This document shows, one piece after another, positions 1-64,000 of a stretch of DNA of 64,000 nucleotides. The notes beneath the pieces are model-generated. The model did not search any database. It had not been told where the DNA came from and was given only the letters and a program-made list of their open reading frames with translations. The stretch lies in the NCBI RefSeq assembly GCF_030705305.1, contig NZ_JAUZEE010000005.1, positions 124,001 to 188,000 on the forward strand, read 5' to 3'. Origin of the DNA: Leptothrix discophora. Lineage in GTDB: Bacteria; Pseudomonadota; Gammaproteobacteria; Burkholderiales; Burkholderiaceae_C. How positions within the stretch are numbered: the first letter of the stretch is position 1; each line of letters opens with the position of its first letter. The translations under genes were made by a program, and so were the position numbers.

Positions 1-783
1 ATGCGCGGCGCGCTGGGCCGGCGCATCGCGCTGGGCATGACCAGCCGGCGCGAGCTGCACGAGCTGGAGGCCGAGCTGGCGCAGGTCCAGGCCGAGGCGA
101 AGCCCGGCGACACCGTCGCGCTGGCCCGCATCGTCGAGCTGGAGGCGGCCATCCTCGCCCTGAAGAAGCGGCTCGGCGCCATCCCCTTCCTCGACCCGAT
201 CGACCTGCGCTTCCGCAACCGCGTGCGCGTGCCGGTGCCGACCAGCAAGGCGGTGATGTTCTGCCTGATGGACGTCTCGGGCTCGATGGACGAAGGGCGC
301 AAGGAGCTGTCCAAGCGCTTCTTCATCCTGCTCTACCTGTTCCTGACGCGGCACTACGAGAAGATCGAGATCGTCTTCATCCGCCACCACACGCAGGCCC
401 AGGAGGTCGACGAGCAGGGCTTCTTCCACTCGACCGAGACCGGCGGCACGGTGGTCTCCAGCGCGCTGGTGCTGATGGAGGAGATCGTCCGCTCGCGCTA
501 CCCGTCGGACCAGTGGAACATCTACGGCGCGCAGGCCAGCGACGGCGACAACTGGCACCACGACAGCGGCCGCTGCCGCGAGCTGCTGGAGCAGAAGATC
601 CTGCCGCTGTGCCGCTACTACGCCTATGTCCAGGTGGCCGATCCGGAGCAGAACCTCTGGGAGGAATACAGCCGCCTGGCCGAGACCACCGGACCGCACT
701 TCGCGATGCGCAAGGTCACCGAGGCCTCGCAGATCTACCCGGTCTTCCGCGACCTGTTCAAGAAGGAAGGCGCCAGCGCATGA
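1..783 (+). CDS. yeaH: YeaH/DUF444 family protein, 3' part only
   Basis: This is the C-terminal 260 residues of a YeaH-type (DUF444) protein with a von Willebrand A-like fold. Diagnostic stretches are the conserved AVMFCLMDVSGSMD (metal-site-like DxSxS), the FIRHHTQAQEVDE block and QASDGDNW near the end. YeaH proteins are about 430 residues, so roughly 165 N-terminal residues lie before the window; the ATG at base 1 is an internal Met, not the start. In enterobacteria yeaH is linked to the kinase gene yeaG and acts in stress and nitrogen-starvation responses, and with spoVR it forms a widespread three-gene module. It overlaps the next gene by 4 bp (ATGA), so the two are probably co-translated. 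Confidence 0.93.
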   Translation: MRGALGRRIALGMTSRRELHELEAELAQVQAEAKPGDTVALARIVELEAAILALKKRLGAIPFLDPIDLRFRNRVRVPVPTSKAVMFCLMDVSGSMDEGRKELSKRFFILLYLFLTRHYEKIEIVFIRHHTQAQEVDEQGFFHSTETGGTVVSSALVLMEEIVRSRYPSDQWNIYGAQASDGDNWHHDSGRCRELLEQKILPLCRYYAYVQVADPEQNLWEEYSRLAETTGPHFAMRKVTEASQIYPVFRDLFKKEGASA

Positions 784-2387
784 CTCAGCCTCTTGAATCG
801 ATGATGCCGGTGGCCCCGGACCCGGTCGAACCGGGCCTGACGCGCAACGGCCCGCTGCGCCAGCCGCTGCCCGCGCCGCGCCGTCCGGCCGAGCCGCTGC
901 CCTCGCCCAGCGACTGGACCTTCGAGCTGATCGAGCGGTATCACACGGTGATCCGCCAGACCGCCGACCGCTTCGGGCTGGACACCTACCCGAACCAGCT
1001 CGAGATCATCACCGCCGAGCAGATGATGGACGCCTACGCCAGCGTCGGCATGCCGGTGAACTACCGTCACTGGAGCTACGGCAAGGAGTTCATCTCGACC
1101 GAGAAGAACTACAAGCGCGGCGCCATGGGCCTGGCCTACGAGATCGTCATCAACAGCAACCCCTGCATCAGCTACCTGATGGAGGAGAACACGATGGCCA
1201 TGCAGGCCCTCGTGATCGCCCATGCGGCCTACGGCCACAACAGCTTCTTCAAGGGCAACTACCTGTTCCGGATGTGGACCGACGCGTCGTCCATCATCGA
1301 CTACCTCGTCTATGCCAAGAACTACGTGACGGCCTGCGAGGAGAAGTTCGGCCTCGACACCGTCGAGGCCTTCATCGACAGCTGCCACGCGCTGCAGAAC
1401 CACGGCGTGGACCGCTACCGCCGGCCGAGCAAGAAGTCGCTGGCGCAGGAACTGGCCGACCGCAAGGACCGCGAGGCCTATGCGCAGCAGCAGGTCAACG
1501 ACCTGTGGCGCACGCTGCCGCGCCGGGCCGACAAGGCCGAGGCCGCCGCCGAGAGCCGCCGCTTCCCCGAGGAGCCGCAGGAGAACCTGCTGTACTTCAT
1601 CGAGAAGAACGCGCCGCTGCTGGAGCCGTGGCAGCGCGAGGTCGTGCGCATCGTGCGCAAGGTGGCGCAGTACTTCTACCCGCAGCGCCAGACGCAGGTG
1701 ATGAACGAGGGCTGGGCCACCTTCTGGCACCACCGCCTGCTCAACACCATGTACGACGACGGCTTCCTGAGCGACGGGATGATGATCGAGTGGCTCAAGT
1801 CGCACACCAACGTCGTCTACCAGCCCCGGGTCGGCGAGCGCGGCTACAGCGGCATCAACCCGTATGCGCTGGGCTTCGCGATGTACACCGACATCCAGCG
1901 CGTGTGCGAGTCCCCGACCGAGGAGGACCGGCGCTGGTTCCCCGACATCGCCGGCTCGGACTGGCTGCCGACGCTGGACCACGCGATGCGCAACTTCAAG
2001 GACGAGAGCTTCGTCGGCCAGTACCTCAGCCCCAAGCTCATGCGCGACCTGCGGCTGTTCCACATCGTCGACGACGAGAAGCAGTCCGAGATCGAGGTGG
2101 CCGCCATCCACGACGATGCCGGCTACCGCAGCGTGCGCGAGGCCCTGTCGCGCCAGTACGACCTGGGCCAGCGCGAGCCCAACATCCAGGTCTGGAACGT
2201 CAACCTGCGCGGTGACCGCTCGCTGACGCTGCGCCACTTCCAGCACAACGACCGGCCACTGGCCGACAGCGCCCAGGAGGTGCTCAAGCACGTCGCCCGC
2301 CTGTGGGGCTTCGCCGTGCATCTGGAGAGCACCAACGGCCGGGGCGACATCACCAAGCGCTGGACCGTGCCGTCGCCATCGAACTGA
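780..2387 (+). CDS. SpoVR family protein (YcgB-like)
   Basis: A 535-residue protein, close to the usual SpoVR/YcgB length of about 510, with family-typical stretches such as NYRHWSYGKEF, ENTMAMQALVIAHAAYGHNSFFK, MNEGWATFWHHRLL and GINPYALGFAMY. The His/Glu-rich HxxxGH-like and NEGWATFWHH segments suggest a metal-binding fold, but the biochemical activity of the family is not established. The start at 780 overlaps the yeaH stop by 4 bp and is favoured by this coupling. Partner of yeaH in a probable stress operon whose kinase gene would lie upstream of the window. Confidence 0.93.
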   Translation: MTQPLESMMPVAPDPVEPGLTRNGPLRQPLPAPRRPAEPLPSPSDWTFELIERYHTVIRQTADRFGLDTYPNQLEIITAEQMMDAYASVGMPVNYRHWSYGKEFISTEKNYKRGAMGLAYEIVINSNPCISYLMEENTMAMQALVIAHAAYGHNSFFKGNYLFRMWTDASSIIDYLVYAKNYVTACEEKFGLDTVEAFIDSCHALQNHGVDRYRRPSKKSLAQELADRKDREAYAQQQVNDLWRTLPRRADKAEAAAESRRFPEEPQENLLYFIEKNAPLLEPWQREVVRIVRKVAQYFYPQRQTQVMNEGWATFWHHRLLNTMYDDGFLSDGMMIEWLKSHTNVVYQPRVGERGYSGINPYALGFAMYTDIQRVCESPTEEDRRWFPDIAGSDWLPTLDHAMRNFKDESFVGQYLSPKLMRDLRLFHIVDDEKQSEIEVAAIHDDAGYRSVREALSRQYDLGQREPNIQVWNVNLRGDRSLTLRHFQHNDRPLADSAQEVLKHVARLWGFAVHLESTNGRGDITKRWTVPSPSN

Positions 2388-2406
2388 GCGGTTCGTCCGC
2401 CCGTGC

Positions 2407-3828
2407 TCACCAGCTGAAGATCTTGCCGGGATTCATGATGTTGTCCGGGTCGAGCGCATGCTTGACCTGGCGCATCAGCCCGACCGCGGCGGGGCCGGCC
2501 TCGTCGAGCAGGAAGCCCATCTTGTGCAGGCCCACGCCGTGTTCGCCGCTGCAGGTGCCTTCCAGGGCCAGCGCGCGGGCGACCAGCTTCTGGTTCAGGT
2601 CCTCGGCCAGCGCCCGTTCGGCCGGCAGCAGCGGGTCGATCAGGTAGCCGACGTGGAAGTTGCCGTCGCCGACGTGGCCGACGATGAAGTAGGGCAGGCC
2701 GGCCGCATCGGCTTCCTCGACCGTCGCGTTGATGCATTCGGCCAGGCGCGAGATCGGCACGCAGGTATCGGTCGTGACGGCCCGGCAGCCCGGGCGCATC
2801 TGCAGCGCGGCGAAGTAGGCGTGGTGGCGCGCGGTCCACAGCCGGGTGCGCTCCTCGGGCGTGCTGGCCCACTCGAAGTCGCGGCCGCCGTGTTCGGCCG
2901 CCAGCTCCTGCACCGTGCGGGCCTGTTCGGCCACGCCGGCCGGACTGCCGTGGAACTCCATCAGCAGCATCGGCACCTCGGCCAGCGTGAGCTTGTCGTG
3001 GCGGTTGACGGCCCGCACCGCGTGGGCGTCGAGCAGCTCGCAGCGGGCGATCGGCACGCCCATCTGGATCAGCGCGATGGTGGTCTGCACGGCCGCGTCG
3101 ATGCTCGGGAACTGGCAGACGGCGGCGGTGACGGCCTCGGGCAGCGGGTAGAGCTTGAGCGTGATCTCGGTCATCACGCCCAGCGTGCCTTCGCTGCCGA
3201 CGAACAGGCGCGTCAGGTCGTAGCCGGCGCTGGACTTGCGCGCCCGCGTGCCGGTGCGCATCCACTCGCCGGTCGCGCTGACCACGCCCAGGCCCAGCAC
3301 GTTCTCGCGCATGGTGCCGTAGCGCACCGCGTTGGTGCCGGACGCCCGGGTCGCGCACATGCCGCCGAGGGTGGCGTCTGCGCCGGGGTCGATCGGGAAG
3401 AACAGGCCGCTGTGGCGGATCGCCTGGTTGAGCTGCGTGCGGGTGATGCCGGCCTGCACCGTCACGGTCAGGTCCTCGGGGTTGAGGCGAAGCACGCGGT
3501 TCATGCGGCCCAGGTCCAGGCTCAGGCCGCCCTGCACGGCAAGCAGATGGCCTTCCAGCGACGAGCCCACGCCGAAGGGGATGACCGGCACGCGGTGCCG
3601 CGCGGCGATCTTCACCGCGTCCATCACGTCCTCGTTGGACTCGCAGAACACCACCGCGTCCGGCGGCGGCACGTCGAAGGGCGACTCGTCGCGGCCGTGC
3701 TGCTCGCGCACCGCGCGGGCGTTCGAGCATTGCGCGCCGAAGCGTGCCTGCAGCGCCGCCAGCATCTCGTCGGGCATCGGGCGTGGGGCCAGCAGCGGCT
3801 GGCCGACGGGGGCGTGGGGGGCATTCAT
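2407..3828 (-). CDS. FAD-linked D-2-hydroxyacid (D-lactate type) dehydrogenase
   Basis: A 473-residue flavoprotein of the GlcD/DLD/LDHD family. The FAD-binding_4 domain covers about residues 50-230 (PFGVGSSLEGH, DPGADATLGG, GSEGTLGVMTEITLKL). The C-terminal oxidase domain carries the HVGDGNFH metal/substrate motif and CSGEHGVGLHKMG, ending DPDNIMNPGKI. It probably oxidises D-lactate or a related D-2-hydroxyacid and passes electrons to cytochrome c or quinone; the exact substrate cannot be read from sequence. An AGGAGA ribosome binding site lies just before the start. Stand-alone gene, convergent with spoVR (19 bp between stops) and divergent from the Crp/Fnr gene. Confidence 0.9.
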   Translation of the reverse strand: MNAPHAPVGQPLLAPRPMPDEMLAALQARFGAQCSNARAVREQHGRDESPFDVPPPDAVVFCESNEDVMDAVKIAARHRVPVIPFGVGSSLEGHLLAVQGGLSLDLGRMNRVLRLNPEDLTVTVQAGITRTQLNQAIRHSGLFFPIDPGADATLGGMCATRASGTNAVRYGTMRENVLGLGVVSATGEWMRTGTRARKSSAGYDLTRLFVGSEGTLGVMTEITLKLYPLPEAVTAAVCQFPSIDAAVQTTIALIQMGVPIARCELLDAHAVRAVNRHDKLTLAEVPMLLMEFHGSPAGVAEQARTVQELAAEHGGRDFEWASTPEERTRLWTARHHAYFAALQMRPGCRAVTTDTCVPISRLAECINATVEEADAAGLPYFIVGHVGDGNFHVGYLIDPLLPAERALAEDLNQKLVARALALEGTCSGEHGVGLHKMGFLLDEAGPAAVGLMRQVKHALDPDNIMNPGKIFSW

Positions 3829-3928
3829 GCGGGGTCTCCTGCGCGGCGTGCCAAGGCTGGCCTGGCCGGGTGAAAAACGATTCTAGGCAGCCGCCTGCGC
3901 ACGGTGGAATGAGGGCAAGAATGCCGGG

Positions 3929-4597
3929 ATGAACCCAGCCGACGATCCGCTCGACCAACTGGCCGCGCGCTACCCCGAGTTCATCGCCGCCGTGCCGCCC
4001 GGCTGGCGTGATGACCTGCCGCCCGGCCTCGTCCCGGTCGAGGCGCCGGCCGGTGCGCTGCTGTTCGACGAGGGCTCGCCCTGCCGCGGTTTCCCGCTGG
4101 TGCTCGACGGGGCGGTGCGGGTGGCGCGCGGCGCGCCGCAGGGCCGGGCGATCGAGCTGTACCGGGTGCTGCCGGGGGAGATCTGCATCGTCTCCTCGGC
4201 CTGCCTGTTCGGCGAGGCCCCGCTGACGGCCCACGGCATCACGCTCGCCCCAACCCGGCTGCTGCTGCTGCCGCCCTCGCTGTTCATGGCCTGGAGCGCC
4301 CACGAGCCTTTCCGCCGCCACATCTTCGGCCAGTTCGCCGGCCGCATGAGCGACCTGATCCTGCTGGCCGAGGCGGTCGCCTTCCAGCGCCTTGACCAGC
4401 GCCTGGCCGGCGCGCTGCTGGGCCGCGGCACGATGCTGCATGTCACCCACCAGCAGCTCGCCGACGAGCTCGGCACCGTGCGCGAGATGGTCACGCGCCT
4501 GCTCAAGCGCTTCGAGCAATCCGGCTGGGTCCGCCTCGGCCGCGAACGCGTCGAGATCGTCGACGCAGCGGCCTTGCGCCAGATGTCGAAAGGCTGA
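3929..4597 (+). CDS. Crp/Fnr family transcriptional regulator
   Basis: 222 residues: an N-terminal cyclic-nucleotide-binding-like beta-roll (about 20-130), a dimer helix (about 135-165) and a C-terminal winged helix (HQQLADELGTVREMVTRLLK, about 170-195). The recognition helix has the Glu/Arg pattern (VREMVTR) of CRP/FNR proteins that read TGTGA/TTGA-type half-sites. Only two N-terminal Cys are present (SPCRGF and SSACLF), without the four-Cys cluster pattern of FNR, so an Fe-S oxygen sensor is unlikely; the ligand is unknown. Two CRP-like dyads lie about 110-140 bp downstream, before the DUF2892 gene, which is a plausible target. Confidence 0.88.
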   Translation: MNPADDPLDQLAARYPEFIAAVPPGWRDDLPPGLVPVEAPAGALLFDEGSPCRGFPLVLDGAVRVARGAPQGRAIELYRVLPGEICIVSSACLFGEAPLTAHGITLAPTRLLLLPPSLFMAWSAHEPFRRHIFGQFAGRMSDLILLAEAVAFQRLDQRLAGALLGRGTMLHVTHQQLADELGTVREMVTRLLKRFEQSGWVRLGRERVEIVDAAALRQMSKG

Positions 4598-4700
4598 CCC
4601 GCCGGGCGAGGGGCAGCAACCACGGGCCGAGCGCCGGGCCGCCCCAAGCCGGCCCGATCCCCTCGGGGGATCGACCGGCGTACCCGCCGGGCGAGGGGCA
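4598..4700 (-). repeat. Structured GC-rich repeat, copy A
   Basis: One of six copies in the window of a palindrome-rich element (others near 15551, 16651, 32665, 46383, 59342). Read on the minus strand it has GCCCCTCG, a small stem around GGGTAC (CCGGC/GCCGG), a central GATCCCC/GGGGATC hairpin, and the core TTGGGGCGGCCCGGC between complementary arms (plus-strand GGGCCG 4624-4629 and CGGCCC 4650-4655). A second partial unit (CCCGCCGGGCGAGGGGC) adjoins at 4598-4614. It starts directly after the Crp/Fnr stop codon. Confidence 0.85.
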
Positions 4701-4704
4701 GCTA

Positions 4705-4720
4705 TGTGACGGTGGTCACA
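4705..4720. promoter_or_regulatory. CRP-like dyad TGTGA-N6-TCACA
   Basis: TGTGACGGTGGTCACA is a perfect match to the TGTGA-N6-TCACA consensus of CRP-type regulators. Its centre is about 81 bp before the DUF2892 start and it lies downstream of a Crp/Fnr-family gene. Binding by that regulator is inferred. Confidence 0.6.
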
Positions 4721-4723
4721 GAT

Positions 4724-4739
4724 CGTGAGATCGATCACG
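4724..4739. promoter_or_regulatory. Second CRP-like dyad CGTGA-N6-TCACG
   Basis: CGTGAGATCGATCACG is a perfect 16-bp palindrome with the same GTGA-N6-TCAC geometry as the site 19 bp upstream (centre to centre), about 62 bp before the DUF2892 start. Two near-helically phased sites suggest cooperative binding of two dimers. Confidence 0.55.
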
Positions 4740-4793
4740 CGCACACTGCCATGCATGCCGGCATCGGGCCGGACTCACCCAAGGACCTTCACC

Positions 4794-4988
4794 ATGTTCA
4801 AGACCAACGTCGGCGGCATCGACCGCATCCTCCGCATCGTTGCCGGCCTCGTGCTGATCGCGCTCGCGGCCACCGGGACCGTCGGGGCCTGGGGCTGGAT
4901 CGGCGTCGTGCCGCTCGCCACCGGGCTGCTGAGCACCTGCCCGCTCTACAGCATCGTCGGCCTCAACACCTGCCCGATGAAGTCCTGA
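4794..4988 (+). CDS. DUF2892 small membrane protein
   Basis: 64 residues beginning MFKTNVGGIDRILRIVAGL, with two hydrophobic segments (about 13-31 and 34-52) and the conserved LLSTCPLYSIVGLNTCP end carrying two Cys. This is the YgaP-type inner-membrane domain (DUF2892) found alone or fused to rhodanese domains; its function is unknown, with a sulfur or redox role suggested by those fusions. The ATG at 4794 fits family N-termini better than longer upstream frames. Probably controlled through the two dyads just upstream. Confidence 0.85.
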   Translation: MFKTNVGGIDRILRIVAGLVLIALAATGTVGAWGWIGVVPLATGLLSTCPLYSIVGLNTCPMKS

Positions 4989-4991
4989 GCT

Positions 4992-5729
4992 TCAGGCCGC
5001 GTCGGCCGGGTCGCGGTAGGCCGCGAAGATGTCGCGCAGCGGCGTCTCGCGGGCCGGTGACGGGCTGACCAGCGTGCGCTCCAGCTCCTGCAGGTGACGC
5101 CGCATCTCGCCGGCCGCCGCCGCGCCGCTGCCGCCCGTCAGGGCCTCGATCAGCTCGATGTGGCGGTGCGCCACGCAGGCCGGGTGACCGGGACGCTGGT
5201 AGAGCGCCATCAGGATGGACGTGCTGGGCAGCAGCTCGTCGAGCAGGCGCACGAACACCGGGTTGCCGCACATCTGCGCCAGCGCGCGGTGGAACTGGCC
5301 GGACAGGCGGATCGCGGCCGGCCGGTCGCCCCGCGCGTCCGCATCGGCCTCGGCCTGCACCAGCCCGCGCAGGTGGATGACCTGCGCGCCATCGAGCCGG
5401 CCAGCCAGGCGACGGGCGATCTCGCCCTCGACCACGCGGCGGGCATCGAAGACATGCCCGGCCTCGTCGCGGCTGGGCTGCGGCACCTGGGCGCCGCGGT
5501 TGTGGTGCAGCTCGATCACCTGGTCCTGCGCCAGCCGGTTCAGCGCCTGCCGGATGACGGTGCGCGAGACCGCGAAGCTGGTGGCCAGCTCGGCCTCGCG
5601 CAGCCGCATGCCGGGCGTCAGCCGGTGTTCGAGGATGGCCGTGTAGATGCCGTCGTAGACCCGCTGCGTGGCGGTCGGCTCGGGCGGGCTGGCGGTCTTC
5701 GCGGGGCTGGATCGGCGGGTGGCTGGCAT
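4992..5729 (-). CDS. GntR family regulator (FadR/FCD type)
   Basis: 245 residues: an N-terminal winged helix (about 22-90; LREAELATSFAVSRTVIRQAL) and a C-terminal all-helical FCD ligand domain (about 95-230) with spaced acidic and His residues (FDARRVVEGE, QFHRALA, AHRHIELIEAL) that normally bind a metal and a carboxylate. It is the last gene of the ABC importer operon, 53 bp after the second permease. Two TTTGTATGCAA-type palindromes in the transporter-racemase divergent region match FCD-type GntR operators and are its likely targets, with the transported compound as probable inducer. Confidence 0.88.
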   Translation of the reverse strand: MPATRRSSPAKTASPPEPTATQRVYDGIYTAILEHRLTPGMRLREAELATSFAVSRTVIRQALNRLAQDQVIELHHNRGAQVPQPSRDEAGHVFDARRVVEGEIARRLAGRLDGAQVIHLRGLVQAEADADARGDRPAAIRLSGQFHRALAQMCGNPVFVRLLDELLPSTSILMALYQRPGHPACVAHRHIELIEALTGGSGAAAAGEMRRHLQELERTLVSPSPARETPLRDIFAAYRDPADAA

Positions 5730-5782
5730 CGGATCGGACGATAGCCGGTCGTCGGTCCAGCCGCCTTTCAGCCGTCCGGCCG

Positions 5783-6664
5783 TCAGCCGCGCGCGCGCCG
5801 GCGCCACAGCGCCACCACCGTCAGCGTCAGGCCCATCACCAGGAAGGACACCACCGTCGTGACCGTGCCCAGCGCATAGATCACCGGCGTGGTCACGGTG
5901 GTCGTCAGGCCCTGCAGTTCGAGCGGCAGCGTGTTCAGGTCGCCCATGGCCTGGGAGCTGCGCGCGATCTCGTCCCAGCTCAGCGTGAAGCCGAACATGC
6001 CCACGCCCACCAGGCTCGGGCCGATCAGCGGCAGCACCACGTGGCGCAGGCTCTGCCAGGGCGTCGCGCCGAGGTCGCGGGCGGCTTCCTCGTAGGCCGG
6101 GTTGAAGCGGTTGAAGACCGCGAACATGATCAGCAGGCCGAAGGGCAGCGTCCAGGTCAGCTGTGCGCCCAGGCCGGAGGTGTACATGCCCAGCAGCGTC
6201 GAGAAGGCCTCGGCCGCCTCGGGCGACCAGCGCTCCAGCGCGGCCTTCACGCCGGCATCCATCAGCCGGAATTCCAGGCCCACGCCGAGCGAGACGATGA
6301 TGGACGGCATGATCAGGCTGGCCACCACCACGTAGAACAGCGGCGTGCCGCCGGGCAGCTGCTTGCGGTAGGCCAGGCCGGCCAGCAGCGACAGCACGAC
6401 GGTCAGCCCCATCACCGTCGCGCCCAGGCCCAGCGAGCGCCGGAAGGCCGAGCCGATGTCGACCACGCCGATGCCTTCCCACAGCTTCTCGAACCAGTGC
6501 AGCGACACGCCGCGCATCGGGAAGGTCAGGCCGCCTTCGGGGCCCTGGAAGCTCAGCACGAAGATCGCGAGCATCGGGCCGTAGAGGAAGACCACGAACA
6601 GCGCGAACACCGTCGCCAGCGCGTAGAAGCTCGCTGGGCGCTTGCGGCGCAGGGATCGGGCCAT
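5783..6664 (-). CDS. ABC transporter permease (PotC-type)
   Basis: 293-residue integral membrane protein with about six predicted helices and the EAA loop EEAARDLGATPWQSLRHVVLP, which contacts the ATPase. It resembles the PotC/YdcV branch of spermidine/putrescine-type importers. Its ATG (6664-6662) is 2 bp after the stop of the partner permease. The start MARSLRRKRP supplies positive charges before the first helix. Substrate not assignable from the permease; see the operon partners. Confidence 0.9.
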   Translation of the reverse strand: MARSLRRKRPASFYALATVFALFVVFLYGPMLAIFVLSFQGPEGGLTFPMRGVSLHWFEKLWEGIGVVDIGSAFRRSLGLGATVMGLTVVLSLLAGLAYRKQLPGGTPLFYVVVASLIMPSIIVSLGVGLEFRLMDAGVKAALERWSPEAAEAFSTLLGMYTSGLGAQLTWTLPFGLLIMFAVFNRFNPAYEEAARDLGATPWQSLRHVVLPLIGPSLVGVGMFGFTLSWDEIARSSQAMGDLNTLPLELQGLTTTVTTPVIYALGTVTTVVSFLVMGLTLTVVALWRRRARG

Positions 6665-6666
6665 GG

Positions 6667-7557
6667 TCACAGTTCCTTGCGCAGGTTCACCAGCCGCATC
6701 AGCGTGGCGATCATCATCAGCACGACCGCCAGCAGGATCACCGCGTTGGCCGCGGCCATCGGGAACTGCAGGTAGCTGGCCTGCACCTGGATCACCTTGC
6801 CGACCGAGGCGATCTGCTGGCCGCCCATCACGCCGACGGTGACGAAGTCGCCCATCACCAGGGCCAGCACGAAGATCGAGCCGATGATCAGGCCGGTGCG
6901 CGACAGCGGCAGCACCACGTGCCAGATCGTCTGCCAGGGCGTCGCGCCGTTGTCGCGGGCGGCCTCGATCAGGCTGCGGTCGATGCGCATCATGGTGTTG
7001 AAGACCGGCACGATCATGAACATCGTGTAGAGGTGCACGAAGGCGAGCACCACCGAGAAGTCCGAGAACAGCAGCCACTCGATCGGCTGGTCGACCAGGC
7101 CGGCGCCGACCAGGCTCTGGTTGATCAGCCCGTTGCGGCCCAGCAGCGGCACCCACGAGATCATGCGGATGACGTTGCTGGTCCAGAACGGCACGGTGCA
7201 GACGATGAACAGCACCATCTGCACCGTCAGGCTGCGCACGTGGAAGGCCAGGAAGTAGGCCAGCGTGGTGCCCAGCAGGCCGGTGACCAGCCAGGTGAGC
7301 AGGCCGAACTTCAGCGTCGACAGGTAGGTCTTGAAGGTCACGCACAGGTCGCCGTCGGCCGTCACCGGACAGCCGGTGAAGACGTCGACGTAGCTCTGTG
7401 CGGTGAAGGCCGGGATCAGCTCGTACTCGGTCGCCTGCCAGAAGCTCACCATCAGGATGAGCGCCAGCGGCACGACGAAGAAGACCACGAACACCGCCGC
7501 CAGCGGCGCCGCTTGAAGCCAGGCGATCAGCGATCGGGAGGAAGGTGTCCGTGTCAT
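6667..7557 (-). CDS. ABC transporter permease (PotB-type)
   Basis: 296 residues with about six transmembrane helices and the EAA loop IEAARDNGATPWQTIWHVVLP. It forms the heterodimeric channel with the downstream permease. A periplasmic loop after helix 1 contains a CPVTADGDLC pair of Cys that could form a disulfide. It lies 30 bp after the binding-protein gene in the importer operon. Confidence 0.9.
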   Translation of the reverse strand: MTRTPSSRSLIAWLQAAPLAAVFVVFFVVPLALILMVSFWQATEYELIPAFTAQSYVDVFTGCPVTADGDLCVTFKTYLSTLKFGLLTWLVTGLLGTTLAYFLAFHVRSLTVQMVLFIVCTVPFWTSNVIRMISWVPLLGRNGLINQSLVGAGLVDQPIEWLLFSDFSVVLAFVHLYTMFMIVPVFNTMMRIDRSLIEAARDNGATPWQTIWHVVLPLSRTGLIIGSIFVLALVMGDFVTVGVMGGQQIASVGKVIQVQASYLQFPMAAANAVILLAVVLMMIATLMRLVNLRKEL

Positions 7558-7587
7558 GTCGATCAGGCCGCTGCGTTCACCACTGCA

Positions 7588-8901
7588 TCAAGCGGCGACG
7601 AACTCGTTCCACTTCTGGACCATGTACGCGTTCTCGTCCATGACCGCGTTCCAGCAGGCGATGCCGCCCATGCGGTCCTCGTAGCTGCCGCCGTCGCGGA
7701 CCGAACCGGCCTTGGCCAGCAGGTCGCCGTTGGGGCTCTTGATGTCCTGCGTGGCGGGCTTGCCTTCCATCCAGTAGGCCCACTCGTAGGCTTCCATCTT
7801 GGCCTTGGCGGTCTCCAGCACGGCGCTGTAGTAGCCCTGGCGGTTCAGGTAGGCACCGGCCCAGCCGTCGAGGAACCAGTTGATGAACTCGTAGACGCCA
7901 TCGGCCTTGCGGCCCGTCACGGTCTTGGGCACGCCGAAGCCGGCAGCCCAGGCGCGATAGCCTTCCTTGAGCGGCTGGAAGGTGCAGGCGATGCCCTTGG
8001 TGCGCACGGCGGTCACGGCCGGCGACCACATCGACTGGATCACCACCTCGCCGGAGGCCATCAGGTTGACCGACTCGTTGAAGTCCTTCCACAGCGAGCG
8101 GAACTGGCCGGCCTTCTTGGCCTCGATCAGCGTCTTGATGGTGAGGTCGATCTCCTTCTTGGTCATGTTCCCCTTGTCGGGGTACTTGTAGAGGCCCATC
8201 GCCTCGACCACCATCGCCGCGTCCATGATGCCGATCGACGGGATGTTCAGGATCGCGGCCTTGCCCTTGAACTCGGGGTTCAGCAGCTCCGCCCATGAGT
8301 TGATCGGGCGCTTGATCAGGTCCGGGCGGATGCCCAGCGTGTCGGCGTTGTAGACCGTCGGGATCAGCGTCATGAAGCCGGTCGGCGTGGCCGAGAACTT
8401 CGTGCTCTTGCCGCCTTCGAGGTACATGACCTTCTTCGGCGCGGTGCCCTGGTCACCGACCTTCTTGCCGGCCACCTCGCCCTTGGTGAACAGCGAGGTG
8501 ATCTTGTCGGCGTTCTTGATGCGCTTGACGTCGATGCCCAGCAGGTTGCCGGTCGGCACGATCTTCTTGAGCGAGAAGTACTCGGTGTCGATCAGGTCGA
8601 AGCTGTTCGGCGCGGTGACGGCACGCTTGGTCACGTCGTCGGTCGTGACCGGGATGTACTGGATCTTGATGCCGGTGTCGGCCTCGAACTTGTCGGCGAT
8701 GGCCTTGTCCTGGTTCACCGCCGTGCCCAGGTAGCGCAGCACGATCTTTTCCTGTGCGTGCACGAAGGGGAAGCCGGTGATGCCGGTGGCGGCAACCCCG
8801 GCCGCGCCGGCGGTCTTGAGGAAGCCGCGGCGGCTGGAGGCCGTCCCGGTCGTGTCGGTGGCGGACGTCGGGTCGAGAGCGGGATCGTGGTCTGCGTTCA
8901 T
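7588..8901 (-). CDS. ABC transporter substrate-binding protein, Tat signal
   Basis: 437 residues. The N-terminus has a twin-arginine signal (SSRRGFLKTAG, Arg24-Arg25) followed by a hydrophobic stretch ending near FVHAQ, so the protein is exported folded. The mature part begins KIVLRYLGTAVNQDKAIADKFEADTG and has the type-II periplasmic binding fold of the PotD/AfuA class. Tat export suggests a cofactor or metal, or early folding. It is the second gene of the operon, 44 bp after the ATPase. Substrate unknown; the divergent racemase gene suggests a hydantoin-like or amino-acid-derived compound. Confidence 0.88.
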   Translation of the reverse strand: MNADHDPALDPTSATDTTGTASSRRGFLKTAGAAGVAATGITGFPFVHAQEKIVLRYLGTAVNQDKAIADKFEADTGIKIQYIPVTTDDVTKRAVTAPNSFDLIDTEYFSLKKIVPTGNLLGIDVKRIKNADKITSLFTKGEVAGKKVGDQGTAPKKVMYLEGGKSTKFSATPTGFMTLIPTVYNADTLGIRPDLIKRPINSWAELLNPEFKGKAAILNIPSIGIMDAAMVVEAMGLYKYPDKGNMTKKEIDLTIKTLIEAKKAGQFRSLWKDFNESVNLMASGEVVIQSMWSPAVTAVRTKGIACTFQPLKEGYRAWAAGFGVPKTVTGRKADGVYEFINWFLDGWAGAYLNRQGYYSAVLETAKAKMEAYEWAYWMEGKPATQDIKSPNGDLLAKAGSVRDGGSYEDRMGGIACWNAVMDENAYMVQKWNEFVAA

Positions 8902-8945
8902 CGGAGTTCTCCGGTTTGAGGACGGGGGAGGGAACGAGGGATGGC

Positions 8946-9977
8946 TCAGGCCATGAGCCCGTGGGCGTCCTGGGCCCACCAGCGCATGGCCACGCGCTGG
9001 CCGGGCTCGAAGGGCGCGGCATGGAAGGCGGTGTCACCCAGCACGGCCACCCAGCGCGACGGGTCGTCGCGGTCAGGGTCGTCGCTGTCGGGGCCGTTGG
9101 GCGTGCGGGCGGCTTCGGCGACCAGGTGGACCTGCACCTGTGCGCCCTGGTACTCGATGGCGGCGACCGTCACGGCCGGCTCGCCGACGTCGGGGACCAC
9201 GAGGTTGAGGCGGTCGCAGCGCACCGCGACCTTGCCGGCTGGCGTCTCGATGATGTTGTGCGCGCCGATGAAGCGGGCCACGAACTCGGTGCGCGGGCGC
9301 TCGAACACGTCGCGGGCGCTGCCGGCCTGCTCGATGCGGCCCTGGTTCATCACGACCACCAGGTCGGCCAGTGCCATCGCCTCTTCCTGGCTATGCGTGA
9401 CGTGCACGAAGCTCATGCCGAGCTCGCGGTGCCAGCGCTTGAGCTCGGCGCGCATCTTCACGCGCAGGAAGGGGTCCAGCGCCGACAGCGGCTCGTCGAG
9501 CAGCAGCACCTGCGGCTTGAGCATCAGCGCGCGCGCCAGCGCGACCCGCTGCTGCTGGCCACCCGACAGCGCGGCGGGCAGGCGTTGCGCGTAGGCCTCC
9601 ATGTGGACCAGCCGCAGCAGCTCGGCGGCGCGGGCCTCGCGTTCGGCGCGCGGCCGGCCCTTCATGCGTTCGCTGAAGGCAACGTTGTCCAGCACGCTCA
9701 GGTGCGGGAACAGCGCGTAGCTCTGGAACATCATGGCCGTGCCGCGTTCGGCCGGCGACAGGTGCGTGATCTCGCGCCCGCCGAGCACGACCGAACCCTC
9801 GGTCGGCTCCTCGTGGCCGGCAATCATGCGCAGCGTCGAGGTCTTGCCGCAGCCCGACGGGCCGAGCAGGCAGCAGTAGCTGCCCGCGGCGATCTTGAGG
9901 TCGATGCCGGCGACGGCCAGCGACTGGCCGTAGTCCTTCACCAGGTGGATCAGCTCCAGGTCGGTGCGTGTCGTCAT
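8946..9977 (-). CDS. ABC transporter ATP-binding protein (PotA-type)
   Basis: 343 residues: Walker A GPSGCGKT (39-46), Q-loop MMFQSYALFPH, signature LSGGQQQR, Walker B VLLLDEP, switch His HVTHSQEEA, then a C-terminal TOBE-like domain (about 240-340). It energises the importer encoded downstream. As the first gene of the operon it is transcribed from the 231-bp region shared with the divergent racemase gene, which holds two GntR-type palindromes. Confidence 0.92.
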   Translation of the reverse strand: MTTRTDLELIHLVKDYGQSLAVAGIDLKIAAGSYCCLLGPSGCGKTSTLRMIAGHEEPTEGSVVLGGREITHLSPAERGTAMMFQSYALFPHLSVLDNVAFSERMKGRPRAEREARAAELLRLVHMEAYAQRLPAALSGGQQQRVALARALMLKPQVLLLDEPLSALDPFLRVKMRAELKRWHRELGMSFVHVTHSQEEAMALADLVVVMNQGRIEQAGSARDVFERPRTEFVARFIGAHNIIETPAGKVAVRCDRLNLVVPDVGEPAVTVAAIEYQGAQVQVHLVAEAARTPNGPDSDDPDRDDPSRWVAVLGDTAFHAAPFEPGQRVAMRWWAQDAHGLMA

Positions 9978-9984
9978 GTCCGGC

Positions 9985-9995
9985 TTTGTATGCAA
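9985..9995. promoter_or_regulatory. GntR-type operator, importer-proximal
   Basis: TTTGTATGCAA lies 8 bp before the ATPase start (minus strand), a position suited to repression. The same 11-mer occurs within the larger palindrome at 10155-10170. It matches the TTGTATNCAA style of FCD-GntR operators. Confidence 0.55.
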
Positions 9996-10154
9996 CCGGT
10001 GTGCCACCCCGGTCCGCTGCGGGGCTGGCCCCGCGGGCCTCCCCTTGCGCACTTCTTGCAACCGTGTCTCGTTGACCGACCCCGCGCCCATCGCCTTGCC
10101 CGGCGACGGTGCATGGCGTGCCGCGCGGCGGTGCCACGAACCATGGCAGTGCAT

Positions 10155-10170
10155 GTTTTGTATGCAAAAC
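10155..10170. promoter_or_regulatory. GntR-type operator, racemase-proximal
   Basis: GTTTTGTATGCAAAAC is symmetric at 14 of 16 positions and stands out as AT-rich in a very GC-rich region. It is 38 bp before the racemase start and shares TTTGTATGCAA with the site at 9985. Together they probably mediate joint control of importer and racemase by the GntR protein encoded at the end of the importer operon. Confidence 0.6.
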
Positions 10171-10208
10171 AGCTTGCACGCCATCGCCCGGAACCTGGAG
10201 ACACCTCG

Positions 10209-10952
10209 ATGAAGCTGCTGATCGTCAACCCCAACACCTCGCGGCCGATGACCGACGGCATCGCCGCCGCCGCCCGCGCGGTGGCCGCCGCCGGCACCCG
10301 CATCGAGGCGGTGAGCCCGAGCTTCGGTCCGCTCTCGATCGAGGGCCATTTCGACGAGACCGTGGCCGCCGCCGGCGTGGTCGAGCAGGTCAGGCTGCGG
10401 GCCGGCCCCGGCGCGGCCGAACCGCCGCATGGCATCGTCATCGCCTGCTTCGGCGACCCCGGCCTGGACGCCGCGCGCGAGGTCAGCGGCGCGCCGGTGC
10501 TGGGCATCGCCGAGGCGGCCTTCCACGCCGCGAGCTTCCTGGCCACCGGCTTCTCGGTCGTCACGACGATGACGCGGACCTGCGTGATCGCCGAGCACCT
10601 GGTGCAGAAATACGGCTTCGAGCCGCGCTGCAAGGGCGTGCACGGCACCGACATCCCGGTGCTGGCGCTGGAGGACGGCGGCGCCGGTTGCGTCGACACC
10701 ATCGAGGCCGCCGCGCGCGAGGCCCTGGCGCGCGACCGCAGCGGCGCGATCGTGCTGGGCTGCGCCGGCATGGCCGCGCTGTGCGCCGAACTGAGCGCGC
10801 GGCTGGGCGTGCCGGTGATCGACGGCGTGGCCGCGGCGGTCAAGTTCAGCGAGGCCCTGATCGGCCTGGGCCTGCGCACCAGCGCGCACGGCGACTACGC
10901 CCGCCCGCTGCCCAAGACCTACGTTGGCTGGGCCGCGCCGCTGGGCTGGTGA
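10209..10952 (+). CDS. Asp/Glu/hydantoin racemase family protein
   Basis: 247 residues starting MKLLIVNPNTSRPMTDGI, the signature opening of hydantoin racemases (HyuE-like) of the Asp/Glu racemase superfamily. The two catalytic Cys are present: Cys80 in VIACFGDPG and Cys185 in VLGCAGMA, the normal two-base pair. It would interconvert enantiomers of 5-substituted hydantoins or a related compound. No hydantoinase or carbamoylase gene is in the window, so the pathway would need enzymes elsewhere. Divergent from the ABC importer, sharing GntR-type palindromes. Confidence 0.85.
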   Translation: MKLLIVNPNTSRPMTDGIAAAARAVAAAGTRIEAVSPSFGPLSIEGHFDETVAAAGVVEQVRLRAGPGAAEPPHGIVIACFGDPGLDAAREVSGAPVLGIAEAAFHAASFLATGFSVVTTMTRTCVIAEHLVQKYGFEPRCKGVHGTDIPVLALEDGGAGCVDTIEAAAREALARDRSGAIVLGCAGMAALCAELSARLGVPVIDGVAAAVKFSEALIGLGLRTSAHGDYARPLPKTYVGWAAPLGW

Positions 10953-11040
10953 ATCGATTCCGGGCACGCCGGCATCCGGGCAAGTCCCGAGGCTGGCACC
11001 GCGCGGCCGGGGCGGGCTTGTGACATTCTTTTTGACCGGC

Positions 11041-11076
11041 GCCAAGACCGGTACCAAGACCGGCACCAAGACCGGA
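11041..11076. repeat. Three 12-bp direct repeats upstream of the AraC-type gene
   Basis: Three consecutive units of the form (A/G)CCAAGACCGG(T/C/A), each 12 bp, about 62-97 bp before the regulator start. They could be regulator half-sites or a slippage tract. Confidence 0.7.
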
Positions 11077-11137
11077 CCAGACGAACAACGGAAGACCGAC
11101 GGCGGAACGAGGGCCGCCCCACGCGAGGAGGACAGCG

Positions 11138-12115
11138 ATGCCATCGCACGACCTGGACCACGCGATCCACGAGACCTGCGACGTGCACGAGCACGCCGCC
11201 AGCCTGGCCTTGTGGGATCAGCGCTACGAGCAGATTTCCGGCGGCCGCTTCGAGGGCCGCATCGAGGATCTGCGCATCGGACCGGTGCAGCTCTTCCGCG
11301 AGCAGACCTCGCGGGCGGTGGTCCAGCAGGGCCTGCCGAGGCCCGGCACGCTGACGCTGGCGATCGCGCTGGCCAGCGGCGGCGACGACCGCATCTGCGG
11401 TCGATCGCTGCGGCCTGACGGCGGCTATGCGGTGATCGCCGACGGCGAGTTCGAGCTGGTCACGCACGGGGCCTTCGACGTGCTGGCGCTGGACATCGAC
11501 CGGCAGGCGCTGGCCGCCCACGCCAGCCAGGTCAGCGGTGCGACGGTCACGGGCGACGACCTGCAGGTCCAGGGCCCGCGCGGCCTGCACGGCCACGATC
11601 CGCACCAGGTCGAGCTGCGCACCCTGCTGCTCGACACCCTGCGCACCGCCCGCGAGAGCCCTGGCCTGCTGCAGCACATGGCCATGCGCCGCGCGCTGGT
11701 GCAGACCGCCTGCGACGCGCTGCTGGCACGCATCCGCCTGCCGATGCCGACCCAGGAGGCCCATGCCACGGCCGCCAGCCGCGAGCGGGTGGTGCGCGAG
11801 GCGCGGGCCTGGATGCGCGCCCATGCCCATGAACCGATCGACGTGCCGATGCTGTGCGACGCGCTGGGCGTGTCGCGCCGGACGCTGCAATACAGCTTCG
11901 AGGCGGTGCTGCAGCTCAGCCCCGTCACGTACCTGCGTGCGCTGCGCCTGAACGGCGTGCGCCGTGAGCTGATGCGCGGCAGCGTCGAGCCGGTGGCCGA
12001 CTGCGCCGCCCGCTGGGGCTTCTGGCACCTGTCGCGCTTCGCGGCCGAGTACCGCGCGCTGTTCGGCGAGAAGCCGTCCGAGACGGCCGCCCGCGCCCGC
12101 ACCGCGCTGCACTGA
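11138..12115 (+). CDS. AraC family regulator of the amine dehydrogenase cluster
   Basis: 325 residues: an N-terminal sensing domain without recognisable ligand motif (1-200) and a C-terminal double helix-turn-helix (about 215-320) of AraC/XylS type (IDVPMLCDALGVSRRTLQYSFEAVL and VADCAARWGFWHLSRFAAEYRALFGEKPSET). A GAGGAGGA ribosome binding site supports the ATG at 11138. It is similar in layout to EutR/FeaR-like regulators of amine catabolism. It reads toward aauB across a 370-bp gap holding a long inverted repeat; activation of aauBEDA by aromatic amines is the natural inference. Confidence 0.88.
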   Translation: MPSHDLDHAIHETCDVHEHAASLALWDQRYEQISGGRFEGRIEDLRIGPVQLFREQTSRAVVQQGLPRPGTLTLAIALASGGDDRICGRSLRPDGGYAVIADGEFELVTHGAFDVLALDIDRQALAAHASQVSGATVTGDDLQVQGPRGLHGHDPHQVELRTLLLDTLRTARESPGLLQHMAMRRALVQTACDALLARIRLPMPTQEAHATAASRERVVREARAWMRAHAHEPIDVPMLCDALGVSRRTLQYSFEAVLQLSPVTYLRALRLNGVRRELMRGSVEPVADCAARWGFWHLSRFAAEYRALFGEKPSETAARARTALH

Positions 12116-12485
12116 CACGCGGGTGCGCCGGGCGCGGCGTCCCGGCCGGTAGCCGGATTCGGCAAGCGCGCGGTCCCGCCTCAGGGAAAGACCGGAGCCG
12201 CCGCCGTCCGCCCGCGCCGCGCCGGTGCGCACCGGTTCATGCCGTGGCGCGCCCAGCCGCCTCACGCACGGCCTCGGCGCAGGCCGCGTGGCCCTGCGCA
12301 CCGGGCCGGTACATCCCTGACGAGCGACCGATCCCGCGCGCCGTGGTGGCGCCGGCACGCTTGCCGATTCCGGCTCACGCCCGCGCCACCGGCCTGGCCA
12401 AGATGCCGTCCATGCCGGGGCGATGCCGCCGTCGTCCCCGGCTTGAACCGCCTTGTCAACGCACCTGGAACCTGGAGTCAGCCCC
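12116..12485. promoter_or_regulatory. 370-bp intergenic control region before aauB
   Basis: No gene was found here. It contains a widely spaced inverted repeat: AGCCGGATTCGGCAAGCG (12151-12168) and its complement with one mismatch at 12358-12375, centres 207 bp apart. Between them lies a perfect 14-bp palindrome CCGGTGCGCACCGG (12222-12235). The layout would suit an AraC-type regulator acting by DNA looping. No confident -35/-10 was recognised. Confidence 0.5.
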
Positions 12486-13712
12486 ATGTCGACCTCCCTT
12501 CCGGCCCGGCAACCGCCCGGGCATTCCCACTGGCGTCGCGCCGCCGCCGTCGGCCTGCTGGCCCTGGCGACCTCGCTGGGCGCGCAGGCCCAGGCCACCA
12601 GGGCCAAGGCCCAGCCCGAGCCGCTGCCGCCCGATCCGCCGCTGACGACGCTGCCGCGCATCGACGCGAAGCACGGCCAGCGCGTCTACGTCATCGACCT
12701 GGCGATCAGCCACATCAACGATGGCCGCATCCGCGTGCTGGACGCGATCAGCGGGCGCTTCCTCGGCATGGTCAGCACGGCCTACGTCGGCAACATGGCG
12801 CTGAGCCCGAAGCGCGACGAGATGTACGTCGCCACCACCCACCTGAGCCGCTCCTACCGCGGTGAGCGGGCCGACGTGCTGGAGGTCTACGGCGCCGATG
12901 ACCTGGCCTTCAAGTTCGAGGTCCTGCTGCCGGCCAAGCGGGCGCAGGCGCTGAACTACCGCTGGCTGGTCTCGACCAGCGCAAACGGCCGCTTCGTGTT
13001 CGTGCAGAACGCGACCCCGGCGACCTCGGTCACGGTGGTCGACCTGCAGACCCGCAGCGTCGCCGCCGAAGTCCCCACGCCCGGTTGCTGGGGCGCGCTG
13101 CCGGCGGCCAGCCATCCGAGCCGCTTCTCGACCCTGTGCGGCGACGGCACCCTGGCCACGATCACGTTGGACGAGTCGGGCAAGCCGGCCGACCGGCAGG
13201 TCAGCGCCAAGCTGTTCGATGCCGACGCCGATGCCTGGTTCCACAACGCCGAACGCGTCGGCGACCGCTATTGGTACGTGTCCTTCCAGGGCAAGGTCAC
13301 CGAGCTGAACCTGGGTGGCGCGGTGGCCCAGGTCAAGTCCACGCACGACCTGATCGCCAGCCCGGCCGAGCGCAAGGCCGGCTGGCGGCCGGGCGGCTAC
13401 CAGGTCGCCGCGGTCGACCCGAGCGGGCGTTACCTCGTCGCCGGCATGCATCCGAAGGGCGGCGAGGGCTCGCACAAGCTGCCGGCCGAGAAGCTGTTCG
13501 TGCTCGACCTGGCGACCGGCAAGCGGCTGCCCTCGCTGCCCGGCAACATGGCCATCGCGATGACCTTCTCGGCCAGCGGCGAGCGCCTGCACGTGCTCGA
13601 CGGCGCGACCAACACGCTGCATGTGCTGGGCTGGAAGGACGGCCGGACGCGTCCGCTGGCCAAGCTCGCGGCGGTCGGCGAGACGATCACGCAGCTTGAG
13701 TCGCACGACTGA
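12486..13712 (+). CDS. aauB: Aromatic amine dehydrogenase large subunit
   Basis: 408 residues with an N-terminal export signal (hydrophobic about 20-37, ending AQA) and a seven-bladed beta-propeller of the amine dehydrogenase heavy-chain family. Blocks such as VYVIDLAISHINDGRIRVLD, LGMVSTAYVGNMALSP, QNATPATSVTVVDL, GCWGALP and FSTLCGDGTL follow the Alcaligenes faecalis aromatic amine dehydrogenase rather than methylamine dehydrogenase. The enzyme deaminates phenylethylamine-type amines in the periplasm, giving aldehyde and ammonia. First gene of aauBEDA, 10 bp before aauE. Confidence 0.9.
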   Translation: MSTSLPARQPPGHSHWRRAAAVGLLALATSLGAQAQATRAKAQPEPLPPDPPLTTLPRIDAKHGQRVYVIDLAISHINDGRIRVLDAISGRFLGMVSTAYVGNMALSPKRDEMYVATTHLSRSYRGERADVLEVYGADDLAFKFEVLLPAKRAQALNYRWLVSTSANGRFVFVQNATPATSVTVVDLQTRSVAAEVPTPGCWGALPAASHPSRFSTLCGDGTLATITLDESGKPADRQVSAKLFDADADAWFHNAERVGDRYWYVSFQGKVTELNLGGAVAQVKSTHDLIASPAERKAGWRPGGYQVAAVDPSGRYLVAGMHPKGGEGSHKLPAEKLFVLDLATGKRLPSLPGNMAIAMTFSASGERLHVLDGATNTLHVLGWKDGRTRPLAKLAAVGETITQLESHD

Positions 13713-13722
13713 GGCGCCGGTC

Positions 13723-14295
13723 ATGCCCACCGCCTTCCTCCTGTCGCCCGGGCCGCTCGACCCGCTCTGGCTGATGCTCGCCTGCGGCGCGCTGGTGATC
13801 GTGTTCGTGCATGCGGCGGCCGCCAAGCTGCTCGACCGCAGCCTGTTCGAGCAGCACCTGGCCGCCTATGGCGTGCCCGATGCGCTGCTGCCGGCTGCCT
13901 CGGTCGGCCTGCCGCTGGGCGAGGCGCTGGCCGCCGCCGGCCTCGTCACGCCCTGGCGGGCCGAGGCCGCCGGGCTGGCCGCCGCGCTGCTGGCGCTGTA
14001 CGGCGGCGCGATGGCCTGGCACCGGCTGCACGGCCGCACGCTGGACTGCGGCTGTGGCGGCACCCCGCTGCCGCTGTCGTGGGCCCTGGTGGCGCGCAAT
14101 GCCGTGCTGATCGGCCTGTGCGCGATCGCGGCCCTGCCGGCCCTGCCGCGCGAGATCGGCCTGGCCGACGTCGCCACCGCCCTGGCCGGCCTCGCGCTGG
14201 CCACCGTCCTCTACACCGCGCTGCACCAGCTGCTGCGCCACGCGGCGGCCGTCGCCGCCCCCGCCAAGTCACCCCTTTTCCGGAGCCACTCATGA
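13723..14295 (+). CDS. aauE: MauE/AauE-type membrane protein for small-subunit maturation
   Basis: 190 residues with about four to five membrane segments and the family Cys motif DCGCGG (Cys109, Cys111). MauE/AauE proteins are required, with MauD/AauD, for export and disulfide formation in the Cys-rich small subunit; the fold resembles DoxX/VKOR-like membrane redox proteins. It overlaps aauD by 4 bp. Confidence 0.87.
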   Translation: MPTAFLLSPGPLDPLWLMLACGALVIVFVHAAAAKLLDRSLFEQHLAAYGVPDALLPAASVGLPLGEALAAAGLVTPWRAEAAGLAAALLALYGGAMAWHRLHGRTLDCGCGGTPLPLSWALVARNAVLIGLCAIAALPALPREIGLADVATALAGLALATVLYTALHQLLRHAAAVAAPAKSPLFRSHS

Positions 14296-14954
14296 GCGCA
14301 CTCACCGTGTCCGTCGTCCTTCTCTGGGTCGCCGTCATCGCCCTGGCGGTGCTGGTCTGGGCCTTGTCTCGCCAGGTCGGCGTGCTGTTCGAACGGGTCG
14401 CCCCGATGGGCGCCCTGGTCACCGACTCGGGCCCGGCGGTCGGCTCGGCCTCGCCGATGTTCGAGCTGACCGGCATCCAGTCCGAGCGGGTCGAGGTCGG
14501 CCTGCCCTCGGCCACGCCCTCGCTGGTGTTCTTCCTGTCGCCGACCTGCCCGGTCTGCAAGAAGCTGCTGCCGGTGCTGAAGTCGCTGCGCCGCGACGAG
14601 AAGAACCGGCTGCGCGTCGTGCTCGCCAGCGACGGCGAGGCCGCCAGCCACCTGCCGTTCCTCCGCGACCAGGGCCTGACCGACTTCCCCTACGTGCTCT
14701 CGCAGGAACTGGGCATGGCCTACAAGGTCTCGCGCCTGCCCTATGCGGTCGTGCTCGACCCGCGCGGCACCGTCGTCGCCAAGGGCCTGGTCAACAACCG
14801 CGAGCAGCTCGACAGCCTGCTCAACGCGCACGACATGGGCCATTCGTCGATCCAGCAGTACCTCGGCGGCGACGCGGCCCTGGCGCAAGCCCAGCAGGCG
14901 CATGCCGGTCATGCCCATGCCCATGCCCATCCCCACGCCCAACCCCAGACCTGA
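14292..14954 (+). CDS. aauD: AauD/MauD thioredoxin-like disulfide protein
   Basis: 220 residues: one N-terminal membrane anchor (about 3-24) then a periplasmic thioredoxin-like domain with the redox pair Cys86-Pro-Val-Cys89 (FFLSPTCPVCKK) and cis-Pro region SRLPYAVVLD. MauD homologues form or reshuffle the disulfides of the light chain. The C-terminus carries a His-rich tail (HAGHAHAHAHPHA) that is not needed for the fold and may bind metal. The start overlaps aauE by 4 bp. Confidence 0.9.
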   Translation: MSALTVSVVLLWVAVIALAVLVWALSRQVGVLFERVAPMGALVTDSGPAVGSASPMFELTGIQSERVEVGLPSATPSLVFFLSPTCPVCKKLLPVLKSLRRDEKNRLRVVLASDGEAASHLPFLRDQGLTDFPYVLSQELGMAYKVSRLPYAVVLDPRGTVVAKGLVNNREQLDSLLNAHDMGHSSIQQYLGGDAALAQAQQAHAGHAHAHAHPHAQPQT

Positions 14955-14987
14955 CCCCAGACCTGACCCCCGCGAAGGAGCCCCGTG

Positions 14988-15521
14988 ATGTCCCTGATCC
15001 TCGATTGGTTCGACCGCCTGAGCGAGCGGCGCATGCGCCGCGTCGCGCAGTCGCACGGCCGGCGCAGCCTGGTCGGCAAGCTCGGCGTGGCGCTGGTCGG
15101 CGGTGCCGTGCTGCCCATGCTGCCCTTCGACCGCAGCGGCCAGTTCGGCAGCGCCCAGGCCGCAACGCCCAAGCCCGATCCGAACAACCCCGAGAAGTGC
15201 GAGTACTGGCGCTACTGCGCCTTCGACGGCTACCTGTGCACCTGCTGCGGCGGCTCGCTGACGCAGTGCCCGCCGGGCACCGAGGCCTCCAAGGTCTCGT
15301 GGGTCGGCACCTGCCTGAACCCCAACGACAACCGCCACTACCTCGTGTCCTACAACGACTGCTGCGGCAAGAGCGCCTGCGGCCAGTGCATCTGCAACAA
15401 CAACGAGCGCGAGCGTCCGGGCTACCGCCTGGGCGTGCACAACGACATCAACTGGTGCATGGCCAACACCAGCCCGATGTTCCATTGCACGACGTCGGTG
15501 ATCGTGGGTCTGGCGTCATGA
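14988..15521 (+). CDS. aauA: Aromatic amine dehydrogenase small subunit (TTQ-bearing)
   Basis: 177 residues. A twin-arginine signal (HGRRSLVGKLG, Arg25-Arg26) covers the first ~58 residues. The mature part has 14 Cys, as in Alcaligenes AADH. Trp105 (VSWVGTC) and Trp156 (INWCMAN) are 51 apart, the exact spacing of the two Trp that crosslink to tryptophan tryptophylquinone; Asp124 (YNDCC) and Thr168 (HCTTS) match the catalytic residues. The CTCCGG and DCCGKSACGQC patterns separate it from methylamine dehydrogenase. GAAGGAG at 14974-14980 selects the ATG at 14988 over the GTG at 14985. Confidence 0.93.
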   Translation: MSLILDWFDRLSERRMRRVAQSHGRRSLVGKLGVALVGGAVLPMLPFDRSGQFGSAQAATPKPDPNNPEKCEYWRYCAFDGYLCTCCGGSLTQCPPGTEASKVSWVGTCLNPNDNRHYLVSYNDCCGKSACGQCICNNNERERPGYRLGVHNDINWCMANTSPMFHCTTSVIVGLAS

Positions 15522-16045
15522 CGGCCCCCAGGTCCGGGCGTGGCCCGGCCCGCCCCCCGAGGGGGTCCAGGAACCTTGGGGCGGCCCGGCGGTTCCTGGC
15601 TTCCGCTTCGATGCGAGCCAGCCTGTCAACGGTGCTGACCGTGTGCGGAGGCGCGGCCGCAGCGGGCGATGGGGCGGCGCTCTACGCCGCCCATTGCGCC
15701 GCCTGCCATCAGGTCGATGGCAGCGGCACGCTGGGGCTGGCGCCGGCCCTGAAGGGGCCGCACTGGGCCACGCTGGCCGCGCGGCGCGACTACCTGCCGA
15801 CGGTGCTGCTCAAGGGCATGGCCGGCATGATCCGGGTGAACGGCCAGACGGTGGTCGGCTCGATGCCGGCGTTTGCCGCCGCACTGGACGATGCCGCGCT
15901 GGCGGCCATTGCCACGCACCTGGCGACCTTGCAGGGCGATGCCGCGCGGGCGCCGTACGAGGCCGCCGAGTTCGCGCCGTTGCGTGCAGTCGCCGGGGAC
16001 CCGGCCCGCACGCGGCAGTTGCGGCGCAGCGTGCTGGGCGATTGA
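15518..16045 (+). CDS. Monohaem cytochrome c of the aau cluster
   Basis: A class-I-like cytochrome with one haem site CAACH (60-64 from this start) and a probable Met ligand in GSMPAF or GMAGM. It would be the periplasmic electron acceptor of the amine dehydrogenase; a small monohaem cytochrome gene also follows aauA in Alcaligenes. The ATG at 15518 overlaps aauA (ATGA), but its first ~30 codons contain a copy of the GC-rich repeat (GARPPRG-like translation). A shorter start at 15611 (MRASLSTVLTV...) gives a normal signal peptide but no visible ribosome binding site. Confidence 0.82.
   Translation: MTAPRSGRGPARPPRGSRNLGAARRFLASASMRASLSTVLTVCGGAAAAGDGAALYAAHCAACHQVDGSGTLGLAPALKGPHWATLAARRDYLPTVLLKGMAGMIRVNGQTVVGSMPAFAAALDDAALAAIATHLATLQGDAARAPYEAAEFAPLRAVAGDPARTRQLRRSVLGD
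15551..15599 (+). repeat. Structured GC-rich repeat, copy B
   Basis: Partial copy: central CCCCC-GA-GGGGG hairpin and core TTGGGGCGGCCCGGC (15576-15590) flanked by CCAGGAACC (15567-15575) and GGTTCCTGG (15591-15599), a perfect 9-bp stem whose sequence differs from other copies. It lies in frame within the possible 5' end of the cytochrome gene. Confidence 0.8.
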
Positions 16046-16074
16046 ATCGGCACCGCACCGACCTGGAGATCCGC

Positions 16075-16626
16075 ATGTCTGCCCACCGCTTGACGTCCTG
16101 GCCCGCCGTGCCGCTGCTGGCCGTGGCACTGCTGGCCATGCTGGCCCGTCCTGTCGCGGCCCAGTCCGACGGGTCCGGCGCGATCACGCCCAGCGTGCCG
16201 CCGCGCCCGCTCGCGCTGGCCAACGGCATCCGCTTCGACGGCCCCGCGACCGCGCCGGTGCAGGGGGCGCGCAACCTGTTCGTGGTGCATTGCGCCGGCT
16301 GCCACGGCTTCGATGGTGCGGGCCATCCCGAACAGGGCGTGCCCGACATGCGCGGCCCGATCGGCAACTTCCTGCGCCTGCCCGAGGGCCGCGGCTTCCT
16401 GGTCCAGGTGCCGGGCGCCAACAACGCCGGCCTGGACGATGCCCAGATCGCGGCCGTCACGACCTGGCTGGTGAGCCAGTTCTCGTCCACCACCACCCCG
16501 CCGGATTGGCGCCCCTACACCGCCGAGGAAGTCGCCCGCTGGCGCAGCCAACGCCCCGCCGACGTCGCCGCTCGAAGGGCGGAGATCGTGGCGCGGCTGA
16601 AGGCGCAGGGCGTGTCGTTGTATTGA
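16075..16626 (+). CDS. Second monohaem cytochrome c of the aau cluster
   Basis: 183 residues with a Sec signal (hydrophobic 11-24, cleavage after VAAQ) and one haem motif CAGCH (73-77; VVHCAGCHGFDGAG). A candidate axial Met is in VPDMRGP. The extended C-terminus after residue 145 is charged and helical. It begins 29 bp after the first cytochrome with a GGAGAT upstream, so it likely belongs to the aau operon and relays electrons toward an oxidase. Confidence 0.86.
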   Translation: MSAHRLTSWPAVPLLAVALLAMLARPVAAQSDGSGAITPSVPPRPLALANGIRFDGPATAPVQGARNLFVVHCAGCHGFDGAGHPEQGVPDMRGPIGNFLRLPEGRGFLVQVPGANNAGLDDAQIAAVTTWLVSQFSSTTTPPDWRPYTAEEVARWRSQRPADVAARRAEIVARLKAQGVSLY

Positions 16627-16650
16627 GGCGCGTGACTCGGATCGCCGCGC

Positions 16651-16755
16651 CGCCCCAAGCCGGCCCGATCCCCCCGGGGGATCGCCCGGCGTACCCGCTG
16701 GGCGAGGGGTCAACAGGACTGCCGGGGGATCGCCCGGCGTACCCGCCGGTCGAGG
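16651..16755 (-). repeat. Structured GC-rich repeat, copy C (one and a half units)
   Basis: Minus-strand unit with core (one change), CCGGCCC arm, GATCCCC/GGGGATC hairpin and GGGTAC stem at 16651-16710, followed by a second partial unit at 16721-16755. The outer partner of the core arm is missing here, so this copy looks truncated. It fills the space between the cytochrome gene and the convergent YgjP-like gene. Confidence 0.78.
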
Positions 16756-16769
16756 GGCTCACATGACCC

Positions 16770-17810
16770 TCAATCGAAGACCGGCACCTGCCCGTCCTTG
16801 AGATGCCCTCGGCGGCTCTCGAAGTCGGGCATCACGGAGCGGACCACGTCCCAGAAGGCGGCGCTGTGGTTCATCTCGCGCAGGTGGGCGAGTTCGTGGG
16901 CGACCACGTAGTCGATGCTGGCCAGGCTGAAGTGGATCAGGCGCCAGTTCAGGCGCACCGTGCCGTCGGCGCTGGCGCTGCCCCAGCGGGTCTGGGCCGA
17001 ACTCAGGCGCAGGCGCGTGACGCGCACGCCCAGCTGGGCGGCGTAGTGGCGGCAGCGGGTCTCGAACAGCTCGATGGCCTGGCGCTGCAGCCAGCTCTGC
17101 ACCGCGTCGCGGATCTGGGCCGGGTCGGCGCTCTGCGGCAGGCCGATGTGCAGGGTGCGCTGGGCGATGCCGTCGAGGCCGCCCTGCAGGCTGGGCGCGG
17201 CGATGCCGTCGGCGCAGGCCTGGCTGCTGCGGCCGTCGCGCAGCTCGGCGCCGGCCACGCGCGCGTCCAGCACGATCAGCAGCGGCTCGCCGAGGTAGGG
17301 CAGGCTGGTGCCGTCGCGCCAGCTGACGCGGGCGGCGGCGATGCGCTCGATGCGCTCGTGCTGGTCGGCCAGCTTGCGCAGCACCCAGCGGGTCTTGCTC
17401 AGCAGCGCGGCGTCGATCTCGGCCTGGCCGACCCAGCGCGGCGCGCTGACCACCAGGCCTTCGGCACCGATGACGAAGCCGATGGTGCGGCGGCGGGCGC
17501 GCTTGAGCTCGTAGCTGACGGCCTGCCCGCCGAGCCGGATCTCGCGGTTGCCGCGCGGATGCCGCCACAGCGCGGAGTCGCCCTGCGGGGTCTCGGACGG
17601 GCGGCGCGGCTCGGCGACGGCCGGGCCGTGCGTGCTGGCGATGGACGGGGCTTGCTGCAAGGGGGCGGGCGGCGTCTGCGGTCCAGGACGCTGGACCGGA
17701 CGCGGGGGTGTGGCGCTGCGCAGCGACGGCGACTCGTCGCGCTCGAACAGGGGGAGTTCAAGCTGCGGCTGGTCTGGCTCCTGACGGGCTGCGGCGCGCC
17801 GGTTTTTCAT
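16770..17810 (-). CDS. YgjP-like M48-type metallopeptidase
   Basis: 346 residues. The C-terminal two thirds match the YgjP/DUF45 zinc peptidase family: REIRLGGQAVSYELKRARRRTIGFVI, VRVTRLRLSSAQTRWGSASADGTVRLNWRLI and the catalytic HELAHLREMNHSAAFW. The first ~90 residues are a Pro/Gln-rich, probably disordered extension. The ATG at 17810 is preferred over an in-frame TTG at 17819. The physiological substrate is unknown in the family. Confidence 0.88.
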   Translation of the reverse strand: MKNRRAAARQEPDQPQLELPLFERDESPSLRSATPPRPVQRPGPQTPPAPLQQAPSIASTHGPAVAEPRRPSETPQGDSALWRHPRGNREIRLGGQAVSYELKRARRRTIGFVIGAEGLVVSAPRWVGQAEIDAALLSKTRWVLRKLADQHERIERIAAARVSWRDGTSLPYLGEPLLIVLDARVAGAELRDGRSSQACADGIAAPSLQGGLDGIAQRTLHIGLPQSADPAQIRDAVQSWLQRQAIELFETRCRHYAAQLGVRVTRLRLSSAQTRWGSASADGTVRLNWRLIHFSLASIDYVVAHELAHLREMNHSAAFWDVVRSVMPDFESRRGHLKDGQVPVFD

Positions 17811-17924
17811 GGGCGGCAAGTCTAGAGCAGGCCTTGTGGGAATCGGGCCGGAAAGCGGGCCGGAAAGTGGGTCGGAAATCGCATCGGACGTGACGGGCTG
17901 GTGCCTGCAGCCGACGAATCCGGC

Positions 17925-18680
17925 TCAGGCCTTGCCTGCGGCATAGGCATCGGGATCGAGGCGGCGCATCTCGGCCTCGATCCAGGCCTCGACCTCGGCC
18001 ATCAGCTCGTCGGCCTGACGGCCCTCGACCGGGATGGGCTTGCCGATCGACACGTCGATCGTGCCGGGGCTCAGCAGGAAGCTCTTGCGCGGCCAGCAGC
18101 GTGCCGAGGTCACGGCGATCGGCACGATCGGCGTGCCGGCGGCGATGGCCAGGCGCGACGCGCCGGTCTTGTACTGGCCCTGGTCGCCACGCGGCGTGCG
18201 CGTGCCTTCGGGAAACATGATCACCCAGTTGCCCTGGGCCATCAGGCGCTGGCCCTGTTCCTGGACCTTGCGCCAGGCTTCGGCGCGCCGGCTGCGGTCG
18301 ATGTGGACCATGTCGAGCCGGCCGATCGCCCAGCCGAAGAAGGGGATCCACAGCAGCTCGCGCTTGAAGACGTAGGCCAGGGGGTGCGGCATGATCGCCG
18401 GCATCGCGAAGGTCTCCCAGGTCGACTGATGCTTCGGGGCCAGCAGCACGGCGGCCTTGCCATCGCGGGCGTCGGGCACGTTCTCCAGGCCCTGGACGCG
18501 GTACTTCACGCCGCAGATCCAGCGCGCCGCCTGCACCGACAGGTTGAGCCAGCCGACGCAGAACCAGTAGAGCTTCGTGCGCGGCAGCACCGGCGACAGG
18601 ATCACCGCCAGCAGCGCCCACGGGATCACGGTGACGGTCAGCCAGACCAGGTAGAGGGCAGAGCGCAGCAGTTTCAGCAT
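17925..18680 (-). CDS. plsC: 1-acyl-sn-glycerol-3-phosphate acyltransferase
   Basis: 251 residues, N-terminal membrane segments (about 5-40), then the acyltransferase domain with block I KHQSTWET, block III-like FPEGTRTPRG and block IV IVPIAV. Block I reads HX4E instead of the textbook HX4D, a variant I believe also occurs in related proteobacterial proteins. It converts lysophosphatidate to phosphatidate at the inner membrane. Lies 73 bp after gmhB in the glyQ-glyS-gmhB-plsC run. Confidence 0.9.
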   Translation of the reverse strand: MLKLLRSALYLVWLTVTVIPWALLAVILSPVLPRTKLYWFCVGWLNLSVQAARWICGVKYRVQGLENVPDARDGKAAVLLAPKHQSTWETFAMPAIMPHPLAYVFKRELLWIPFFGWAIGRLDMVHIDRSRRAEAWRKVQEQGQRLMAQGNWVIMFPEGTRTPRGDQGQYKTGASRLAIAAGTPIVPIAVTSARCWPRKSFLLSPGTIDVSIGKPIPVEGRQADELMAEVEAWIEAEMRRLDPDAYAAGKA

Positions 18681-18753
18681 GTCGGGTCGGCGCCAGGCGC
18701 CAGGGTCGTTCGGTCGGGCCGGTGCGGCAGGTCGCGCGGCGGCTGGGAAGGGA

Positions 18754-19374
18754 TCAGGCCGATGCGGTGGGCGGACGTTTCGCGTCCTGCAGCCGCTTGC
18801 GCTCGGCGCCGAGCAGCTGCTCGACGAAGTCCGGCAGGTCGTCGTGCACGCCGATCGTGCCGCCGACCTGGGCCAGCAGCGCGGCCAGGCCGGCCTCGTC
18901 CAGGTCGGCCGAGCGGCCGGTGCGGACCAGGTGGGTGCGGCAGCCGGCGGTCTGCGCGGCCTGCAGGTGGCGGATGTTGTCGCCGACGGCATAGACCTCG
19001 TCGAGGTCGACGCCCATGCGCTCGGCGATGTCCTCGAACAGGCCCGGCAGCGGCTTGCGGCAGCGGCACTGGTCCTCGGGTGCATGCGGGCAGAAGAACA
19101 CCGCGTCGATGCGCCCGCCCAGCTGCGCCAGCCGGGCGTTCATGACCTGGTGCACCGCGTTGAGCGAGGACATGTCCAGCAGCCCGCGGCCCAGGCCCGA
19201 CTGATTGGTGGCGACCACCACGTGCCAGCCGGCCTGGTTGAGACGGGCGATGGCCTCCAGCGCGCCTGGCAGCGGTGCCCATTCCTCGGGCGTCTTGACG
19301 TGGTCGTCGCGCGGCTCGTTGAGGGTGCCGTCGCGGTCGACGATCACCAGCCGGGTGGGGGCGCGCTCGGGCAT
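18754..19374 (-). CDS. gmhB: D-glycero-beta-D-manno-heptose 1,7-bisphosphate 7-phosphatase
   Basis: 206 residues of the HAD superfamily: motif I VDRDGTLN, motif II VATNQSG, later KPLPGLF and VGDNIRHLQAA. The zinc-binding CPHAPEDQCRCRKP loop identifies the GmhB subgroup. It supplies heptose for lipopolysaccharide core. Start is 11 bp after glyS stop, indicating co-transcription with glyQS. Confidence 0.9.
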   Translation of the reverse strand: MPERAPTRLVIVDRDGTLNEPRDDHVKTPEEWAPLPGALEAIARLNQAGWHVVVATNQSGLGRGLLDMSSLNAVHQVMNARLAQLGGRIDAVFFCPHAPEDQCRCRKPLPGLFEDIAERMGVDLDEVYAVGDNIRHLQAAQTAGCRTHLVRTGRSADLDEAGLAALLAQVGGTIGVHDDLPDFVEQLLGAERKRLQDAKRPPTASA

Positions 19375-19385
19375 GGGATGGCGCC

Positions 19386-21536
19386 TCAGACAGCCAGCCG
19401 CGACAGGTCGGCGACGCGGTTCATGGCCGCATGCAGCGAGGCCAGCAGGCCGAGCCGGTTGGTGCGCAGTGCCGGGTCGTCGGCGTTGACCATCACGCCG
19501 TCGAAGAAGGCATCGACCGGCGTGCGCAGCGCGGCCAGCGCCTGCAGGCTGGCGGTGTGCTCGCCCTGCTCGAACAGCCGGTCGGCCTGCGGCCGGACCG
19601 CCTCAAGCGCAGCGGCCAGCTGCTGCTCGGCCGCTTCCTTGAGCAAGGCCGCGTCGACGCGGGCCTCGACCGCCGGGCCCTCGACCTTCTTCAGGATGTT
19701 GGCGATGCGCTTGTTGGCAGCGGCCAGCGCGGCCGCTTCGGGCAGCGCCGCGAAGGCCCGCACCGCCGCCAGCCGGCGCGGCACGTCGCCCAGCCGGGCG
19801 GGGCTCAGGGCCAGCACCGCGTCGACCTCCTGCGCGCTGGCGCCGTGGTCGCGCAGCGAGACCGCCAGGCGGTCGTGCATGAAGGCCAGCAGCGCGGCGC
19901 TCGGGTCGCTCACCTGGTCGCCGAAGGGCGGCACGGCCGCGGCGATCAGCGCCGGCAGTTCGAGCGGCAGGTTCTTCTCGGTCAGGATGCGGATCACGCC
20001 CAGCGCGTGGCGGCGCAGCGCGAACGGGTCCTTGTCGCCGGTGGGCAGCTGGCCGATGCCGAACAGGCCGACCAGGGTCTCCAGCTTGTCGGCCAGCGCC
20101 AGCACCGTGCCGGTGTGGTTGCGCGGCAGCGCGTCGCCGGCGTAGCGCGGCTTGTAGTGGTCCTCGATGGCGATGGCGACGCCGTCGCGCAGGCCCTCGT
20201 GGCGGGCGTAGTAGGCGCCCATGATTCCCTGCAGCTCGGGGAACTCGCCAACCATGTCGGTCAGCAGGTCGGTCTTGGCCAGCAGCGCGGCCTGCTGGAC
20301 CTTGCTGTCGAGCACCGCGAACTCGTCCTGCGCCTCGACCGTGTAGGGCACGGTGGCCATGCGCAGCTGGTTGACGATGGCGTGGCCGATGGCGCGCACG
20401 CGCTCGGCCCGGTCGCCCTGGGTGCCGAGCTTGCCGTGGTAGACCACCTTGGCCAGGCCGGGCACGCGCGATGCCAGCGTCTTCTTGCGGTCCTGGTCGA
20501 AGAAGAACTTCGCGTCGGCCAGGCGCGGGCGCACGACCCGCTCGTTGCCGCCGATCACCGCGCTGGCATCGGCCGGGCGGATGTTGCTGACCAGCAGGAA
20601 CTTGTGGGTCAGCTTGCCGTGGCTGTCCAGCAGCGGGAAGTACTTCTGGTTGGCCTTCATCGTCAGGATGAGGCATTCCTGCGGCACGGCCAGGAACTCG
20701 GGCTCGAACTGGCAGGTCAGCACGTTGGGCCGCTCGACCAGCGCGGTGACCTCGTCGAGCAGGGCCTCGTCGTCGATCGGCTGCAGGCCTTCCCTGGCGG
20801 CGGCCTCGGTCAGCTGGCGGACGATTTCGGCGCGGCGCTCGTCGAAGCTGGCGATCACGGCGCCTTCGTCGCGCAGCTGGGCGGCGTAGCTGTCCGCGTC
20901 ACGCAGCGTGACGACGGCCTGGGCGGCCTCGAAGCGGTGGCCGGTGGTCGTCCGGCCGGCGTTCAGGCCCAGCACGGCGACCGGCACGATGTCCGCGCCA
21001 TGCAGCGCGACCAGGCCGTGGGCCGGGCGCACGAAGTTCACGGTGGTCCAGCCGTCGGCCAGCTGGTAGCCCATGACCTTCGGGATGGGCAGCTTGGCGA
21101 GCGCCTCGTCGAGCGCCTTCTGCAGGCCCTCGGCCAGTGCGACGCCGGGCACGATGCTGTCGAGGAACAGCGCCTCGGCCTTGCCGTCGGGCAGGCGCTT
21201 GAGGCTGGCGACCACGCTGGCGTCCTGGCCCAGCGAGGCGAGCTTCTTGAGCAGCGCCGGCGTGGCGTTGCCGGCGGCATCGAGCGCCACCGCGACCGGC
21301 ATCAGCTTGAGCTGCTGGGCCTTGTCGGCAGCCCGGCTGGCGACGCTGGCGACCTGCACGGCCAGGCGACGCGGCGAGGCATGGGCCGTCACGGCGGCGT
21401 CGGCACCCGCCAGGCCTTGTGCCTTCAGGCTGGCGGCGAGCGTGCCGGCAAAGGACTCGCCGAGCTTGCGCAGCGCCTTGGGCGGCAGTTCCTCGACGAA
21501 CAGTTCGACCAGCAGGTTCTTGGTGTCGACGGTCAT
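19386..21536 (-). CDS. glyS: Glycyl-tRNA synthetase beta subunit
   Basis: 716 residues, normal length. Begins with family-typical LLVELFVEELPPKALRKL, includes NQKYFPLLDSHGKLTHKFLLVSN, an HD-like middle domain and a C-terminal anticodon-binding region (ALLAFMHDRL..., FFDGVMVNADD). It binds tRNA-Gly for the alpha2beta2 enzyme. ATG is 2 bp after glyQ stop. Confidence 0.96.
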   Translation of the reverse strand: MTVDTKNLLVELFVEELPPKALRKLGESFAGTLAASLKAQGLAGADAAVTAHASPRRLAVQVASVASRAADKAQQLKLMPVAVALDAAGNATPALLKKLASLGQDASVVASLKRLPDGKAEALFLDSIVPGVALAEGLQKALDEALAKLPIPKVMGYQLADGWTTVNFVRPAHGLVALHGADIVPVAVLGLNAGRTTTGHRFEAAQAVVTLRDADSYAAQLRDEGAVIASFDERRAEIVRQLTEAAAREGLQPIDDEALLDEVTALVERPNVLTCQFEPEFLAVPQECLILTMKANQKYFPLLDSHGKLTHKFLLVSNIRPADASAVIGGNERVVRPRLADAKFFFDQDRKKTLASRVPGLAKVVYHGKLGTQGDRAERVRAIGHAIVNQLRMATVPYTVEAQDEFAVLDSKVQQAALLAKTDLLTDMVGEFPELQGIMGAYYARHEGLRDGVAIAIEDHYKPRYAGDALPRNHTGTVLALADKLETLVGLFGIGQLPTGDKDPFALRRHALGVIRILTEKNLPLELPALIAAAVPPFGDQVSDPSAALLAFMHDRLAVSLRDHGASAQEVDAVLALSPARLGDVPRRLAAVRAFAALPEAAALAAANKRIANILKKVEGPAVEARVDAALLKEAAEQQLAAALEAVRPQADRLFEQGEHTASLQALAALRTPVDAFFDGVMVNADDPALRTNRLGLLASLHAAMNRVADLSRLAV

Positions 21537-21538
21537 GG

Positions 21539-22501
21539 TCAGGCGGCCTTCTCGTTGTTCTTGTCGGCTTGCTTGGTGGCGGCCTTGGCGGCCTCGGCAT
21601 CCAGCCGGGCGACGACCTCGTCGGCCCAGGCCTTCGGTGCCATCGGGAAGCCCAGGCGCCTGCGGCTTTCCAGGTAGCTGGCCGCGACGCTGCGGGCCAG
21701 GTTGCGGATGCGGCCGATGTAGGCCGCCCGCTCGGTCACGCTGATGGCGCCGCGCGCGTCCAGCAGGTTGAAGGTGTGGGCGGCCTTGAGGACCTGCTCG
21801 TAGGCCGGCAGCGCGAGCTGTTGCGCGATCAGGTGCTGGGCGTTGCCCTCGTGCGCACCGAAGGCGCTCAGCAGGAACTCGACGTTGCTGTGCTCGAAGT
21901 TGTAGGTCGACTGCTCCACCTCGTTCTGGTGGTAGACATCGCCGTAGGTCAGCCCGTCCGCATAGACCAGGTCATAGACGTTCTCGACGCCCTGCAGGTA
22001 CATCGCCAGGCGTTCCAGGCCGTAGGTGATCTCGCCGGTGATGGGCTTGCAGTCGATGCCGCCGACCTGCTGGAAGTAGGTGAACTGGGTGACTTCCATG
22101 CCGTTGAGCCAGACCTCCCAGCCCAGGCCCCAGGCGCCCAGCGTGGGGTTCTCCCAATCGTCCTCGACGAAGCGGATGTCGTTCTTCTTCAGGTCGAAGC
22201 CCAGGGCCTCCAGCGAGCCGAGGTAGAGGTCCAGGATGTTGGCCGGCGCGGGCTTGAGCACGACCTGGTACTGGTAGTAGTGCTGCAGGCGGTTCGGGTT
22301 GTCGCCATAGCGGCCGTCCTTGGGACGGCGGCTGGGCTGGACGTAGGCGGCTTTCCAGGGCTCGGGACCGATGGCGCGCAGGAAGGTGGCGGTGTGGCTG
22401 GTGCCGGCGCCGACCTCCATGTCATAGGGTTGCAGCAGGGCGCAGCCCTGGCGGTCCCAGTAGTCTTGCAGGCGCAGGATGATGTGCTGGAAGGTCAGCA
22501 T
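21539..22501 (-). CDS. glyQ: Glycyl-tRNA synthetase alpha subunit
   Basis: 320 residues, class II catalytic subunit. Begins [20 protein letters not shown] and contains [22 protein letters not shown] broken across class II motifs, plus [13 protein letters not shown]. Carries glycine activation; works with GlyS. First gene of glyQ-glyS-gmhB-plsC. Confidence 0.97.
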
Positions 22502-22620
22502 GGTGGCGGGCGGGCCGCGACAGCCCGCAAGGTGCAGAGGGCGAAAGTCGCGAATTCTAGGGGTCAGCCCCCAAGCGTCGCCGGTCGATTCGACTGTGTT
22601 TGCCCACCCCTTGCGGCGGC

Positions 22621-23574
22621 TCAGCCCATGATGAGCGTGTCGGGTGCCAGCCGTGACGGGTCGGGTGGCGGCAGGTGGTGCGGCACGGCGGCGTCCTGCC
22701 GGACAGGCGGGCGGGCCGGGCCGGTTGAGCCGCCGGCAGCGGCCGGGCGCGAGCGGCTTGACCGGATCGCCCGCAGCCGTGCGATCTCGCGCTGCAAGGC
22801 CTGCGCGTCATCGGCGGGCGCAGGGTGTGTCGGTGTTGGGGTCGGGGTCGGCCCGGACGCGACCTGGCCGGTGCGTTGATCGGCCAGCCGCTGCGCGACC
22901 GCATCGGCCTGCCGGGCCTTGAGCAGCGCCGCCAGCTCGCGCAGCGCGCCGCGCCCGACCAGCAGGTCGGTGGCGGGCAGGCGCACCGCGTGGCCGTTGT
23001 GCAGCTCCAGCGCGAGCTGGCCGCTGCCGATCAGGCGGTGCCAGGCGCGCTGCCCGCGCCGCGCCCGCAGGCGTCGACCCGTGCCGCGCCAGGCCGGCGT
23101 CTCGATGCGGTGGATGCGGGCGATCTGCGCCGTCGGCACGCGCCGGATGCGGCCCTGCCAGCCGCAGCGCCAGGCGACCTGCCATCGGCTGGCGACCACG
23201 ACGGTGGCGTGCTCGAGGTCCCAGGCCAGCGCGAGCAGGAACAGCACCGCGCCCGGCAGCGCCCACAGCCGGTGGTGCAGCTCGACCATGCACAGGCAGA
23301 CCGCGCAGGCCAGCAGGCCCAGCCAGAGCGCGCGGACCTCGGGCGCGGCCCAGGTCCAGACCGAGCGGTGGTAGCCGGCCAGGCGGTGGCCATCGGAGAC
23401 CAGCGGCTCGCGGCGCAGCGCGGCCGCGCGCAGCAGTCCGGCGAGCGCCTGCTCCAGCGCCAGCACGGCGCCCAGCGCCAGCACGGCGCCCAGCGCCATC
23501 GGCAGCAGGCCCGCGCCGCGCAGCCATGCAGCGGCCCCGGGCAGGTCCGGCAAGGCCGGCAGGATCGGGTTCAT
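22621..23574 (-). CDS. Unknown membrane protein with PH-like domain
   Basis: 317 residues, not recognised. Three or four hydrophobic segments lie in the first ~130 residues (17-50, 80-98, 103-118), followed by a positively charged domain (about 125-230) with [24 protein letters not shown], resembling bacterial PH (YdbT-like) domains. The C-terminus is low-complexity ([12 protein letters not shown]) and charged. It lies 49 bp after the murU-like gene on the same strand; no functional link is clear. Confidence 0.65.
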
Positions 23575-23623
23575 GGTGGACGCTCCTCGACGACGGGACC
23601 GTCCGGCCGACTCGGCGGTCGCC

Positions 23624-24385
23624 TCAGGACGGCTGCAGCGCCGCCCACTGTTCGGGGGTGCCGACGTTCTCCCAGCGGCCTTGATACATCGAGATCGAAA
23701 TCCGACCGTCGCCGACCCCCCGATGCAGGTGGGGCCCGAGGGCCTCGCGCCGGCCGCGTCCGACGTGCGCGCACAACGTCGGGCGCAGCAATGCCAGATT
23801 GGCGTAGGTGGCGCCGGCCGGGGCGCTGCCCGCCGGGCCATCACCGATCGGCACGGCCAGATGGGCCGCCGCGTCGATGTCCGGCCGGGCCGGGCCGAAG
23901 GCGAAGTCGCCGCGTGGGTGGAAGGGCGGGTTGGGGACCATCCACAGGTGCGCGTCCAGGCCACTGGCGACGAAGCGCGCGGCCAGGCCGGCGTCGAAGC
24001 GGAAGTCGGGCGACCAGATGTCGGCCGAGACGACCCAGAAGGCCGGCCGGCCGTCCTCGCAGAGCCAGTCCTGCACCTCGGCGATGCCACCGGCGGTTTC
24101 CAGCGCCTGTCCGAAGGCGGCCCCTTCGTGCGAGTAGCGCAGCGACAGGCCGAGCCGGCTGCCGTCGCCCAGCGCGGCCGGGAACTGGTCTTCCAGCCAG
24201 GCGGTGTTGACGACCGCCTCGCGCACGCCGTCGCGGGCCAGCGCGAGCAGCTGCCATTCGATCAGCGGCCGGCCGGCGACCGGCAGCAGCGGCTTGGGCG
24301 TGCGGTCGGTCAGCGGGCGCATGCGCTCGCCGCGTCCGGCGGCAAGGACGATGGCGCGCAGCGGCGGGTGGGGGGCGGTGCTCAT
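23624..24385 (-). CDS. murU: MurU-like sugar-1-phosphate nucleotidyltransferase
   Basis: 253 residues with the nucleotidyltransferase signature AIVLAAGRGERMRPLTDRTPKPLLPVAGRPLIEW, of which the GRGERMRP and PKPLL parts bind nucleotide, and VVSADIWSPDF as the metal-site region. It best fits N-acetylmuramate-1-phosphate uridylyltransferase (cell-wall recycling), usually beside an amgK kinase gene; no amgK is seen here, so a general NDP-sugar pyrophosphorylase remains possible. Confidence 0.78.
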   Translation of the reverse strand: MSTAPHPPLRAIVLAAGRGERMRPLTDRTPKPLLPVAGRPLIEWQLLALARDGVREAVVNTAWLEDQFPAALGDGSRLGLSLRYSHEGAAFGQALETAGGIAEVQDWLCEDGRPAFWVVSADIWSPDFRFDAGLAARFVASGLDAHLWMVPNPPFHPRGDFAFGPARPDIDAAAHLAVPIGDGPAGSAPAGATYANLALLRPTLCAHVGRGRREALGPHLHRGVGDGRISISMYQGRWENVGTPEQWAALQPS

Positions 24386-24422
24386 GCGGCCAGTTTAGGG
24401 ACCGGCCCCTGCATGCCTCGGT

Positions 24423-24998
24423 TCACCCGAGCCCGATCGGTGCTGGCGCGGTGTTGACGATCTTGCGGAACAGCGCCTCGTAGACCGCGTCCGGCGCATG
24501 GCCGGTCAGCGGGTCGGCGTTCTCGGCGAAGGCGGCGTCGAGCAGGCGCCAGTCGCCATCGTCGAGCGTGGCCAGCGCGGCCGGCAGGACCACGTCTTCC
24601 TCGGCCCGCATGTGGGCGCGGTAGAAGTCGATGTAGGACGCCAGCGCGAACTCGAAGGCCTCGCGGCGCGGCTCGCCAAGCATCTCGTAGGCCAGCAGCG
24701 CATGCTCCAGCGCGCGGATGGCGCGCTCGCCGGCGGCATGGTCGCGGTCGAGCTTGTCGAGCGTGTCGGCGCAGGGTGCGCCGCGTGCGCGCAGCATCGG
24801 GAACAGCAGCTCGGTCTCCTTGCGGTGGTGCAGGCGCTCGGGGAACTCGTCGATGTAGAACAGCATCGCGCGCAGCAGGGCGAAGTCGGGCTCGGTGCGG
24901 TCGCGGCGATGCTGGGCCAGCAGCAGCGTGATCGACTGCAGCATGGCGGCGAGCGCCTCGTGTTCGGCGCGGATGATGCGCAGGGCGGCGTGGTTCAT
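24423..24998 (-). CDS. Hemerythrin HHE-domain protein
   Basis: 191 residues, a single four-helix hemerythrin-like domain. Metal ligands are visible in IRAEHEAL, HHRKETELLFP, DRDHAAGE and HMRAEEDVVLP. Such proteins bind di-iron and O2/NO or assist Fe-S repair. The ATG at 24998 is preferred to the upstream in-frame ATG at 25052. An anaerobox-like dyad is centred 97 bp upstream, suggesting Fnr/Dnr-type control. Confidence 0.88.
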   Translation of the reverse strand: MNHAALRIIRAEHEALAAMLQSITLLLAQHRRDRTEPDFALLRAMLFYIDEFPERLHHRKETELLFPMLRARGAPCADTLDKLDRDHAAGERAIRALEHALLAYEMLGEPRREAFEFALASYIDFYRAHMRAEEDVVLPAALATLDDGDWRLLDAAFAENADPLTGHAPDAVYEALFRKIVNTAPAPIGLG

Positions 24999-25088
24999 GG
25001 TGGCGGTCTCCGGTGGGCCGGCGCGCCGGATGTTCGGGGGCACCGGCTGCACGAGTCGCCAGCGTCGCAGCGTCGCGGTTGACGCGTC

Positions 25089-25102
25089 TTGACCTGACTC
25101 AA
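25089..25102. promoter_or_regulatory. Anaerobox-like dyad upstream of hemerythrin gene
   Basis: TTGACCTGACTCAA, inside the 16-bp CTTGA-N6-TCAAG inverted repeat, resembles the FNR/ANR site TTGAT-N4-ATCAA (8 of 10 conserved bases). Centred 97 bp before the hemerythrin start and 135 bp before tkt. Confidence 0.45.
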
Positions 25103-25177
25103 GTGACGGACGCGCGATGCGATCCGGCCTGTGCGCGCGCGCCGGCCGGTGTCAGGTCGGCAGGCCGCTGCGCTCGG

Positions 25178-25183
25178 TAAAAT
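25178..25183 (+). promoter_or_regulatory. Candidate -10 element of tkt
   Basis: TAAAAT, within a locally AT-richer stretch 48 bp before the tkt start. No good -35 hexamer is seen 17 bp upstream, so this is tentative. Confidence 0.3.
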
Positions 25184-25230
25184 CTGCGGTTTCGCCCCGT
25201 TTCAGTCACCCCTTTCCGGACTTCGCGCGC

Positions 25231-27276
25231 ATGGCCGACACCCTCGACACCTCCCCCGCCCAGCTTGCAAATGCCATCCGGGCGCTGGCCATGGACGCCG
25301 TGCAGCAGGCCAACTCCGGCCACCCCGGTGCGCCGATGGGCATGGCCGACATCGCCGTCGCGCTCTGGAAGCGTCACCTCAAGCACAACCCGGCGGACCC
25401 GCAGTGGGTCGACCGTGACCGCTTCGTGCTGAGCAACGGCCATGGCTCGATGCTGATCTACGCGCTGCTGCACCTGAGCGGCTACGACCTGCCGATCGAG
25501 GAACTCAAGGCCTTCCGCCAGATGCACAGCAAGACGCCGGGCCACCCGGAAGTCGGCATCACCCCAGGCGTGGAAACCACCACCGGCCCGCTCGGCCAGG
25601 GCATCACGAACGCGGTCGGCATGGCGCTGGCCGAGAAGCTGCTGGCGGCCGAGTTCAACCGCGAAGGCCATGCGGTGGTCGACCACCGCACCTACGCCTT
25701 CCTGGGCGACGGCTGCCTGATGGAGGGCATCAGCCACGAGGCCTGCGCGCTGGCCGGTGCCTGGAAGCTCAACAAGCTGATCGCGATCTACGACGACAAC
25801 GGCATCTCGATCGACGGCCAGGTCGCGCCCTGGTTCATCGACGACACCCCGGCCCGCTTCCGCGCCTACGGCTGGAACGTCATCGGCCCGGTCGACGGCC
25901 ATGACATCGACGCGGTCGACGCCGCCATCGCCCAGGCCCGGACCAGCGCCGACAAGCCCACGCTGATCGTCTGCAAGACCTCGATCGGCAAGGGCTCGCC
26001 CAACCGCGCCAACACCGCCAAGGCGCACGGCGAGGCGCTGGGCGCCGAGGAGATCGCGCTGACCCGCGCGGCGATCGGCTGGCCGCATGCGCCGTTCGAG
26101 ATCCCGGCCGACATCGCCGCCGCCTGGGACTGCCGCGCCGCCGGTGCCGCCGCCCAGTCCGAGTGGGAAGACCGCTACTCGCTGTACGTGCGCGACTACC
26201 CCGCGCTGGCGGTCGACTTCGAGCGCCGCATGGCCGGCGACCTGCCCGACAACTTCGCCGAGATCGCCGTGGCCGCCGTGGCTGCCGCGCACGAGAAGGC
26301 CGAGACCGTCGCCAGCCGCAAGGCCAGCCAGATCGCGCTGGAGCACTTCACCGCCGCGCTGCCCGAGCTGCTCGGCGGCAGCGCCGACCTGACCGGCTCG
26401 AACCTGACCAACACCAAGAGCACGCCCGCCCTGCGCGTCGCCGCAGATGGCCGCGTGGTCCTCAACGAGGCCGGCCAGATCGGCCGCCACATCAACTACG
26501 GCGTGCGCGAGTTCGGCATGGCCGCGATCATGAACGGCGTCGCGCTGCATGGCGGCTACATCCCCTACGGCGGCACCTTCCTGACCTTCAGCGACTACAG
26601 CCGCAACGCCATCCGCATGGCCGCGCTGATGAAGCAGCGCGTCATCCACGTCTTCACGCACGACTCGATCGGCCTGGGCGAGGACGGTCCGACCCACCAG
26701 TCGGTCGAGCACGCCGCCGTGCTGCGCCTGATCCCGGGCCTGGATGTCTGGCGTCCGGCCGACACCGCCGAGACGGCGGTCGCCTGGACCATGGCGCTGG
26801 CCAACAAGCACCGCCCGAGCGCGCTGCTGCTGAGCCGCCAGAACCTGCCCTACGCGCCCAAGACCGATGCCGACGTCATCACCAAGGGCGCCTACATCCT
26901 GGCCGAGCCTGCCGAGGTCGGCCTGAAGAAGAAGCCCGTGGCCGTGCTCGTGGCCACCGGCTCGGAGGTCCAGCTGGCGCTGCATGCGCAGGCCGAGCTG
27001 GCCAAGATGAAGATTCCGGTCCGCGTGGTGTCGATGCCCAGCACCACCGTGTTCGACCGCCAGGACCCGAAGTACCAGAAGGAAGTGCTGCCCGCGAAGC
27101 TCCCCCGCATCGCCATCGAGGCCGGTGTCACCGGCTTCTGGTGGAAATACGGCTGCGCCGCGGTGATCGGCCTCGACACCTACGGCGAGTCGGCTCCGGC
27201 CGGCGTGCTGTTCAAGCATTTCGGCTTCACTGCGGACAACGTCGTCGCCACCGTGCGCACGGTGCTGGGCCGCTGA
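25231..27276 (+). CDS. tkt: Transketolase
   Basis: 681 residues, full length. Thiamine-diphosphate domain begins [28 protein letters not shown], with GDGCLMEG and the Mg-binding DDNGISIDG; the pyrimidine domain has [16 protein letters not shown]; the C-terminal domain ends [18 protein letters not shown]. Transfers two-carbon units in the pentose phosphate/Calvin pathways. Followed by gap 105 bp downstream, a common pairing in betaproteobacteria. Confidence 0.97.
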
Positions 27277-27300
27277 GCGGCGTTCGTACTCGCGCCGTAA

Positions 27301-28380
<1,080 letters not shown>

Positions 28381-28398
28381 CCGATCCCTGTCGACGCC

Positions 28399-28424
28399 GA
28401 TGCATCCCGTGAGCGGGATGCATC
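28399..28424 (+). other. Perfect hairpin downstream of gap
   Basis: GATGCATCCCG (28399-28409) and CGGGATGCATC (28414-28424) form an 11-bp stem with a TGAG tetraloop, 18 bp after the gap stop. No T-run follows; it may protect the 3' end or act with the next terminator. Confidence 0.75.
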
Positions 28425-28429
28425 AACCG

Positions 28430-28469
28430 CAACCCGCCGCTCCGCAAGGTCCGGCGGGTTGTGCTTTTT
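28430..28469 (+). terminator. Rho-independent terminator after gap
   Basis: Ten-bp stem CAACCCGCCG (28430-28439)/CGGCGGGTTG (28452-28461), followed by TTTTT at 28465-28469. It ends exactly at the 3' end of the convergent SPOR gene. Confidence 0.85.
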
Positions 28470-29122
28470 CAGCGGCCGCAGGCGTGCAGCGGCTTGCCCC
28501 GCACCAGCTCGCCCAGCGCGACGGCCTTCTGCTGCAGCTCGGCGTCGGCCCTGGGGATGCGCAGCAGGTGGCTGGTGCTGGGTGGCTCCAGCCGCACGAC
28601 GCGGGCGAAGCGCACCTTCTGGGCCAGCAGGCGCTGGCGCGCGGCGTTGGCATCGGCCTCGCTGGCGTAGCGGCCGAACAGGAAACCGGGCTCGTACTCG
28701 GGCAGGTCCCGCACCTCCTCGAAGGCGACCTCGCGCTTGCGCAGCTCGTCGGCGCGGCGCTCCATCGTGGCCTTCGAGGTGTAGCGGCCCATGTAGACCA
28801 TCCAGCTGCCGGGCCGCTCCCGCGTGATCTGCGACCAGCCGCCTTCGGGCATCAGCTGGCGCAGCGCGGCCTCGGCCTGCGGCAGCTCGGCGCTGCTCAG
28901 CGGGCCCGCTTCCAGGCAGGTCGGCGGCGGCGTGCGACGGGCCAGCGCGGCCGGGGTCAGGATCTGCAGGGCCTCCGGCGCGACCTGGGCTTCCAGGCGC
29001 TGGGGCTCGCGGTCGCGCAGGCTCACCGGCTGGCCGATCAGGCCGTCGAGCCAGCCGGCCTGCCAGGCCGCCAGCGCGGCATTGGCGAGCAGCAGCAGCA
29101 CGAAGAGGCGGCGCAGCATCAT
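28469..29122 (-). CDS. SPOR-domain protein
   Basis: 217 residues: N-terminal hydrophobic anchor (about 4-19), a linker, and a C-terminal SPOR-like repeat (about 105-185; SWMVYMGRYTSKATMERRADELRKR and EPGFLFGRYASEADANAARQRL), which in other proteins binds denuded peptidoglycan. Starts with two adjacent Met codons; the first overlaps the birA stop (ATGA). Last gene of the SET-birA-SPOR unit. Confidence 0.85.
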   Translation of the reverse strand: MMLRRLFVLLLLANAALAAWQAGWLDGLIGQPVSLRDREPQRLEAQVAPEALQILTPAALARRTPPPTCLEAGPLSSAELPQAEAALRQLMPEGGWSQITRERPGSWMVYMGRYTSKATMERRADELRKREVAFEEVRDLPEYEPGFLFGRYASEADANAARQRLLAQKVRFARVVRLEPPSTSHLLRIPRADAELQQKAVALGELVRGKPLHACGR

Positions 29123-30000
29123 CGGTCGGCCTCTGCGCTGGCCGCGCTGCCGTGCGGGCCTTGGGGGCCTCGTGGGCCTTGCGGGCCTTGCGGGCGCACG
29201 CTCACTTCGCCGCTGTGGACCGTGGCCCGCGCACCATCGGCCGTGCGGATGCGCAGCGAGCCGTCGGTGGCGACGCCTTCGGCGATGCCCTGCGCGGCGC
29301 CGGCCTGCACCGGCCGTCCGGCCAGCACGTCGCGCGCGGACCAGGCCGCCAGCAGCGGTGCCAGGCCGTCGCGCTCATAGGCCTGCAGCGCCCGCCAGAG
29401 CGGCCCGGCGATGCGGTGCAGGGCCTCCGGCGCGGTGATGCCGGGGATCAGCTCGGCCAGGCCGGCGTAGCCGCTGCCATAGACCGGCGTGGCACCTGCG
29501 GCGTCGGCCTGCGGCGGCTCGGCGGCGATGTTCAGGCCGATGCCGATGACGACCGGCCGTCCCGCCTCGTCCGGGCCGACGCCCAGCGTCTCGATCAGGA
29601 TGCCGCCGAGCTTGCGGTCGGCGTCGCGCAGCCACAGGTCGTTGGGCCACTTCAGGCCGATGCGCGGGTGCAGCGCCTCGGCCAGCGCAAGGCCAACCGC
29701 CAGCGACAGGCCGGACCAGTCCGCAGGGACCATCGTCAGGCCGACCGAGAAGGTCAGCGAGGCACCCTGCGCCGCGCTCCAGGGACGACCGAGCCGGCCG
29801 CGTCCGGCGACCTGCCGCTCGGCCACCAGCAATGCCGGGGCGCGGTCGCCACGCCGGATGCGGTCCATCAGCGCGGTGCTGGTCGAGCCGACCTCGGGCA
29901 GGACCTCGATGGAGATGCCCTCGACCCGCTCGCGCAGGTCGAGCCAGAGGTCCTCGGCGCGCCAGTCCAGCGCCGTGCCGGCCACGCGCGCTGCGCTCAT
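29119..30000 (-). CDS. birA: Biotin-[acetyl-CoA-carboxylase] ligase
   Basis: 293 residues. Catalytic motifs GRGRLGRPW, KWPNDLW and KLGGILIE are intact; there is no N-terminal winged helix, so it is a ligase only and not a biotin repressor. The C-terminus ends in a collagen-like run (PQGPQGPRGPQGPHG) encoded by 9-bp tandem repeats, an odd extension. Overlaps the SET-domain gene by 4 bp upstream and the SPOR gene by 4 bp downstream. Confidence 0.92.
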   Translation of the reverse strand: MSAARVAGTALDWRAEDLWLDLRERVEGISIEVLPEVGSTSTALMDRIRRGDRAPALLVAERQVAGRGRLGRPWSAAQGASLTFSVGLTMVPADWSGLSLAVGLALAEALHPRIGLKWPNDLWLRDADRKLGGILIETLGVGPDEAGRPVVIGIGLNIAAEPPQADAAGATPVYGSGYAGLAELIPGITAPEALHRIAGPLWRALQAYERDGLAPLLAAWSARDVLAGRPVQAGAAQGIAEGVATDGSLRIRTADGARATVHSGEVSVRPQGPQGPRGPQGPHGSAASAEADR

Positions 30001-30503
30001 CGGCCGCCGCGCTTGGGCGCGAGCATGGTGCCGCGGCAGGACGGCGCGCCGCACCAGCAGGCGTATTCCTTCTTGAGCTTGGGCGTGTAGCGCTCGTCGA
30101 TCACCAACCGGTAGTCGAAGAACAGCTCCTCGCCGGGCGCGATGTCGCGCAGCGCCTTGATGAAGATGCGGCCGTTGTCTTCCTCGGCCTCGCAGTTGGG
30201 CTCGCAGGCATGGTTGATCCAGCGTGCCGCGTTGCCGTTGACGGCGCCGTCGATGACGTGCAGGTCGTCGACGTGGAAGTAGAAGGTGTGGTTGGGCTGG
30301 CTCGGGTCATGCGGATGGCGGCGCAGCGCCTCGGGCCAGTCGATCACCTCGCCCTTGTATTCGATCAGCGTCTCGCCCTCGGCCAGCGCCTTCAGCGCGA
30401 ACACGCCCTTGCCATGGACCCCCGAGCGCCGCACCTGGATGCGACGGGCGTCCTTGCTCACGTCCGGGGCTGGGGCGGCGGGGCGGGCGCGGCGCGTGGG
30501 CAT
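29997..30503 (-). CDS. SET-domain protein lysine methyltransferase-like
   Basis: 168 residues that are almost wholly a SET domain: SAM-binding GKGVFALKALAEGE, YKGEVID, the knot motif RWINHACEPNCEA, catalytic GEELFFDYRLV, and a post-SET zinc motif CWCGAPSCRG. Such compact bacterial SET proteins are known in several phyla including betaproteobacteria; their targets are mostly unknown. First gene of a coupled SET-birA-SPOR operon, divergent from topB across a Z-DNA-prone tract. Confidence 0.9.
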   Translation of the reverse strand: MPTRRARPAAPAPDVSKDARRIQVRRSGVHGKGVFALKALAEGETLIEYKGEVIDWPEALRRHPHDPSQPNHTFYFHVDDLHVIDGAVNGNAARWINHACEPNCEAEEDNGRIFIKALRDIAPGEELFFDYRLVIDERYTPKLKKEYACWCGAPSCRGTMLAPKRGGR

Positions 30504-30531
30504 GTGGGTTTCAGAATTGGTTAGATTGAGG

Positions 30532-30592
30532 GTGTGGGTGCGCGCGCGTCCACATGCGCATGAGTGCGTACATGTGTGTGCGTGCGCGCGAG
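30532..30592. other. Alternating purine-pyrimidine tract (Z-DNA prone)
   Basis: A 61-bp stretch dominated by GTG/CGCGCG/CATGCGCATG/TGTGTG/CGTGCGCGCG alternation in the divergent SET-topB promoter region. Such sequence favours left-handed DNA under negative supercoiling. Confidence 0.65.
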
Positions 30593-30649
30593 AGAGCCGG
30601 ATTGTATGGAGCGCCCTGGGCACTGCCGGGGCCGTCAAGGTCACAAGAC

Positions 30650-33355
30650 ATGAGCAAAGCACTGGTCATCGCCGAGAAGCCGTCTGTCGCGCAGGACATC
30701 GTCCGCGCCCTGACGGCGTCGTCGGGCAAGTTCGAGAAATTCGCCGAGCACTTCGAGAGCGACGACTACGTCGTCACCTCGGCGGTCGGCCACCTCGTGG
30801 AGATCAAGGCCCCCGAGGCCTACGACGTCAAGCGCGGCAAGTGGAGCTTCGCCAACCTGCCGGTCCTGCCGCCGCACTTCGACCTCGAGCCGATCGACAA
30901 GAGCAAGGGCCGGCTCAGCGCGGTGGTCAAGCTGATCAAGCGCAAGGACGTCACGCGCCTGATCAACGCCTGTGACGCGGGGCGCGAGGGCGAGCTGATC
31001 TTCCGGCTGATCGAGCAGTACGCGCTCGGTGCCAAGGCCGGCAGCAAGCCGGTGCAGCGCCTGTGGCTGCAGAGCATGACGCCGCAGGCCATCCGCGATG
31101 GCTTCGACAAGCTGCGCAGCGACGCCGAGATGCAGGGCCTGGCCCAGGCCGCCCGCAGCCGCAGCGAGGCCGACTGGCTGGTCGGCATCAACGGCACCCG
31201 CGCGATGACCGCGTTCAACTCGCGCGACGGCGGCTTCTTCCTGACCACGGTCGGCCGGGTCCAGACGCCCACGCTGTCCATCGTGGTCGAGCGCGAGGAG
31301 AAGATCCGCAAGCACGTCTCGCGGCCCTACTGGGAGGTGCGGGCCGACTTCGGTGCCGCGGCCGGCCTCTACGAGGGCAAGTGGTTCGACCCGAAGTTCA
31401 GGAAGGACGATGACGCCGAGCGCCGCGCCGACCGGCTCTGGAACGCGGCCGATGCCGAGGCCATCGCCGCGGCGGTGCGTGGCCAGCACGGCCGGGTCCG
31501 CGAGGAGGCCAAGCCCAGCAACCAGGCCAGCCCGCTGCTCTACGACCTGACGACGCTGCAGCGCGAGGCCAACTCGCGCTTCGGCTTCTCGGCCAAGACC
31601 ACGCTGTCGATCGCCCAGGCGCTCTACGAGAAGCACAAGGTCCTGACCTATCCGCGGACCGATGCGCGCGCGCTGCCGGAGGACTACCTGCCGGTGGCCA
31701 AGCAGACGCTGGGCATGATCGCCGACGAGGACCTGCCGGGGCCCCTTCGCGAGCTGGCCCAGCATGCCCGCAAGGCGCTCAACGACGGCTACGTCAAGCC
31801 GAGCAAGCGGATCTTCGACAACAGCAAGATTTCGGACCACTTCGCCATCATCCCGACGCTGCAGGCGCCGCGCGCGCTGACCGAGATCGAGGCCAAGCTC
31901 TACGACATGGTCGTCAAGCGCTTCATCGCGGTGTTCTACCCGTCGGCCGAGTTCATGGTCACCACCCGCATCACCGAGGTCCCGGCCGGCAACGCGCTGC
32001 CGGCCGATCTGGCCCGCGCCGTCGGCGGCACGCTCAGCTTCCAGACCAACGGCAAGGTGCTGGTCAACCCGGGCTGGCTGGCCGTCTACGGCAAGGAAGC
32101 GCAGGACGAGGACGCCAACCTCGTGCCGGTGCAGCCCGACGAGCGCGTCTCGGCCGAGGAACTGCGCATCGCCGCGCTCAAGACCCGTCCGCCGGCCCGC
32201 TACAACGAGGCCACGCTGCTGAGCGCGATGGAAGGCGCGGGCAAGCTGATCGACGACGAGGAGCTCAAGGCCGCGATGCAGGAGAAGGGTCTGGGCACGC
32301 CGGCCACGCGGGCGCAGGTCATCGAAGGCCTGATCCTCGAGAAGTACATGTACCGCGACGGCCGCGACCTGGTGCCCACCGCCAAGGCCTTCCAGCTGAT
32401 GACGCTGCTGCGCGGCCTGGCCGTCGAGGACCTGACCAAGCCCGAGCTGACCGGCCAGTGGGAGCACCAGCTCGCGCAGATGGAGAAGGGCAAGCTCAGC
32501 CGCGACGAGTTCATGGCCGGCATCGCCGACATGGCCCAGCGCATCGTGCGCAAGGCCAAGGAGTACGACCGCGACACCATCCCCGGCGACTACGCGACGC
32601 TGACGTCCCCTTGCCCGAACTGCGGCGGCACGGTCAAGGAGAACTACCGCCGTTTCGCGTGTGTGGGCCCCTCGTCGGCGGGTCCCTCGTCGATCCCCCG
32701 AGGGGATGGCGCCGCCCTTGGGAGCGGCCCGGCGGGCGGCTCTGGCAGCGTTGAACCGGAAGGTCAGGGCTGCGGCTTCTCCATCACCAAGATCCCGGCC
32801 GGCCGCAGCTTCGAGCTGCACGAGGCCGATGCCTTCCTGCGCGACCACCGCATCGGGCCGCTGGAGGGCTTCCGGTCCAAGGCCGGCTGGCCCTTCACCG
32901 CCGAGCTGAAGCTGGTGCGCGACGAGGAGATCCACAACTGGAAGCTCGAGTTCGACTTCGGCGAGGACGAGAAGAAGGCCCAGGAGGACGGTGAGCCGGT
33001 CGATTTCAGCGGCGCGCAGAGCCTGGGCGTGTGCCCGAAGTGCGCCGGCCACGTCTACGAGCACGGCACCAACTACGTCTGCGAGCACGCCGTCGGCGCA
33101 CACCAGACCTGCGACTTCAAGACCGGCGCGATCATCCTGCAGCAGCCGGTCACGCATGAGCAGGTCCAGAAGCTGCTGGCCACCGGCAAGACCGACCTGC
33201 TGGACGGCTTCGTCTCCAACAAGACGCGACGCAAGTTCAAGGCCTTCCTGAGCTACGACAAGAAGGAGGGCAAGGTCGTGTTCGAGTTCGAGCCGCGCGC
33301 GGCCCGGGTGCCGGCCAAGAAGGCGGCCAAGGCCGGCAAGGCCGACGCCACCTGA
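30650..33355 (+). CDS. topB: DNA topoisomerase III
   Basis: 901 residues. TOPRIM domain at the start (ALVIAEKPSVAQDIV, DAGREGELIFRLI), catalytic Tyr334 in LTYPRTD, then Zn-ribbon regions. The first ribbon has Cys655, Cys658 (CPNCGG), Cys671 and Cys708, with a 36-residue insert between the last two that is encoded by a copy of the GC-rich repeat. The second ribbon (CPKCAGHVYEH...) and a basic, Ala/Lys-rich tail follow. A type IA enzyme that decatenates DNA. Start chosen at ATG 30650, giving the usual MSKALVIAEKPS. Confidence 0.95.
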   Translation: MSKALVIAEKPSVAQDIVRALTASSGKFEKFAEHFESDDYVVTSAVGHLVEIKAPEAYDVKRGKWSFANLPVLPPHFDLEPIDKSKGRLSAVVKLIKRKDVTRLINACDAGREGELIFRLIEQYALGAKAGSKPVQRLWLQSMTPQAIRDGFDKLRSDAEMQGLAQAARSRSEADWLVGINGTRAMTAFNSRDGGFFLTTVGRVQTPTLSIVVEREEKIRKHVSRPYWEVRADFGAAAGLYEGKWFDPKFRKDDDAERRADRLWNAADAEAIAAAVRGQHGRVREEAKPSNQASPLLYDLTTLQREANSRFGFSAKTTLSIAQALYEKHKVLTYPRTDARALPEDYLPVAKQTLGMIADEDLPGPLRELAQHARKALNDGYVKPSKRIFDNSKISDHFAIIPTLQAPRALTEIEAKLYDMVVKRFIAVFYPSAEFMVTTRITEVPAGNALPADLARAVGGTLSFQTNGKVLVNPGWLAVYGKEAQDEDANLVPVQPDERVSAEELRIAALKTRPPARYNEATLLSAMEGAGKLIDDEELKAAMQEKGLGTPATRAQVIEGLILEKYMYRDGRDLVPTAKAFQLMTLLRGLAVEDLTKPELTGQWEHQLAQMEKGKLSRDEFMAGIADMAQRIVRKAKEYDRDTIPGDYATLTSPCPNCGGTVKENYRRFACVGPSSAGPSSIPRGDGAALGSGPAGGSGSVEPEGQGCGFSITKIPAGRSFELHEADAFLRDHRIGPLEGFRSKAGWPFTAELKLVRDEEIHNWKLEFDFGEDEKKAQEDGEPVDFSGAQSLGVCPKCAGHVYEHGTNYVCEHAVGAHQTCDFKTGAIILQQPVTHEQVQKLLATGKTDLLDGFVSNKTRRKFKAFLSYDKKEGKVVFEFEPRAARVPAKKAAKAGKADAT
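32665..32755 (+). repeat. Structured GC-rich repeat, copy D, in frame inside topB
   Basis: GCCCCTCG, GATCCCCCGAGGGGAT (32692-32707) and the core TTGGGAGCGGCCCGGC (one extra A) between arms GCCGCCC (32711-32717) and GGGCGGC (32734-32740). It is read through as a Gly/Ser/Pro-rich segment within the zinc-ribbon region of TopB without a frameshift. Confidence 0.85.
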
Positions 33356-33386
33356 GCCTGCGCCGACCTCGGCATGGCTTGATCTG

Positions 33387-33408
33387 GCCCGCCTCGGCGG
33401 GCTTTCTT
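33387..33408 (+). terminator. Terminator after topB
   Basis: GCCCGC/GCGGGC stem with a short loop followed by TTTCTT, 32 bp after the topB stop. Confidence 0.7.
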
Positions 33409-33493
33409 CATGCGTCGTCGCGCGGACCGGCGGGTACATTTCATCGACAGACTCCGGCCCTTCGGCAGCCCGCCGATCCGCAAGTCCCGGCCC

Positions 33494-34651
33494 ATGATCC
33501 AGCCCGACGCGCTGCACCTGCTCGAAGTCGGTGGCCGCAGCCACGACAGCCTTTCCGAACGCCTGGCCAGCCTGCATGCCCAGGTGCGACGGGTCGTGCC
33601 GGCGGTCGACCGCATCGCCTGTGCGCTCTACGAGGCCGATGGCGACGAGCTGGTCACCTTCGTGCACAGCACGCTGTCGGCCGAGCCGCTGCGGGCCTAC
33701 CGCTTCCGCCTGTCCGACAGCCAGCCACTGAGCGAGCTGGTCGCGCGGCGCGGCGAGCGGGTCATCGACGACATCCAGGTCGAGCTGGGCGGTGGTGCGG
33801 GCCAGCATGCGCACACGCAGTGGCTGGTCGACCAGGGCTACCGCAGTTCCTACACGATCCCGCTGTTCGACCACGCGCGCCTGCTCGGCCTGCTGTTCTT
33901 CGACGCGATGACGCCGGGCGCCTTCAGCCCGCTGGTCTGCGAGCGCCTGCGGCCCTACGCCAACCTGGTCGCGCTGCTGCTGAGCCAGGAGCTGACCACC
34001 ATGCGCATGCTGGTCGGCTCGATCAAGCTCGCGCAGGCCTTCGCCAACCTGCGTGACATCGAGACCGGCTCGCACCTGAGCCGCATCTCGTCGTACACCC
34101 GCTGGATGGCGCGCCGGCTGGCCGCGCAGCGCAACTGGGACGACGAGTTCATCGAGCATGTCTTCCTGTTCTCGCCGCTGCACGACATCGGCAAGGTCGG
34201 CGTGCCCGACGAGATCCTGCTCAAGCCCGGCCGGCTCGAACCGCACGAGTGGCGCGAGATGACCACCCACGTCACCAAGGGCGAGCAGATCGTCGAGGAG
34301 ATGGTCGCCACCTTCGGCCTGGAGCACCTGCCGGGCGTGCAGGTGTTGCGCCAGATCGTCGCGGCGCATCACGAATGCCTCGATGGCAGCGGCTATCCGC
34401 GCGGCCTCCGGGGTGACGAGGTGCCCGACGCGGCGCGCCTGGTGGCCGTCGCCGACGTCTACGACGCGCTGCGCAGCGAACGCCCCTACAAGCCCGCCTG
34501 GCCACTCGACACCACGCTGGCCGAGCTGCGCCGGCTGGCCAGCCGCGGTCGGCTGGATGCCGGCATCGTCGAGGCGCTGATCGCCGACGTCGATGCCTTC
34601 GAGGCCTTGCGCCAGCGCTTCCAGGATCCGGACCCGGCCTCGCACGCCTGA
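33494..34651 (+). CDS. HD-GYP domain phosphodiesterase with GAF-like sensor
   Basis: 385 residues: an N-terminal GAF-like domain (about 15-170) and an HD-GYP domain (about 180-375). The metal and catalytic motifs are intact: HD at His230-Asp231 (LHDIGKVG), AHHECLDGSGYPRGL with Gly300-Tyr301-Pro302, and DVYDALRSERPYK. It should hydrolyse cyclic-di-GMP. ATG 33494 is chosen because the longer frame to 33410 begins inside or just after the topB terminator. Confidence 0.9.
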   Translation: MIQPDALHLLEVGGRSHDSLSERLASLHAQVRRVVPAVDRIACALYEADGDELVTFVHSTLSAEPLRAYRFRLSDSQPLSELVARRGERVIDDIQVELGGGAGQHAHTQWLVDQGYRSSYTIPLFDHARLLGLLFFDAMTPGAFSPLVCERLRPYANLVALLLSQELTTMRMLVGSIKLAQAFANLRDIETGSHLSRISSYTRWMARRLAAQRNWDDEFIEHVFLFSPLHDIGKVGVPDEILLKPGRLEPHEWREMTTHVTKGEQIVEEMVATFGLEHLPGVQVLRQIVAAHHECLDGSGYPRGLRGDEVPDAARLVAVADVYDALRSERPYKPAWPLDTTLAELRRLASRGRLDAGIVEALIADVDAFEALRQRFQDPDPASHA

Positions 34652-34715
34652 CCGGCCAGCCCGATCCGTGGCCCCACGTACGCGGCCCTGAGCGGCCAGC
34701 CGCGACACTGTCGCG

Positions 34716-35699
34716 ATGACCTGGGACCTCGCCTTCAAGCTGCTGGCGCTGTTCGCGATGATCGCGATCGGCTGGATCGCCACCCGTCGCGGCATGCTCG
34801 GCGGTGCCGAGGGCCAGCGCGCGCTGGCCGGCGTCGGCTTCGGCATCTTCCTGCCCGCGCTGCTGTTCCGGACCATGGCGGTGCTGGACCTGTCGAGCCT
34901 GCCGGTCCAGCTGCTGCTGGCCTTCTTCGGGCCGCTGGTGCTGTGGGCGCTGGCGGTCTGGTGCTGGGAACGGCGTCGCGCCGCCGCCCATGACGACCCG
35001 CAGGGCCACCCGGCCGACCCGGCGGTGCGCACGGTCGCGCTGACCTTCGGCAACTCGGTCCAGGTCGGCCTGCCGTTCGCGGCGGCGCTGTTCGGCGAGG
35101 CCGGCCTGCAGCTGCACCTGGCCATCGTCGCGCTGCATGCGCTGGTCATCCTCAGCCTGATCACCCTGCTGGCCGAGATCGACCTCGCACGCGCCGCCGC
35201 GCGCCGGGGTGCCGGTGCGCCGCTGGGCCCCTTGCTGCTGGGCATCGCGCGGCAGAGCCTGCTGCATCCGGTCGTGCTGCCGGTGCTGCTGGGCATGGCC
35301 TGGCAGCTGGCCGGGCTGAGGCTGCATCCGGTCGCCGACAACATGCTGCAGACGCTGGGCCAGGCCGGCGTGCCGCTGTGCCTGATCCTGATCGGCGCGT
35401 CGCTCGCGCAGCACGGCCTGAGCGCCGATCCGCGTGCGCTGATCGGTCGGTCGCTGCTCAAGCTGCTGGTGCTGCCGGCGCTGGTCGCGTCCCTGGGCTG
35501 GTTCGTCTTCGGACTGCGCGGGCTGCCGCTGTCGGTGCTGGTGATGGCCGCGGCACTGCCCATCGGCAGCAACGCGCTGCTGTTCGCGCAGCGCTACCGG
35601 ACGCGCGAGGGCGAGGCCAGCGCCGTCATCGTGGTCTCGACCTTGCTGTTCGCTTTCAGCGCACCGCTGTGGCTGCTTGTCCTGGCGTGGCTTTCCTGA
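34716..35699 (+). CDS. AEC family transporter
   Basis: 327 residues with about ten hydrophobic helices arranged as two halves, beginning DLAFKLLALFAMIAIGWIATRRG, typical of the auxin efflux carrier (AEC) family. GNSVQVGLPFAAALFGEAG is the conserved mid-region. Substrate unknown; many bacterial members move dicarboxylates or amino acids. Starts 64 bp after the HD-GYP gene. Confidence 0.85.
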   Translation: MTWDLAFKLLALFAMIAIGWIATRRGMLGGAEGQRALAGVGFGIFLPALLFRTMAVLDLSSLPVQLLLAFFGPLVLWALAVWCWERRRAAAHDDPQGHPADPAVRTVALTFGNSVQVGLPFAAALFGEAGLQLHLAIVALHALVILSLITLLAEIDLARAAARRGAGAPLGPLLLGIARQSLLHPVVLPVLLGMAWQLAGLRLHPVADNMLQTLGQAGVPLCLILIGASLAQHGLSADPRALIGRSLLKLLVLPALVASLGWFVFGLRGLPLSVLVMAAALPIGSNALLFAQRYRTREGEASAVIVVSTLLFAFSAPLWLLVLAWLS

Positions 35700-35780
35700 C
35701 GAGACCTGGGGCAGGTCCTAGCTGGGGCTAACCCTCGACTGGTGTCGAGTTGTCCGTGAAATCTCGCCATGCAAAAAATC

Positions 35781-35802
35781 ACTCGCGGGTTAACCCGCGA
35801 GT
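35781..35802. promoter_or_regulatory. Perfect 22-bp palindrome before the MHS symporter gene
   Basis: Half-site ACTCGCGGGTT followed immediately by its reverse complement. A-run (AAAAAA, 35773-35778) on the left would form a T-run for minus-strand transcription, so it could be an operator for the symporter gene (107 bp downstream) or a minus-strand terminator. A smaller hairpin CTCGAC-TGGT-GTCGAG lies at 35734-35749. Confidence 0.65.
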
Positions 35803-35908
35803 TGTCAGGTTGTGTTGGCGGGGCGTCAGGACTTGGTCAGTGGCTCCTTTGACAGTCCGCCCCATGCGCCGCACCCGTGGCGCTTCCAGTTTCTTCCCAG
35901 GAGATTTC

Positions 35909-37600
35909 ATGGCCAGCACCACCGCCAATGCACCGGCCGCCGCAACTCCGATGACCGCCGAGGAAAAGAAGGTGATCTTCGCCTCCTCGCTGGGCACGGT
36001 GTTCGAGTGGTATGACTTTTATCTGTACGGCTCGCTCGCAGCGATCATCGCCAAGCAGTTCTTCAGCGGCCTGGATCCGTCCGCCGCCTTCATCTTCGCG
36101 CTGCTTGCCTTTGCCGCCGGCTTCATCGTGCGTCCGTTCGGCGCGCTGGTGTTCGGTCGTCTCGGCGACATGATCGGCCGCAAGTACACCTTCCTGGTCA
36201 CCATCCTGATCATGGGCCTGGCGACCTTCATCGTCGGCGTGCTGCCCAACTACGCCTCGATCGGCGTGGCCGCTCCGGTCATCCTGATCAGCCTGCGCAT
36301 GCTGCAGGGCCTGGCCCTGGGTGGCGAGTACGGCGGTGCCGCGACCTATGTCGCCGAGCACGCGCCGCACGGCCGTCGCGGTGCCTACACCGCCTGGATC
36401 CAGACCACGGCGACGCTGGGCCTGTTCCTGTCGCTGATCGTCATCCTGTCGACCCGCACGATCCTGGGCGAAGAAGCCTTCGGTGACTGGGGCTGGCGTG
36501 TGCCGTTCATCGTCTCGATCCTGCTGCTCGCGATCTCGGTGTGGATTCGCCTGAGCATGAACGAGTCGCCCGCCTTCAAGAAGATGAAGGAAGAGGGCAA
36601 GACCTCGAAGGCCCCGCTGTCCGAGTCCTTCGGTCAGTGGAAGAACCTGAAGGTCGTGCTGCTGGCCCTGTTCGGCCTGGTCGCCGGTCAGGCCGTGGTC
36701 TGGTACTCGGGCCAGTTCTACGCGCTGTTCTTCCTGACGAGCGTGCTGAAGGTCGACGGTTCCACCGCCAACCTGCTGGTGGCCGCCTCGCTGATCATCG
36801 GCACCCCGTTCTTCGTCATCTTCGGCACCCTGTCGGACAAGATCGGCCGCAAGCCGATCATCATGGCCGGCCTGCTGCTCGCCTGCCTGACCTACTTCCC
36901 GCTGTTCAAGGCGCTGACCGAAGCCGCCAACCCTGACCTGGCCAAGGCGCAAGCCACCGCCCAGATCGCGGTCAAGGCCGACCCGGCCACCTGCTCCTTC
37001 CAGGGCAGCCCGATCGCCCGCGAAGTCGACTTCACGAACCCCTGCGACATCGCCAAGCGTGCGCTGGCGCAGAACTCGGCCAGCTACAGCAACGAGATCG
37101 TGGCTGCCGGCACGCCGACGGTCATCAAGATCGGCGACAAGGAACTGGCTGTCCCGACCGGCGTGCTGACCGCCGGTGGTCACAAGTTCGACGATGCGTC
37201 GGGCAAGGCGATCGCCGCGTTCAAGAAGGACCTGGCCGCCGCCCTGAAGGAAGCCGGCTACCCGCCGAAGGCTGACCTGGCCAAGCTGGACAAGATCAAG
37301 GTCATCATCATCCTGTCGATCCTCGTGATCTACGTGACGATGGTCTACGGCCCGATCGCCGCCATGCTGGTCGAGATGTTCCCGACCCGCATCCGCTACA
37401 CCTCCATGTCGCTGCCGTATCACATCGGCAACGGCTGGTTCGGTGGCCTGATGCCCACGATCGCCTTCGCGATGGTGGCCCAGAACGGCAACATGTACTA
37501 CGGCCTCTGGTACCCCATCACGATCGCTGCCATCACCCTGGTGATCGGTCTGCTGTTCGTGAAGGAAACCAAGGACGTCGACATCTACGCCGGCGACTGA
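35909..37600 (+). CDS. MHS family MFS metabolite:proton symporter
   Basis: 563 residues, longer than the usual ~430-450. Twelve helices are predicted; the MFS loop motifs GRLGDMIGRKYTF and GTLSDKIGRKPIIM and the MHS signature SSLGTVFEWYDFYLYG are present. An extra soluble segment of about 120 residues (341-464) lies between late helices and carries two Cys (362, 379) likely to form a periplasmic disulfide. Probably imports an organic acid or betaine-type solute. ATG 35909 has AGGAG upstream. Confidence 0.9.
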   Translation: MASTTANAPAAATPMTAEEKKVIFASSLGTVFEWYDFYLYGSLAAIIAKQFFSGLDPSAAFIFALLAFAAGFIVRPFGALVFGRLGDMIGRKYTFLVTILIMGLATFIVGVLPNYASIGVAAPVILISLRMLQGLALGGEYGGAATYVAEHAPHGRRGAYTAWIQTTATLGLFLSLIVILSTRTILGEEAFGDWGWRVPFIVSILLLAISVWIRLSMNESPAFKKMKEEGKTSKAPLSESFGQWKNLKVVLLALFGLVAGQAVVWYSGQFYALFFLTSVLKVDGSTANLLVAASLIIGTPFFVIFGTLSDKIGRKPIIMAGLLLACLTYFPLFKALTEAANPDLAKAQATAQIAVKADPATCSFQGSPIAREVDFTNPCDIAKRALAQNSASYSNEIVAAGTPTVIKIGDKELAVPTGVLTAGGHKFDDASGKAIAAFKKDLAAALKEAGYPPKADLAKLDKIKVIIILSILVIYVTMVYGPIAAMLVEMFPTRIRYTSMSLPYHIGNGWFGGLMPTIAFAMVAQNGNMYYGLWYPITIAAITLVIGLLFVKETKDVDIYAGD

Positions 37601-37622
37601 TCCCCAGTCCCCGCGCGACGCT

Positions 37623-37645
37623 GGCGGATGCCCCGTGCATCCGCC
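37623..37645 (+). other. Hairpin after symporter gene
   Basis: GGCGGATGC/GCATCCGCC, 9-bp stem with loop CCCGT, 22 bp after the stop; the same loop sequence recurs in the next hairpin. Confidence 0.65.
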
Positions 37646-37658
37646 GGCATCGGCCCCA

Positions 37659-37690
37659 GACGCCCGGCCCCGTGCCGGGCGTCGTCGTTT
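37659..37690 (+). terminator. Probable terminator of symporter gene
   Basis: GACGCCCGGC (37659-37668)/GCCGGGCGTC (37674-37683), 10-bp stem, followed by GTCGTTT. The T-run is short. Confidence 0.65.
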
Positions 37691-37821
37691 GCGGGCCATG
37701 GCGATCCCGAGTGCGCCGTCCGGGCAGCAAGCGATGCGTCAGTGTCCCTGTTGCATCATCCCGGCTTCGCAGCAGGTTCGCTGCCCCCGATACACCGTTC
37801 CGTTCTCAAGGAAGATTCGTC

Positions 37822-38013
37822 ATGTGGAAGCTCGTCGTTGGTTTCATCCTGTTCGCGGCCCTCGCGCTGTTCGTCCTCAGCAAGGGCGGTGACATCGACA
37901 TGAGCGGCGAGAAGCACGGCGTCGATGCCCACGAGCCGGCCGCCTCCGCCGCAGCGGCACCGGCCGCTTCGGACGCCGCCGCACCCGCCGCGTCTGCCGC
38001 CTCCGGTTCCTGA
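37822..38013 (+). CDS. Small membrane-anchored Ala/Pro-rich protein
   Basis: 63 residues: MWKLVVGFILFAALALFVLSKGG, an N-terminal membrane anchor, then GDIDMSGEKHGVDAHEP and a low-complexity Ala/Ser/Pro tail. AAGGAAG precedes the start. Small proteins of this form recur in Burkholderiales as far as I recall; no function is known. Confidence 0.75.
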   Translation: MWKLVVGFILFAALALFVLSKGGDIDMSGEKHGVDAHEPAASAAAAPAASDAAAPAASAASGS

Positions 38014-38055
38014 TGTGCGGTCGGCTGCGGCGGACCTGGTTCCGTCGCGGTCGGC

Positions 38056-38069
38056 TTGATGCACGTCAA
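38056..38069. promoter_or_regulatory. FNR/ANR box-like site upstream of sulP gene
   Basis: TTGATGCACGTCAA (within CTTGA-N6-TCAAG) matches TTGAT-N4-ATCAA at 9 of 10 conserved bases. It is centred 96 bp before the SulP start, nearly the same distance as the hemerythrin site. Confidence 0.55.
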
Positions 38070-38158
38070 GCGACGCCCATGCGCGTCCCCCACGCCCCGT
38101 CCGCAGCCTGCGCACGGGGCGTTTTGCTGTCGGCCGCGACCGACAATCCGCCCTGACC

Positions 38159-39871
38159 ATGGCCGGCCCCAACCTGCACCGCTTCCATCCGCGCCTGCTT
38201 GACGCCTGGGCCCACTACGACCGCCGCCAGTTCGGGGCCGATGCGGCTGCCGGCCTGACCGTGGGCGTGGTGGCGCTGCCCTTGGCGATGGCGTTCGCGA
38301 TCGCCTCGGGCGTCAAGCCGGAACAGGGCCTGGTCACCGCGATCGTCGCGGGCTTCCTGATCTCGGCGCTGGGCGGCTCGCAGGTCCAGATCGGGGGCCC
38401 GGCCGGTGCCTTCATCGTCATCGTCTACGGCATCGTCGAGCGTTTTGGCCTGGCCAACCTGCTGATCGCCACGATGCTGGCCGGCGTGCTGCTCCTGCTG
38501 ATGGGCTGGTTCAAGCTCGGCGCACTGGTGCGCTACATCCCCGTCAGCATCGTCATCGGCTTCACCAACGGCATCGCGGTGCTGATCGGGCTGTCGCAGG
38601 TGAAGGACCTGCTGGGCCTGCCGATCGACAAGCTGCCGGCCGACTTCCTGACCCAGCTTGGCGTGCTCGCCGGCGCGCTCGGCCGCATCGACCCGCTGGC
38701 GCTGCTGATCGGACTGGCCAGCCTCGCGGTGGTGGTGCTGTGGCCCAAGTCCTACCGCATGGACATCGCGCCAGACCACTGGCGTGCCCGCCTCGGCCGT
38801 GCCGCCGCACACGTGCCTGGCACGCTGGTCGTGCTGGTCGGCGCGACCGTCGCCACCGCCTGGCTGCACCTGCCGGTCGAGACCATCGGCTCGCGTTTCG
38901 GCGCCATCCCGCAAGGCCTGCCGCCGATCGCGCTGCCCGCGCTCAGCTGGGCCAGCGCCAAGCTGCTGCTGATCCCGACGGTGACCATCGCCCTGCTCGG
39001 CGCGATCGAGTCGCTGCTGTGCGCGCGGGTGGCCGACAACCTGGCCGACCACCCGCGCCACGACCCGAACCAGGAGCTGATGGCGCAGGGCGTCGCCAAC
39101 CTGGTCGCGCCGCTGTTCGGCGGCATCCCGGCGACCGGCACCATCGCCCGCACCGTCACCAACGTGCGCGCCGGTGCGCGCACGCCGATCGCCGGCATGG
39201 TCCACGCCGGCGTGATCCTCGCGGTCATGCTGGTGGCCGCGCCGCTGGCGCAGCATGTGCCGCTGGCGGCGCTGGCCGGCATCCTGATGTTCGTGGCCTG
39301 GAACATGGGCGAGTGGCGCGCCTTCGCCCATCTGCGCCAGTTCAACCTGCCGTACCGCACGACGCTGCTGGGCACCTTCGTGCTGACGGTGGTGTTCGAC
39401 CTGACGGTGGCGGTGGAGGTCGGCCTGCTGCTGGCCTGCGGCTTCTTCATCTGGCGCATGAGCCAGCTGTTCAGCGTGTCGCGGCCGGACCAGCCCGTGC
39501 TGCCTTCGGGCACCGAGCTGCGCCGGCTCGACGGCGCGCTGTTCTTCGGCGCGGTCGGCAAGATCGAGGGGCTGGAGAACCGGCTGGCAGCGGGCACGAC
39601 CCGGCTGGTGCTGGACCTGGATCGGCTGATCTGGCTCGACACCTCGGGGCTGGACGCGCTGCGCCAGCTGCACCGGCTGCTGGGCCGGGCCGGCATCGTG
39701 CTGGTGCTGGCCGCGCCGCAGGCCCAGGCGCGTTCGCTGATCCAGCGTTCAGGCTTCGCGGCCGACCTGGGGCCGGGCGGGCTGGTCGACCGTTTGGACG
39801 ACGTGACCGACGACCTGCCGGACGACCTGCCGGACGACGCGCCAGCCAAGGCCGCAACCGGGCACGGCTGA
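38159..39871 (+). CDS. SulP family anion transporter with STAS domain
   Basis: 570 residues. The membrane part (about 25-430) has the SulP features VGVVALPLAMAFAIASG and GGSQVQIGGPAGAFIVIVYG; a C-terminal STAS domain (about 445-550) contains LVLDLDRLIWLDTSGLDALRQL. Members carry sulfate, bicarbonate or dicarboxylates; the substrate is not assignable. Ends in an Asp/Pro repeat (DDLPDDLPDDAP). A probable FNR-type box lies upstream. Confidence 0.9.
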   Translation: MAGPNLHRFHPRLLDAWAHYDRRQFGADAAAGLTVGVVALPLAMAFAIASGVKPEQGLVTAIVAGFLISALGGSQVQIGGPAGAFIVIVYGIVERFGLANLLIATMLAGVLLLLMGWFKLGALVRYIPVSIVIGFTNGIAVLIGLSQVKDLLGLPIDKLPADFLTQLGVLAGALGRIDPLALLIGLASLAVVVLWPKSYRMDIAPDHWRARLGRAAAHVPGTLVVLVGATVATAWLHLPVETIGSRFGAIPQGLPPIALPALSWASAKLLLIPTVTIALLGAIESLLCARVADNLADHPRHDPNQELMAQGVANLVAPLFGGIPATGTIARTVTNVRAGARTPIAGMVHAGVILAVMLVAAPLAQHVPLAALAGILMFVAWNMGEWRAFAHLRQFNLPYRTTLLGTFVLTVVFDLTVAVEVGLLLACGFFIWRMSQLFSVSRPDQPVLPSGTELRRLDGALFFGAVGKIEGLENRLAAGTTRLVLDLDRLIWLDTSGLDALRQLHRLLGRAGIVLVLAAPQAQARSLIQRSGFAADLGPGGLVDRLDDVTDDLPDDLPDDAPAKAATGHG

Positions 39872-39923
39872 GGGACTTGCGCCGGCCCTGGACAATCGCG
39901 ACCCCACCGCCCGAACGCCTGCC

Positions 39924-40547
39924 ATGTCCGCTGTCCCTGACGCCCCGATGGACCCGATCGACCGCCCGCTCTCGTCCACCTCGCTGGTCCGCCTTGACGA
40001 TCCCGACCGCCCCGAGCCGGTCCGCCGTGTCGTCGCCGAACTCGCCGCCCAGGGCCATGCCCATCCGGTGCACTGGCTGGACGTGCCGGCCCGCACCGCG
40101 CAGGAAGCGGCCGACGCGCTGGGCGTCTCGCTCGGCCAGATCGCCAAGAGCGTGATCTTCCGGCGCCGTGCCGACGATGTCGCCGTGCTGGTCGTGACGG
40201 CCGGCGACCGCCGCGTCGACGAGGCCCGCGTGGTCGAGCACACCGGACCGATCGGCCGGGCCGACGCGGCCTACATCAAGGCGCAGACCGGCTTCTCGAT
40301 CGGCGGCGTCTCCCCGGTCGGTCACCTGAACCGGCCGGTGGTGCTGGTCGACGCCTCGCTCACGCGCTTCCCGGTGATCTGGGCGGCGGCCGGCCATCCT
40401 TGCGCGGTTTTCCCGCTCAGCCCAGACGAGCTGGTGCGGCTGTGTGGCGGGGCGCCGGTGCTGGCGGTCGTTCAGGGGGTCGTGCAAGGGGTCGTGCAGG
40501 CGGTCGTGCAAGCGGTCGTGCAGTCCCCCCCGGTGGACGCGGCCTGA
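39924..40547 (+). CDS. YbaK/EbsC-type aminoacyl-tRNA deacylase-like protein
   Basis: 207 residues. YbaK domain at about 30-180 with AKSVIFRRRADDVAVLVVTAGDRRVD and KAQTGFSIGGVSPVGH (the GxxxGGVSP block). Members hydrolyse mischarged Cys/Pro-tRNA. The C-terminus is extended by VVQG/VVQA repeats from a 12-bp tandem tract (40464-40523). Stop overlaps the next start by one base. Confidence 0.87.
   Translation: MSAVPDAPMDPIDRPLSSTSLVRLDDPDRPEPVRRVVAELAAQGHAHPVHWLDVPARTAQEAADALGVSLGQIAKSVIFRRRADDVAVLVVTAGDRRVDEARVVEHTGPIGRADAAYIKAQTGFSIGGVSPVGHLNRPVVLVDASLTRFPVIWAAAGHPCAVFPLSPDELVRLCGGAPVLAVVQGVVQGVVQAVVQAVVQSPPVDAA
40464..40523 (+). repeat. 12-bp tandem repeat, five units, in the YbaK-like gene
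   Basis: Five units of form G(C/G)GGTCGT(G/T)CA(A/G), encoding VVQ(G/A) repeats. As a multiple of three, unit-number changes keep the reading frame. Confidence 0.9.
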
Positions 40548-40780
40548 TGAGTGCGGCCGCATCCTCCACCGGCCCGGCCGGCGTGCCCAGCCCATGCGTC
40601 AACGTCTGCCGGCTCGATGCCAGCCAGCGCCACTGCACCGGCTGCCTGCGCCGGCTTGACGAGATCGCCGGCTGGTCGCGCATGAACGACGAGCAGAAGC
40701 TCGCGGTCCACGCGGCGATCGCCTGGCGACGCGAGCACGGCATGACCGCGCTCCCGCCGGCTGCCGCGTCAGGCGCCTGA
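40547..40780 (+). CDS. DUF1289 (YdhL-like) small protein
   Basis: 77 residues with the DUF1289 pattern SPCVNVCRLDASQRHCTGCLRRLDEIAGW broken as CxxxC...CxxC, four Cys likely to bind zinc or an Fe-S centre. Function unknown. Coupled to the YbaK-like gene; its last 12 bp overlap the convergent MFS-like gene. Confidence 0.85.
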   Translation: MSAAASSTGPAGVPSPCVNVCRLDASQRHCTGCLRRLDEIAGWSRMNDEQKLAVHAAIAWRREHGMTALPPAAASGA

Positions 40781-41959
40781 CGCGCCGGTGCCGATCCGCG
40801 AGTCGGCGACGTCCTGGCGGTGCAGCCAGCTGCGGCCGATCAGGAACTCCAGCGTCGTGGCCAGCGCCATCAGTCCGGCACCGCTGGCCAGGATGGTGAC
40901 GGGATCGGCGCCGTGCATCACGAGCCAGAAGCCGCCGAGCGCGATCATCCGGAACAGCCACAGGCCCGCCTCGCGCATCGCGATGCGGTCGGCCAGCGAG
41001 CCGTGGAAATCCATCGCGCGCTGGTGCAGCACCTGTTCGCTGGCCTGCCAGAACGGGCTGATGCCTGCCTGCATCACCAGGTGCAGCACGTAGAGCGCCG
41101 GCACCCAGGCGCTGGCGCCGAGCAGGATGTGGGCGCTCGCCAGGCCCAGGCAGGCCCAGGCCATCGAGCGGACCCGGTTGCCGGCGTGACGGCGGTGCCG
41201 CAGCGCCCACAGCCCGACCGCGCCGGCCAGCGTCGCCAGCGTGGCGACCCAGCCGTAGTGGCTGGCCTTGCCCAGGGCCTGCATCGCGCCGCTGGCGCTC
41301 ATCACCGTGCCGACCGCGAACATCACCGACGACAGCCCGTACAGCCGCATCGAGGCCCGCCAGCCGGGCTGGCGGGTCAGCGCCCAGGGCTGGTGCAGGC
41401 GGATCGGCGGCGTCGATGGCAGGCGTCGCACCGTTGCCAGCGCACCGATCGCTGCCAGGCCCGCATGGCCGAGGTAGAGCCCGCGCGCGGCCTCGGGCCC
41501 GTCGCCGGCCCAGGTCAGCCACAGGCTGGACAGCGCCATCGCCACCAGGCTGACGATCACCGAGGTGACGGTGACGTGCGCGGCGTAGCGGTCCCGCCCG
41601 GCATCTTCGACCAGGCGCAGCTCGATCCAGTGCCGGCCGGCCCAGGCCAGCCCGATGAAGCCACCGACGGCCAGCGCCAGCAGGCCCGGATGCCGGTGCG
41701 CGAAGGGCAGCACGCCGGCGGCCAGCAGCATCGCCGCCATGGCCAGGCGGCGGCTGTCGATCCGCCAGACCGCCCCGCTGCCGTAGCCCAGCACCACCCC
41801 GGCCATGACCGCGCTCAACATCAGCAGCGTGTAGGTGACGGTGGCGACGATGCCGCCTTCGGCATGGACCAGCACGGCCCCGAATCCGACCAGCGTGGAC
41901 AGGCTGGCCTGCACCGCGATGAAGGGCAGCAGGCGACGTTCGAGTGGGCTGAGTTGCAT
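40769..41959 (-). CDS. MFS-like membrane protein of unknown function
   Basis: 396 residues with about ten to twelve hydrophobic segments (e.g. 10-55, 75-100, 120-150). No substrate motif was recognised; the layout suggests a major facilitator-type transporter. An ATG at 41959 is preferred over an in-frame GTG at 41968. Divergent from the KdpD-like gene (58 bp). Confidence 0.7.
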   Translation of the reverse strand: MQLSPLERRLLPFIAVQASLSTLVGFGAVLVHAEGGIVATVTYTLLMLSAVMAGVVLGYGSGAVWRIDSRRLAMAAMLLAAGVLPFAHRHPGLLALAVGGFIGLAWAGRHWIELRLVEDAGRDRYAAHVTVTSVIVSLVAMALSSLWLTWAGDGPEAARGLYLGHAGLAAIGALATVRRLPSTPPIRLHQPWALTRQPGWRASMRLYGLSSVMFAVGTVMSASGAMQALGKASHYGWVATLATLAGAVGLWALRHRRHAGNRVRSMAWACLGLASAHILLGASAWVPALYVLHLVMQAGISPFWQASEQVLHQRAMDFHGSLADRIAMREAGLWLFRMIALGGFWLVMHGADPVTILASGAGLMALATTLEFLIGRSWLHRQDVADSRIGTGASGA

Positions 41960-42017
41960 GGCGTGCACAGTGTCGCCGCCTTGCCCGTCCTGAGGCCAGC
42001 CGTGCTAGCTTGGCGGC

Positions 42018-43592
42018 ATGCCTGACGTGCCCGCTGTCCATGCCGACGCCGATGCGGCCTCCCGTTCATCCCCCGCACCTGCCTTGCTGGTCTGGGCCGG
42101 CGTCTTCGCGCTGCTTTTCCTGCTCGACCCTCACATCGATCTGGCCAGTGGCGCCCTGCTGCTGGTGCTGGGCTCGGCACTGGCCGCGCTGTGGGTGCGG
42201 CCGGCCGTCGCGCTGGCGGGCAGCGCCGGGGCGGTTCTCGGCTTCAACGTCGCCTTCGTGCCTCCGCGCGGGACCTGGCAGGTCGACCTGCATCAGCACG
42301 TCCTGCTGCTGCTCACGGTGCTGGGGGTGAGCTGGATCGTCACGCTGCTGATGGGACGCCTGCGCCGCATGGCCGCCGAAGCCCGTGCCAGCGCGAGCCG
42401 CTCCGACCAGCTGCGCCACATCGGCGCGGCCCTGCGTGACGCCGATGCGCCGGCGAGCGTCGCGCCGCTGCTGCAGGCGGCCTTGCAGCAGGCGCTCGGT
42501 CCGGGCAGCGTGGCGCTGGTCGTGGTGGCAGACGAGGGGGTCGCCGTGGGAGGGGAGGCCGTGGCAGGGCAGGGCGACCCCGCGACCTTGCCCAAGGGCC
42601 TGAACATGCTGGACGCCGACGAGCGGGCCGGCGTCGCGCTGTGTCGCCACGAGGCCCGGGCGATGGGGCCGGGCACCGGCTGGCATGAGGAGCAGCCTGC
42701 CTGGTACCTGCCCATGCGTGGCCCGACGGCGGTGCAGGGCGTCGTGCTGCTGCGCCTGCCGCTGTCGGACGCACCCCGGCCGGCCTGGCTGCGCGAGCAC
42801 GCCCAGTCGCTGTGCGACCTGATGGGCGCCGCGCTCGACCGCGCCGCGACGCTGCAGGCCGCGCGGGCTGCCGAGGAGGCCGTGCAGGCCCAGCGCCTGC
42901 GCAACACGCTGCTGGCATCGATCGCCCACGACCACCGCACGCCGCTGGCCACCATCCTCGGGGCCGCCTCGATGCTGCACGACCAGGCCGAGCGGCTCGA
43001 CCTGGCCCAGCGCCTGCGGCTGGCCGCGACCATCGTCGACGAGGCCACCCAGCTGGACCGCCTGACCGCCAACACGCTGCAGCTGGCCCGGCTGGATGCG
43101 CCCGGCCTGACCTTGAGACGGGACTGGGAATCGGTCGAGGAACTGGTCGGCACCGCCTTGCGACGGGTGCGCCAGCGCCGCCCCGGCGCGGCCTTGCGCT
43201 GGCGTCGCGACGGTGAGCTGCCGCTGCTGCGGGTCGATGCGGTGCTGCTGGTGCAGTTGCTCGACAACCTGGTCGACAACGCCCTGCGCCACGGCGGCGA
43301 GAGCGGACCGGTCGAGCTGCTGGCCTGGGTGGCTGGCGAACGGGTCGTGATCGCCGTGCGCGACCGTGGCCCTGGCGTGCCGCCGTCTCAGCGCGCGTGC
43401 ATCTTCGAGGTCTACGTTCGCGGTGACGCCGTGTCGCCCGGTGCCGATCCGGCCCGGCCTGGTGCCGGTGTCGGCCTGGCGCTGTGCCGCGCGATCGCGC
43501 GGGTTCACGGCGGCGAACTGGGCGTGCGTGAACGCCACCGCGGCGGCGCCAGCTTCGAGCTCTGGCTGCCGATCGAGGTGCAGCCGACATGA
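42018..43592 (+). CDS. Shortened KdpD-like sensor histidine kinase
   Basis: 524 residues. It starts directly with the four-helix KdpD membrane module (DUF4118; about 22-112), lacking the ~370-residue KdpD and Usp domains that normally precede it, then a GAF-like region (about 130-280), HisKA with phospho-His304 (SIAHDHRTPLATILG) and an HATPase domain (DNLVDNALRHGG, RDRGPGVP, GVGLALCRAI). It probably senses K+ or turgor and phosphorylates the adjacent KdpE-like regulator (4-bp overlap). Confidence 0.88.
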   Translation: MPDVPAVHADADAASRSSPAPALLVWAGVFALLFLLDPHIDLASGALLLVLGSALAALWVRPAVALAGSAGAVLGFNVAFVPPRGTWQVDLHQHVLLLLTVLGVSWIVTLLMGRLRRMAAEARASASRSDQLRHIGAALRDADAPASVAPLLQAALQQALGPGSVALVVVADEGVAVGGEAVAGQGDPATLPKGLNMLDADERAGVALCRHEARAMGPGTGWHEEQPAWYLPMRGPTAVQGVVLLRLPLSDAPRPAWLREHAQSLCDLMGAALDRAATLQAARAAEEAVQAQRLRNTLLASIAHDHRTPLATILGAASMLHDQAERLDLAQRLRLAATIVDEATQLDRLTANTLQLARLDAPGLTLRRDWESVEELVGTALRRVRQRRPGAALRWRRDGELPLLRVDAVLLVQLLDNLVDNALRHGGESGPVELLAWVAGERVVIAVRDRGPGVPPSQRACIFEVYVRGDAVSPGADPARPGAGVGLALCRAIARVHGGELGVRERHRGGASFELWLPIEVQPT

Positions 43593-44293
43593 GTCGCACC
43601 GTCCTGCTGGTCGAGGACGACCGCGAGCTGCGCGCCACCCTGCGCGAAGCCCTGCAGGTCGAGGGCCATAGCGTGCTGGCCGCCGCCAGCCTGGCCGACG
43701 CGCGGTTGCTGGCCCGCCAGGCGCTCGCCAGCGACGCGCTGGACCTCGTGCTGCTGGACCTGGGCCTGCCCGACGGCGACGGTTCGCAGCTGCTGGCCGA
43801 GCTGCGCTCGCGCCCGGGATTGCCGCTGATCGTCATCTCGGCCCGCAGCGACGAGGAGGGCAAGGTCGCGCTGCTCGATGCCGGGGCCGACGACTACCTC
43901 GTCAAGCCCTTCAGCCTGGCCGAGCTGCTGGCTCGCCTGCGCGTGGCCTGGCGGCATCGCGGCCGGCATGTCGCACCGGCGCTGACCCGGATCGAGGTTG
44001 GCGGCCTGTGCGTCGACCTGCCGGCCCACCGTGTCACCCGGGACGGCCGCGAGGTTCACCTCACGCCGACCGAGTTCCGCCTGCTGGCGCGGCTGGTGCG
44101 GCAGGCCGGGCAGGTGGTCACGCACCGTCAGCTGCTGGCCGATGTCTGGGGCGTGTCCTTCGTCGAGCACACCCACTACCTGCGGCTCTACATGGGCCAG
44201 CTGCGGGCCAAGCTGGAGGATGAACCCGGCGATCCGCAGCTGCTGCTGACCGAGCCGGGGATCGGCTACCGGCTGGCGGATCCGGGCGTCTGA
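43589..44293 (+). CDS. KdpE-like OmpR-family response regulator
   Basis: 234 residues: receiver domain with phospho-acceptor Asp57 (VLLDLGLPDGDG) and a C-terminal winged helix (HLTPTEFRLLARLVRQAGQVV, VEHTHYLRLYMGQLR, GIGYRL) of KdpE type. Partner of the upstream kinase; 131 bp before kup, the probable target, since no kdpFABC genes are in view. Confidence 0.9.
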   Translation: MSRTVLLVEDDRELRATLREALQVEGHSVLAAASLADARLLARQALASDALDLVLLDLGLPDGDGSQLLAELRSRPGLPLIVISARSDEEGKVALLDAGADDYLVKPFSLAELLARLRVAWRHRGRHVAPALTRIEVGGLCVDLPAHRVTRDGREVHLTPTEFRLLARLVRQAGQVVTHRQLLADVWGVSFVEHTHYLRLYMGQLRAKLEDEPGDPQLLLTEPGIGYRLADPGV

Positions 44294-44424
44294 TCCTGGC
44301 GGCGTTACCGGAGGCGCTACCGGTGACGTTTCCCGGCTGCGCTCCCCGGCTGCGGCCCCTGGCCCTTATGCCTTCCTGATGCGGCCGCCGGCATGCTGTC
44401 ACCTTCCCAACCCCCAGGCTTGTC

Positions 44425-46377
44425 ATGACCGACGCTCCCGCCTCGCAGGCCCCGTCCTCCCCTTCCCGTCCAGCACCCTCCCGCGACAGCGCCGATGCCG
44501 GCTACCAGGCCACCCGCCGCCAGGGCCTGGCGGCGCTGACGCTGGGCGCCATCGGCGTGGTCTACGGCGACATCGGCACCAGTCCGCTCTACACCATGAA
44601 GGAGATCTTCGCGCCCGCCACCGGCGTGCCGCTGGACGCGGCCAGCCTGATCGGCGCGGTCTCGGTGATCTTCTGGGCCCTGATGCTGGTGGTGACGCTG
44701 AAGTACGTCGTGCTCATCCTGAGGGCGGACAACCATGGCGAAGGCGGGGGGCTCGCGCTGACCGCCCTGGCCGCGCAGGCGGTGCAGGGCCAGCCCCGGC
44801 TGCGCCACGCCCTGCTGCTGCTGGGCGTGTTCGGCGCCACCCTGTTCTACGGCGACAGCGTGATCACGCCGGCGATCTCGGTGCTGGGCGCCGTCGAGGG
44901 CCTGCATCTCATCACCCCGACGCTGGATGCCTGGGTCGTGCCGCTGTCGGTGCTGATCCTCGTCGGCCTGTTCGCGCTGCAGCGCCATGGCACGGCGGTG
45001 GTGGGGCGCTGGTTCGGGCCGGTGATCGTGCTGTGGTTCGTCACGCTGGGCGTGGCCGGCGGGGTCCACATCGCCGAGGCGCCAGCCATCCTCGCGGCGC
45101 TCAACCCGGTCCATGCCTGGGACTTCCTGGCCGGACGCGGCTGGCATGTCTTTGCCGCGCTGGGCGCGATCGTGCTGGCATTGACCGGCGCCGAGGCGCT
45201 CTATGCCGACATGGGCCACTTCGGCCGGCGGCCGATCCAGCTGGCCTGGACCGGCCTGGTCATGCCCTCGCTGGCGCTGAACTACCTCGGCCAAGGGGCC
45301 CTGCTGATGAACGACCCGACCGCCATCGAGAACCCGTTCTACCGCCTGTTCCCCGATGCCTGGCTGCTGCCGGCCGTGGTGCTGGCGACGGCCGCCGCCA
45401 TCATCGCGTCCCAGGCGGTCATCTCGGGCGCCTACTCGATGACGCGCCAGGCCATCCAGCTCGGGTTCCTGCCGCGCATGCGGGTGCGCCACACCTCCGC
45501 CCGCGAGGCCGGCCAGATCTACCTGCCGGCCGTCAACTGGGTCCTGCTGGCGGGCGTCGTCGCCGCGGTCCTGCACTTCGGCAGCTCGTCGGCGCTGGCG
45601 GCGGCCTACGGCATCGCGGTCACGCTGACGATGTTGATCACCACCTTGCTGACCTGGTTCGTGGTGCGACGCGCCTGGCGTCTGCCGGCACCGCTCGCGA
45701 TCGCCGCGACGGCCTTCTTCCTGACGCTCGACGTGCTGCTGGTGGCCGGTTGCGCGGTCAAGTTCCTCGACGGCGGCTGGTTCCCGCTGGTCCTGGGCCT
45801 GCTGCTGTTCGTCGCGATGAGCACCTGGTCGCGGGGTCGCAGCCAGCTGCTGGCCGGCATCCGCCGCGACGGCCTGGACCTGCGCCCCTTCGTGGACGGT
45901 CTGGACACCGTCGGCATCTGCCGCGCCGACCGCACCGCCGTCTACCCGGTGGCCGACCCGACCACGGTGCCGCAGGCGCTGCTGCACAACCTCAAGCACA
46001 ACCAGGTCCTGCACCTGACCAACGTGATCCTGACGGTGGTCTTCGAGCCGGTCCCCTGGGTGGCGATGAGCGATCGCATCGAGGTCGAACCGCTCGGTCA
46101 TGGCTTCTGGCGCGTGACCTTGCGCTATGGCTTCATGAACACGCCGGACGTCCCCCAGGCGCTGACGCTGGCGGCCTCCCACGGCCTGCGCGTGCCCGTG
46201 TTCGAGACCAGCTATTTCCTCAGCCGCGAGACCGTGGTGCCGACACCCGGCCAGGGCATGGCGGCGTGGCGCGAGTCGCTGTTCGCGGTCATGAGCCGCC
46301 ATGCGAGCGACGTGTCGGCCTTCTTCCGCCTGCCCGACAACGCGGTCGTCGAACTGGGGACGCGCGTCCAGATTTGA
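44425..46377 (+). CDS. kup: Low-affinity potassium uptake protein
   Basis: 650 residues of the Kup/HAK/KUP family with about twelve helices. Begins [26 protein letters not shown], the family signature, and includes [43 protein letters not shown] and [18 protein letters not shown] cytoplasmic C-terminal domain follows. It imports K+ with protons. Placed just after the KdpDE-like pair. Confidence 0.95.
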
Positions 46378-46382
46378 TGTCA

Positions 46383-46488
46383 GCCCCTCGCCCGGCGGGT
46401 ACGCCGGTCGATCCCCCGGGGGGATGCCCGCCGGCTTGGGGCGGCCCGGCGCCCGGCGGGGCTGTCAGCCCCTCGCCCGGCGGGTCAG
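46383..46488 (+). repeat. Structured GC-rich repeat, copy E
   Basis: Most complete copy: CCGGC/GCCGG stem around GGGTAC (46392-46407), GATCCCCC/GGGGGAT hairpin, core (46436-46450) between arms CCCGCCGG (46427-46434) and CCGGCGGG (46453-46460), then a second partial unit (GCCCCTCGCCCGGCGGG, about 46468-46484). Fills the gap between kup and the convergent regulator gene. Confidence 0.87.
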
Positions 46489-47120
46489 GCTTCCAGCAGT
46501 CCCCAGCGCAGCGCCAGCAGCGTCAGTTCGGCCTGGTTGGCGGCGCCGAGCTTCTGCTTGACGTTGTAGAGGTGGGTGCCGACGGTGCTGGCGCTGAGCT
46601 TCAGCCGGCTGGCGATGTCGGCCACGCTGGCGCCGCGGGCCAGCATCACGAAGACCTCGAACTCGCGCTCGGACAGCGCGTCGACCGGGTTGGGCTCGTT
46701 GCCCAGCTGCGCCAGCGCGAGCTTCTGGGCGATGGCCGGGTCGATGTAGCGCTGGCCGGCGGCGACACGCCTGATCGCGTCGACCAGCGCCTCGGGCGCG
46801 CCGCGCTTGCTCAGGTAGCCCTGCGCGCCGGCGGCCAGCACGCGGCGCGGGTGGGCGGTGTCCTCGTGGGCCGACAGCACCAGCACGCGCAGCGTGTCGT
46901 CGCGGGCGCGCAGCCGCCGCAGCAGCTCCAGGCCAGACATGCCGGGCATCGACAGGTCCAGCACCAGCAGGTCGGGGCGGTTGCGCTCCAGCTCGGCCAG
47001 CGCCTCGTCGCCGGAGCCAGCCTCGGCGACCACCTCGATGTCGGCGCCGGAGGACTCCAGCAGCATCTTGAAGCCCATGCGGACGATGGTGTGGTCGTCG
47101 ACCAGCATGACGCGGATCAT
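46485..47120 (-). CDS. NarL/LuxR-type response regulator
   Basis: 211 residues: receiver with Asp55 (LLVLDLSMPGMSG) and a C-terminal LuxR helix-turn-helix (LSEREFEVFVMLARGASVADIASRLKLS region). Coupled (ATGA) to the kinase gene. Related pairs regulate PQQ-linked alcohol oxidation in other bacteria; here the pair is divergent from pqqA, so control of pqq is a reasonable inference. Confidence 0.9.
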   Translation of the reverse strand: MIRVMLVDDHTIVRMGFKMLLESSGADIEVVAEAGSGDEALAELERNRPDLLVLDLSMPGMSGLELLRRLRARDDTLRVLVLSAHEDTAHPRRVLAAGAQGYLSKRGAPEALVDAIRRVAAGQRYIDPAIAQKLALAQLGNEPNPVDALSEREFEVFVMLARGASVADIASRLKLSASTVGTHLYNVKQKLGAANQAELTLLALRWGLLEA

Positions 47121-48595
47121 CGGCCGGCCTCCCGGCGCATCGGCAGGCTGGCGTCCAGGCGCACGCCGGGCGACTCGCCGCCGACCTGGGCCGTGCCGAC
47201 CGCCAGCGAACCGCCCAGGCTGCGCACGCGCTCGCGCAGGCCGCGCAGGCCGTAGTGGCCGGGGCGCTGCCAGTCGGCCGGCAGGCCGCGGCCGTTGTCG
47301 TCCACGCGCACCCGCAGGCGTTCGCCTTCAGGGCCGTCATCGACCTGCACGGCGATGTGCAGCAGCGTCGCGCCGCTGTGGCGCAACGCGTTGTTGAGGG
47401 CTTCCTGCACGACCCGGTAGGCGGCCAGCGCGAGGTCGCCGTCGAGGTCGGCCGGCAGCGGCGCGACCGTCAGCTCGATGCGTGGCGCACCCGGATGCTG
47501 GCGGGCGCCGCCGGCCAGGTCGGCCAGCGCGTCGGCCAGGCCCAGGCTGTCGAGCGCCAGCGGCGTCAGGCGCGGGATCAGGCCGTGCATGACCGCGTAG
47601 AGCCGGCCGGCCTCGTCGGCGATCAGCGTGGCGGTGGCCTGGCCGGCCGAGTCGCGCGTGGCCAGCCGGTTGGCCAGCGACAGCGCCAGGCTGCGCATCG
47701 CGGTGACGGACTGGCCCAGCTCGTCGTGCAGCTCGCGCGCGATCTCGCGCCGCTCGCGCTCGGTGTGCAGCTCGATCTGGTGGGCGATCTCGCGGCTCTC
47801 GGCCAGCGAGCGGCGGGCCTCGTAGGCCGCCAGGCGGGCCTGCAGCTGGTCCTCGACCGCGGCGGCCATGCGGTTGATGGCCGCGCCGATCGAGCCGGCC
47901 TCGCGTCCGGGCAGTGCCGGCAGCCGGGCGGCGTAGTCGCCGCGTTCGAGCCGGCCGAGTCCGGCCAGGATGGTGGCGAAGGGTCGCAGCGTGACGCCGA
48001 CGAACCAGAACACCAGCGCGTTGATCAGCAGCAGCGCCGCACCGCCCAGCGCGGCCAGCCGCAGCAGGTCGTCCCAGCCGTCGAGGATGGCGCGGGAGGC
48101 ATCGGCCTCCACGGTCAGCCGACCACCGCCCGGCAGCTCGATGAGCTGGCGCTGCGGCGGCGGCGCGACCCAGGCGACGAACCAGGCCGGCGCCTCGCGG
48201 CCCTGCTTGTAGACCGAGGGCGGCGAGCGGTAGACGACATGGCCGTCGCGGTCGACCAGCGAGATCTCGTTGGCCCGGACGCGGCCGAGCTGGCGCAGGA
48301 AATCGAGCATCGCGTCCGGCCCGGACAGCCGGTAGACCCAGCCGACGCGCTGCAGCATCTGCCCGGCCACGCGGTTGCCGGCCACGATTTCCTCGTGCAC
48401 GCTGCTGCGCGTGGCGGCGATCTGCAGCAGCAGCAGCGCGGCGATGAAGCCGGCCATCAGCACCGCCAGCAGCACCTGCACCTTGAAGCGCAGGCTGTGT
48501 CCGGAGGCCAGGCCACCCGGCGCGGGGGCCGCAGCGGGCGCGCCCTCCGGCCGTGGCGGGGTGGACGGTTCAGAGGAGGCGGTGAGGCTGGCCAT
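47117..48595 (-). CDS. NarX-type (HisKA_3) sensor histidine kinase
   Basis: 492 residues: N-terminal disordered stretch, TM1 (38-60), a periplasmic sensor region (about 62-175), TM2 (180-202), HAMP (about 203-255), HisKA_3 with His290 (EREIARELHDELGQS region) and an HATPase domain (VVQEALNNALRHSGA, DDNGRGLP, GLRGLRERV). The ATG at 48595 is used; longer frames upstream run into the pqqA promoter region. Operon with the response regulator. Confidence 0.9.
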   Translation of the reverse strand: MASLTASSEPSTPPRPEGAPAAAPAPGGLASGHSLRFKVQVLLAVLMAGFIAALLLLQIAATRSSVHEEIVAGNRVAGQMLQRVGWVYRLSGPDAMLDFLRQLGRVRANEISLVDRDGHVVYRSPPSVYKQGREAPAWFVAWVAPPPQRQLIELPGGGRLTVEADASRAILDGWDDLLRLAALGGAALLLINALVFWFVGVTLRPFATILAGLGRLERGDYAARLPALPGREAGSIGAAINRMAAAVEDQLQARLAAYEARRSLAESREIAHQIELHTERERREIARELHDELGQSVTAMRSLALSLANRLATRDSAGQATATLIADEAGRLYAVMHGLIPRLTPLALDSLGLADALADLAGGARQHPGAPRIELTVAPLPADLDGDLALAAYRVVQEALNNALRHSGATLLHIAVQVDDGPEGERLRVRVDDNGRGLPADWQRPGHYGLRGLRERVRSLGGSLAVGTAQVGGESPGVRLDASLPMRREAGR

Positions 48596-48673
48596 GACCC
48601 GATTGTCCCGGCCGCAAGCCAGCCCCGTCGCGACTGCGGGCTGGGGACTACCCGGCCAGCGAATGGCGATTTT

Positions 48674-48691
48674 CATGAGGCCCGGCTCATG
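48674..48691. promoter_or_regulatory. Inverted repeat between kinase gene and pqqA
   Basis: CATGAG-GCCCGG-CTCATG, perfect 6-bp half-sites with a 6-bp spacer, 109 bp before pqqA and 79 bp before the kinase start. The arrangement would suit a NarL/LuxR-type dimer. Confidence 0.5.
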
Positions 48692-48799
48692 GTCCGCGCG
48701 ACGACAGCCCGGTGGCCTTTGCCGACACTGGCGACGCACCGGAACACATTCGGTGCCGGACCTCACCGACACCACCCATCCATCCATCTGGAGACTCAC

Positions 48800-48874
48800 A
48801 TGACCTGGGAAACCCCTGCCGCCATCGACTTCCGCTTCGGCTTCGAGATCACGATGTACGTGGCCGCTCGCTGA
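48800..48874 (+). CDS. pqqA: PQQ precursor peptide
   Basis: A 24-residue gene, too short for ordinary ORF calling. It carries the invariant Glu16 and Tyr20 (FEITMYVAAR) that are crosslinked to build pyrroloquinoline quinone, with WETP at the start as in most PqqA. GGAGACTCAC lies before the ATG. First gene of pqqABCDE; followed by a 127-bp gap containing a strong hairpin. Confidence 0.95.
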   Translation: MTWETPAAIDFRFGFEITMYVAAR

Positions 48875-48909
48875 TCCGGCGACCGACCCCATCGTCCCTT
48901 GACGAGCCG

Positions 48910-48948
48910 CACGGCCCGGCTGTGGAGTCCATCCGCAGCCGGGCCGTG
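48910..48948 (+). other. Strong hairpin between pqqA and pqqB
   Basis: CACGGCCCGGCTG (48910-48922) and CAGCCGGGCCGTG (48936-48948) form a perfect 13-bp stem with a 13-nt loop. No T-run follows. It could stabilise pqqA mRNA or attenuate readthrough, giving more pqqA than pqqB-E message. Confidence 0.75.
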
Positions 48949-49001
48949 TCGCATCCGACGCCCGCGCTCCCCCGACCACGACCTGACCCGGCCTGCCCAC
49001 C

Positions 49002-49967
49002 GTGACTGCCTCGACTTCCTCCGCCTCCCCGGTCCTGACCGTGCGCGTGCTGGGCTCCGCCGCCGGCGGCGGCTTCCCGCAGTGGAACTGCAACTGCCGC
49101 CAGTGCGCGGCGGTGCGCGCGGGTTCGCCGGACCACCGCGCCCGCACCCAGTCCTCGATCGCCGTGGGCGGTCCGCACGACTGGCTGCTGGTCAACGCCT
49201 CGCCCGACATCCTGACCCAGCTGCAGCGCAGCCCGGCGCTGCAGCCCGCCCGTGCGCTGCGCGACAGCGGCATCGCCGCCGTGCTGCTGTGCGACGGCCA
49301 GATCGACCACAGCACCGGCCTGTTCATGCTGCGCGAACGCGGCCGGCCGCTGCCCCTGTGGAGCACCCGCCCGGCGCACGAGGACCTGAGCCACGGCAAC
49401 CCGATCCTGCGCGTGCTGGGCCACTACTGCGGCGTCGACTGGCATGAGCTGCCGATCGACGGCCGTGCCGTCACGCTGCCGGCCGCGCTGGAAGCGCCCG
49501 GCGTGGCGACGCTGCGCGTCACCGCGCTGCCGCTGGACAGCAAGCCCGCGCCCTATTCGCCGCACCGCGAGTCACCGGTCGACGGCGACAACGTCGGCCT
49601 GATCCTGGAGAACACGGCCACCGGCGGGCGGGTCTTCTACGCGCCGGGCCTGGGCGCGATCAGCCCGGCGGTCTGGGAGGCCATGAACAGCGTCGATGCC
49701 GTGATGGTCGACGGCACCTTCTGGACCGACGACGAGATGATCACGCTGGGCTTCTCGCGCAAGACCGCGCGCGACATCGGCCACCTGCCGCAATCCGGGC
49801 CGGGCGGCATGCTGGAGGTGCTTGGCCGCCTGCCGCGGCGCACCCGCAAGCTGCTCATCCACATCAACAACACCAACCCCATCCTGGACGAGGCCTCGCC
49901 CGAGCGCCGCGCCGTCGAGGCAGCCGGCGTCGAGGTCAGCTTCGACGGCCTGGAGCTGACGTTCTGA
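49002..49967 (+). CDS. pqqB: PqqB, beta-lactamase-fold protein of PQQ synthesis
   Basis: 321 residues from a GTG start. The N-terminus [22 protein letters not shown] is diagnostic, with [15 protein letters not shown] and [11 protein letters not shown] downstream. A metallo-beta-lactamase fold; PqqB hydroxylates the Glu-Tyr intermediate in current models. 31 bp before pqqC. Confidence 0.95.
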
Positions 49968-49998
49968 ACCCCGCCGACACACCCGAACCGCCGCCACG

Positions 49999-50760
49999 AT
50001 GAACCACGCCACCCTGCCGACCCTGAGCCCCGAAGCCGCCCGCGCGCTGGCCGATGCGCCCGCCTGGGACCGCGTCACCTTCGAGCAGAAGCTGCGCGAG
50101 CGCGGCCGCAGCTACCACATCCACCACCCGTTCAACGTGATGCTCAACAGCGGCCGCGCGACGCCCGAGCAGATCCGTGGCTGGGTGGCCAACCGCTTCT
50201 ACTACCAGATCGCGATTCCGGTGAAGGACGCGGCGGTGCTGTCGAACTGCCCCGACCGCGAGATCCGGCGCGGCTGGATCCAGCGCATCCTGGACCATGA
50301 CGGCTTCGAGATCGGCGAGGTCAAGGATGCCGGCGGCATCGAGGCCTGGATCCGCCTGGGCACGGCCACCGGCCTGAGCCGCGAGGAGATCGTCGACCTG
50401 CGCCACGTCGTCCCGGCGGTGAAGTTCGCGGTCGATGCCTACATCCATTTCGCCCGCCATGCGCCCTGGCAGGAGGCGGTCTGCTCGTCGCTGACCGAGT
50501 TGTTCGCGCCGGAGATCCACAAGCAGCGCCTGGCCACCTGGCCCGAGCACTACCCCTGGATCGACGCCGAGGGCCTGAGCTACTTCCGCAACCGCGTCAG
50601 CCAGGCGCGGCGCGATGTCGAGCAGGGCCTGGCTGTCACGCTGGACCACTTCCGCACCCGCGAGCAGCAGGAACGCGCGCTGACCATCCTGCAGTTCAAG
50701 CTCGACATCCTCTGGGCCATGAACGACGCGATGGCGCTGCGCTACGGGGTGAACGCATGA
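49999..50760 (+). CDS. pqqC: Pyrroloquinoline-quinone synthase
   Basis: 253 residues, seven-helix cofactor-free oxidase. Family blocks [32 protein letters not shown] and [13 protein letters not shown] are present. Catalyses the final ring closure and eight-electron oxidation to PQQ. Overlaps pqqD by 4 bp. Confidence 0.96.
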
Positions 50761-51053
50761 ACGCGTCCGTGTCCACCGTTGCCGAACTGGGCGACGCCAG
50801 CGTGCCGGCTGTTGCCGCCGGCTTCCGCCTGCAATGGGAACAGGCCCAGGGCAACCATGTGCTGCTCTACCCGGAGGGCATGGTCAAGCTCAACCGCAGC
50901 GCCGGCGAGATCCTGAGCCGCTGCGACGGCGTCGCCACGGTGGCTCAGCTCGTGAGCCAGCTCGAAGCCGCCTTCGGGGCGCAGGGCCTGCGCGCCGACG
51001 TGATCGCCTTCCTGCAGATGGCCCGCCAGCAGGGCTGGGTGCGCTGGTCATGA
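50757..51053 (+). CDS. pqqD: PqqD peptide chaperone
   Basis: 98 residues, the RRE-type domain that binds PqqA and presents it to Pqq[32 protein letters not shown] is split across its beta-sheet and helix. Overlaps pqqC and pqqE by 4 bp each. Confidence 0.94.
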
Positions 51054-52213
51054 GCACGGCCATCTCGCCGGGAAGCCCGTCGCCATCGGCCTCGCCGACG
51101 ATCGGCCCGCCGCTGTGGCTGCTCGCGGAGGTCACCTACCGCTGCCCGCTGCACTGCGTGTTCTGCTACAACCCGCTCGATTTCGCGGCCACCGGCAAGG
51201 GCCAGGAACTGTCCACCGAGGACTGGCTGCGCGTGCTGCGCGAGGCCCGCGAACTGGGCGCCGTGCAATGCGGCTTCTCCGGTGGCGAGCCGCTGGAGCG
51301 AGACGACCTCGAGGTCCTGATCGCCGAGGCCCACCGGCTGGGCTACTACACCAACCTGCTGACCTCCGGCGTCGGCCTGACCGATGCGCGCGCTGCGGCG
51401 CTGAAGGCCGCCGGGCTGGACCATGTCCAGCTGAGCTTCCAGGACTCGACCCGCGAGCTCAACGACTTCCTCAGCCACACCAAGACCTTCGGCCTGAAGC
51501 AGCAGGTCGGCGAGCGCATCAAGGCCAACGGCTGGCCGATGGTCATGAACGTGGTGCTGCACCGCCTGAACATCGACCACATCGACCGCATCATCGCGAT
51601 GGCCGAGGCGCTCGGGGCCGAGTACCTCGAACTGGCCAACTCGCAGTACTACAGCTGGGCCCACCTGAACCGCGACCAGCTGCTGCCGACCTCCGACCAG
51701 ATCCGCCGCGCCGAGGCCGTCACCGACGCCTGGCGCCAGAAGCTCGAAGGCCGCATGCGGCTGTTCTTCGTCGCCCCCGACTACCACGAGGGCCAGCCCA
51801 AGAAGTGCATGAACGGCTGGGGCAACGTCTTCCTGACCGTCACGCCGGACGGCACGGCATTGCCCTGCCACACCGCGAAGATGCTGCCGGGCCTGAGCTT
51901 CCCGAACGTGCGCGAGCACGGCATCGCCCACATCTGGCGCGACAGCGAGGGCTTCAACCGCTACCGCGGCACCGGCTGGATGAAGGAGCCCTGCGTGTCC
52001 TGCCCGGACAAGGAAAAGGATCTCGGTGGCTGCCGCTGCCAGGCCTTCTTGCTGGCCAACGACCCGGAGGCCGCCGACCCGGTCTGCCCGAAGAGCCCGC
52101 ACCACGCGCAGGTGCAGCGGGCGGTCGACGATGCCGATGCCGGCCGGATGATCGAGCGCCCGCTCGTCTTCCGCGATCCGAAGAACTCGCGGACCTTGAT
52201 GGGCGCGGGCTGA
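51050..52213 (+). CDS. pqqE: PqqE radical SAM enzyme
   Basis: 387 residues. Radical SAM motif Cys32-x3-Cys36-x2-Cys39 (RCPLHCVFCYNP), FSGGEPLERDDL, and a C-terminal SPASM region with Cys for auxiliary Fe-S clusters (TALPCHTAKMLPG, CVSCPDKEKDLGGCRCQAF). Forms the Glu-Tyr carbon-carbon bond in PqqA. Start chosen at ATG 51050 overlapping pqqD; no pqqF protease gene follows. Confidence 0.96.
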   Translation: MSTAISPGSPSPSASPTIGPPLWLLAEVTYRCPLHCVFCYNPLDFAATGKGQELSTEDWLRVLREARELGAVQCGFSGGEPLERDDLEVLIAEAHRLGYYTNLLTSGVGLTDARAAALKAAGLDHVQLSFQDSTRELNDFLSHTKTFGLKQQVGERIKANGWPMVMNVVLHRLNIDHIDRIIAMAEALGAEYLELANSQYYSWAHLNRDQLLPTSDQIRRAEAVTDAWRQKLEGRMRLFFVAPDYHEGQPKKCMNGWGNVFLTVTPDGTALPCHTAKMLPGLSFPNVREHGIAHIWRDSEGFNRYRGTGWMKEPCVSCPDKEKDLGGCRCQAFLLANDPEAADPVCPKSPHHAQVQRAVDDADAGRMIERPLVFRDPKNSRTLMGAG

Positions 52214-52309
52214 ACGTCGCTGCGACGCGGCGGACCGGTTTCCTGTGGGTCGCCCCGGATGGGCACATCCAGGGCGATAGCGTGGGCTTAACGGGGTTGA
52301 TTGAGATCG

Positions 52310-52338
52310 TTGATGCAATCGCACATGAATTGTCGATA
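52310..52338 (+). promoter_or_regulatory. Candidate ahpC promoter
   Basis: TTGATG (52310-52315) and TCGATA (52333-52338), 17 bp apart, in the only AT-richer stretch before ahpC. Two ATAG elements (near 52277 and 52336) hint at OxyR but full ATAG-N7-CTAT spacing is not present. Confidence 0.35.
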
Positions 52339-52394
52339 GCATTCAACCCATCGCTTCCTCCCCAACCCCTTCAACCCCACCCACAGGAACCACC

Positions 52395-52958
52395 ATGTCC
52401 ATCATCAACACCCCCGTCCAGCCGTTCAAGACCCAGGCTTTCCACAACGGCAAGTTCATCACCGTGTCCGACGAGAGCCTGAAGGGCAAGTGGTCGGTCC
52501 TGATCTTCATGCCGGCGGCCTTCACCTTCAACTGCCCGACCGAGATCGAGGACGCCGCCGACAACTACGCCGCCTTCCAGGCCGCTGGCGCCGAGGTCTA
52601 CATCGTCACGACCGACACGCACTTCTCGCACAAGGTGTGGCACGAGACCTCGCCGGCCGTCGGCAAGGCCAAGTTCCCGCTGGTCGGCGACCCGACCCAC
52701 ACGCTGACCAACGCCTTCGGCGTGCACATCGCCGAAGAGGGCCTGGCGCTGCGCGGCACCTTCGTGATCAACCCGGACGGCGTCATCAAGACCGCCGAGA
52801 TCCACTCCAACGAGATCGCCCGTGACGTGTCGGAAACGCTGCGCAAGCTGAAGGCCGCGCAGTACACCGCCGCCAACCCCGGCCAGGTCTGCCCGGCCAA
52901 GTGGAAGGAAGGCGCGAAGACGCTGGCTCCCTCCATTGACCTCGTCGGGAAAATCTGA
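52395..52958 (+). CDS. ahpC: Alkyl hydroperoxide reductase subunit C
   Basis: 187 residues, typical 2-Cys peroxiredoxin. Peroxidatic Cys47 is in FTFNCPTE (usually FVCPTE), resolving Cys166 in NPGQVCPAKW. Reduces H2O2 and organic peroxides, itself reduced by AhpF. The stop codon is the first base triplet of a strong hairpin. Confidence 0.96.
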   Translation: MSIINTPVQPFKTQAFHNGKFITVSDESLKGKWSVLIFMPAAFTFNCPTEIEDAADNYAAFQAAGAEVYIVTTDTHFSHKVWHETSPAVGKAKFPLVGDPTHTLTNAFGVHIAEEGLALRGTFVINPDGVIKTAEIHSNEIARDVSETLRKLKAAQYTAANPGQVCPAKWKEGAKTLAPSIDLVGKI

Positions 52959-52980
52959 CCCACCCCTCTGGGGTGGGTCA
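52956..52980 (+). other. Hairpin overlapping the ahpC stop codon
   Basis: TGACCCACCCC-TCT-GGGGTGGGTCA, 11-bp perfect stem starting at the TGA stop. No T-run; may limit readthrough or protect ahpC mRNA. Confidence 0.75.
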
Positions 52981-52992
52981 GGCCCACCCCCC

Positions 52993-53027
52993 GGAGCGGC
53001 TTGACGCCGCTCCCCCCTCAAGGGGGG
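52993..53027 (+). other. Two further hairpins in the ahpC-ahpF gap
   Basis: GGAGCGGC-TTGAC-GCCGCTCC (52993-53013) and CCCCCC-TCAA-GGGGGG (53012-53027); they share bases at the join, so they are alternative or stacked. Confidence 0.65.
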
Positions 53028-53140
53028 CGAGACGAGTGGACCGGCAAAGCCGGATCCACCGTCTCCGCTGGATGAAGAGAACGACCGAGTGAGAGCCCAA
53101 GGGTGCTGCGGCACCGGACTGTTCGGAGACTTCTTCGGAG

Positions 53141-53185
53141 CAGTTGAAAGCATGTGATCGGCCTGCGGGCGCGTGCTTTCAACTG
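53141..53185 (+). other. Long-stem hairpin before ahpF
   Basis: CAGTTGAAAGCATG (53141-53154) and CGTGCTTTCAACTG (53172-53185) pair over 14 bp with one G-T wobble and a 17-nt loop. It is AT-richer than the surroundings and lies 52 bp before ahpF. Confidence 0.7.
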
Positions 53186-53236
53186 GGCCGGGACATGACT
53201 CGCCCCTGCGACACACGCCACCGAAAGGAACGCACC

Positions 53237-54817
53237 ATGCTGGACGACACCACCAAGGGCCAACTGGCCTCGTATTTCGAGCGCATCACCCAGCCGATCG
53301 AGCTGGTCGGGAGCCTCGACGATTCCCAGGGTGCGGCCGACATCCGCGAGCTGATGACCGAGATCGCGGCGATCGCGCCGGAGAAGATCAGCGCCCGCTA
53401 CGACGGCCGCCACGAGCGCCGCCCGTCCTTCCAGATCACCCGCGTCGGCCACGACATGGGCGTGCATTTCGCCGCGCTGCCGATGGGCCACGAGTTCACC
53501 TCGCTGCTGCTGGCGCTGCTGTGGGCCGGCGGTCATCCGCCCAAGGTCGAGCCGGCGGTGATCGAGCAGATCCAGGCGCTCGACGGCGACTTCAGCTTCA
53601 CCACCTGGATGAGCCTGACCTGCCACAACTGCCCAGACGTCGTGCAGGCGCTTAACCTGATGGCCGTGCTGAACCCCCGCGTGCGCCACATCGCCATCGA
53701 CGGCGGCCTGTTCCAGGCCGAGGTCGAGGCGCGCCAGATCATGGCCGTGCCCAAGACCGAGCTGAACGGAGCGGACTTCTCCAGCGGCCGCATCGAGATG
53801 GGCGAGATCCTCGCCAAGATCGACACCGGCGCAGCCGCCCGCGAGGCCCTCAAGCTCGGCGAGAAGGCGCCCTTCGACGTGCTGATCGTCGGTGGCGGCC
53901 CGGCCGGCGCGGCGGCGGCGGTCTACGCGGCCCGCAAGGGCATCCGCACCGGCATCGTGGCCGAGCGCTTCGGCGGCCAGACCATGGACACCATGGCGAT
54001 CGAGAACTTCATCTCGGTCCAGGAGACCGACGGCCCGAAGTTCGCCGCCGCGCTGGAGGCCCACGTCAAGGCCTATGACGTCGACGTGATGACGCTGCAG
54101 CGCGTGCAGGCGGTCGAGCCGGCCGCCGCGCCCGGCGCGCTGGCCTCGGTCAAGCTGGAGAACGGCGCCGAGCTGAAGGCCCGCACGGTCATCCTGGCCA
54201 CCGGCGCGCGCTGGCGCAACATGAACGTGCCCGGCGAGCATGAGTACCGGACCAAGGGCGTGGCCTATTGCCCGCACTGCGACGGCCCGCTGTTCAAGGG
54301 CAAGGACGTCGCGGTGATCGGCGGCGGCAACTCCGGCGTCGAGGCCGCGATCGACCTTGCCGGCGTGGTCCGCAGCGTCACGCTGCTGGAGTTCGCCGAC
54401 CAGCTCAAGGCCGACCAGGTGCTGGTCAACAAGCTGCGCAGCCTGCCCAACGTGACGGTCCACGTGAACGCCCAGACCACCGAGGTGGTCGGCGACGGCC
54501 AGAAGATGACCGGCCTGCGCTACAAGGACCGCGTCTCGGGCGCCGAGCACCAGCTCGACCTGGCCGGCGTGTTCGTGCAGATCGGCCTGGTGCCCAACAC
54601 CGAGTTCCTGCGCGGCACGGTCGAACTGAGCCGCTTCGGCGAGATCATCATCGACGCCAAGTGCCAGACCAGCGCCCCCGGCATCTATGCCGCTGGCGAC
54701 GTGACGACCGTGCCGTTCAAGCAGATCGTCATCGCGGTGGGCGAGGGCGCGAAGGCGGCGCTCGGCGCCTTCGACCACCTGATCCGTCAGCCGGTGGTCG
54801 AGGCGACGGCGGCCTGA
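53237..54817 (+). CDS. ahpF: Alkyl hydroperoxide reductase subunit F
   Basis: 526 residues: N-terminal double thioredoxin-like domain with active pair CHNC ([15 protein letters not shown]) and a thioredoxin-reductase-like part with FAD motif [19 protein letters not shown] redox pair, NAD motif [11 protein letters not shown] and [13 protein letters not shown]. Transfers NADH electrons to AhpC. The ATG at 53237 follows AAAGGAA. Convergent with the octahaem gene without a single base between stops. Confidence 0.96.
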
Positions 54818-55570
54818 TCAGTCGCGCTCCCGGCGGTCGCCCCCTCCACGGCGGCCACCGCCGGACCGACCGTTGCCCTCGCCCGGCTCGACGCCCGGGT
54901 CGCGGTGGCACTCGACGCAGTCGGCGAAATCCCGGATGCCCTCTTCCTCGTGCTCCGCGCGCACGTTGGCGGGCGTGTGCTCGTGGCAGCCGTAGCAGGT
55001 GTAGCGGGCGTAGTCGTTGCCCACGTGACAGGTGACGCAGGCGACGTCGTGGTCGCGGTCCAGCACGAAATGCCGGTCGTGCTCGAAGGTCGCGGGCTTC
55101 CACGCTTCCTGGCTGTGGCAGGCGCCGCAGTCCCCGCCGACCTTCCGGTGCAGCCGGTCCTCCGGCGCCCGGTGGCAGCTGCCGCAGGCCTTGCTGACCT
55201 CGGGCATCAGCAGTGCGTGCGAGAAGGGCTTGCGGCTGCGCTGCGTCAGCTTCGGGCCGAGATGGTCGCTGTGGCAGGCCATGCAGTCCTGCTCGATCAG
55301 CTTCTGGTGGAAGGACGCTTTCAGCGCGCGCTGGGGCAGCGTCGCGCCCTTCGTGCTGCGCAGGCCGATGTCGGCCGGCTTGTGGCAAAGGGTGCAGCGC
55401 TCGGCGCTCGCGCCGCGCCACGGCGCATGGCAGGCGAAGCAGTCGGTGGCCAGTTCGGCATGGCCCTGCACCAGCGCACCGGGGCTGATCATCAGGTGCG
55501 GGTAGACGAAGACCAGCACGATCAGCGCCACGGCGTTCAGGGCCGCCAGCCACAGCAGAAGCCGCTTCAT
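54818..55570 (-). CDS. Octahaem c-type cytochrome
   Basis: 250 residues: N-terminal membrane anchor (about 4-22; LLLWLAALNAVALIVLVFV), then eight CxxCH haem motifs: CFACH, CTLCH, CMACH, CGSCH, CGACH, CVTCH, CYGCH and CVECH. The C-terminus is Gly/Arg-rich. It resembles the cytochrome c3/class III multihaem families rather than NrfA or HAO. Anchored outside the inner membrane, it likely receives electrons from the membrane cytochrome encoded just upstream (4-bp overlap). Terminal acceptor unknown. Confidence 0.9.
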   Translation of the reverse strand: MKRLLLWLAALNAVALIVLVFVYPHLMISPGALVQGHAELATDCFACHAPWRGASAERCTLCHKPADIGLRSTKGATLPQRALKASFHQKLIEQDCMACHSDHLGPKLTQRSRKPFSHALLMPEVSKACGSCHRAPEDRLHRKVGGDCGACHSQEAWKPATFEHDRHFVLDRDHDVACVTCHVGNDYARYTCYGCHEHTPANVRAEHEEEGIRDFADCVECHRDPGVEPGEGNGRSGGGRRGGGDRRERD

Positions 55571-56151
55571 GCCCAGCCCCAGAACAGGAAGATCGCGACG
55601 ATGTGCGCCAGCGCGAGCAGCGCGAAGGCCAGCGTGATCGGGATGTGGATGACGCGCCACTGGCGCACCGCGTCGAAGGTCATGCTGTCCCAGTAGGTGC
55701 GATCGGCCAGCTCGGCGGGCGACAGGCCCTGGGCGCGCAGTCCCTCGCGCGCCGCGTCGAGCCGGCGGCGCGAACGGTCGAGCAGGAACTTGCCGGTCAG
55801 GCCGCTGATGACGTTCAGGCTCATGGCGGCCACCGCCAGCCAGCCGAGGATGGCGTTGAAGTGGATGCCCGCATGCACCAGCACCAGCAGCGAGCCGAGC
55901 CAGGCCAGGACCTCGTGGGCGCGCAGCCAGCCCACCGGTGAACCGGTCTGGATGTGGCGGCGCTTGCGCAGCGAATAGCCGAACGACGCCACGATCAGCA
56001 GCGTGCCGGGAATGCCCAGCCAGCGGCCGATCCAGGCGATGCCCAGGCGGTGCAGCAGCAGGTCGATCAGCAGCGTGGCCAGCGCCAGCGTCACGAGGTA
56101 GACCAGGAAGGGCAGCACCTCGCGGCGCATCAGGCGGGCTTGTCGTGCCAT
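55567..56151 (-). CDS. Cytochrome b-like membrane protein
   Basis: 194 residues with about four membrane helices. His residues suited to bind haem b sit in LRAHEVLAWLGSLLVLVHAGIHF (split) and VIHIPITLAFALLALAHIVAIF, two His-bearing helices as in DUF4405/b561-type cytochromes. It probably moves electrons across the membrane from the reductase to the octahaem protein. Overlaps both neighbours (1 bp and 4 bp). Confidence 0.82.
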   Translation of the reverse strand: MARQARLMRREVLPFLVYLVTLALATLLIDLLLHRLGIAWIGRWLGIPGTLLIVASFGYSLRKRRHIQTGSPVGWLRAHEVLAWLGSLLVLVHAGIHFNAILGWLAVAAMSLNVISGLTGKFLLDRSRRRLDAAREGLRAQGLSPAELADRTYWDSMTFDAVRQWRVIHIPITLAFALLALAHIVAIFLFWGWA

Positions 56152-57416
56152 CAGGCCTCCAGCACGAGGGCGGTGAGCGGGCGGGCCACGCAGGGCAGGC
56201 AATGGCCGGCGGGGACGTCGTGGTCGGGCGTGCCGTCGTAGCCGACCCGGCCGTCGATCAGCCGGGTGGCGCAGGTGCCGCAGCCGCCGGAGCGGCAGCC
56301 CGATTCGATCGGCACCGCATGGCGCTCGGCGAAGTCGAGCAGGCTGGCGTCCTGGCCATCCCAGACGAGGCTGCGGCCGCTGCGCTGGAAGCGGATCGGC
56401 AGCCTGGCGGCCGAGGCGTCGCGCGTCGCCGTCGCCGCCGGGCGCTGGACCGAGGCCGGACCGAAGGCCTCGAAGCGGATGTCCTCGTCGGGCACGCCCC
56501 ACGCGCGCAGTGCCGGCACCAGCGTGCCCATCATCGCGCCCGGGCCACAGATGAAGAAGCGGTGGCGGCCGTGCGGCAAGGTCCGCTGCAGCAGCGCCAG
56601 GTCGACATGGCCTTCGTGGTGGTGGTCGACGCCCAGCCTGTCCGATGCCTCCGGCCGGCTGTAGACCACGTGCAGGCGCAGGGCTGGATGGCTGGCCTGC
56701 AGCGCCTGCAGATGGGCCTGGAAGGCGTGCTCGCGGCGACTGCGCAGGCCGTAGTAGAGGTGGACCGGGCGTGCGGGCTGGTGCGTGATCAGCCAGCCCA
56801 GCATCGACACCATCGGCGTGATGCCGATGCCGCCGGCCACCAGCACGGCCGGCACGGATGCGTCCTCGTCGATGTGGAAATGGCCCGAGGGTGCGCGGAC
56901 CTGCAGGATGTCGCCGACCTGCACCTGGTCATGGAAGTGGTTGGACGACAGCCCCGCTGGCCACTCCGGATGATCGGCCGGCGCCGGCACGCGCTTGATC
57001 GTGACCCGCAGCTGCGGCAGGCCGGGACGATCGGACAGCGAATAGCAGCGCGTCACCTGGCGCTGGCCACCGGGCGCGCGCGCATCGGGCAGGTCGAGCG
57101 CGAAGGTCAGGAACTGGCCCGGCCGGAAGGACGGCGGCGGCGTGCCGTCGACCGCTTCGAGCAGGAAGGAGCACTGCGTCTGCGCCAGGTCCTCGTGCTG
57201 GCGGGCGACCACCCGCCACGGCCGGGTGCCGGGCCAGGCCAGCGGCTGGCGCAGATCGGTCGATGGATCGGGATCGGCATCGGTCGCAGCCGGGTCTGGC
57301 CGATCCGCTGCGCGCTGGCGCTGGCGAATGGCCAGCACCGCCACGCCAACGGCCTGCAGCAGCAGGGCCGCGACGATCAGGCCGAGCAGCTGGCCGGCAT
57401 CGGGTGCGGGAATCAT
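56151..57416 (-). CDS. FAD/NAD(P)H oxidoreductase with C-terminal [2Fe-2S] domain
   Basis: 421 residues: an N-terminal membrane helix (about 8-28), a ferredoxin-NADP reductase-like module (about 65-310) with the FAD motif RCYSLSD and NAD(P) motif GGIGITPMVSM, and a plant-type [2Fe-2S] domain at the end (CRSGGCGTC plus CLPC). It should oxidise NAD(P)H in the cytoplasm and feed electrons to the membrane cytochrome. First gene of the three-gene operon; direct-repeat arrays lie in its promoter region. Confidence 0.88.
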   Translation of the reverse strand: MIPAPDAGQLLGLIVAALLLQAVGVAVLAIRQRQRAADRPDPAATDADPDPSTDLRQPLAWPGTRPWRVVARQHEDLAQTQCSFLLEAVDGTPPPSFRPGQFLTFALDLPDARAPGGQRQVTRCYSLSDRPGLPQLRVTIKRVPAPADHPEWPAGLSSNHFHDQVQVGDILQVRAPSGHFHIDEDASVPAVLVAGGIGITPMVSMLGWLITHQPARPVHLYYGLRSRREHAFQAHLQALQASHPALRLHVVYSRPEASDRLGVDHHHEGHVDLALLQRTLPHGRHRFFICGPGAMMGTLVPALRAWGVPDEDIRFEAFGPASVQRPAATATRDASAARLPIRFQRSGRSLVWDGQDASLLDFAERHAVPIESGCRSGGCGTCATRLIDGRVGYDGTPDHDVPAGHCLPCVARPLTALVLEA

Positions 57417-57444
57417 GTCGTGGGGCGTCCTTCCGGGGCCCATT

Positions 57445-57503
57445 CTTCGGCATCGCCGATGAACCCTTGCTGAGCTTCGGCAGCGCCGATGAGCCCTTGT
57501 TGA
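57445..57503. repeat. Two 29-bp direct repeats before the oxidoreductase gene
   Basis: Imperfect copies (CTTCGGCA.CGCCGATGA.CCCTTG.TGA) at 57445-57473 and 57475-57503, differing at three positions, in the promoter region of the cytochrome operon. Confidence 0.85.
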
Positions 57504-57534
57504 CCTGGCGCACGCCGGGATGCCGGGACGCTGG

Positions 57535-57588
57535 GACACCGGTGCGACACCGGCGCGACACCGGCGCAACACCGGTGCGACACCGATC
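57535..57588. repeat. 11-bp periodic repeat array between LysR gene and oxidoreductase operon
   Basis: About five units of GACACCGG(T/C)GC, each 11 bp, running into the LysR stop codon. The period is close to one DNA turn, so repeats lie on one face of the helix. Confidence 0.85.
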
Positions 57589-58504
57589 AGGTCGGGTCCG
57601 GCGTCTCCCACCAGCGCCCCTGCAGGGATGCCTGCAGGTGGACGATGAAGCTGGTGACCTTCGAGGGCACCAGCTTGGGCGAGGGGAAGACCGCGTGGAT
57701 CTCCTGAGACGGCGGCGCATGGTCGCCCAGCACCGCCACGACGCGGCCGTTGTCGAGCGACTCGCGTGCCACGTACCAGGGCAGCATCGCCAGACCCAGC
57801 CCGCCGCGCGCGGCGGCCAGCACGGCCGACAGGTTGTTCGAGCGCAGCGGTCCGCGCACGGGCACCGACTGCGTCGCGGCCGTGCCCGGTGCGCCCAGGC
57901 TCCAGCGGTCGTCGCCCTGCACGCTGCTGTAGACCAGGCAATCGTGTTGCGCCAGGTCGCTCAGCGTCTGCGGACGGCCGCGCCGGGCCAGGTAGTCGGG
58001 CGCGGCCACCATCACCCAGGGGTTGTCACCCAGGTAGCGCGCGCCCAGCGACGAGTCGGCCAGCCGGCCCATGCGGATGGCCAGGTCGACGCCCTGCTCG
58101 ATCAGGTCGACGTAGCGGTCGTCGAAGCTCAGGTCGATGCTCACGCCTGGGTGCAGCGCCATGTAGCGCAGCACGCGCGGCACCAGCACGCGCCGGCCGA
58201 AGGCCACCGAGGTGCTGACCCGCAGCTGCCCGCCGACGCGGCTCTGCAGCAGCGTGGCGAGGTTGTCCGCCTCGTCGATCTCGTGCGCGATGCGCTTGCA
58301 CTTGTCGTAGTAGATCGTGCCGACCTCGGTCGGCGTGACCCCGCGCGAGGAGCGGTGCAGCAGCCGCGCGCCCAGGCGCAATTCCATCGCCGCGACGGCC
58401 TTGGTGGCGGTCGGCTGGGTGATGCCCAGTTCCACGGCGGCGCGGCTGAAGCTGCCGGTCTCGACCACGCGGATGTAGAGCTGCACGCTGGTGATGCGGT
58501 CCAT
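57587..58504 (-). CDS. LysR family regulator
   Basis: 305 residues: N-terminal winged helix (GSFSRAAVELGITQPTATKAVAAMELRLG) and a periplasmic-binding-protein-like effector domain. It belongs to the DhpR/PA-type branch in which regulators often act on adjacent genes. It is on the same strand as, and upstream of, the reductase-cytochrome operon and divergent from the DsbA-like gene, so it could control either. Confidence 0.88.
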   Translation of the reverse strand: MDRITSVQLYIRVVETGSFSRAAVELGITQPTATKAVAAMELRLGARLLHRSSRGVTPTEVGTIYYDKCKRIAHEIDEADNLATLLQSRVGGQLRVSTSVAFGRRVLVPRVLRYMALHPGVSIDLSFDDRYVDLIEQGVDLAIRMGRLADSSLGARYLGDNPWVMVAAPDYLARRGRPQTLSDLAQHDCLVYSSVQGDDRWSLGAPGTAATQSVPVRGPLRSNNLSAVLAAARGGLGLAMLPWYVARESLDNGRVVAVLGDHAPPSQEIHAVFPSPKLVPSKVTSFIVHLQASLQGRWWETPDPT

Positions 58505-58614
58505 GGCCGGACTTTAGGGTGCAACGGTCATCGACGGCGGCCTAGACTTCGCACCCGCAAGGCCCGACGCCTGGGCGACCGGGTCGCCGGCGAGGCGGGC
58601 CAGGAGGTGCGGTC

Positions 58615-59337
58615 ATGAGCGAACAGACGGTCCCGATGACGATCGAGGTGGTATCCGACGTGGTGTGCCCGTGGTGCGCGGTCGGCGTCAGCTCGCTGAT
58701 GCGCGCGGTCGAGCAGCTGGAGGGCGAGCTCTCGCCACGGATCCGTTTCGAGCCCTTCGAGCTCAACCCGACGCTGGGCCCGGGCGGCGCCGACATCGTC
58801 GACTACCTGAGCCGCAAGTACGGCTCCACCCCGGCGCAGATCGAGCAGATGCACGCCAAGATCGCCGAACGCGGCGCCTCGGTCGGCTTCGCCTTCTCGA
58901 TGGACAAGCGCAGCCGCACCTACAACACCTTCGACGCGCACCGCCTGCTGCACTGGGCCGGCGAGGTCGATGCCGAGGACGGCGGCACGCGCCAGCTGGC
59001 CCTGAAGCAGGCCTTGCTCAGCGCCCACTTCACCGATGGCCGCGACCCCGGCGACCACGGCCTGCTGATCCGGTTGTGCGACGCGGTCGGCCTGGACCCG
59101 AACCAGGCCGCCGTCATCCTGACCGGCAACGCCCATGCCGACGCGGTGCGCGAGCGCGAGCAGTACTGGCAGGAGCTGGGCATCCATTCGGTACCCGCCT
59201 TCATCGTCAACGACACCCACCTGATCGAGGGCGGCCAGCCCCCCGAGGTCTTCGTCGCCGCCCTGCGCCAGATCGCCGCCGAACGCGCCGGCGACGCCGG
59301 CCCCGAGACGACGGCGTCGACCGATCTGGAGCTCTGA
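58615..59337 (+). CDS. DsbA/FrnE-like oxidoreductase
   Basis: 240 residues, no signal peptide, with the redox motif Cys18-Pro-Trp-Cys21 (SDVVCPWCAVG) and a helical insertion; SVPAFIVND contains the cis-Pro. This is the cytoplasmic FrnE/2-hydroxychromene isomerase-like branch of the DsbA family. May act in disulfide or stress metabolism. Confidence 0.88.
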   Translation: MSEQTVPMTIEVVSDVVCPWCAVGVSSLMRAVEQLEGELSPRIRFEPFELNPTLGPGGADIVDYLSRKYGSTPAQIEQMHAKIAERGASVGFAFSMDKRSRTYNTFDAHRLLHWAGEVDAEDGGTRQLALKQALLSAHFTDGRDPGDHGLLIRLCDAVGLDPNQAAVILTGNAHADAVREREQYWQELGIHSVPAFIVNDTHLIEGGQPPEVFVAALRQIAAERAGDAGPETTASTDLEL

Positions 59338-59341
59338 CATG

Positions 59342-59430
59342 CGGCCCCTCGCCAGACGGGTACGTCTGGCGGTCCCCCGGGGGGACGCCGGGCCGGCTTG
59401 GGGCGGCCCGGCGCTCGGCCCGGGGCTGGC
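59342..59430 (+). repeat. Structured GC-rich repeat, copy F
   Basis: Stem I is GCCAGAC/GTCTGGC around GGGTAC (59351-59370), where other copies have CCGGC/GCCGG: the two sides changed together. Core between GGGCCG (59390-59395) and CGGCCC (59416-59421). Fills the gap between two convergent genes. Confidence 0.87.
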
Positions 59431-59431
59431 T

Positions 59432-61540
59432 TCAGTCTTCTTCGCGCAGCTGCCAGCCCTTCATCAGCTCGGCCTGCACGTTCGGTGGCACCGGGTCGTG
59501 GTGGGCATAGGTGATCGTGTAGCGGCCGGCGCCACGGGTCAGGGCGTTCAGGCGCAGCTGGTAGCCCGACAGCTCCGACAGCGGTGCGCGGGCGCGCACG
59601 CAGGCCAGGCCGGCGCCCAGGCTGTCGGTGCCGCGGACCTCGCCGCGGCGGCTGGCGAGGTCGCCGGTGATGTCGCCGATCAGCGGCTCGGGCGCATGGA
59701 TCTCCACGTCCACGAGGGGCTCCAGGACGGCCGGGCCGGCCTCGCGCATGGCGCTGACGAAGGCCTTCTTCGCGGCGGTCACGAAGGCGATTTCCTTGCT
59801 GTCGACGCTGTGGTGCTTGCCGTCCAGCACGGTCACGCGCACGTCGACCACCGGGTGGCCGCTGATCACGCCGGCCTCCATCGCCAGCCGCACGCCCTTC
59901 TCGACCGCCGGGATGTAGACGCTCGGGATGGCACCGCCCTTGACCAGGTCGACAAACTCGAAGCCCGCGCCGCGCGGCAGCGGGTCGACCTGCAGGTGGA
60001 CCTCGCCGAACTGGCCGGCGCCGCCGGTCTGCTTCTTGTGGCGGTACTGGGCCTGCGCGGTGCGGGTCAAGGTCTCACGGTAGGCGATGCGCGGCGGTGC
60101 GGTGTCGACCTCGACGCGGCAGGTCTCGCGCAGCCGCTCCAGCAGCACCCGCAGGTGCAGCTCGCCCAGGCCGTAGACGACGGTCTCGTGCGTGCTGGCG
60201 ACCTGCTCGACGCGCAGGCAGGGATCCTCGGCCGCCAGCCTGGCCAGCACCTCGGCCAGGCGCTGCTCGTCGCCATGGCGGCGCGGCTTGAGCGCCAGGC
60301 CGTGCACCGGCACCGGGAAGGGCAGCGGCCGGAGGTGGATGTGGTCGTCCTCGGGCGCGTCGTGCAGCACGGCGTCGTAGGCGATGTCGTCGACCTTGGC
60401 CACCGCGACGATGTCGCCCGGCCCGGCGCGCTGGACCTCGACATGGTCCTTGCCCTGCAGCATGAAGAGGTGGCCGACCTTGAACGGCTTGCGCGCATCA
60501 CCCACCACCAGCAGGCTGTTGGGCGTGACGCTGCCCTGGTGGATGCGGAAGATGCCGAGCTTGCCGACGTAGGGATCGATCGCGACCTTGAAGACATGCG
60601 CCAGCACGTGCGCGGCCGGGTCGACCGACGCATGCATCAGCGTGGCCGACTCGCCCTCGCCGCGCAGGAAGTCGGGCGGGTTGCCCTCGGTCGGATCGGG
60701 CAGCAGCTGGGTGATGACGTCCAGCAGCGCGGCCACGCCCGCGCCGCTCTTGGCCGACACGAACACGACCGGGATCAGGTGGCCCTCGCGCAGCGCCTGC
60801 TCCAGCGGGGCATGCAGCTCGCGGGCGTCGACGTCGCCTTCTTCCAGGTAGCGCTCGACGAAGGCGGCGTCGACCTCGACCACCTGTTCGACCAGCGCCC
60901 GGTGGGCGGCGGCCACGCTGGAGAAGTCGGCCTCGTGGCCCGGATCGGCCTCGGGCCGGAACCAGCAGTCGACCACCTCGCGGCCGCCGAGGGCGGGCAG
61001 GTTCAGCGGCAGGCATTCGCGCCCGAAGGCGGCCTGGATCTGCGCCAGCAACTCGGCCGGCTTGACGCCCGGTGCATCGATGCGGTTGACGATGACGACG
61101 CGGTCCAGGCCGCGTTCGCCGGCCCAGGCCATCATCTGGCGAGCCATCGGCTCGACGCCGGCGGTCGCGTTGACGACGATCGCGGCGGTCTCGACGGCTT
61201 CGAGCGCCGGCAGCGACTGGCCGAGGAAATCGGCGTTGCCCGGCGTGTCCAGCAGGTGGATGCGCACGTCGCCGTGCAGCAGGTGCATCACGCTCGTCTG
61301 CAGCGAGTGCTGCATGCGGCGCTCGATCGGGTCCCAGTCGCTGACGGTGCTGCCGCGCTCGACGGTGCCGACCGCACCGATCGCGCCGCTGGCCTGCAGC
61401 AGCGCCTCGGTCAGCGTGGTCTTGCCGGCGGCTGCCGGGCCGACCAGGGCCAGGGTCCGGATGCGGTGGACGGCCGCAAGGCCGTCGGCCGTGACATTCG
61501 AGGGCTGGGCGGCGGTGCCGCCCGGTGCTGGGCTCGACAT
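59432..61540 (-). CDS. Elongation factor G-like GTPase
   Basis: 702 residues with EF-G domain order. G1 is GPAAAGKT (34-41), G3 DTPGNADF, G4 NRID (instead of NKxD). The domain IV/V region includes KKQTGGAGQFGEVHLQV and GHPVVDVRVTVLDGKHHSVDSKE. It is the EF-G2-like/tetracycline-resistance-related family whose role is unsettled, not the ribosomal-operon fusA. ATG 61540 chosen. Confidence 0.9.
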   Translation of the reverse strand: MSSPAPGGTAAQPSNVTADGLAAVHRIRTLALVGPAAAGKTTLTEALLQASGAIGAVGTVERGSTVSDWDPIERRMQHSLQTSVMHLLHGDVRIHLLDTPGNADFLGQSLPALEAVETAAIVVNATAGVEPMARQMMAWAGERGLDRVVIVNRIDAPGVKPAELLAQIQAAFGRECLPLNLPALGGREVVDCWFRPEADPGHEADFSSVAAAHRALVEQVVEVDAAFVERYLEEGDVDARELHAPLEQALREGHLIPVVFVSAKSGAGVAALLDVITQLLPDPTEGNPPDFLRGEGESATLMHASVDPAAHVLAHVFKVAIDPYVGKLGIFRIHQGSVTPNSLLVVGDARKPFKVGHLFMLQGKDHVEVQRAGPGDIVAVAKVDDIAYDAVLHDAPEDDHIHLRPLPFPVPVHGLALKPRRHGDEQRLAEVLARLAAEDPCLRVEQVASTHETVVYGLGELHLRVLLERLRETCRVEVDTAPPRIAYRETLTRTAQAQYRHKKQTGGAGQFGEVHLQVDPLPRGAGFEFVDLVKGGAIPSVYIPAVEKGVRLAMEAGVISGHPVVDVRVTVLDGKHHSVDSKEIAFVTAAKKAFVSAMREAGPAVLEPLVDVEIHAPEPLIGDITGDLASRRGEVRGTDSLGAGLACVRARAPLSELSGYQLRLNALTRGAGRYTITYAHHDPVPPNVQAELMKGWQLREED

Positions 61541-61932
61541 GAGGCTGCTCCTTCGCACCCGGCCACCGTTCGCGGCGGGCGCCTGGGGGGTGGATCGTCG
61601 GGCCAGCCTACGCCGATCGTCGACACGTCACAAGCAAGGGCAGGGCAGGTCGCCGGGCTGCGCGGGGACGGCCGCCCGGGTCGCCGCCATCGTGTACACA
61701 GATCCGGAAACCGTGTCGGTCTGTGCCATTCAGCACAAGAAGTGCACGACCGTTAGACTGCGCGCTCCGGGTTTGTCCCAGTCCTGTCGAGCCGGCTTCC
61801 ACGGCTTCCGGACCCCGTCTTCCCGGACGTCGGCGTGCCGCGCCGCGCCCTCCACGATCCCGCCGATCGCCGCGCCAGCCGCCGCCAGCGTGCGCTCCCC
61901 GGGCAGACCTTGTCGCTGAACGATCTGCTGCC
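61541..61932. promoter_or_regulatory. 392-bp gap upstream of the RND genes
   Basis: No gene was recognised. It holds an imperfect inverted repeat, CACAGATCCG (61697-61706) and CGGTCTGTG (61717-61725), about 210 bp before the adaptor gene, and a possible -10 (TTAGACT region near 61755). It may be a TetR-type operator, but no regulator gene is adjacent. Confidence 0.4.
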
Positions 61933-63195
61933 ATGCCTGACCAATTCCTGCATTCCTTCCCTGCGCGCCGCACCGGCCTTGCCGCTGCGGCGCTGGCTTG
62001 TCTGCTGGCCCTCGCCGCCTGTGGCGGCGGCGGCGCCGCAGCCGGCCCTGGCGGCCCGGGCGGCATGCCGCCGCCGTCGGTCGGTGTCGTCACCGTCCAG
62101 CCGGCCAGCGTCGAGATGCTGACCGAGCTGCCCGGCCGGCTCGAGGCCTGGCGCACCGCCCAGGTCCGCGCCCGCATCCCCGGCATCGTCAACAAGCGCC
62201 TCTACACCGAAGGCGCGATGGTCAAGGCCGGCCAGGCGCTGTTCGAGATCGACCCCGCCCCCTTCCAGGCCGCGCTCGACAGCGCGCTGGCCAGCGTGGC
62301 GCGCGCCGAGGCCTCGGTCGCGCAGGCCCAGTCGGTGGTCGAACGCAACCGTCCGCTGGCCGCCGCCCAGGTCGTCAGCGATGCCGAGTGGGTCGCCAAC
62401 CAGAACGCGCTGAAGCAGGCGCAGGCCGATCTCGCCGCCACCCAGGCGGCGGTGGCCGCTGCGCGCATCAACCTCGGCCATGCCTCGGTCCGGGCGCCGA
62501 TCGCCGGCTTCATCGGCCGCGCCCAGGTGACCGAGGGCGCGCTGGTTGGCCAGGGCGACGCGACGCTGCTGGCGACCATCCAGCAGACCCAGTCGATGTA
62601 CGTGAACTTCACCCAGTCGGCCAGCGAGGCGATGCGCCTGCGCCGGGCCTACGAGGCCGGCCAGTTCAAGCGCGTCGGTGGTGCCGGCGCCGAGGTCAGG
62701 CTGGTGCTCGACGACGGCAGCGTCTACCCGCGTGCGGGCAAGCTGCTGTTCTCGGACCTGAGCGTGGACGCCGGCACCGGCCAGGTCACGCTGCGCGCCG
62801 AGGTGCCCAACCCGGACGGCCTGCTGCTGCCCGGTCTGTACGTGAAGGTCCGGCTGGCCCAGGCCAAGGCCGACGGCGGCATGCTGGTGCCGCAGCAGGC
62901 CGTGACGCGCGGTGGCGCGGGCGGTGCCGACATCCTGATGGTGGTCGGCGAGGGCAACATGCCGGCGCCTCGCCCGGTCAAGATCGGCGGCGCGAATGGC
63001 CAGGACTGGGTCGTGCTCGACGGCCTGAAGGCGGGCGACCAGGTCATCGTCGACGGCTTCCAGAAGATGCGCCCGAACACGCCGGTCACGCCGGTGCCGT
63101 GGACGCCCGGCGGCGCCAAGCCGGCTGGCGCTCCCGCGGTGGCCGCCTCGGCAGCCGCTGCGGCCCCGGCCGCCTCCGCCGCCTCGGCCCGCTGA
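61933..63195 (+). CDS. RND efflux periplasmic adaptor, lipoprotein
   Basis: 420 residues: lipoprotein signal with lipobox LAAC (Cys30), then the membrane-fusion fold of AcrA/MexA: barrel-sandwich (about 50-200), helical hairpin (ALASVARAEASVAQAQS) and beta-barrel/membrane-proximal domains (VLDDGSVYPRAGKLLFSDLSVD). Long Ala/Pro tail. Bridges the pump and an outer-membrane channel; 16 bp before the pump gene. Confidence 0.92.
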   Translation: MPDQFLHSFPARRTGLAAAALACLLALAACGGGGAAAGPGGPGGMPPPSVGVVTVQPASVEMLTELPGRLEAWRTAQVRARIPGIVNKRLYTEGAMVKAGQALFEIDPAPFQAALDSALASVARAEASVAQAQSVVERNRPLAAAQVVSDAEWVANQNALKQAQADLAATQAAVAAARINLGHASVRAPIAGFIGRAQVTEGALVGQGDATLLATIQQTQSMYVNFTQSASEAMRLRRAYEAGQFKRVGGAGAEVRLVLDDGSVYPRAGKLLFSDLSVDAGTGQVTLRAEVPNPDGLLLPGLYVKVRLAQAKADGGMLVPQQAVTRGGAGGADILMVVGEGNMPAPRPVKIGGANGQDWVVLDGLKAGDQVIVDGFQKMRPNTPVTPVPWTPGGAKPAGAPAVAASAAAAAPAASAASAR

Positions 63196-63211
63196 CCCCG
63201 AAGGCTGACGC

Positions 63212-64000
63212 ATGAACTCCAAGTTCTTCATCGACCGGCCCATCTTCGCGTGGGTCATCGCGCTGTTCATCCTCGTGCTCGGCGCGGCGGCGATCACCCG
63301 CCTGCCGGTGGCGCAGTACCCGACGGTGGCGCCGCCCGCCATCGTCATCAACACGGCCTACCCGGGTGCCTCGGCCCAGGTGCTGGAAGACAGCGTGCTG
63401 GCCGTCATCGAGCAGGAGCTCAACGGCGCGCCCGGCCTGATCTACATGGAATCGAGCGCCGACGCCAACGGCGGCGGCCAGATCACCGTGACCTTCGAGC
63501 CCGGCACCGACGTCTCGATCGCCCAGATCGAGGTCCAGAACCGGCTCAGCCGCGCCACGCCGCGCCTGCCCGCGGCGGTGGTGCAGCAGGGCGTGCGGGT
63601 CGACAAGGCGCGCTCGAACTTCCTGCTGTTCGTCTCGCTCACGTCGACCAACCCGGCCTATGACCCGGTCGCGCTGGGCGACTACGCGGCGCGCAACATC
63701 CAGCCCGAGCTGCTGCGCATCGCCGGTGTCGGCCAGGCCCAGCTGTTCGGCACCGAACGCGCGATGCGGGTCTGGATCGACCCGGCCAAGCTGCTGTCCT
63801 ACGGCCTCGGATCGGCCGACGTGGTGGCCGCGATCCGGGCCCAGAACATCCAGGTCTCGGCCGGCACGGTGGGTGGCACGCCCAACCCGCAGGAGCAGGG
63901 CGTCTACGCGACCGTCTCGGTGGCTGGCCAGTTCACCTCCACGGCCGAGTTCGGCCAGGTGCTGCTGCGCGCCAACGCCGACGGTTCGACCGTGCGGCTC
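63212..64000 (+). CDS. RND efflux pump permease, 5' part
   Basis: 263 residues before the window end, of about 1050 expected. Starts MNSKFFIDRPIFAWVIALFILVLG (TM1) followed by the AcrB/MexB porter domain (LPVAQYPTVAPP, ATYPGASAQ-like NTAYPGASAQVLEDSV, and GAGQAQLFG-like motif). Exports hydrophobic drugs or solvents; the substrate cannot be told. Truncated by the window edge, so the outer-membrane factor gene is not seen. Confidence 0.93.
   Translation, partial: MNSKFFIDRPIFAWVIALFILVLGAAAITRLPVAQYPTVAPPAIVINTAYPGASAQVLEDSVLAVIEQELNGAPGLIYMESSADANGGGQITVTFEPGTDVSIAQIEVQNRLSRATPRLPAAVVQQGVRVDKARSNFLLFVSLTSTNPAYDPVALGDYAARNIQPELLRIAGVGQAQLFGTERAMRVWIDPAKLLSYGLGSADVVAAIRAQNIQVSAGTVGGTPNPQEQGVYATVSVAGQFTSTAEFGQVLLRANADGSTVRL

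Follow-up and report, generated by a model that had tools for sequence, protein, structure and literature searches.

Among the short repeats of bacterial genomes, the Beta-proteobacterial repeat element (BRE), known under this name since 2011 (Hot et al. 2011, PMC3110155), has a GC-rich unit of about 90 bp (75-91 bp in Bordetella), forms tandem units, varies in copy number, lies mostly between genes and sometimes within them, and has been described from Bordetella, Comamonadaceae and Azoarcus (PMC3110155). The bprJ transcripts of about 70 nt that arise from BRE in B. pertussis show expression of such an element to be possible; the portion of this publication on which we rely gives no structure, stop-codon rule or function (PMC3110155). 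The REP sequences of enterobacteria and pseudomonads are likewise palindromic, present in many copies and located at gene ends: in E. coli, some are placed at most 15 nt from a stop codon (PMC12306157), GTAG REP ends often provide the stop codon of flanking ORFs, and Bordetella repeats have been placed among the untagged families (PMC3733652). Enterobacterial RU elements are also short and non-autonomous and can sit in frame within genes (PMC2759123).

The element considered here, of about 80 bases and with three hairpins, was met in a window of 64,000 nucleotides of the Leptothrix discophora genome. As judged from the published description of BRE, it fits that family in size, tandem habit and taxa. 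A tandem unit of 75-91 bp, occurrence in Bordetella, Comamonadaceae and other Betaproteobacteria, and a mostly intergenic, sometimes intragenic location are all found for it, so that the earlier remark that no named family was known for it does not hold. Its copy number, up to 83 or more per genome here, differs from the BRE maximum of 29 given in the table of PMC3110155. Unlike REPs it has three hairpins and 80 nt instead of 20-40 bp, no tag visible by eye and no linked Y1 transposase, and from RU elements (PMC2759123) it differs in size and structure, as far as an outline comparison goes.

One structured family in the window and the genome

The sequence-only reading of this DNA described one structured family with arms covarying around a constant core and a preference for gene ends, and in these respects it is supported. 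The six copies it listed are exactly the strong matches of the window in a search with a covariance model (R1), at 46 to 85 bits with the next match at 21 bits (Table 1); four of the six scores are not independent, because these copies are among the 38 training rows of R1, those at 16632 and 32667 lying outside them. Two starts, put at 15551 and 16651, were displaced by approximately 20-30 nt from the copies 2 and 3 of the table. The 15-base core said to be common to all copies is exact in four of the six, with one mismatch at 16644-16658 and two at 32719-32733, where a reading of the sequence makes the core one base longer. Complementary arms were rightly reported for five copies, the broken one being that at 16632. 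Gene-end gaps hold five of the copies, as was claimed for most of them, and the sixth (copy 4) is inside a reading frame resembling topB, where it splits a Cys motif of the translated topoisomerase III-like gene into two halves, and is missing from the corresponding gene in five of five relatives.

Table 1. Coordinates of the element's copies, partial units and parts within the window
Feature	Position	Strand	Remarks
Copy 1, full element	4621-4699	-	85.1 bits; between + gene ending 4597 and - gene ending 4992
Truncated start of a further unit	4598-4614	-	Adjoins the + gene's stop codon; inverted-repeat pair I17
Copy 2	15524-15601	+	55.0 bits; starts 2 nt past stop codon at 15521
Copy 3	16632-16710	-	59.9 bits; broken arms in hairpin III, one mismatch in the core
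Partial unit upstream of copy 3	16712-16758	-	21.1 bits, E 0.015; about 11 nt past stop codon of - gene 16770-17660
Copy 4	32667-32744	+	46.3 bits; in frame within topoisomerase III-like gene 30650-33355
Copy 5	46383-46462	+	76.7 bits; starts 5 nt past stop codon at 46377
Truncated start of a further unit	46468-46485	+	Ends at stop codon of convergent gene 46485-47120; I20
Copy 6	59344-59424	+	83.6 bits; starts 6 nt past stop codon at 59337
Copy 6, hairpin I (variable stem, GGTA loop)	59350-59371	+	Alignment A1 columns 7-29
Copy 6, hairpin II (C run / G run)	59372-59386	+	Alignment A1 columns 30-44
Copy 6, hairpin III (variable arms)	59389-59422	+	Alignment A1 columns 49-82
Copy 6, constant core	59398-59412	+	Inside hairpin III

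Genome-wide, the covariance model search finds 83 copies, all six of the window included, and the exact core occurs 67 times against none for a reversed control; within the window alone a core search with 3 mismatches is far less striking (22 matches vs 15.3 expected). The order within the unit is GCCCC, then hairpin I, which is variable, then hairpin II, and lastly hairpin III, whose variable arms enclose TTGGGGCGGCCCGGC. There are 70 arrays in this genome, 65 of them intergenic and 5 within called genes (the calls are those of a simple codon-usage caller and not an annotation). Two or three tandem units make up 13 of the 70, and neighbouring exact cores are spaced 77-91 bp apart in 11 of 12 pairs and 59 in the other one.

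Copy number is patchy within the genus: across 13 genomes it amounts to 83, 49, 40, 18, 18 and 4, with zero in seven, two of which are less than 85% complete, and the counts may be low because genome-wide model searches score just 150 first-look candidates. The element occurs further in Bordetella genomosp. 4 (with the full layout at locus L143), Polaromonas, Delftia, Acidovorax, Rhodoferax, Achromobacter and others; of the 119 named loci with the exact core among the matches listed, 100 belong to Betaproteobacteria, and 80 of 120 GTDB loci were scored with the model. One genome (G083) has 37 core matches but no model match, its unit being different. A plasmid search with copy 6 as the query gave no match, and Rfam returned nothing at its gathering score in the window and nothing at E 0.1 in five loci. 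In two genomes (G118, G157) a short ORF running through the unit was read by eye, and it was dropped because GC-rich repeats are open in many frames and the copies of L. discophora do not keep it.

Covariation and the count of wobble pairs

In an alignment (A1) of 38 of the 67 exact-core copies, 93.0% of cells are paired as the named structure requires, compared with 75.7% in shuffles, and both-side changes in the same 38 rows number 145 against 43.6; these values lean to structure because the rows were picked for a clean layout, being 38 of 51 one-per-array copies with the common one. A less selected test took all 453 distinct core matches (at most 2 mismatches) in the loci examined, and here hairpin III arms of at least 7 pairs are present in 106/119, 163/182 and 105/152 copies, against 53.0, 28.4 and 10.5 with right arms shuffled. 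Given their composition, single copies do not fold with unusual stability, either as RNA (z +0.11 to -2.84) or as DNA (z -0.36 to -4.77).

Departures from pairing in the stems show no tolerance of wobble: 18 are G.T and 28 are A.C, while the same count (G.U:A.C) gives 13:0 in tRNA stems and 16:8 in terminator-like controls. This count leaves out hairpin III positions 0-2, an exclusion decided after the unfiltered count was known, which ran in the opposite direction (G.T 73, A.C 35) with most of the G.T excess located at these inner pairs, where it is ascribed to register shifts. Because departures do not favour G.U, pairing at the DNA level or template-made palindromes are indicated, and it seems to be as DNA, not as RNA, that the paired arms have been preserved. 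From the earlier proposal that a folded RNA or cruciform is selected, the structured family with its covarying arms stands, and selection on a folded RNA is not supported.

Template-made palindromes would need no selection on the folded state at all, if template-switching during replication rewrote imperfect palindromes. The strand symmetry of the departures agrees with this, and so do tandem neighbours, which in stem III (64 pairs) have 16 both-side Watson-Crick differences and 21 one-side ones, although arrays mixing two subtypes can mimic such a both-side count. Stem I neighbours differ one-sidedly only (2 of 65 base pairs in 7 neighbour pairs), and copying errors leave both the constant core and the gene-end placement unexplained, and we regard this account as improbable.

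Placement behind stop codons

In this genome 53 of the 65 intergenic arrays begin 0-10 nt past a sense stop codon. Of the 34 arrays in convergent gaps, 33 have their start no more than 10 nt from the sense stop, where uniform placement would give 9.3 and a simulation reached a maximum of 20 in 100,000 runs. Almost without exception the element runs in the same direction as the gene whose stop codon it adjoins; the earlier mention of both orientations is correct for the window (four plus, two minus) but its wording hides this strong genome-wide rule. Elsewhere the adjacency, taken as 20 nt or less, is weaker, with 6/11 in G294, 3/16 in G201 and 19/57 in a mixed GTDB set.

The gene ends that bear the element are unusually AT-rich. 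Comparing 54 of them with 227 other genes, AT stands at position -5 in 70% vs 29% (P 3.6e-8) and at -6 in 56% vs 26% (P 6.7e-5), and the ending TGTGA belongs to 11/54 vs 6/227. The stop codons at element-bearing ends are 48 TGA, 4 TAG and 2 TAA in this genome, and 49 TGA, 27 TAG and 23 TAA in other genomes; with nine other genomes pooled, TAR stops make up 56% vs 30% (P 4.5e-5), and these pooled genomes do not show the AT excess at -6. We consider the stop-codon adjacency rule and the AT-rich gene ends as new here; no stop-codon rule for BRE was found in the open literature, which misses most subscription papers. Some operon copies contain a Shine-Dalgarno-like GGAGG in the right arm, ahead of start codons.

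The main rival explanation is a functional RNA of the 3' untranslated region, whose hairpins next to the stop codon would keep exonucleases away from the 3' end of the mRNA or delay the ribosome at termination, the adjacency being made by selection at the spot and not by an insertion preference. The sense orientation and the 0-10 nt spacing of the 53 arrays speak for it, as do the use of all three stop codons at element-bearing ends, the precedent of E. coli REPs with a stop codon less than 16 nt away (PMC12306157) and the bprJ RNA of about 70 nt in B. pertussis (PMC3110155). Strict intrinsic terminators are so rare (2/54 arrays, 1/30 control ends) that elements and controls cannot be compared, and this rarity leaves room for a 3'-end protector. 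Against it are the G.U departures, not above A.C as they are in tRNA stems, and the AT-rich gene ends, which suggest a DNA target; we hold this role to be rather unlikely.

The strong hairpins and the gene-end position could also be those of an intrinsic transcription terminator. In the 67 listed copies, inspected by eye, the third hairpin is not regularly followed by a T run, and at two sites of this genome (L034 and the second array of L044) the element is followed further on by a conventional T-run hairpin that relatives also have, which makes a terminator hardly credible.

Sharing of sites and a possible route of spread

A hand-picked part of 53 sites of this genome, 20 in number, was compared with orthologous gene ends of the nearest relative searched (G303). 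The element is in the same place and sense at 4 of them, opposite in orientation within the same convergent gap at 2, and lacking at 14; at the site of copy 2 this relative simply reads TGACG-ATG (L427). The four common sites are compatible with a kept function; the prevalence of unshared ones, together with the lack of any copy in seven of the 13 genus members, argues against a 3'-untranslated RNA role.

No clean target-site duplication was defined for the element, and no mobilising gene that tracks its copies was found among Y1_Tnp and Y2_Tnp in the 13 genus genomes. A repeat of the REP/REPIN type, mobilised by a REP-associated (Y1) transposase, would share the palindromic, high-copy, gene-end and tandem habit, and among 11 other genomes tested that carry copies, 8 have Y1_Tnp. 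The core (at most 2 mismatches) is, however, in none of 11 Y1 loci (stretches of 2-3 kb), the listed copies on inspection by eye show neither GTAG nor CGTC, the end tags named in PMC3733652, and L. discophora, with most copies in the genus, lacks Y1_Tnp, which the other 12 members have, those with zero copies included. We judge this origin very improbable, and RAYT was rejected as the mover, being missing from this genome and having no linkage to the core. A Y2/IS91-like rolling-circle mover was rejected as well, since just two of the 13 genus genomes have Y2_Tnp and one of these two carries no copy.

On balance we incline, with modest confidence, to the element being a BRE member, a non-autonomous mobile DNA-hairpin repeat that lands at AT-rich gene ends. 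Most probably it spreads as a hairpin-forming DNA strand and multiplies locally into tandem arrays, and gene ends would be where most of its new copies persist. There the stop codon with its preceding codon would be an AT-rich spot in a GC-rich genome, favoured by the insertion step, and the 5' end of the element would be set against the stop codon, so that it usually comes to lie in sense in the 3' untranslated region; transcription of its hairpins there would be a consequence of the placement and not its cause. A more specific version, that it moves as a single-stranded DNA hairpin without a Y1 or Y2 enzyme and lands on stop codons, its three hairpins being DNA-palindromic and their sequence drifting freely, is possible and is offered tentatively.

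The count of G.T against A.C departures provides a simple test of whether RNA or DNA pairing is behind covariation, and this family, with its many diverged copies, is a good case for it. The stop-adjacent sense rule, with its preference for AT-rich gene ends, makes testable what moves the element and, as a second question, whether a hairpin behind the stop codon alters mRNA ends or translation in high-GC betaproteobacteria.

Anatomy and class of the element

All six copies proposed for the window are present, their coordinates needing slight correction. Across the 4.65 Mb genome there are 67 exact matches to the core and 0 to its reversed control. A covariance model trained on 38 copies matches 83 copies genome-wide, with six strong ones within the window. 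Typically the element runs from GCCCC through hairpin I (9 pairs, GGTA being a frequent loop) and hairpin II (a C run, a 3-base loop and a G run) to hairpin III, where TTGGGGCGGCCCGGC is enclosed by arms of 8-10 pairs, the right one often with one bulged T; hairpin I and the hairpin III arms are the strongly variable parts. Genome G083 has 37 exact cores, several neighbours being spaced by 108-111 bp, yet 0 covariance-model matches, and is a case of a different unit around the same core.

The Beta-proteobacterial repeat element (BRE) is described, in the portions of Hot et al. (2011, PMC3110155) used here, as a tandem repeat of ~90 bp hosted by Bordetella, Polaromonas, Delftia, Acidovorax, Rhodoferax and Azoarcus, and ~70 nt RNAs arise from a BRE region. 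Our element matches it in size, tandem habit and hosts, with a full copy in Bordetella genomosp. 4, and is provisionally filed as BRE by comparison with that description. A separate short in-frame tandem repeat of the window consists of four overlapping 29-base copies with 12-base spacing.

Coordinates of the separate tandem repeat and its gene in the window
Feature	Position	Basis
Called gene with 29-base tandem repeat (family D3)	39948-40547	gene call
29-base repeat copies	40457-40521	

Pairing of the arms

The covarying arms claimed by the sequence-only reading were borne out: in the 38-copy alignment both-side changes occur at 17 of 24 stem pairs and fill 145 cells where shuffles give 43.6, the paired share of cells is 93.0% (75.7% in shuffles), and slid controls all fall far below the true alignment. 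A measure of further pair types was less extreme, being matched by 17 of 500 shuffles. Over all 453 distinct core matches, the true arms of hairpin III pair far more often than shuffled ones in each of three sets.

The strongest rival explanation would be an RNA role of the element just past the stop codon, of the kind reported in PMC12306157 for REPs of E. coli. Selection for a sense RNA predicts that stems accept G.U but not A.C. Departures in 82 hairpins I and in 363 distinct hairpin III arm pairs, the latter read outward from pair four, were G.T 18 and A.C 28, compared with 13 and 0 in 12 tRNAs (Fisher P 6e-5) and 16 and 8 in 93 terminator-like hairpins (P 0.043) under the same reading; the 38-row alignment by itself gave 3 and 10. 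The three innermost pairs were excluded post hoc, once the excess was known: an initial count with all positions ran the opposite way (G.T 73, A.C 35), and a position-wise listing placed most of the G.T excess in those pairs, where a one-base-longer core and a bulge shift the register.

Gene ends as probable landing sites

In the Leptothrix genome 65 of 70 arrays are intergenic and 55 lie downstream of a sense gene, 53 of these starting 0-10 nt past its stop codon. Where the gap is convergent (34 cases), the array lies no more than 10 nt from the gene on its sense side in 33 cases, against 9.3 expected, and that close to the gene on the far side in 3. In other genomes, the fraction of intergenic arrays lying no farther than 20 nt from the stop of a sense gene is 14/17 in G049, 17/22 in G118, 21/28 in G157, 7/11 in G248, 6/11 in G294 and 3/16 in G201; at mixed GTDB loci it is 19/57, and 17 more arrays there have the 3' end against an antisense gene's stop, categories that may overlap. 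Operon copies, placed between a stop codon and the following start, are numerous in G118, G157 and G248. In some operon copies (L252, L258, L353, L085, L096, L114) the right arm of hairpin III resembles a Shine-Dalgarno sequence directly upstream of the next start, and translation of the neighbour could be coupled.

When 54 element-bearing gene ends were compared with 227 other genes at 12 positions, the last codon was AT-rich at position -5 (70% vs 29%, P 3.6e-8), as was position -6 (56% vs 26%, P 6.7e-5); TGTGA ends numbered 11/54 vs 6/227, and every stop codon kind occurs. In pooled other genomes TAR stops are enriched (P 4.5e-5) and the -6 signal is slight. As read from the sequences, most, not all, of 14 ends without element in G303, the nearest relative searched, keep the same or a similar last codon, so the AT-rich end is probably older than the arrival of the element.

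Site sharing and probable movement

Six of the 13 genus genomes carry the element (83, 49, 40, 18, 18 and 4 copies); seven gave no covariance-model match at E 0.001. For 20 sites of the Leptothrix genome with an ortholog in G303, the relative has the element in the same sense at 4, in opposite orientation at 2 and not at all at 14. The two opposite cases (L412/L053 and L419/L024) lie at orthologous convergent gaps and suggest inversion or separate insertions. Window site 15524 is empty in G303, reading TGACG-ATG; the copy inside the topB-like frame was found in none of five relatives, and the element is absent from 9/10, 5/5 and 5/5 stretches compared in relatives G300, G304 and G305.

At one shared site (L049, G303 L411) hairpin I has two both-side pair differences and 0 one-side; at L010, also shared, the change is confined to one side. 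Tandem neighbours (64 pairs) show 21 one-side vs 16 both-side base-pair differences in hairpin III.

Of the transposase domains tested as movers, Y2_Tnp is in 2/13 genus genomes; Y1_Tnp was found in 12 and not in our genome, so that the genome richest in the element is the sole one without it. In viral-contig loci (L463-L542) the model scored the element in 30 of 80, with 36 matches at E 0.001. The element may also lie inside prophages or at their edges.

A mobile DNA-hairpin repeat that prefers gene ends for landing explains most of the observations, the cause of sense orientation apart.
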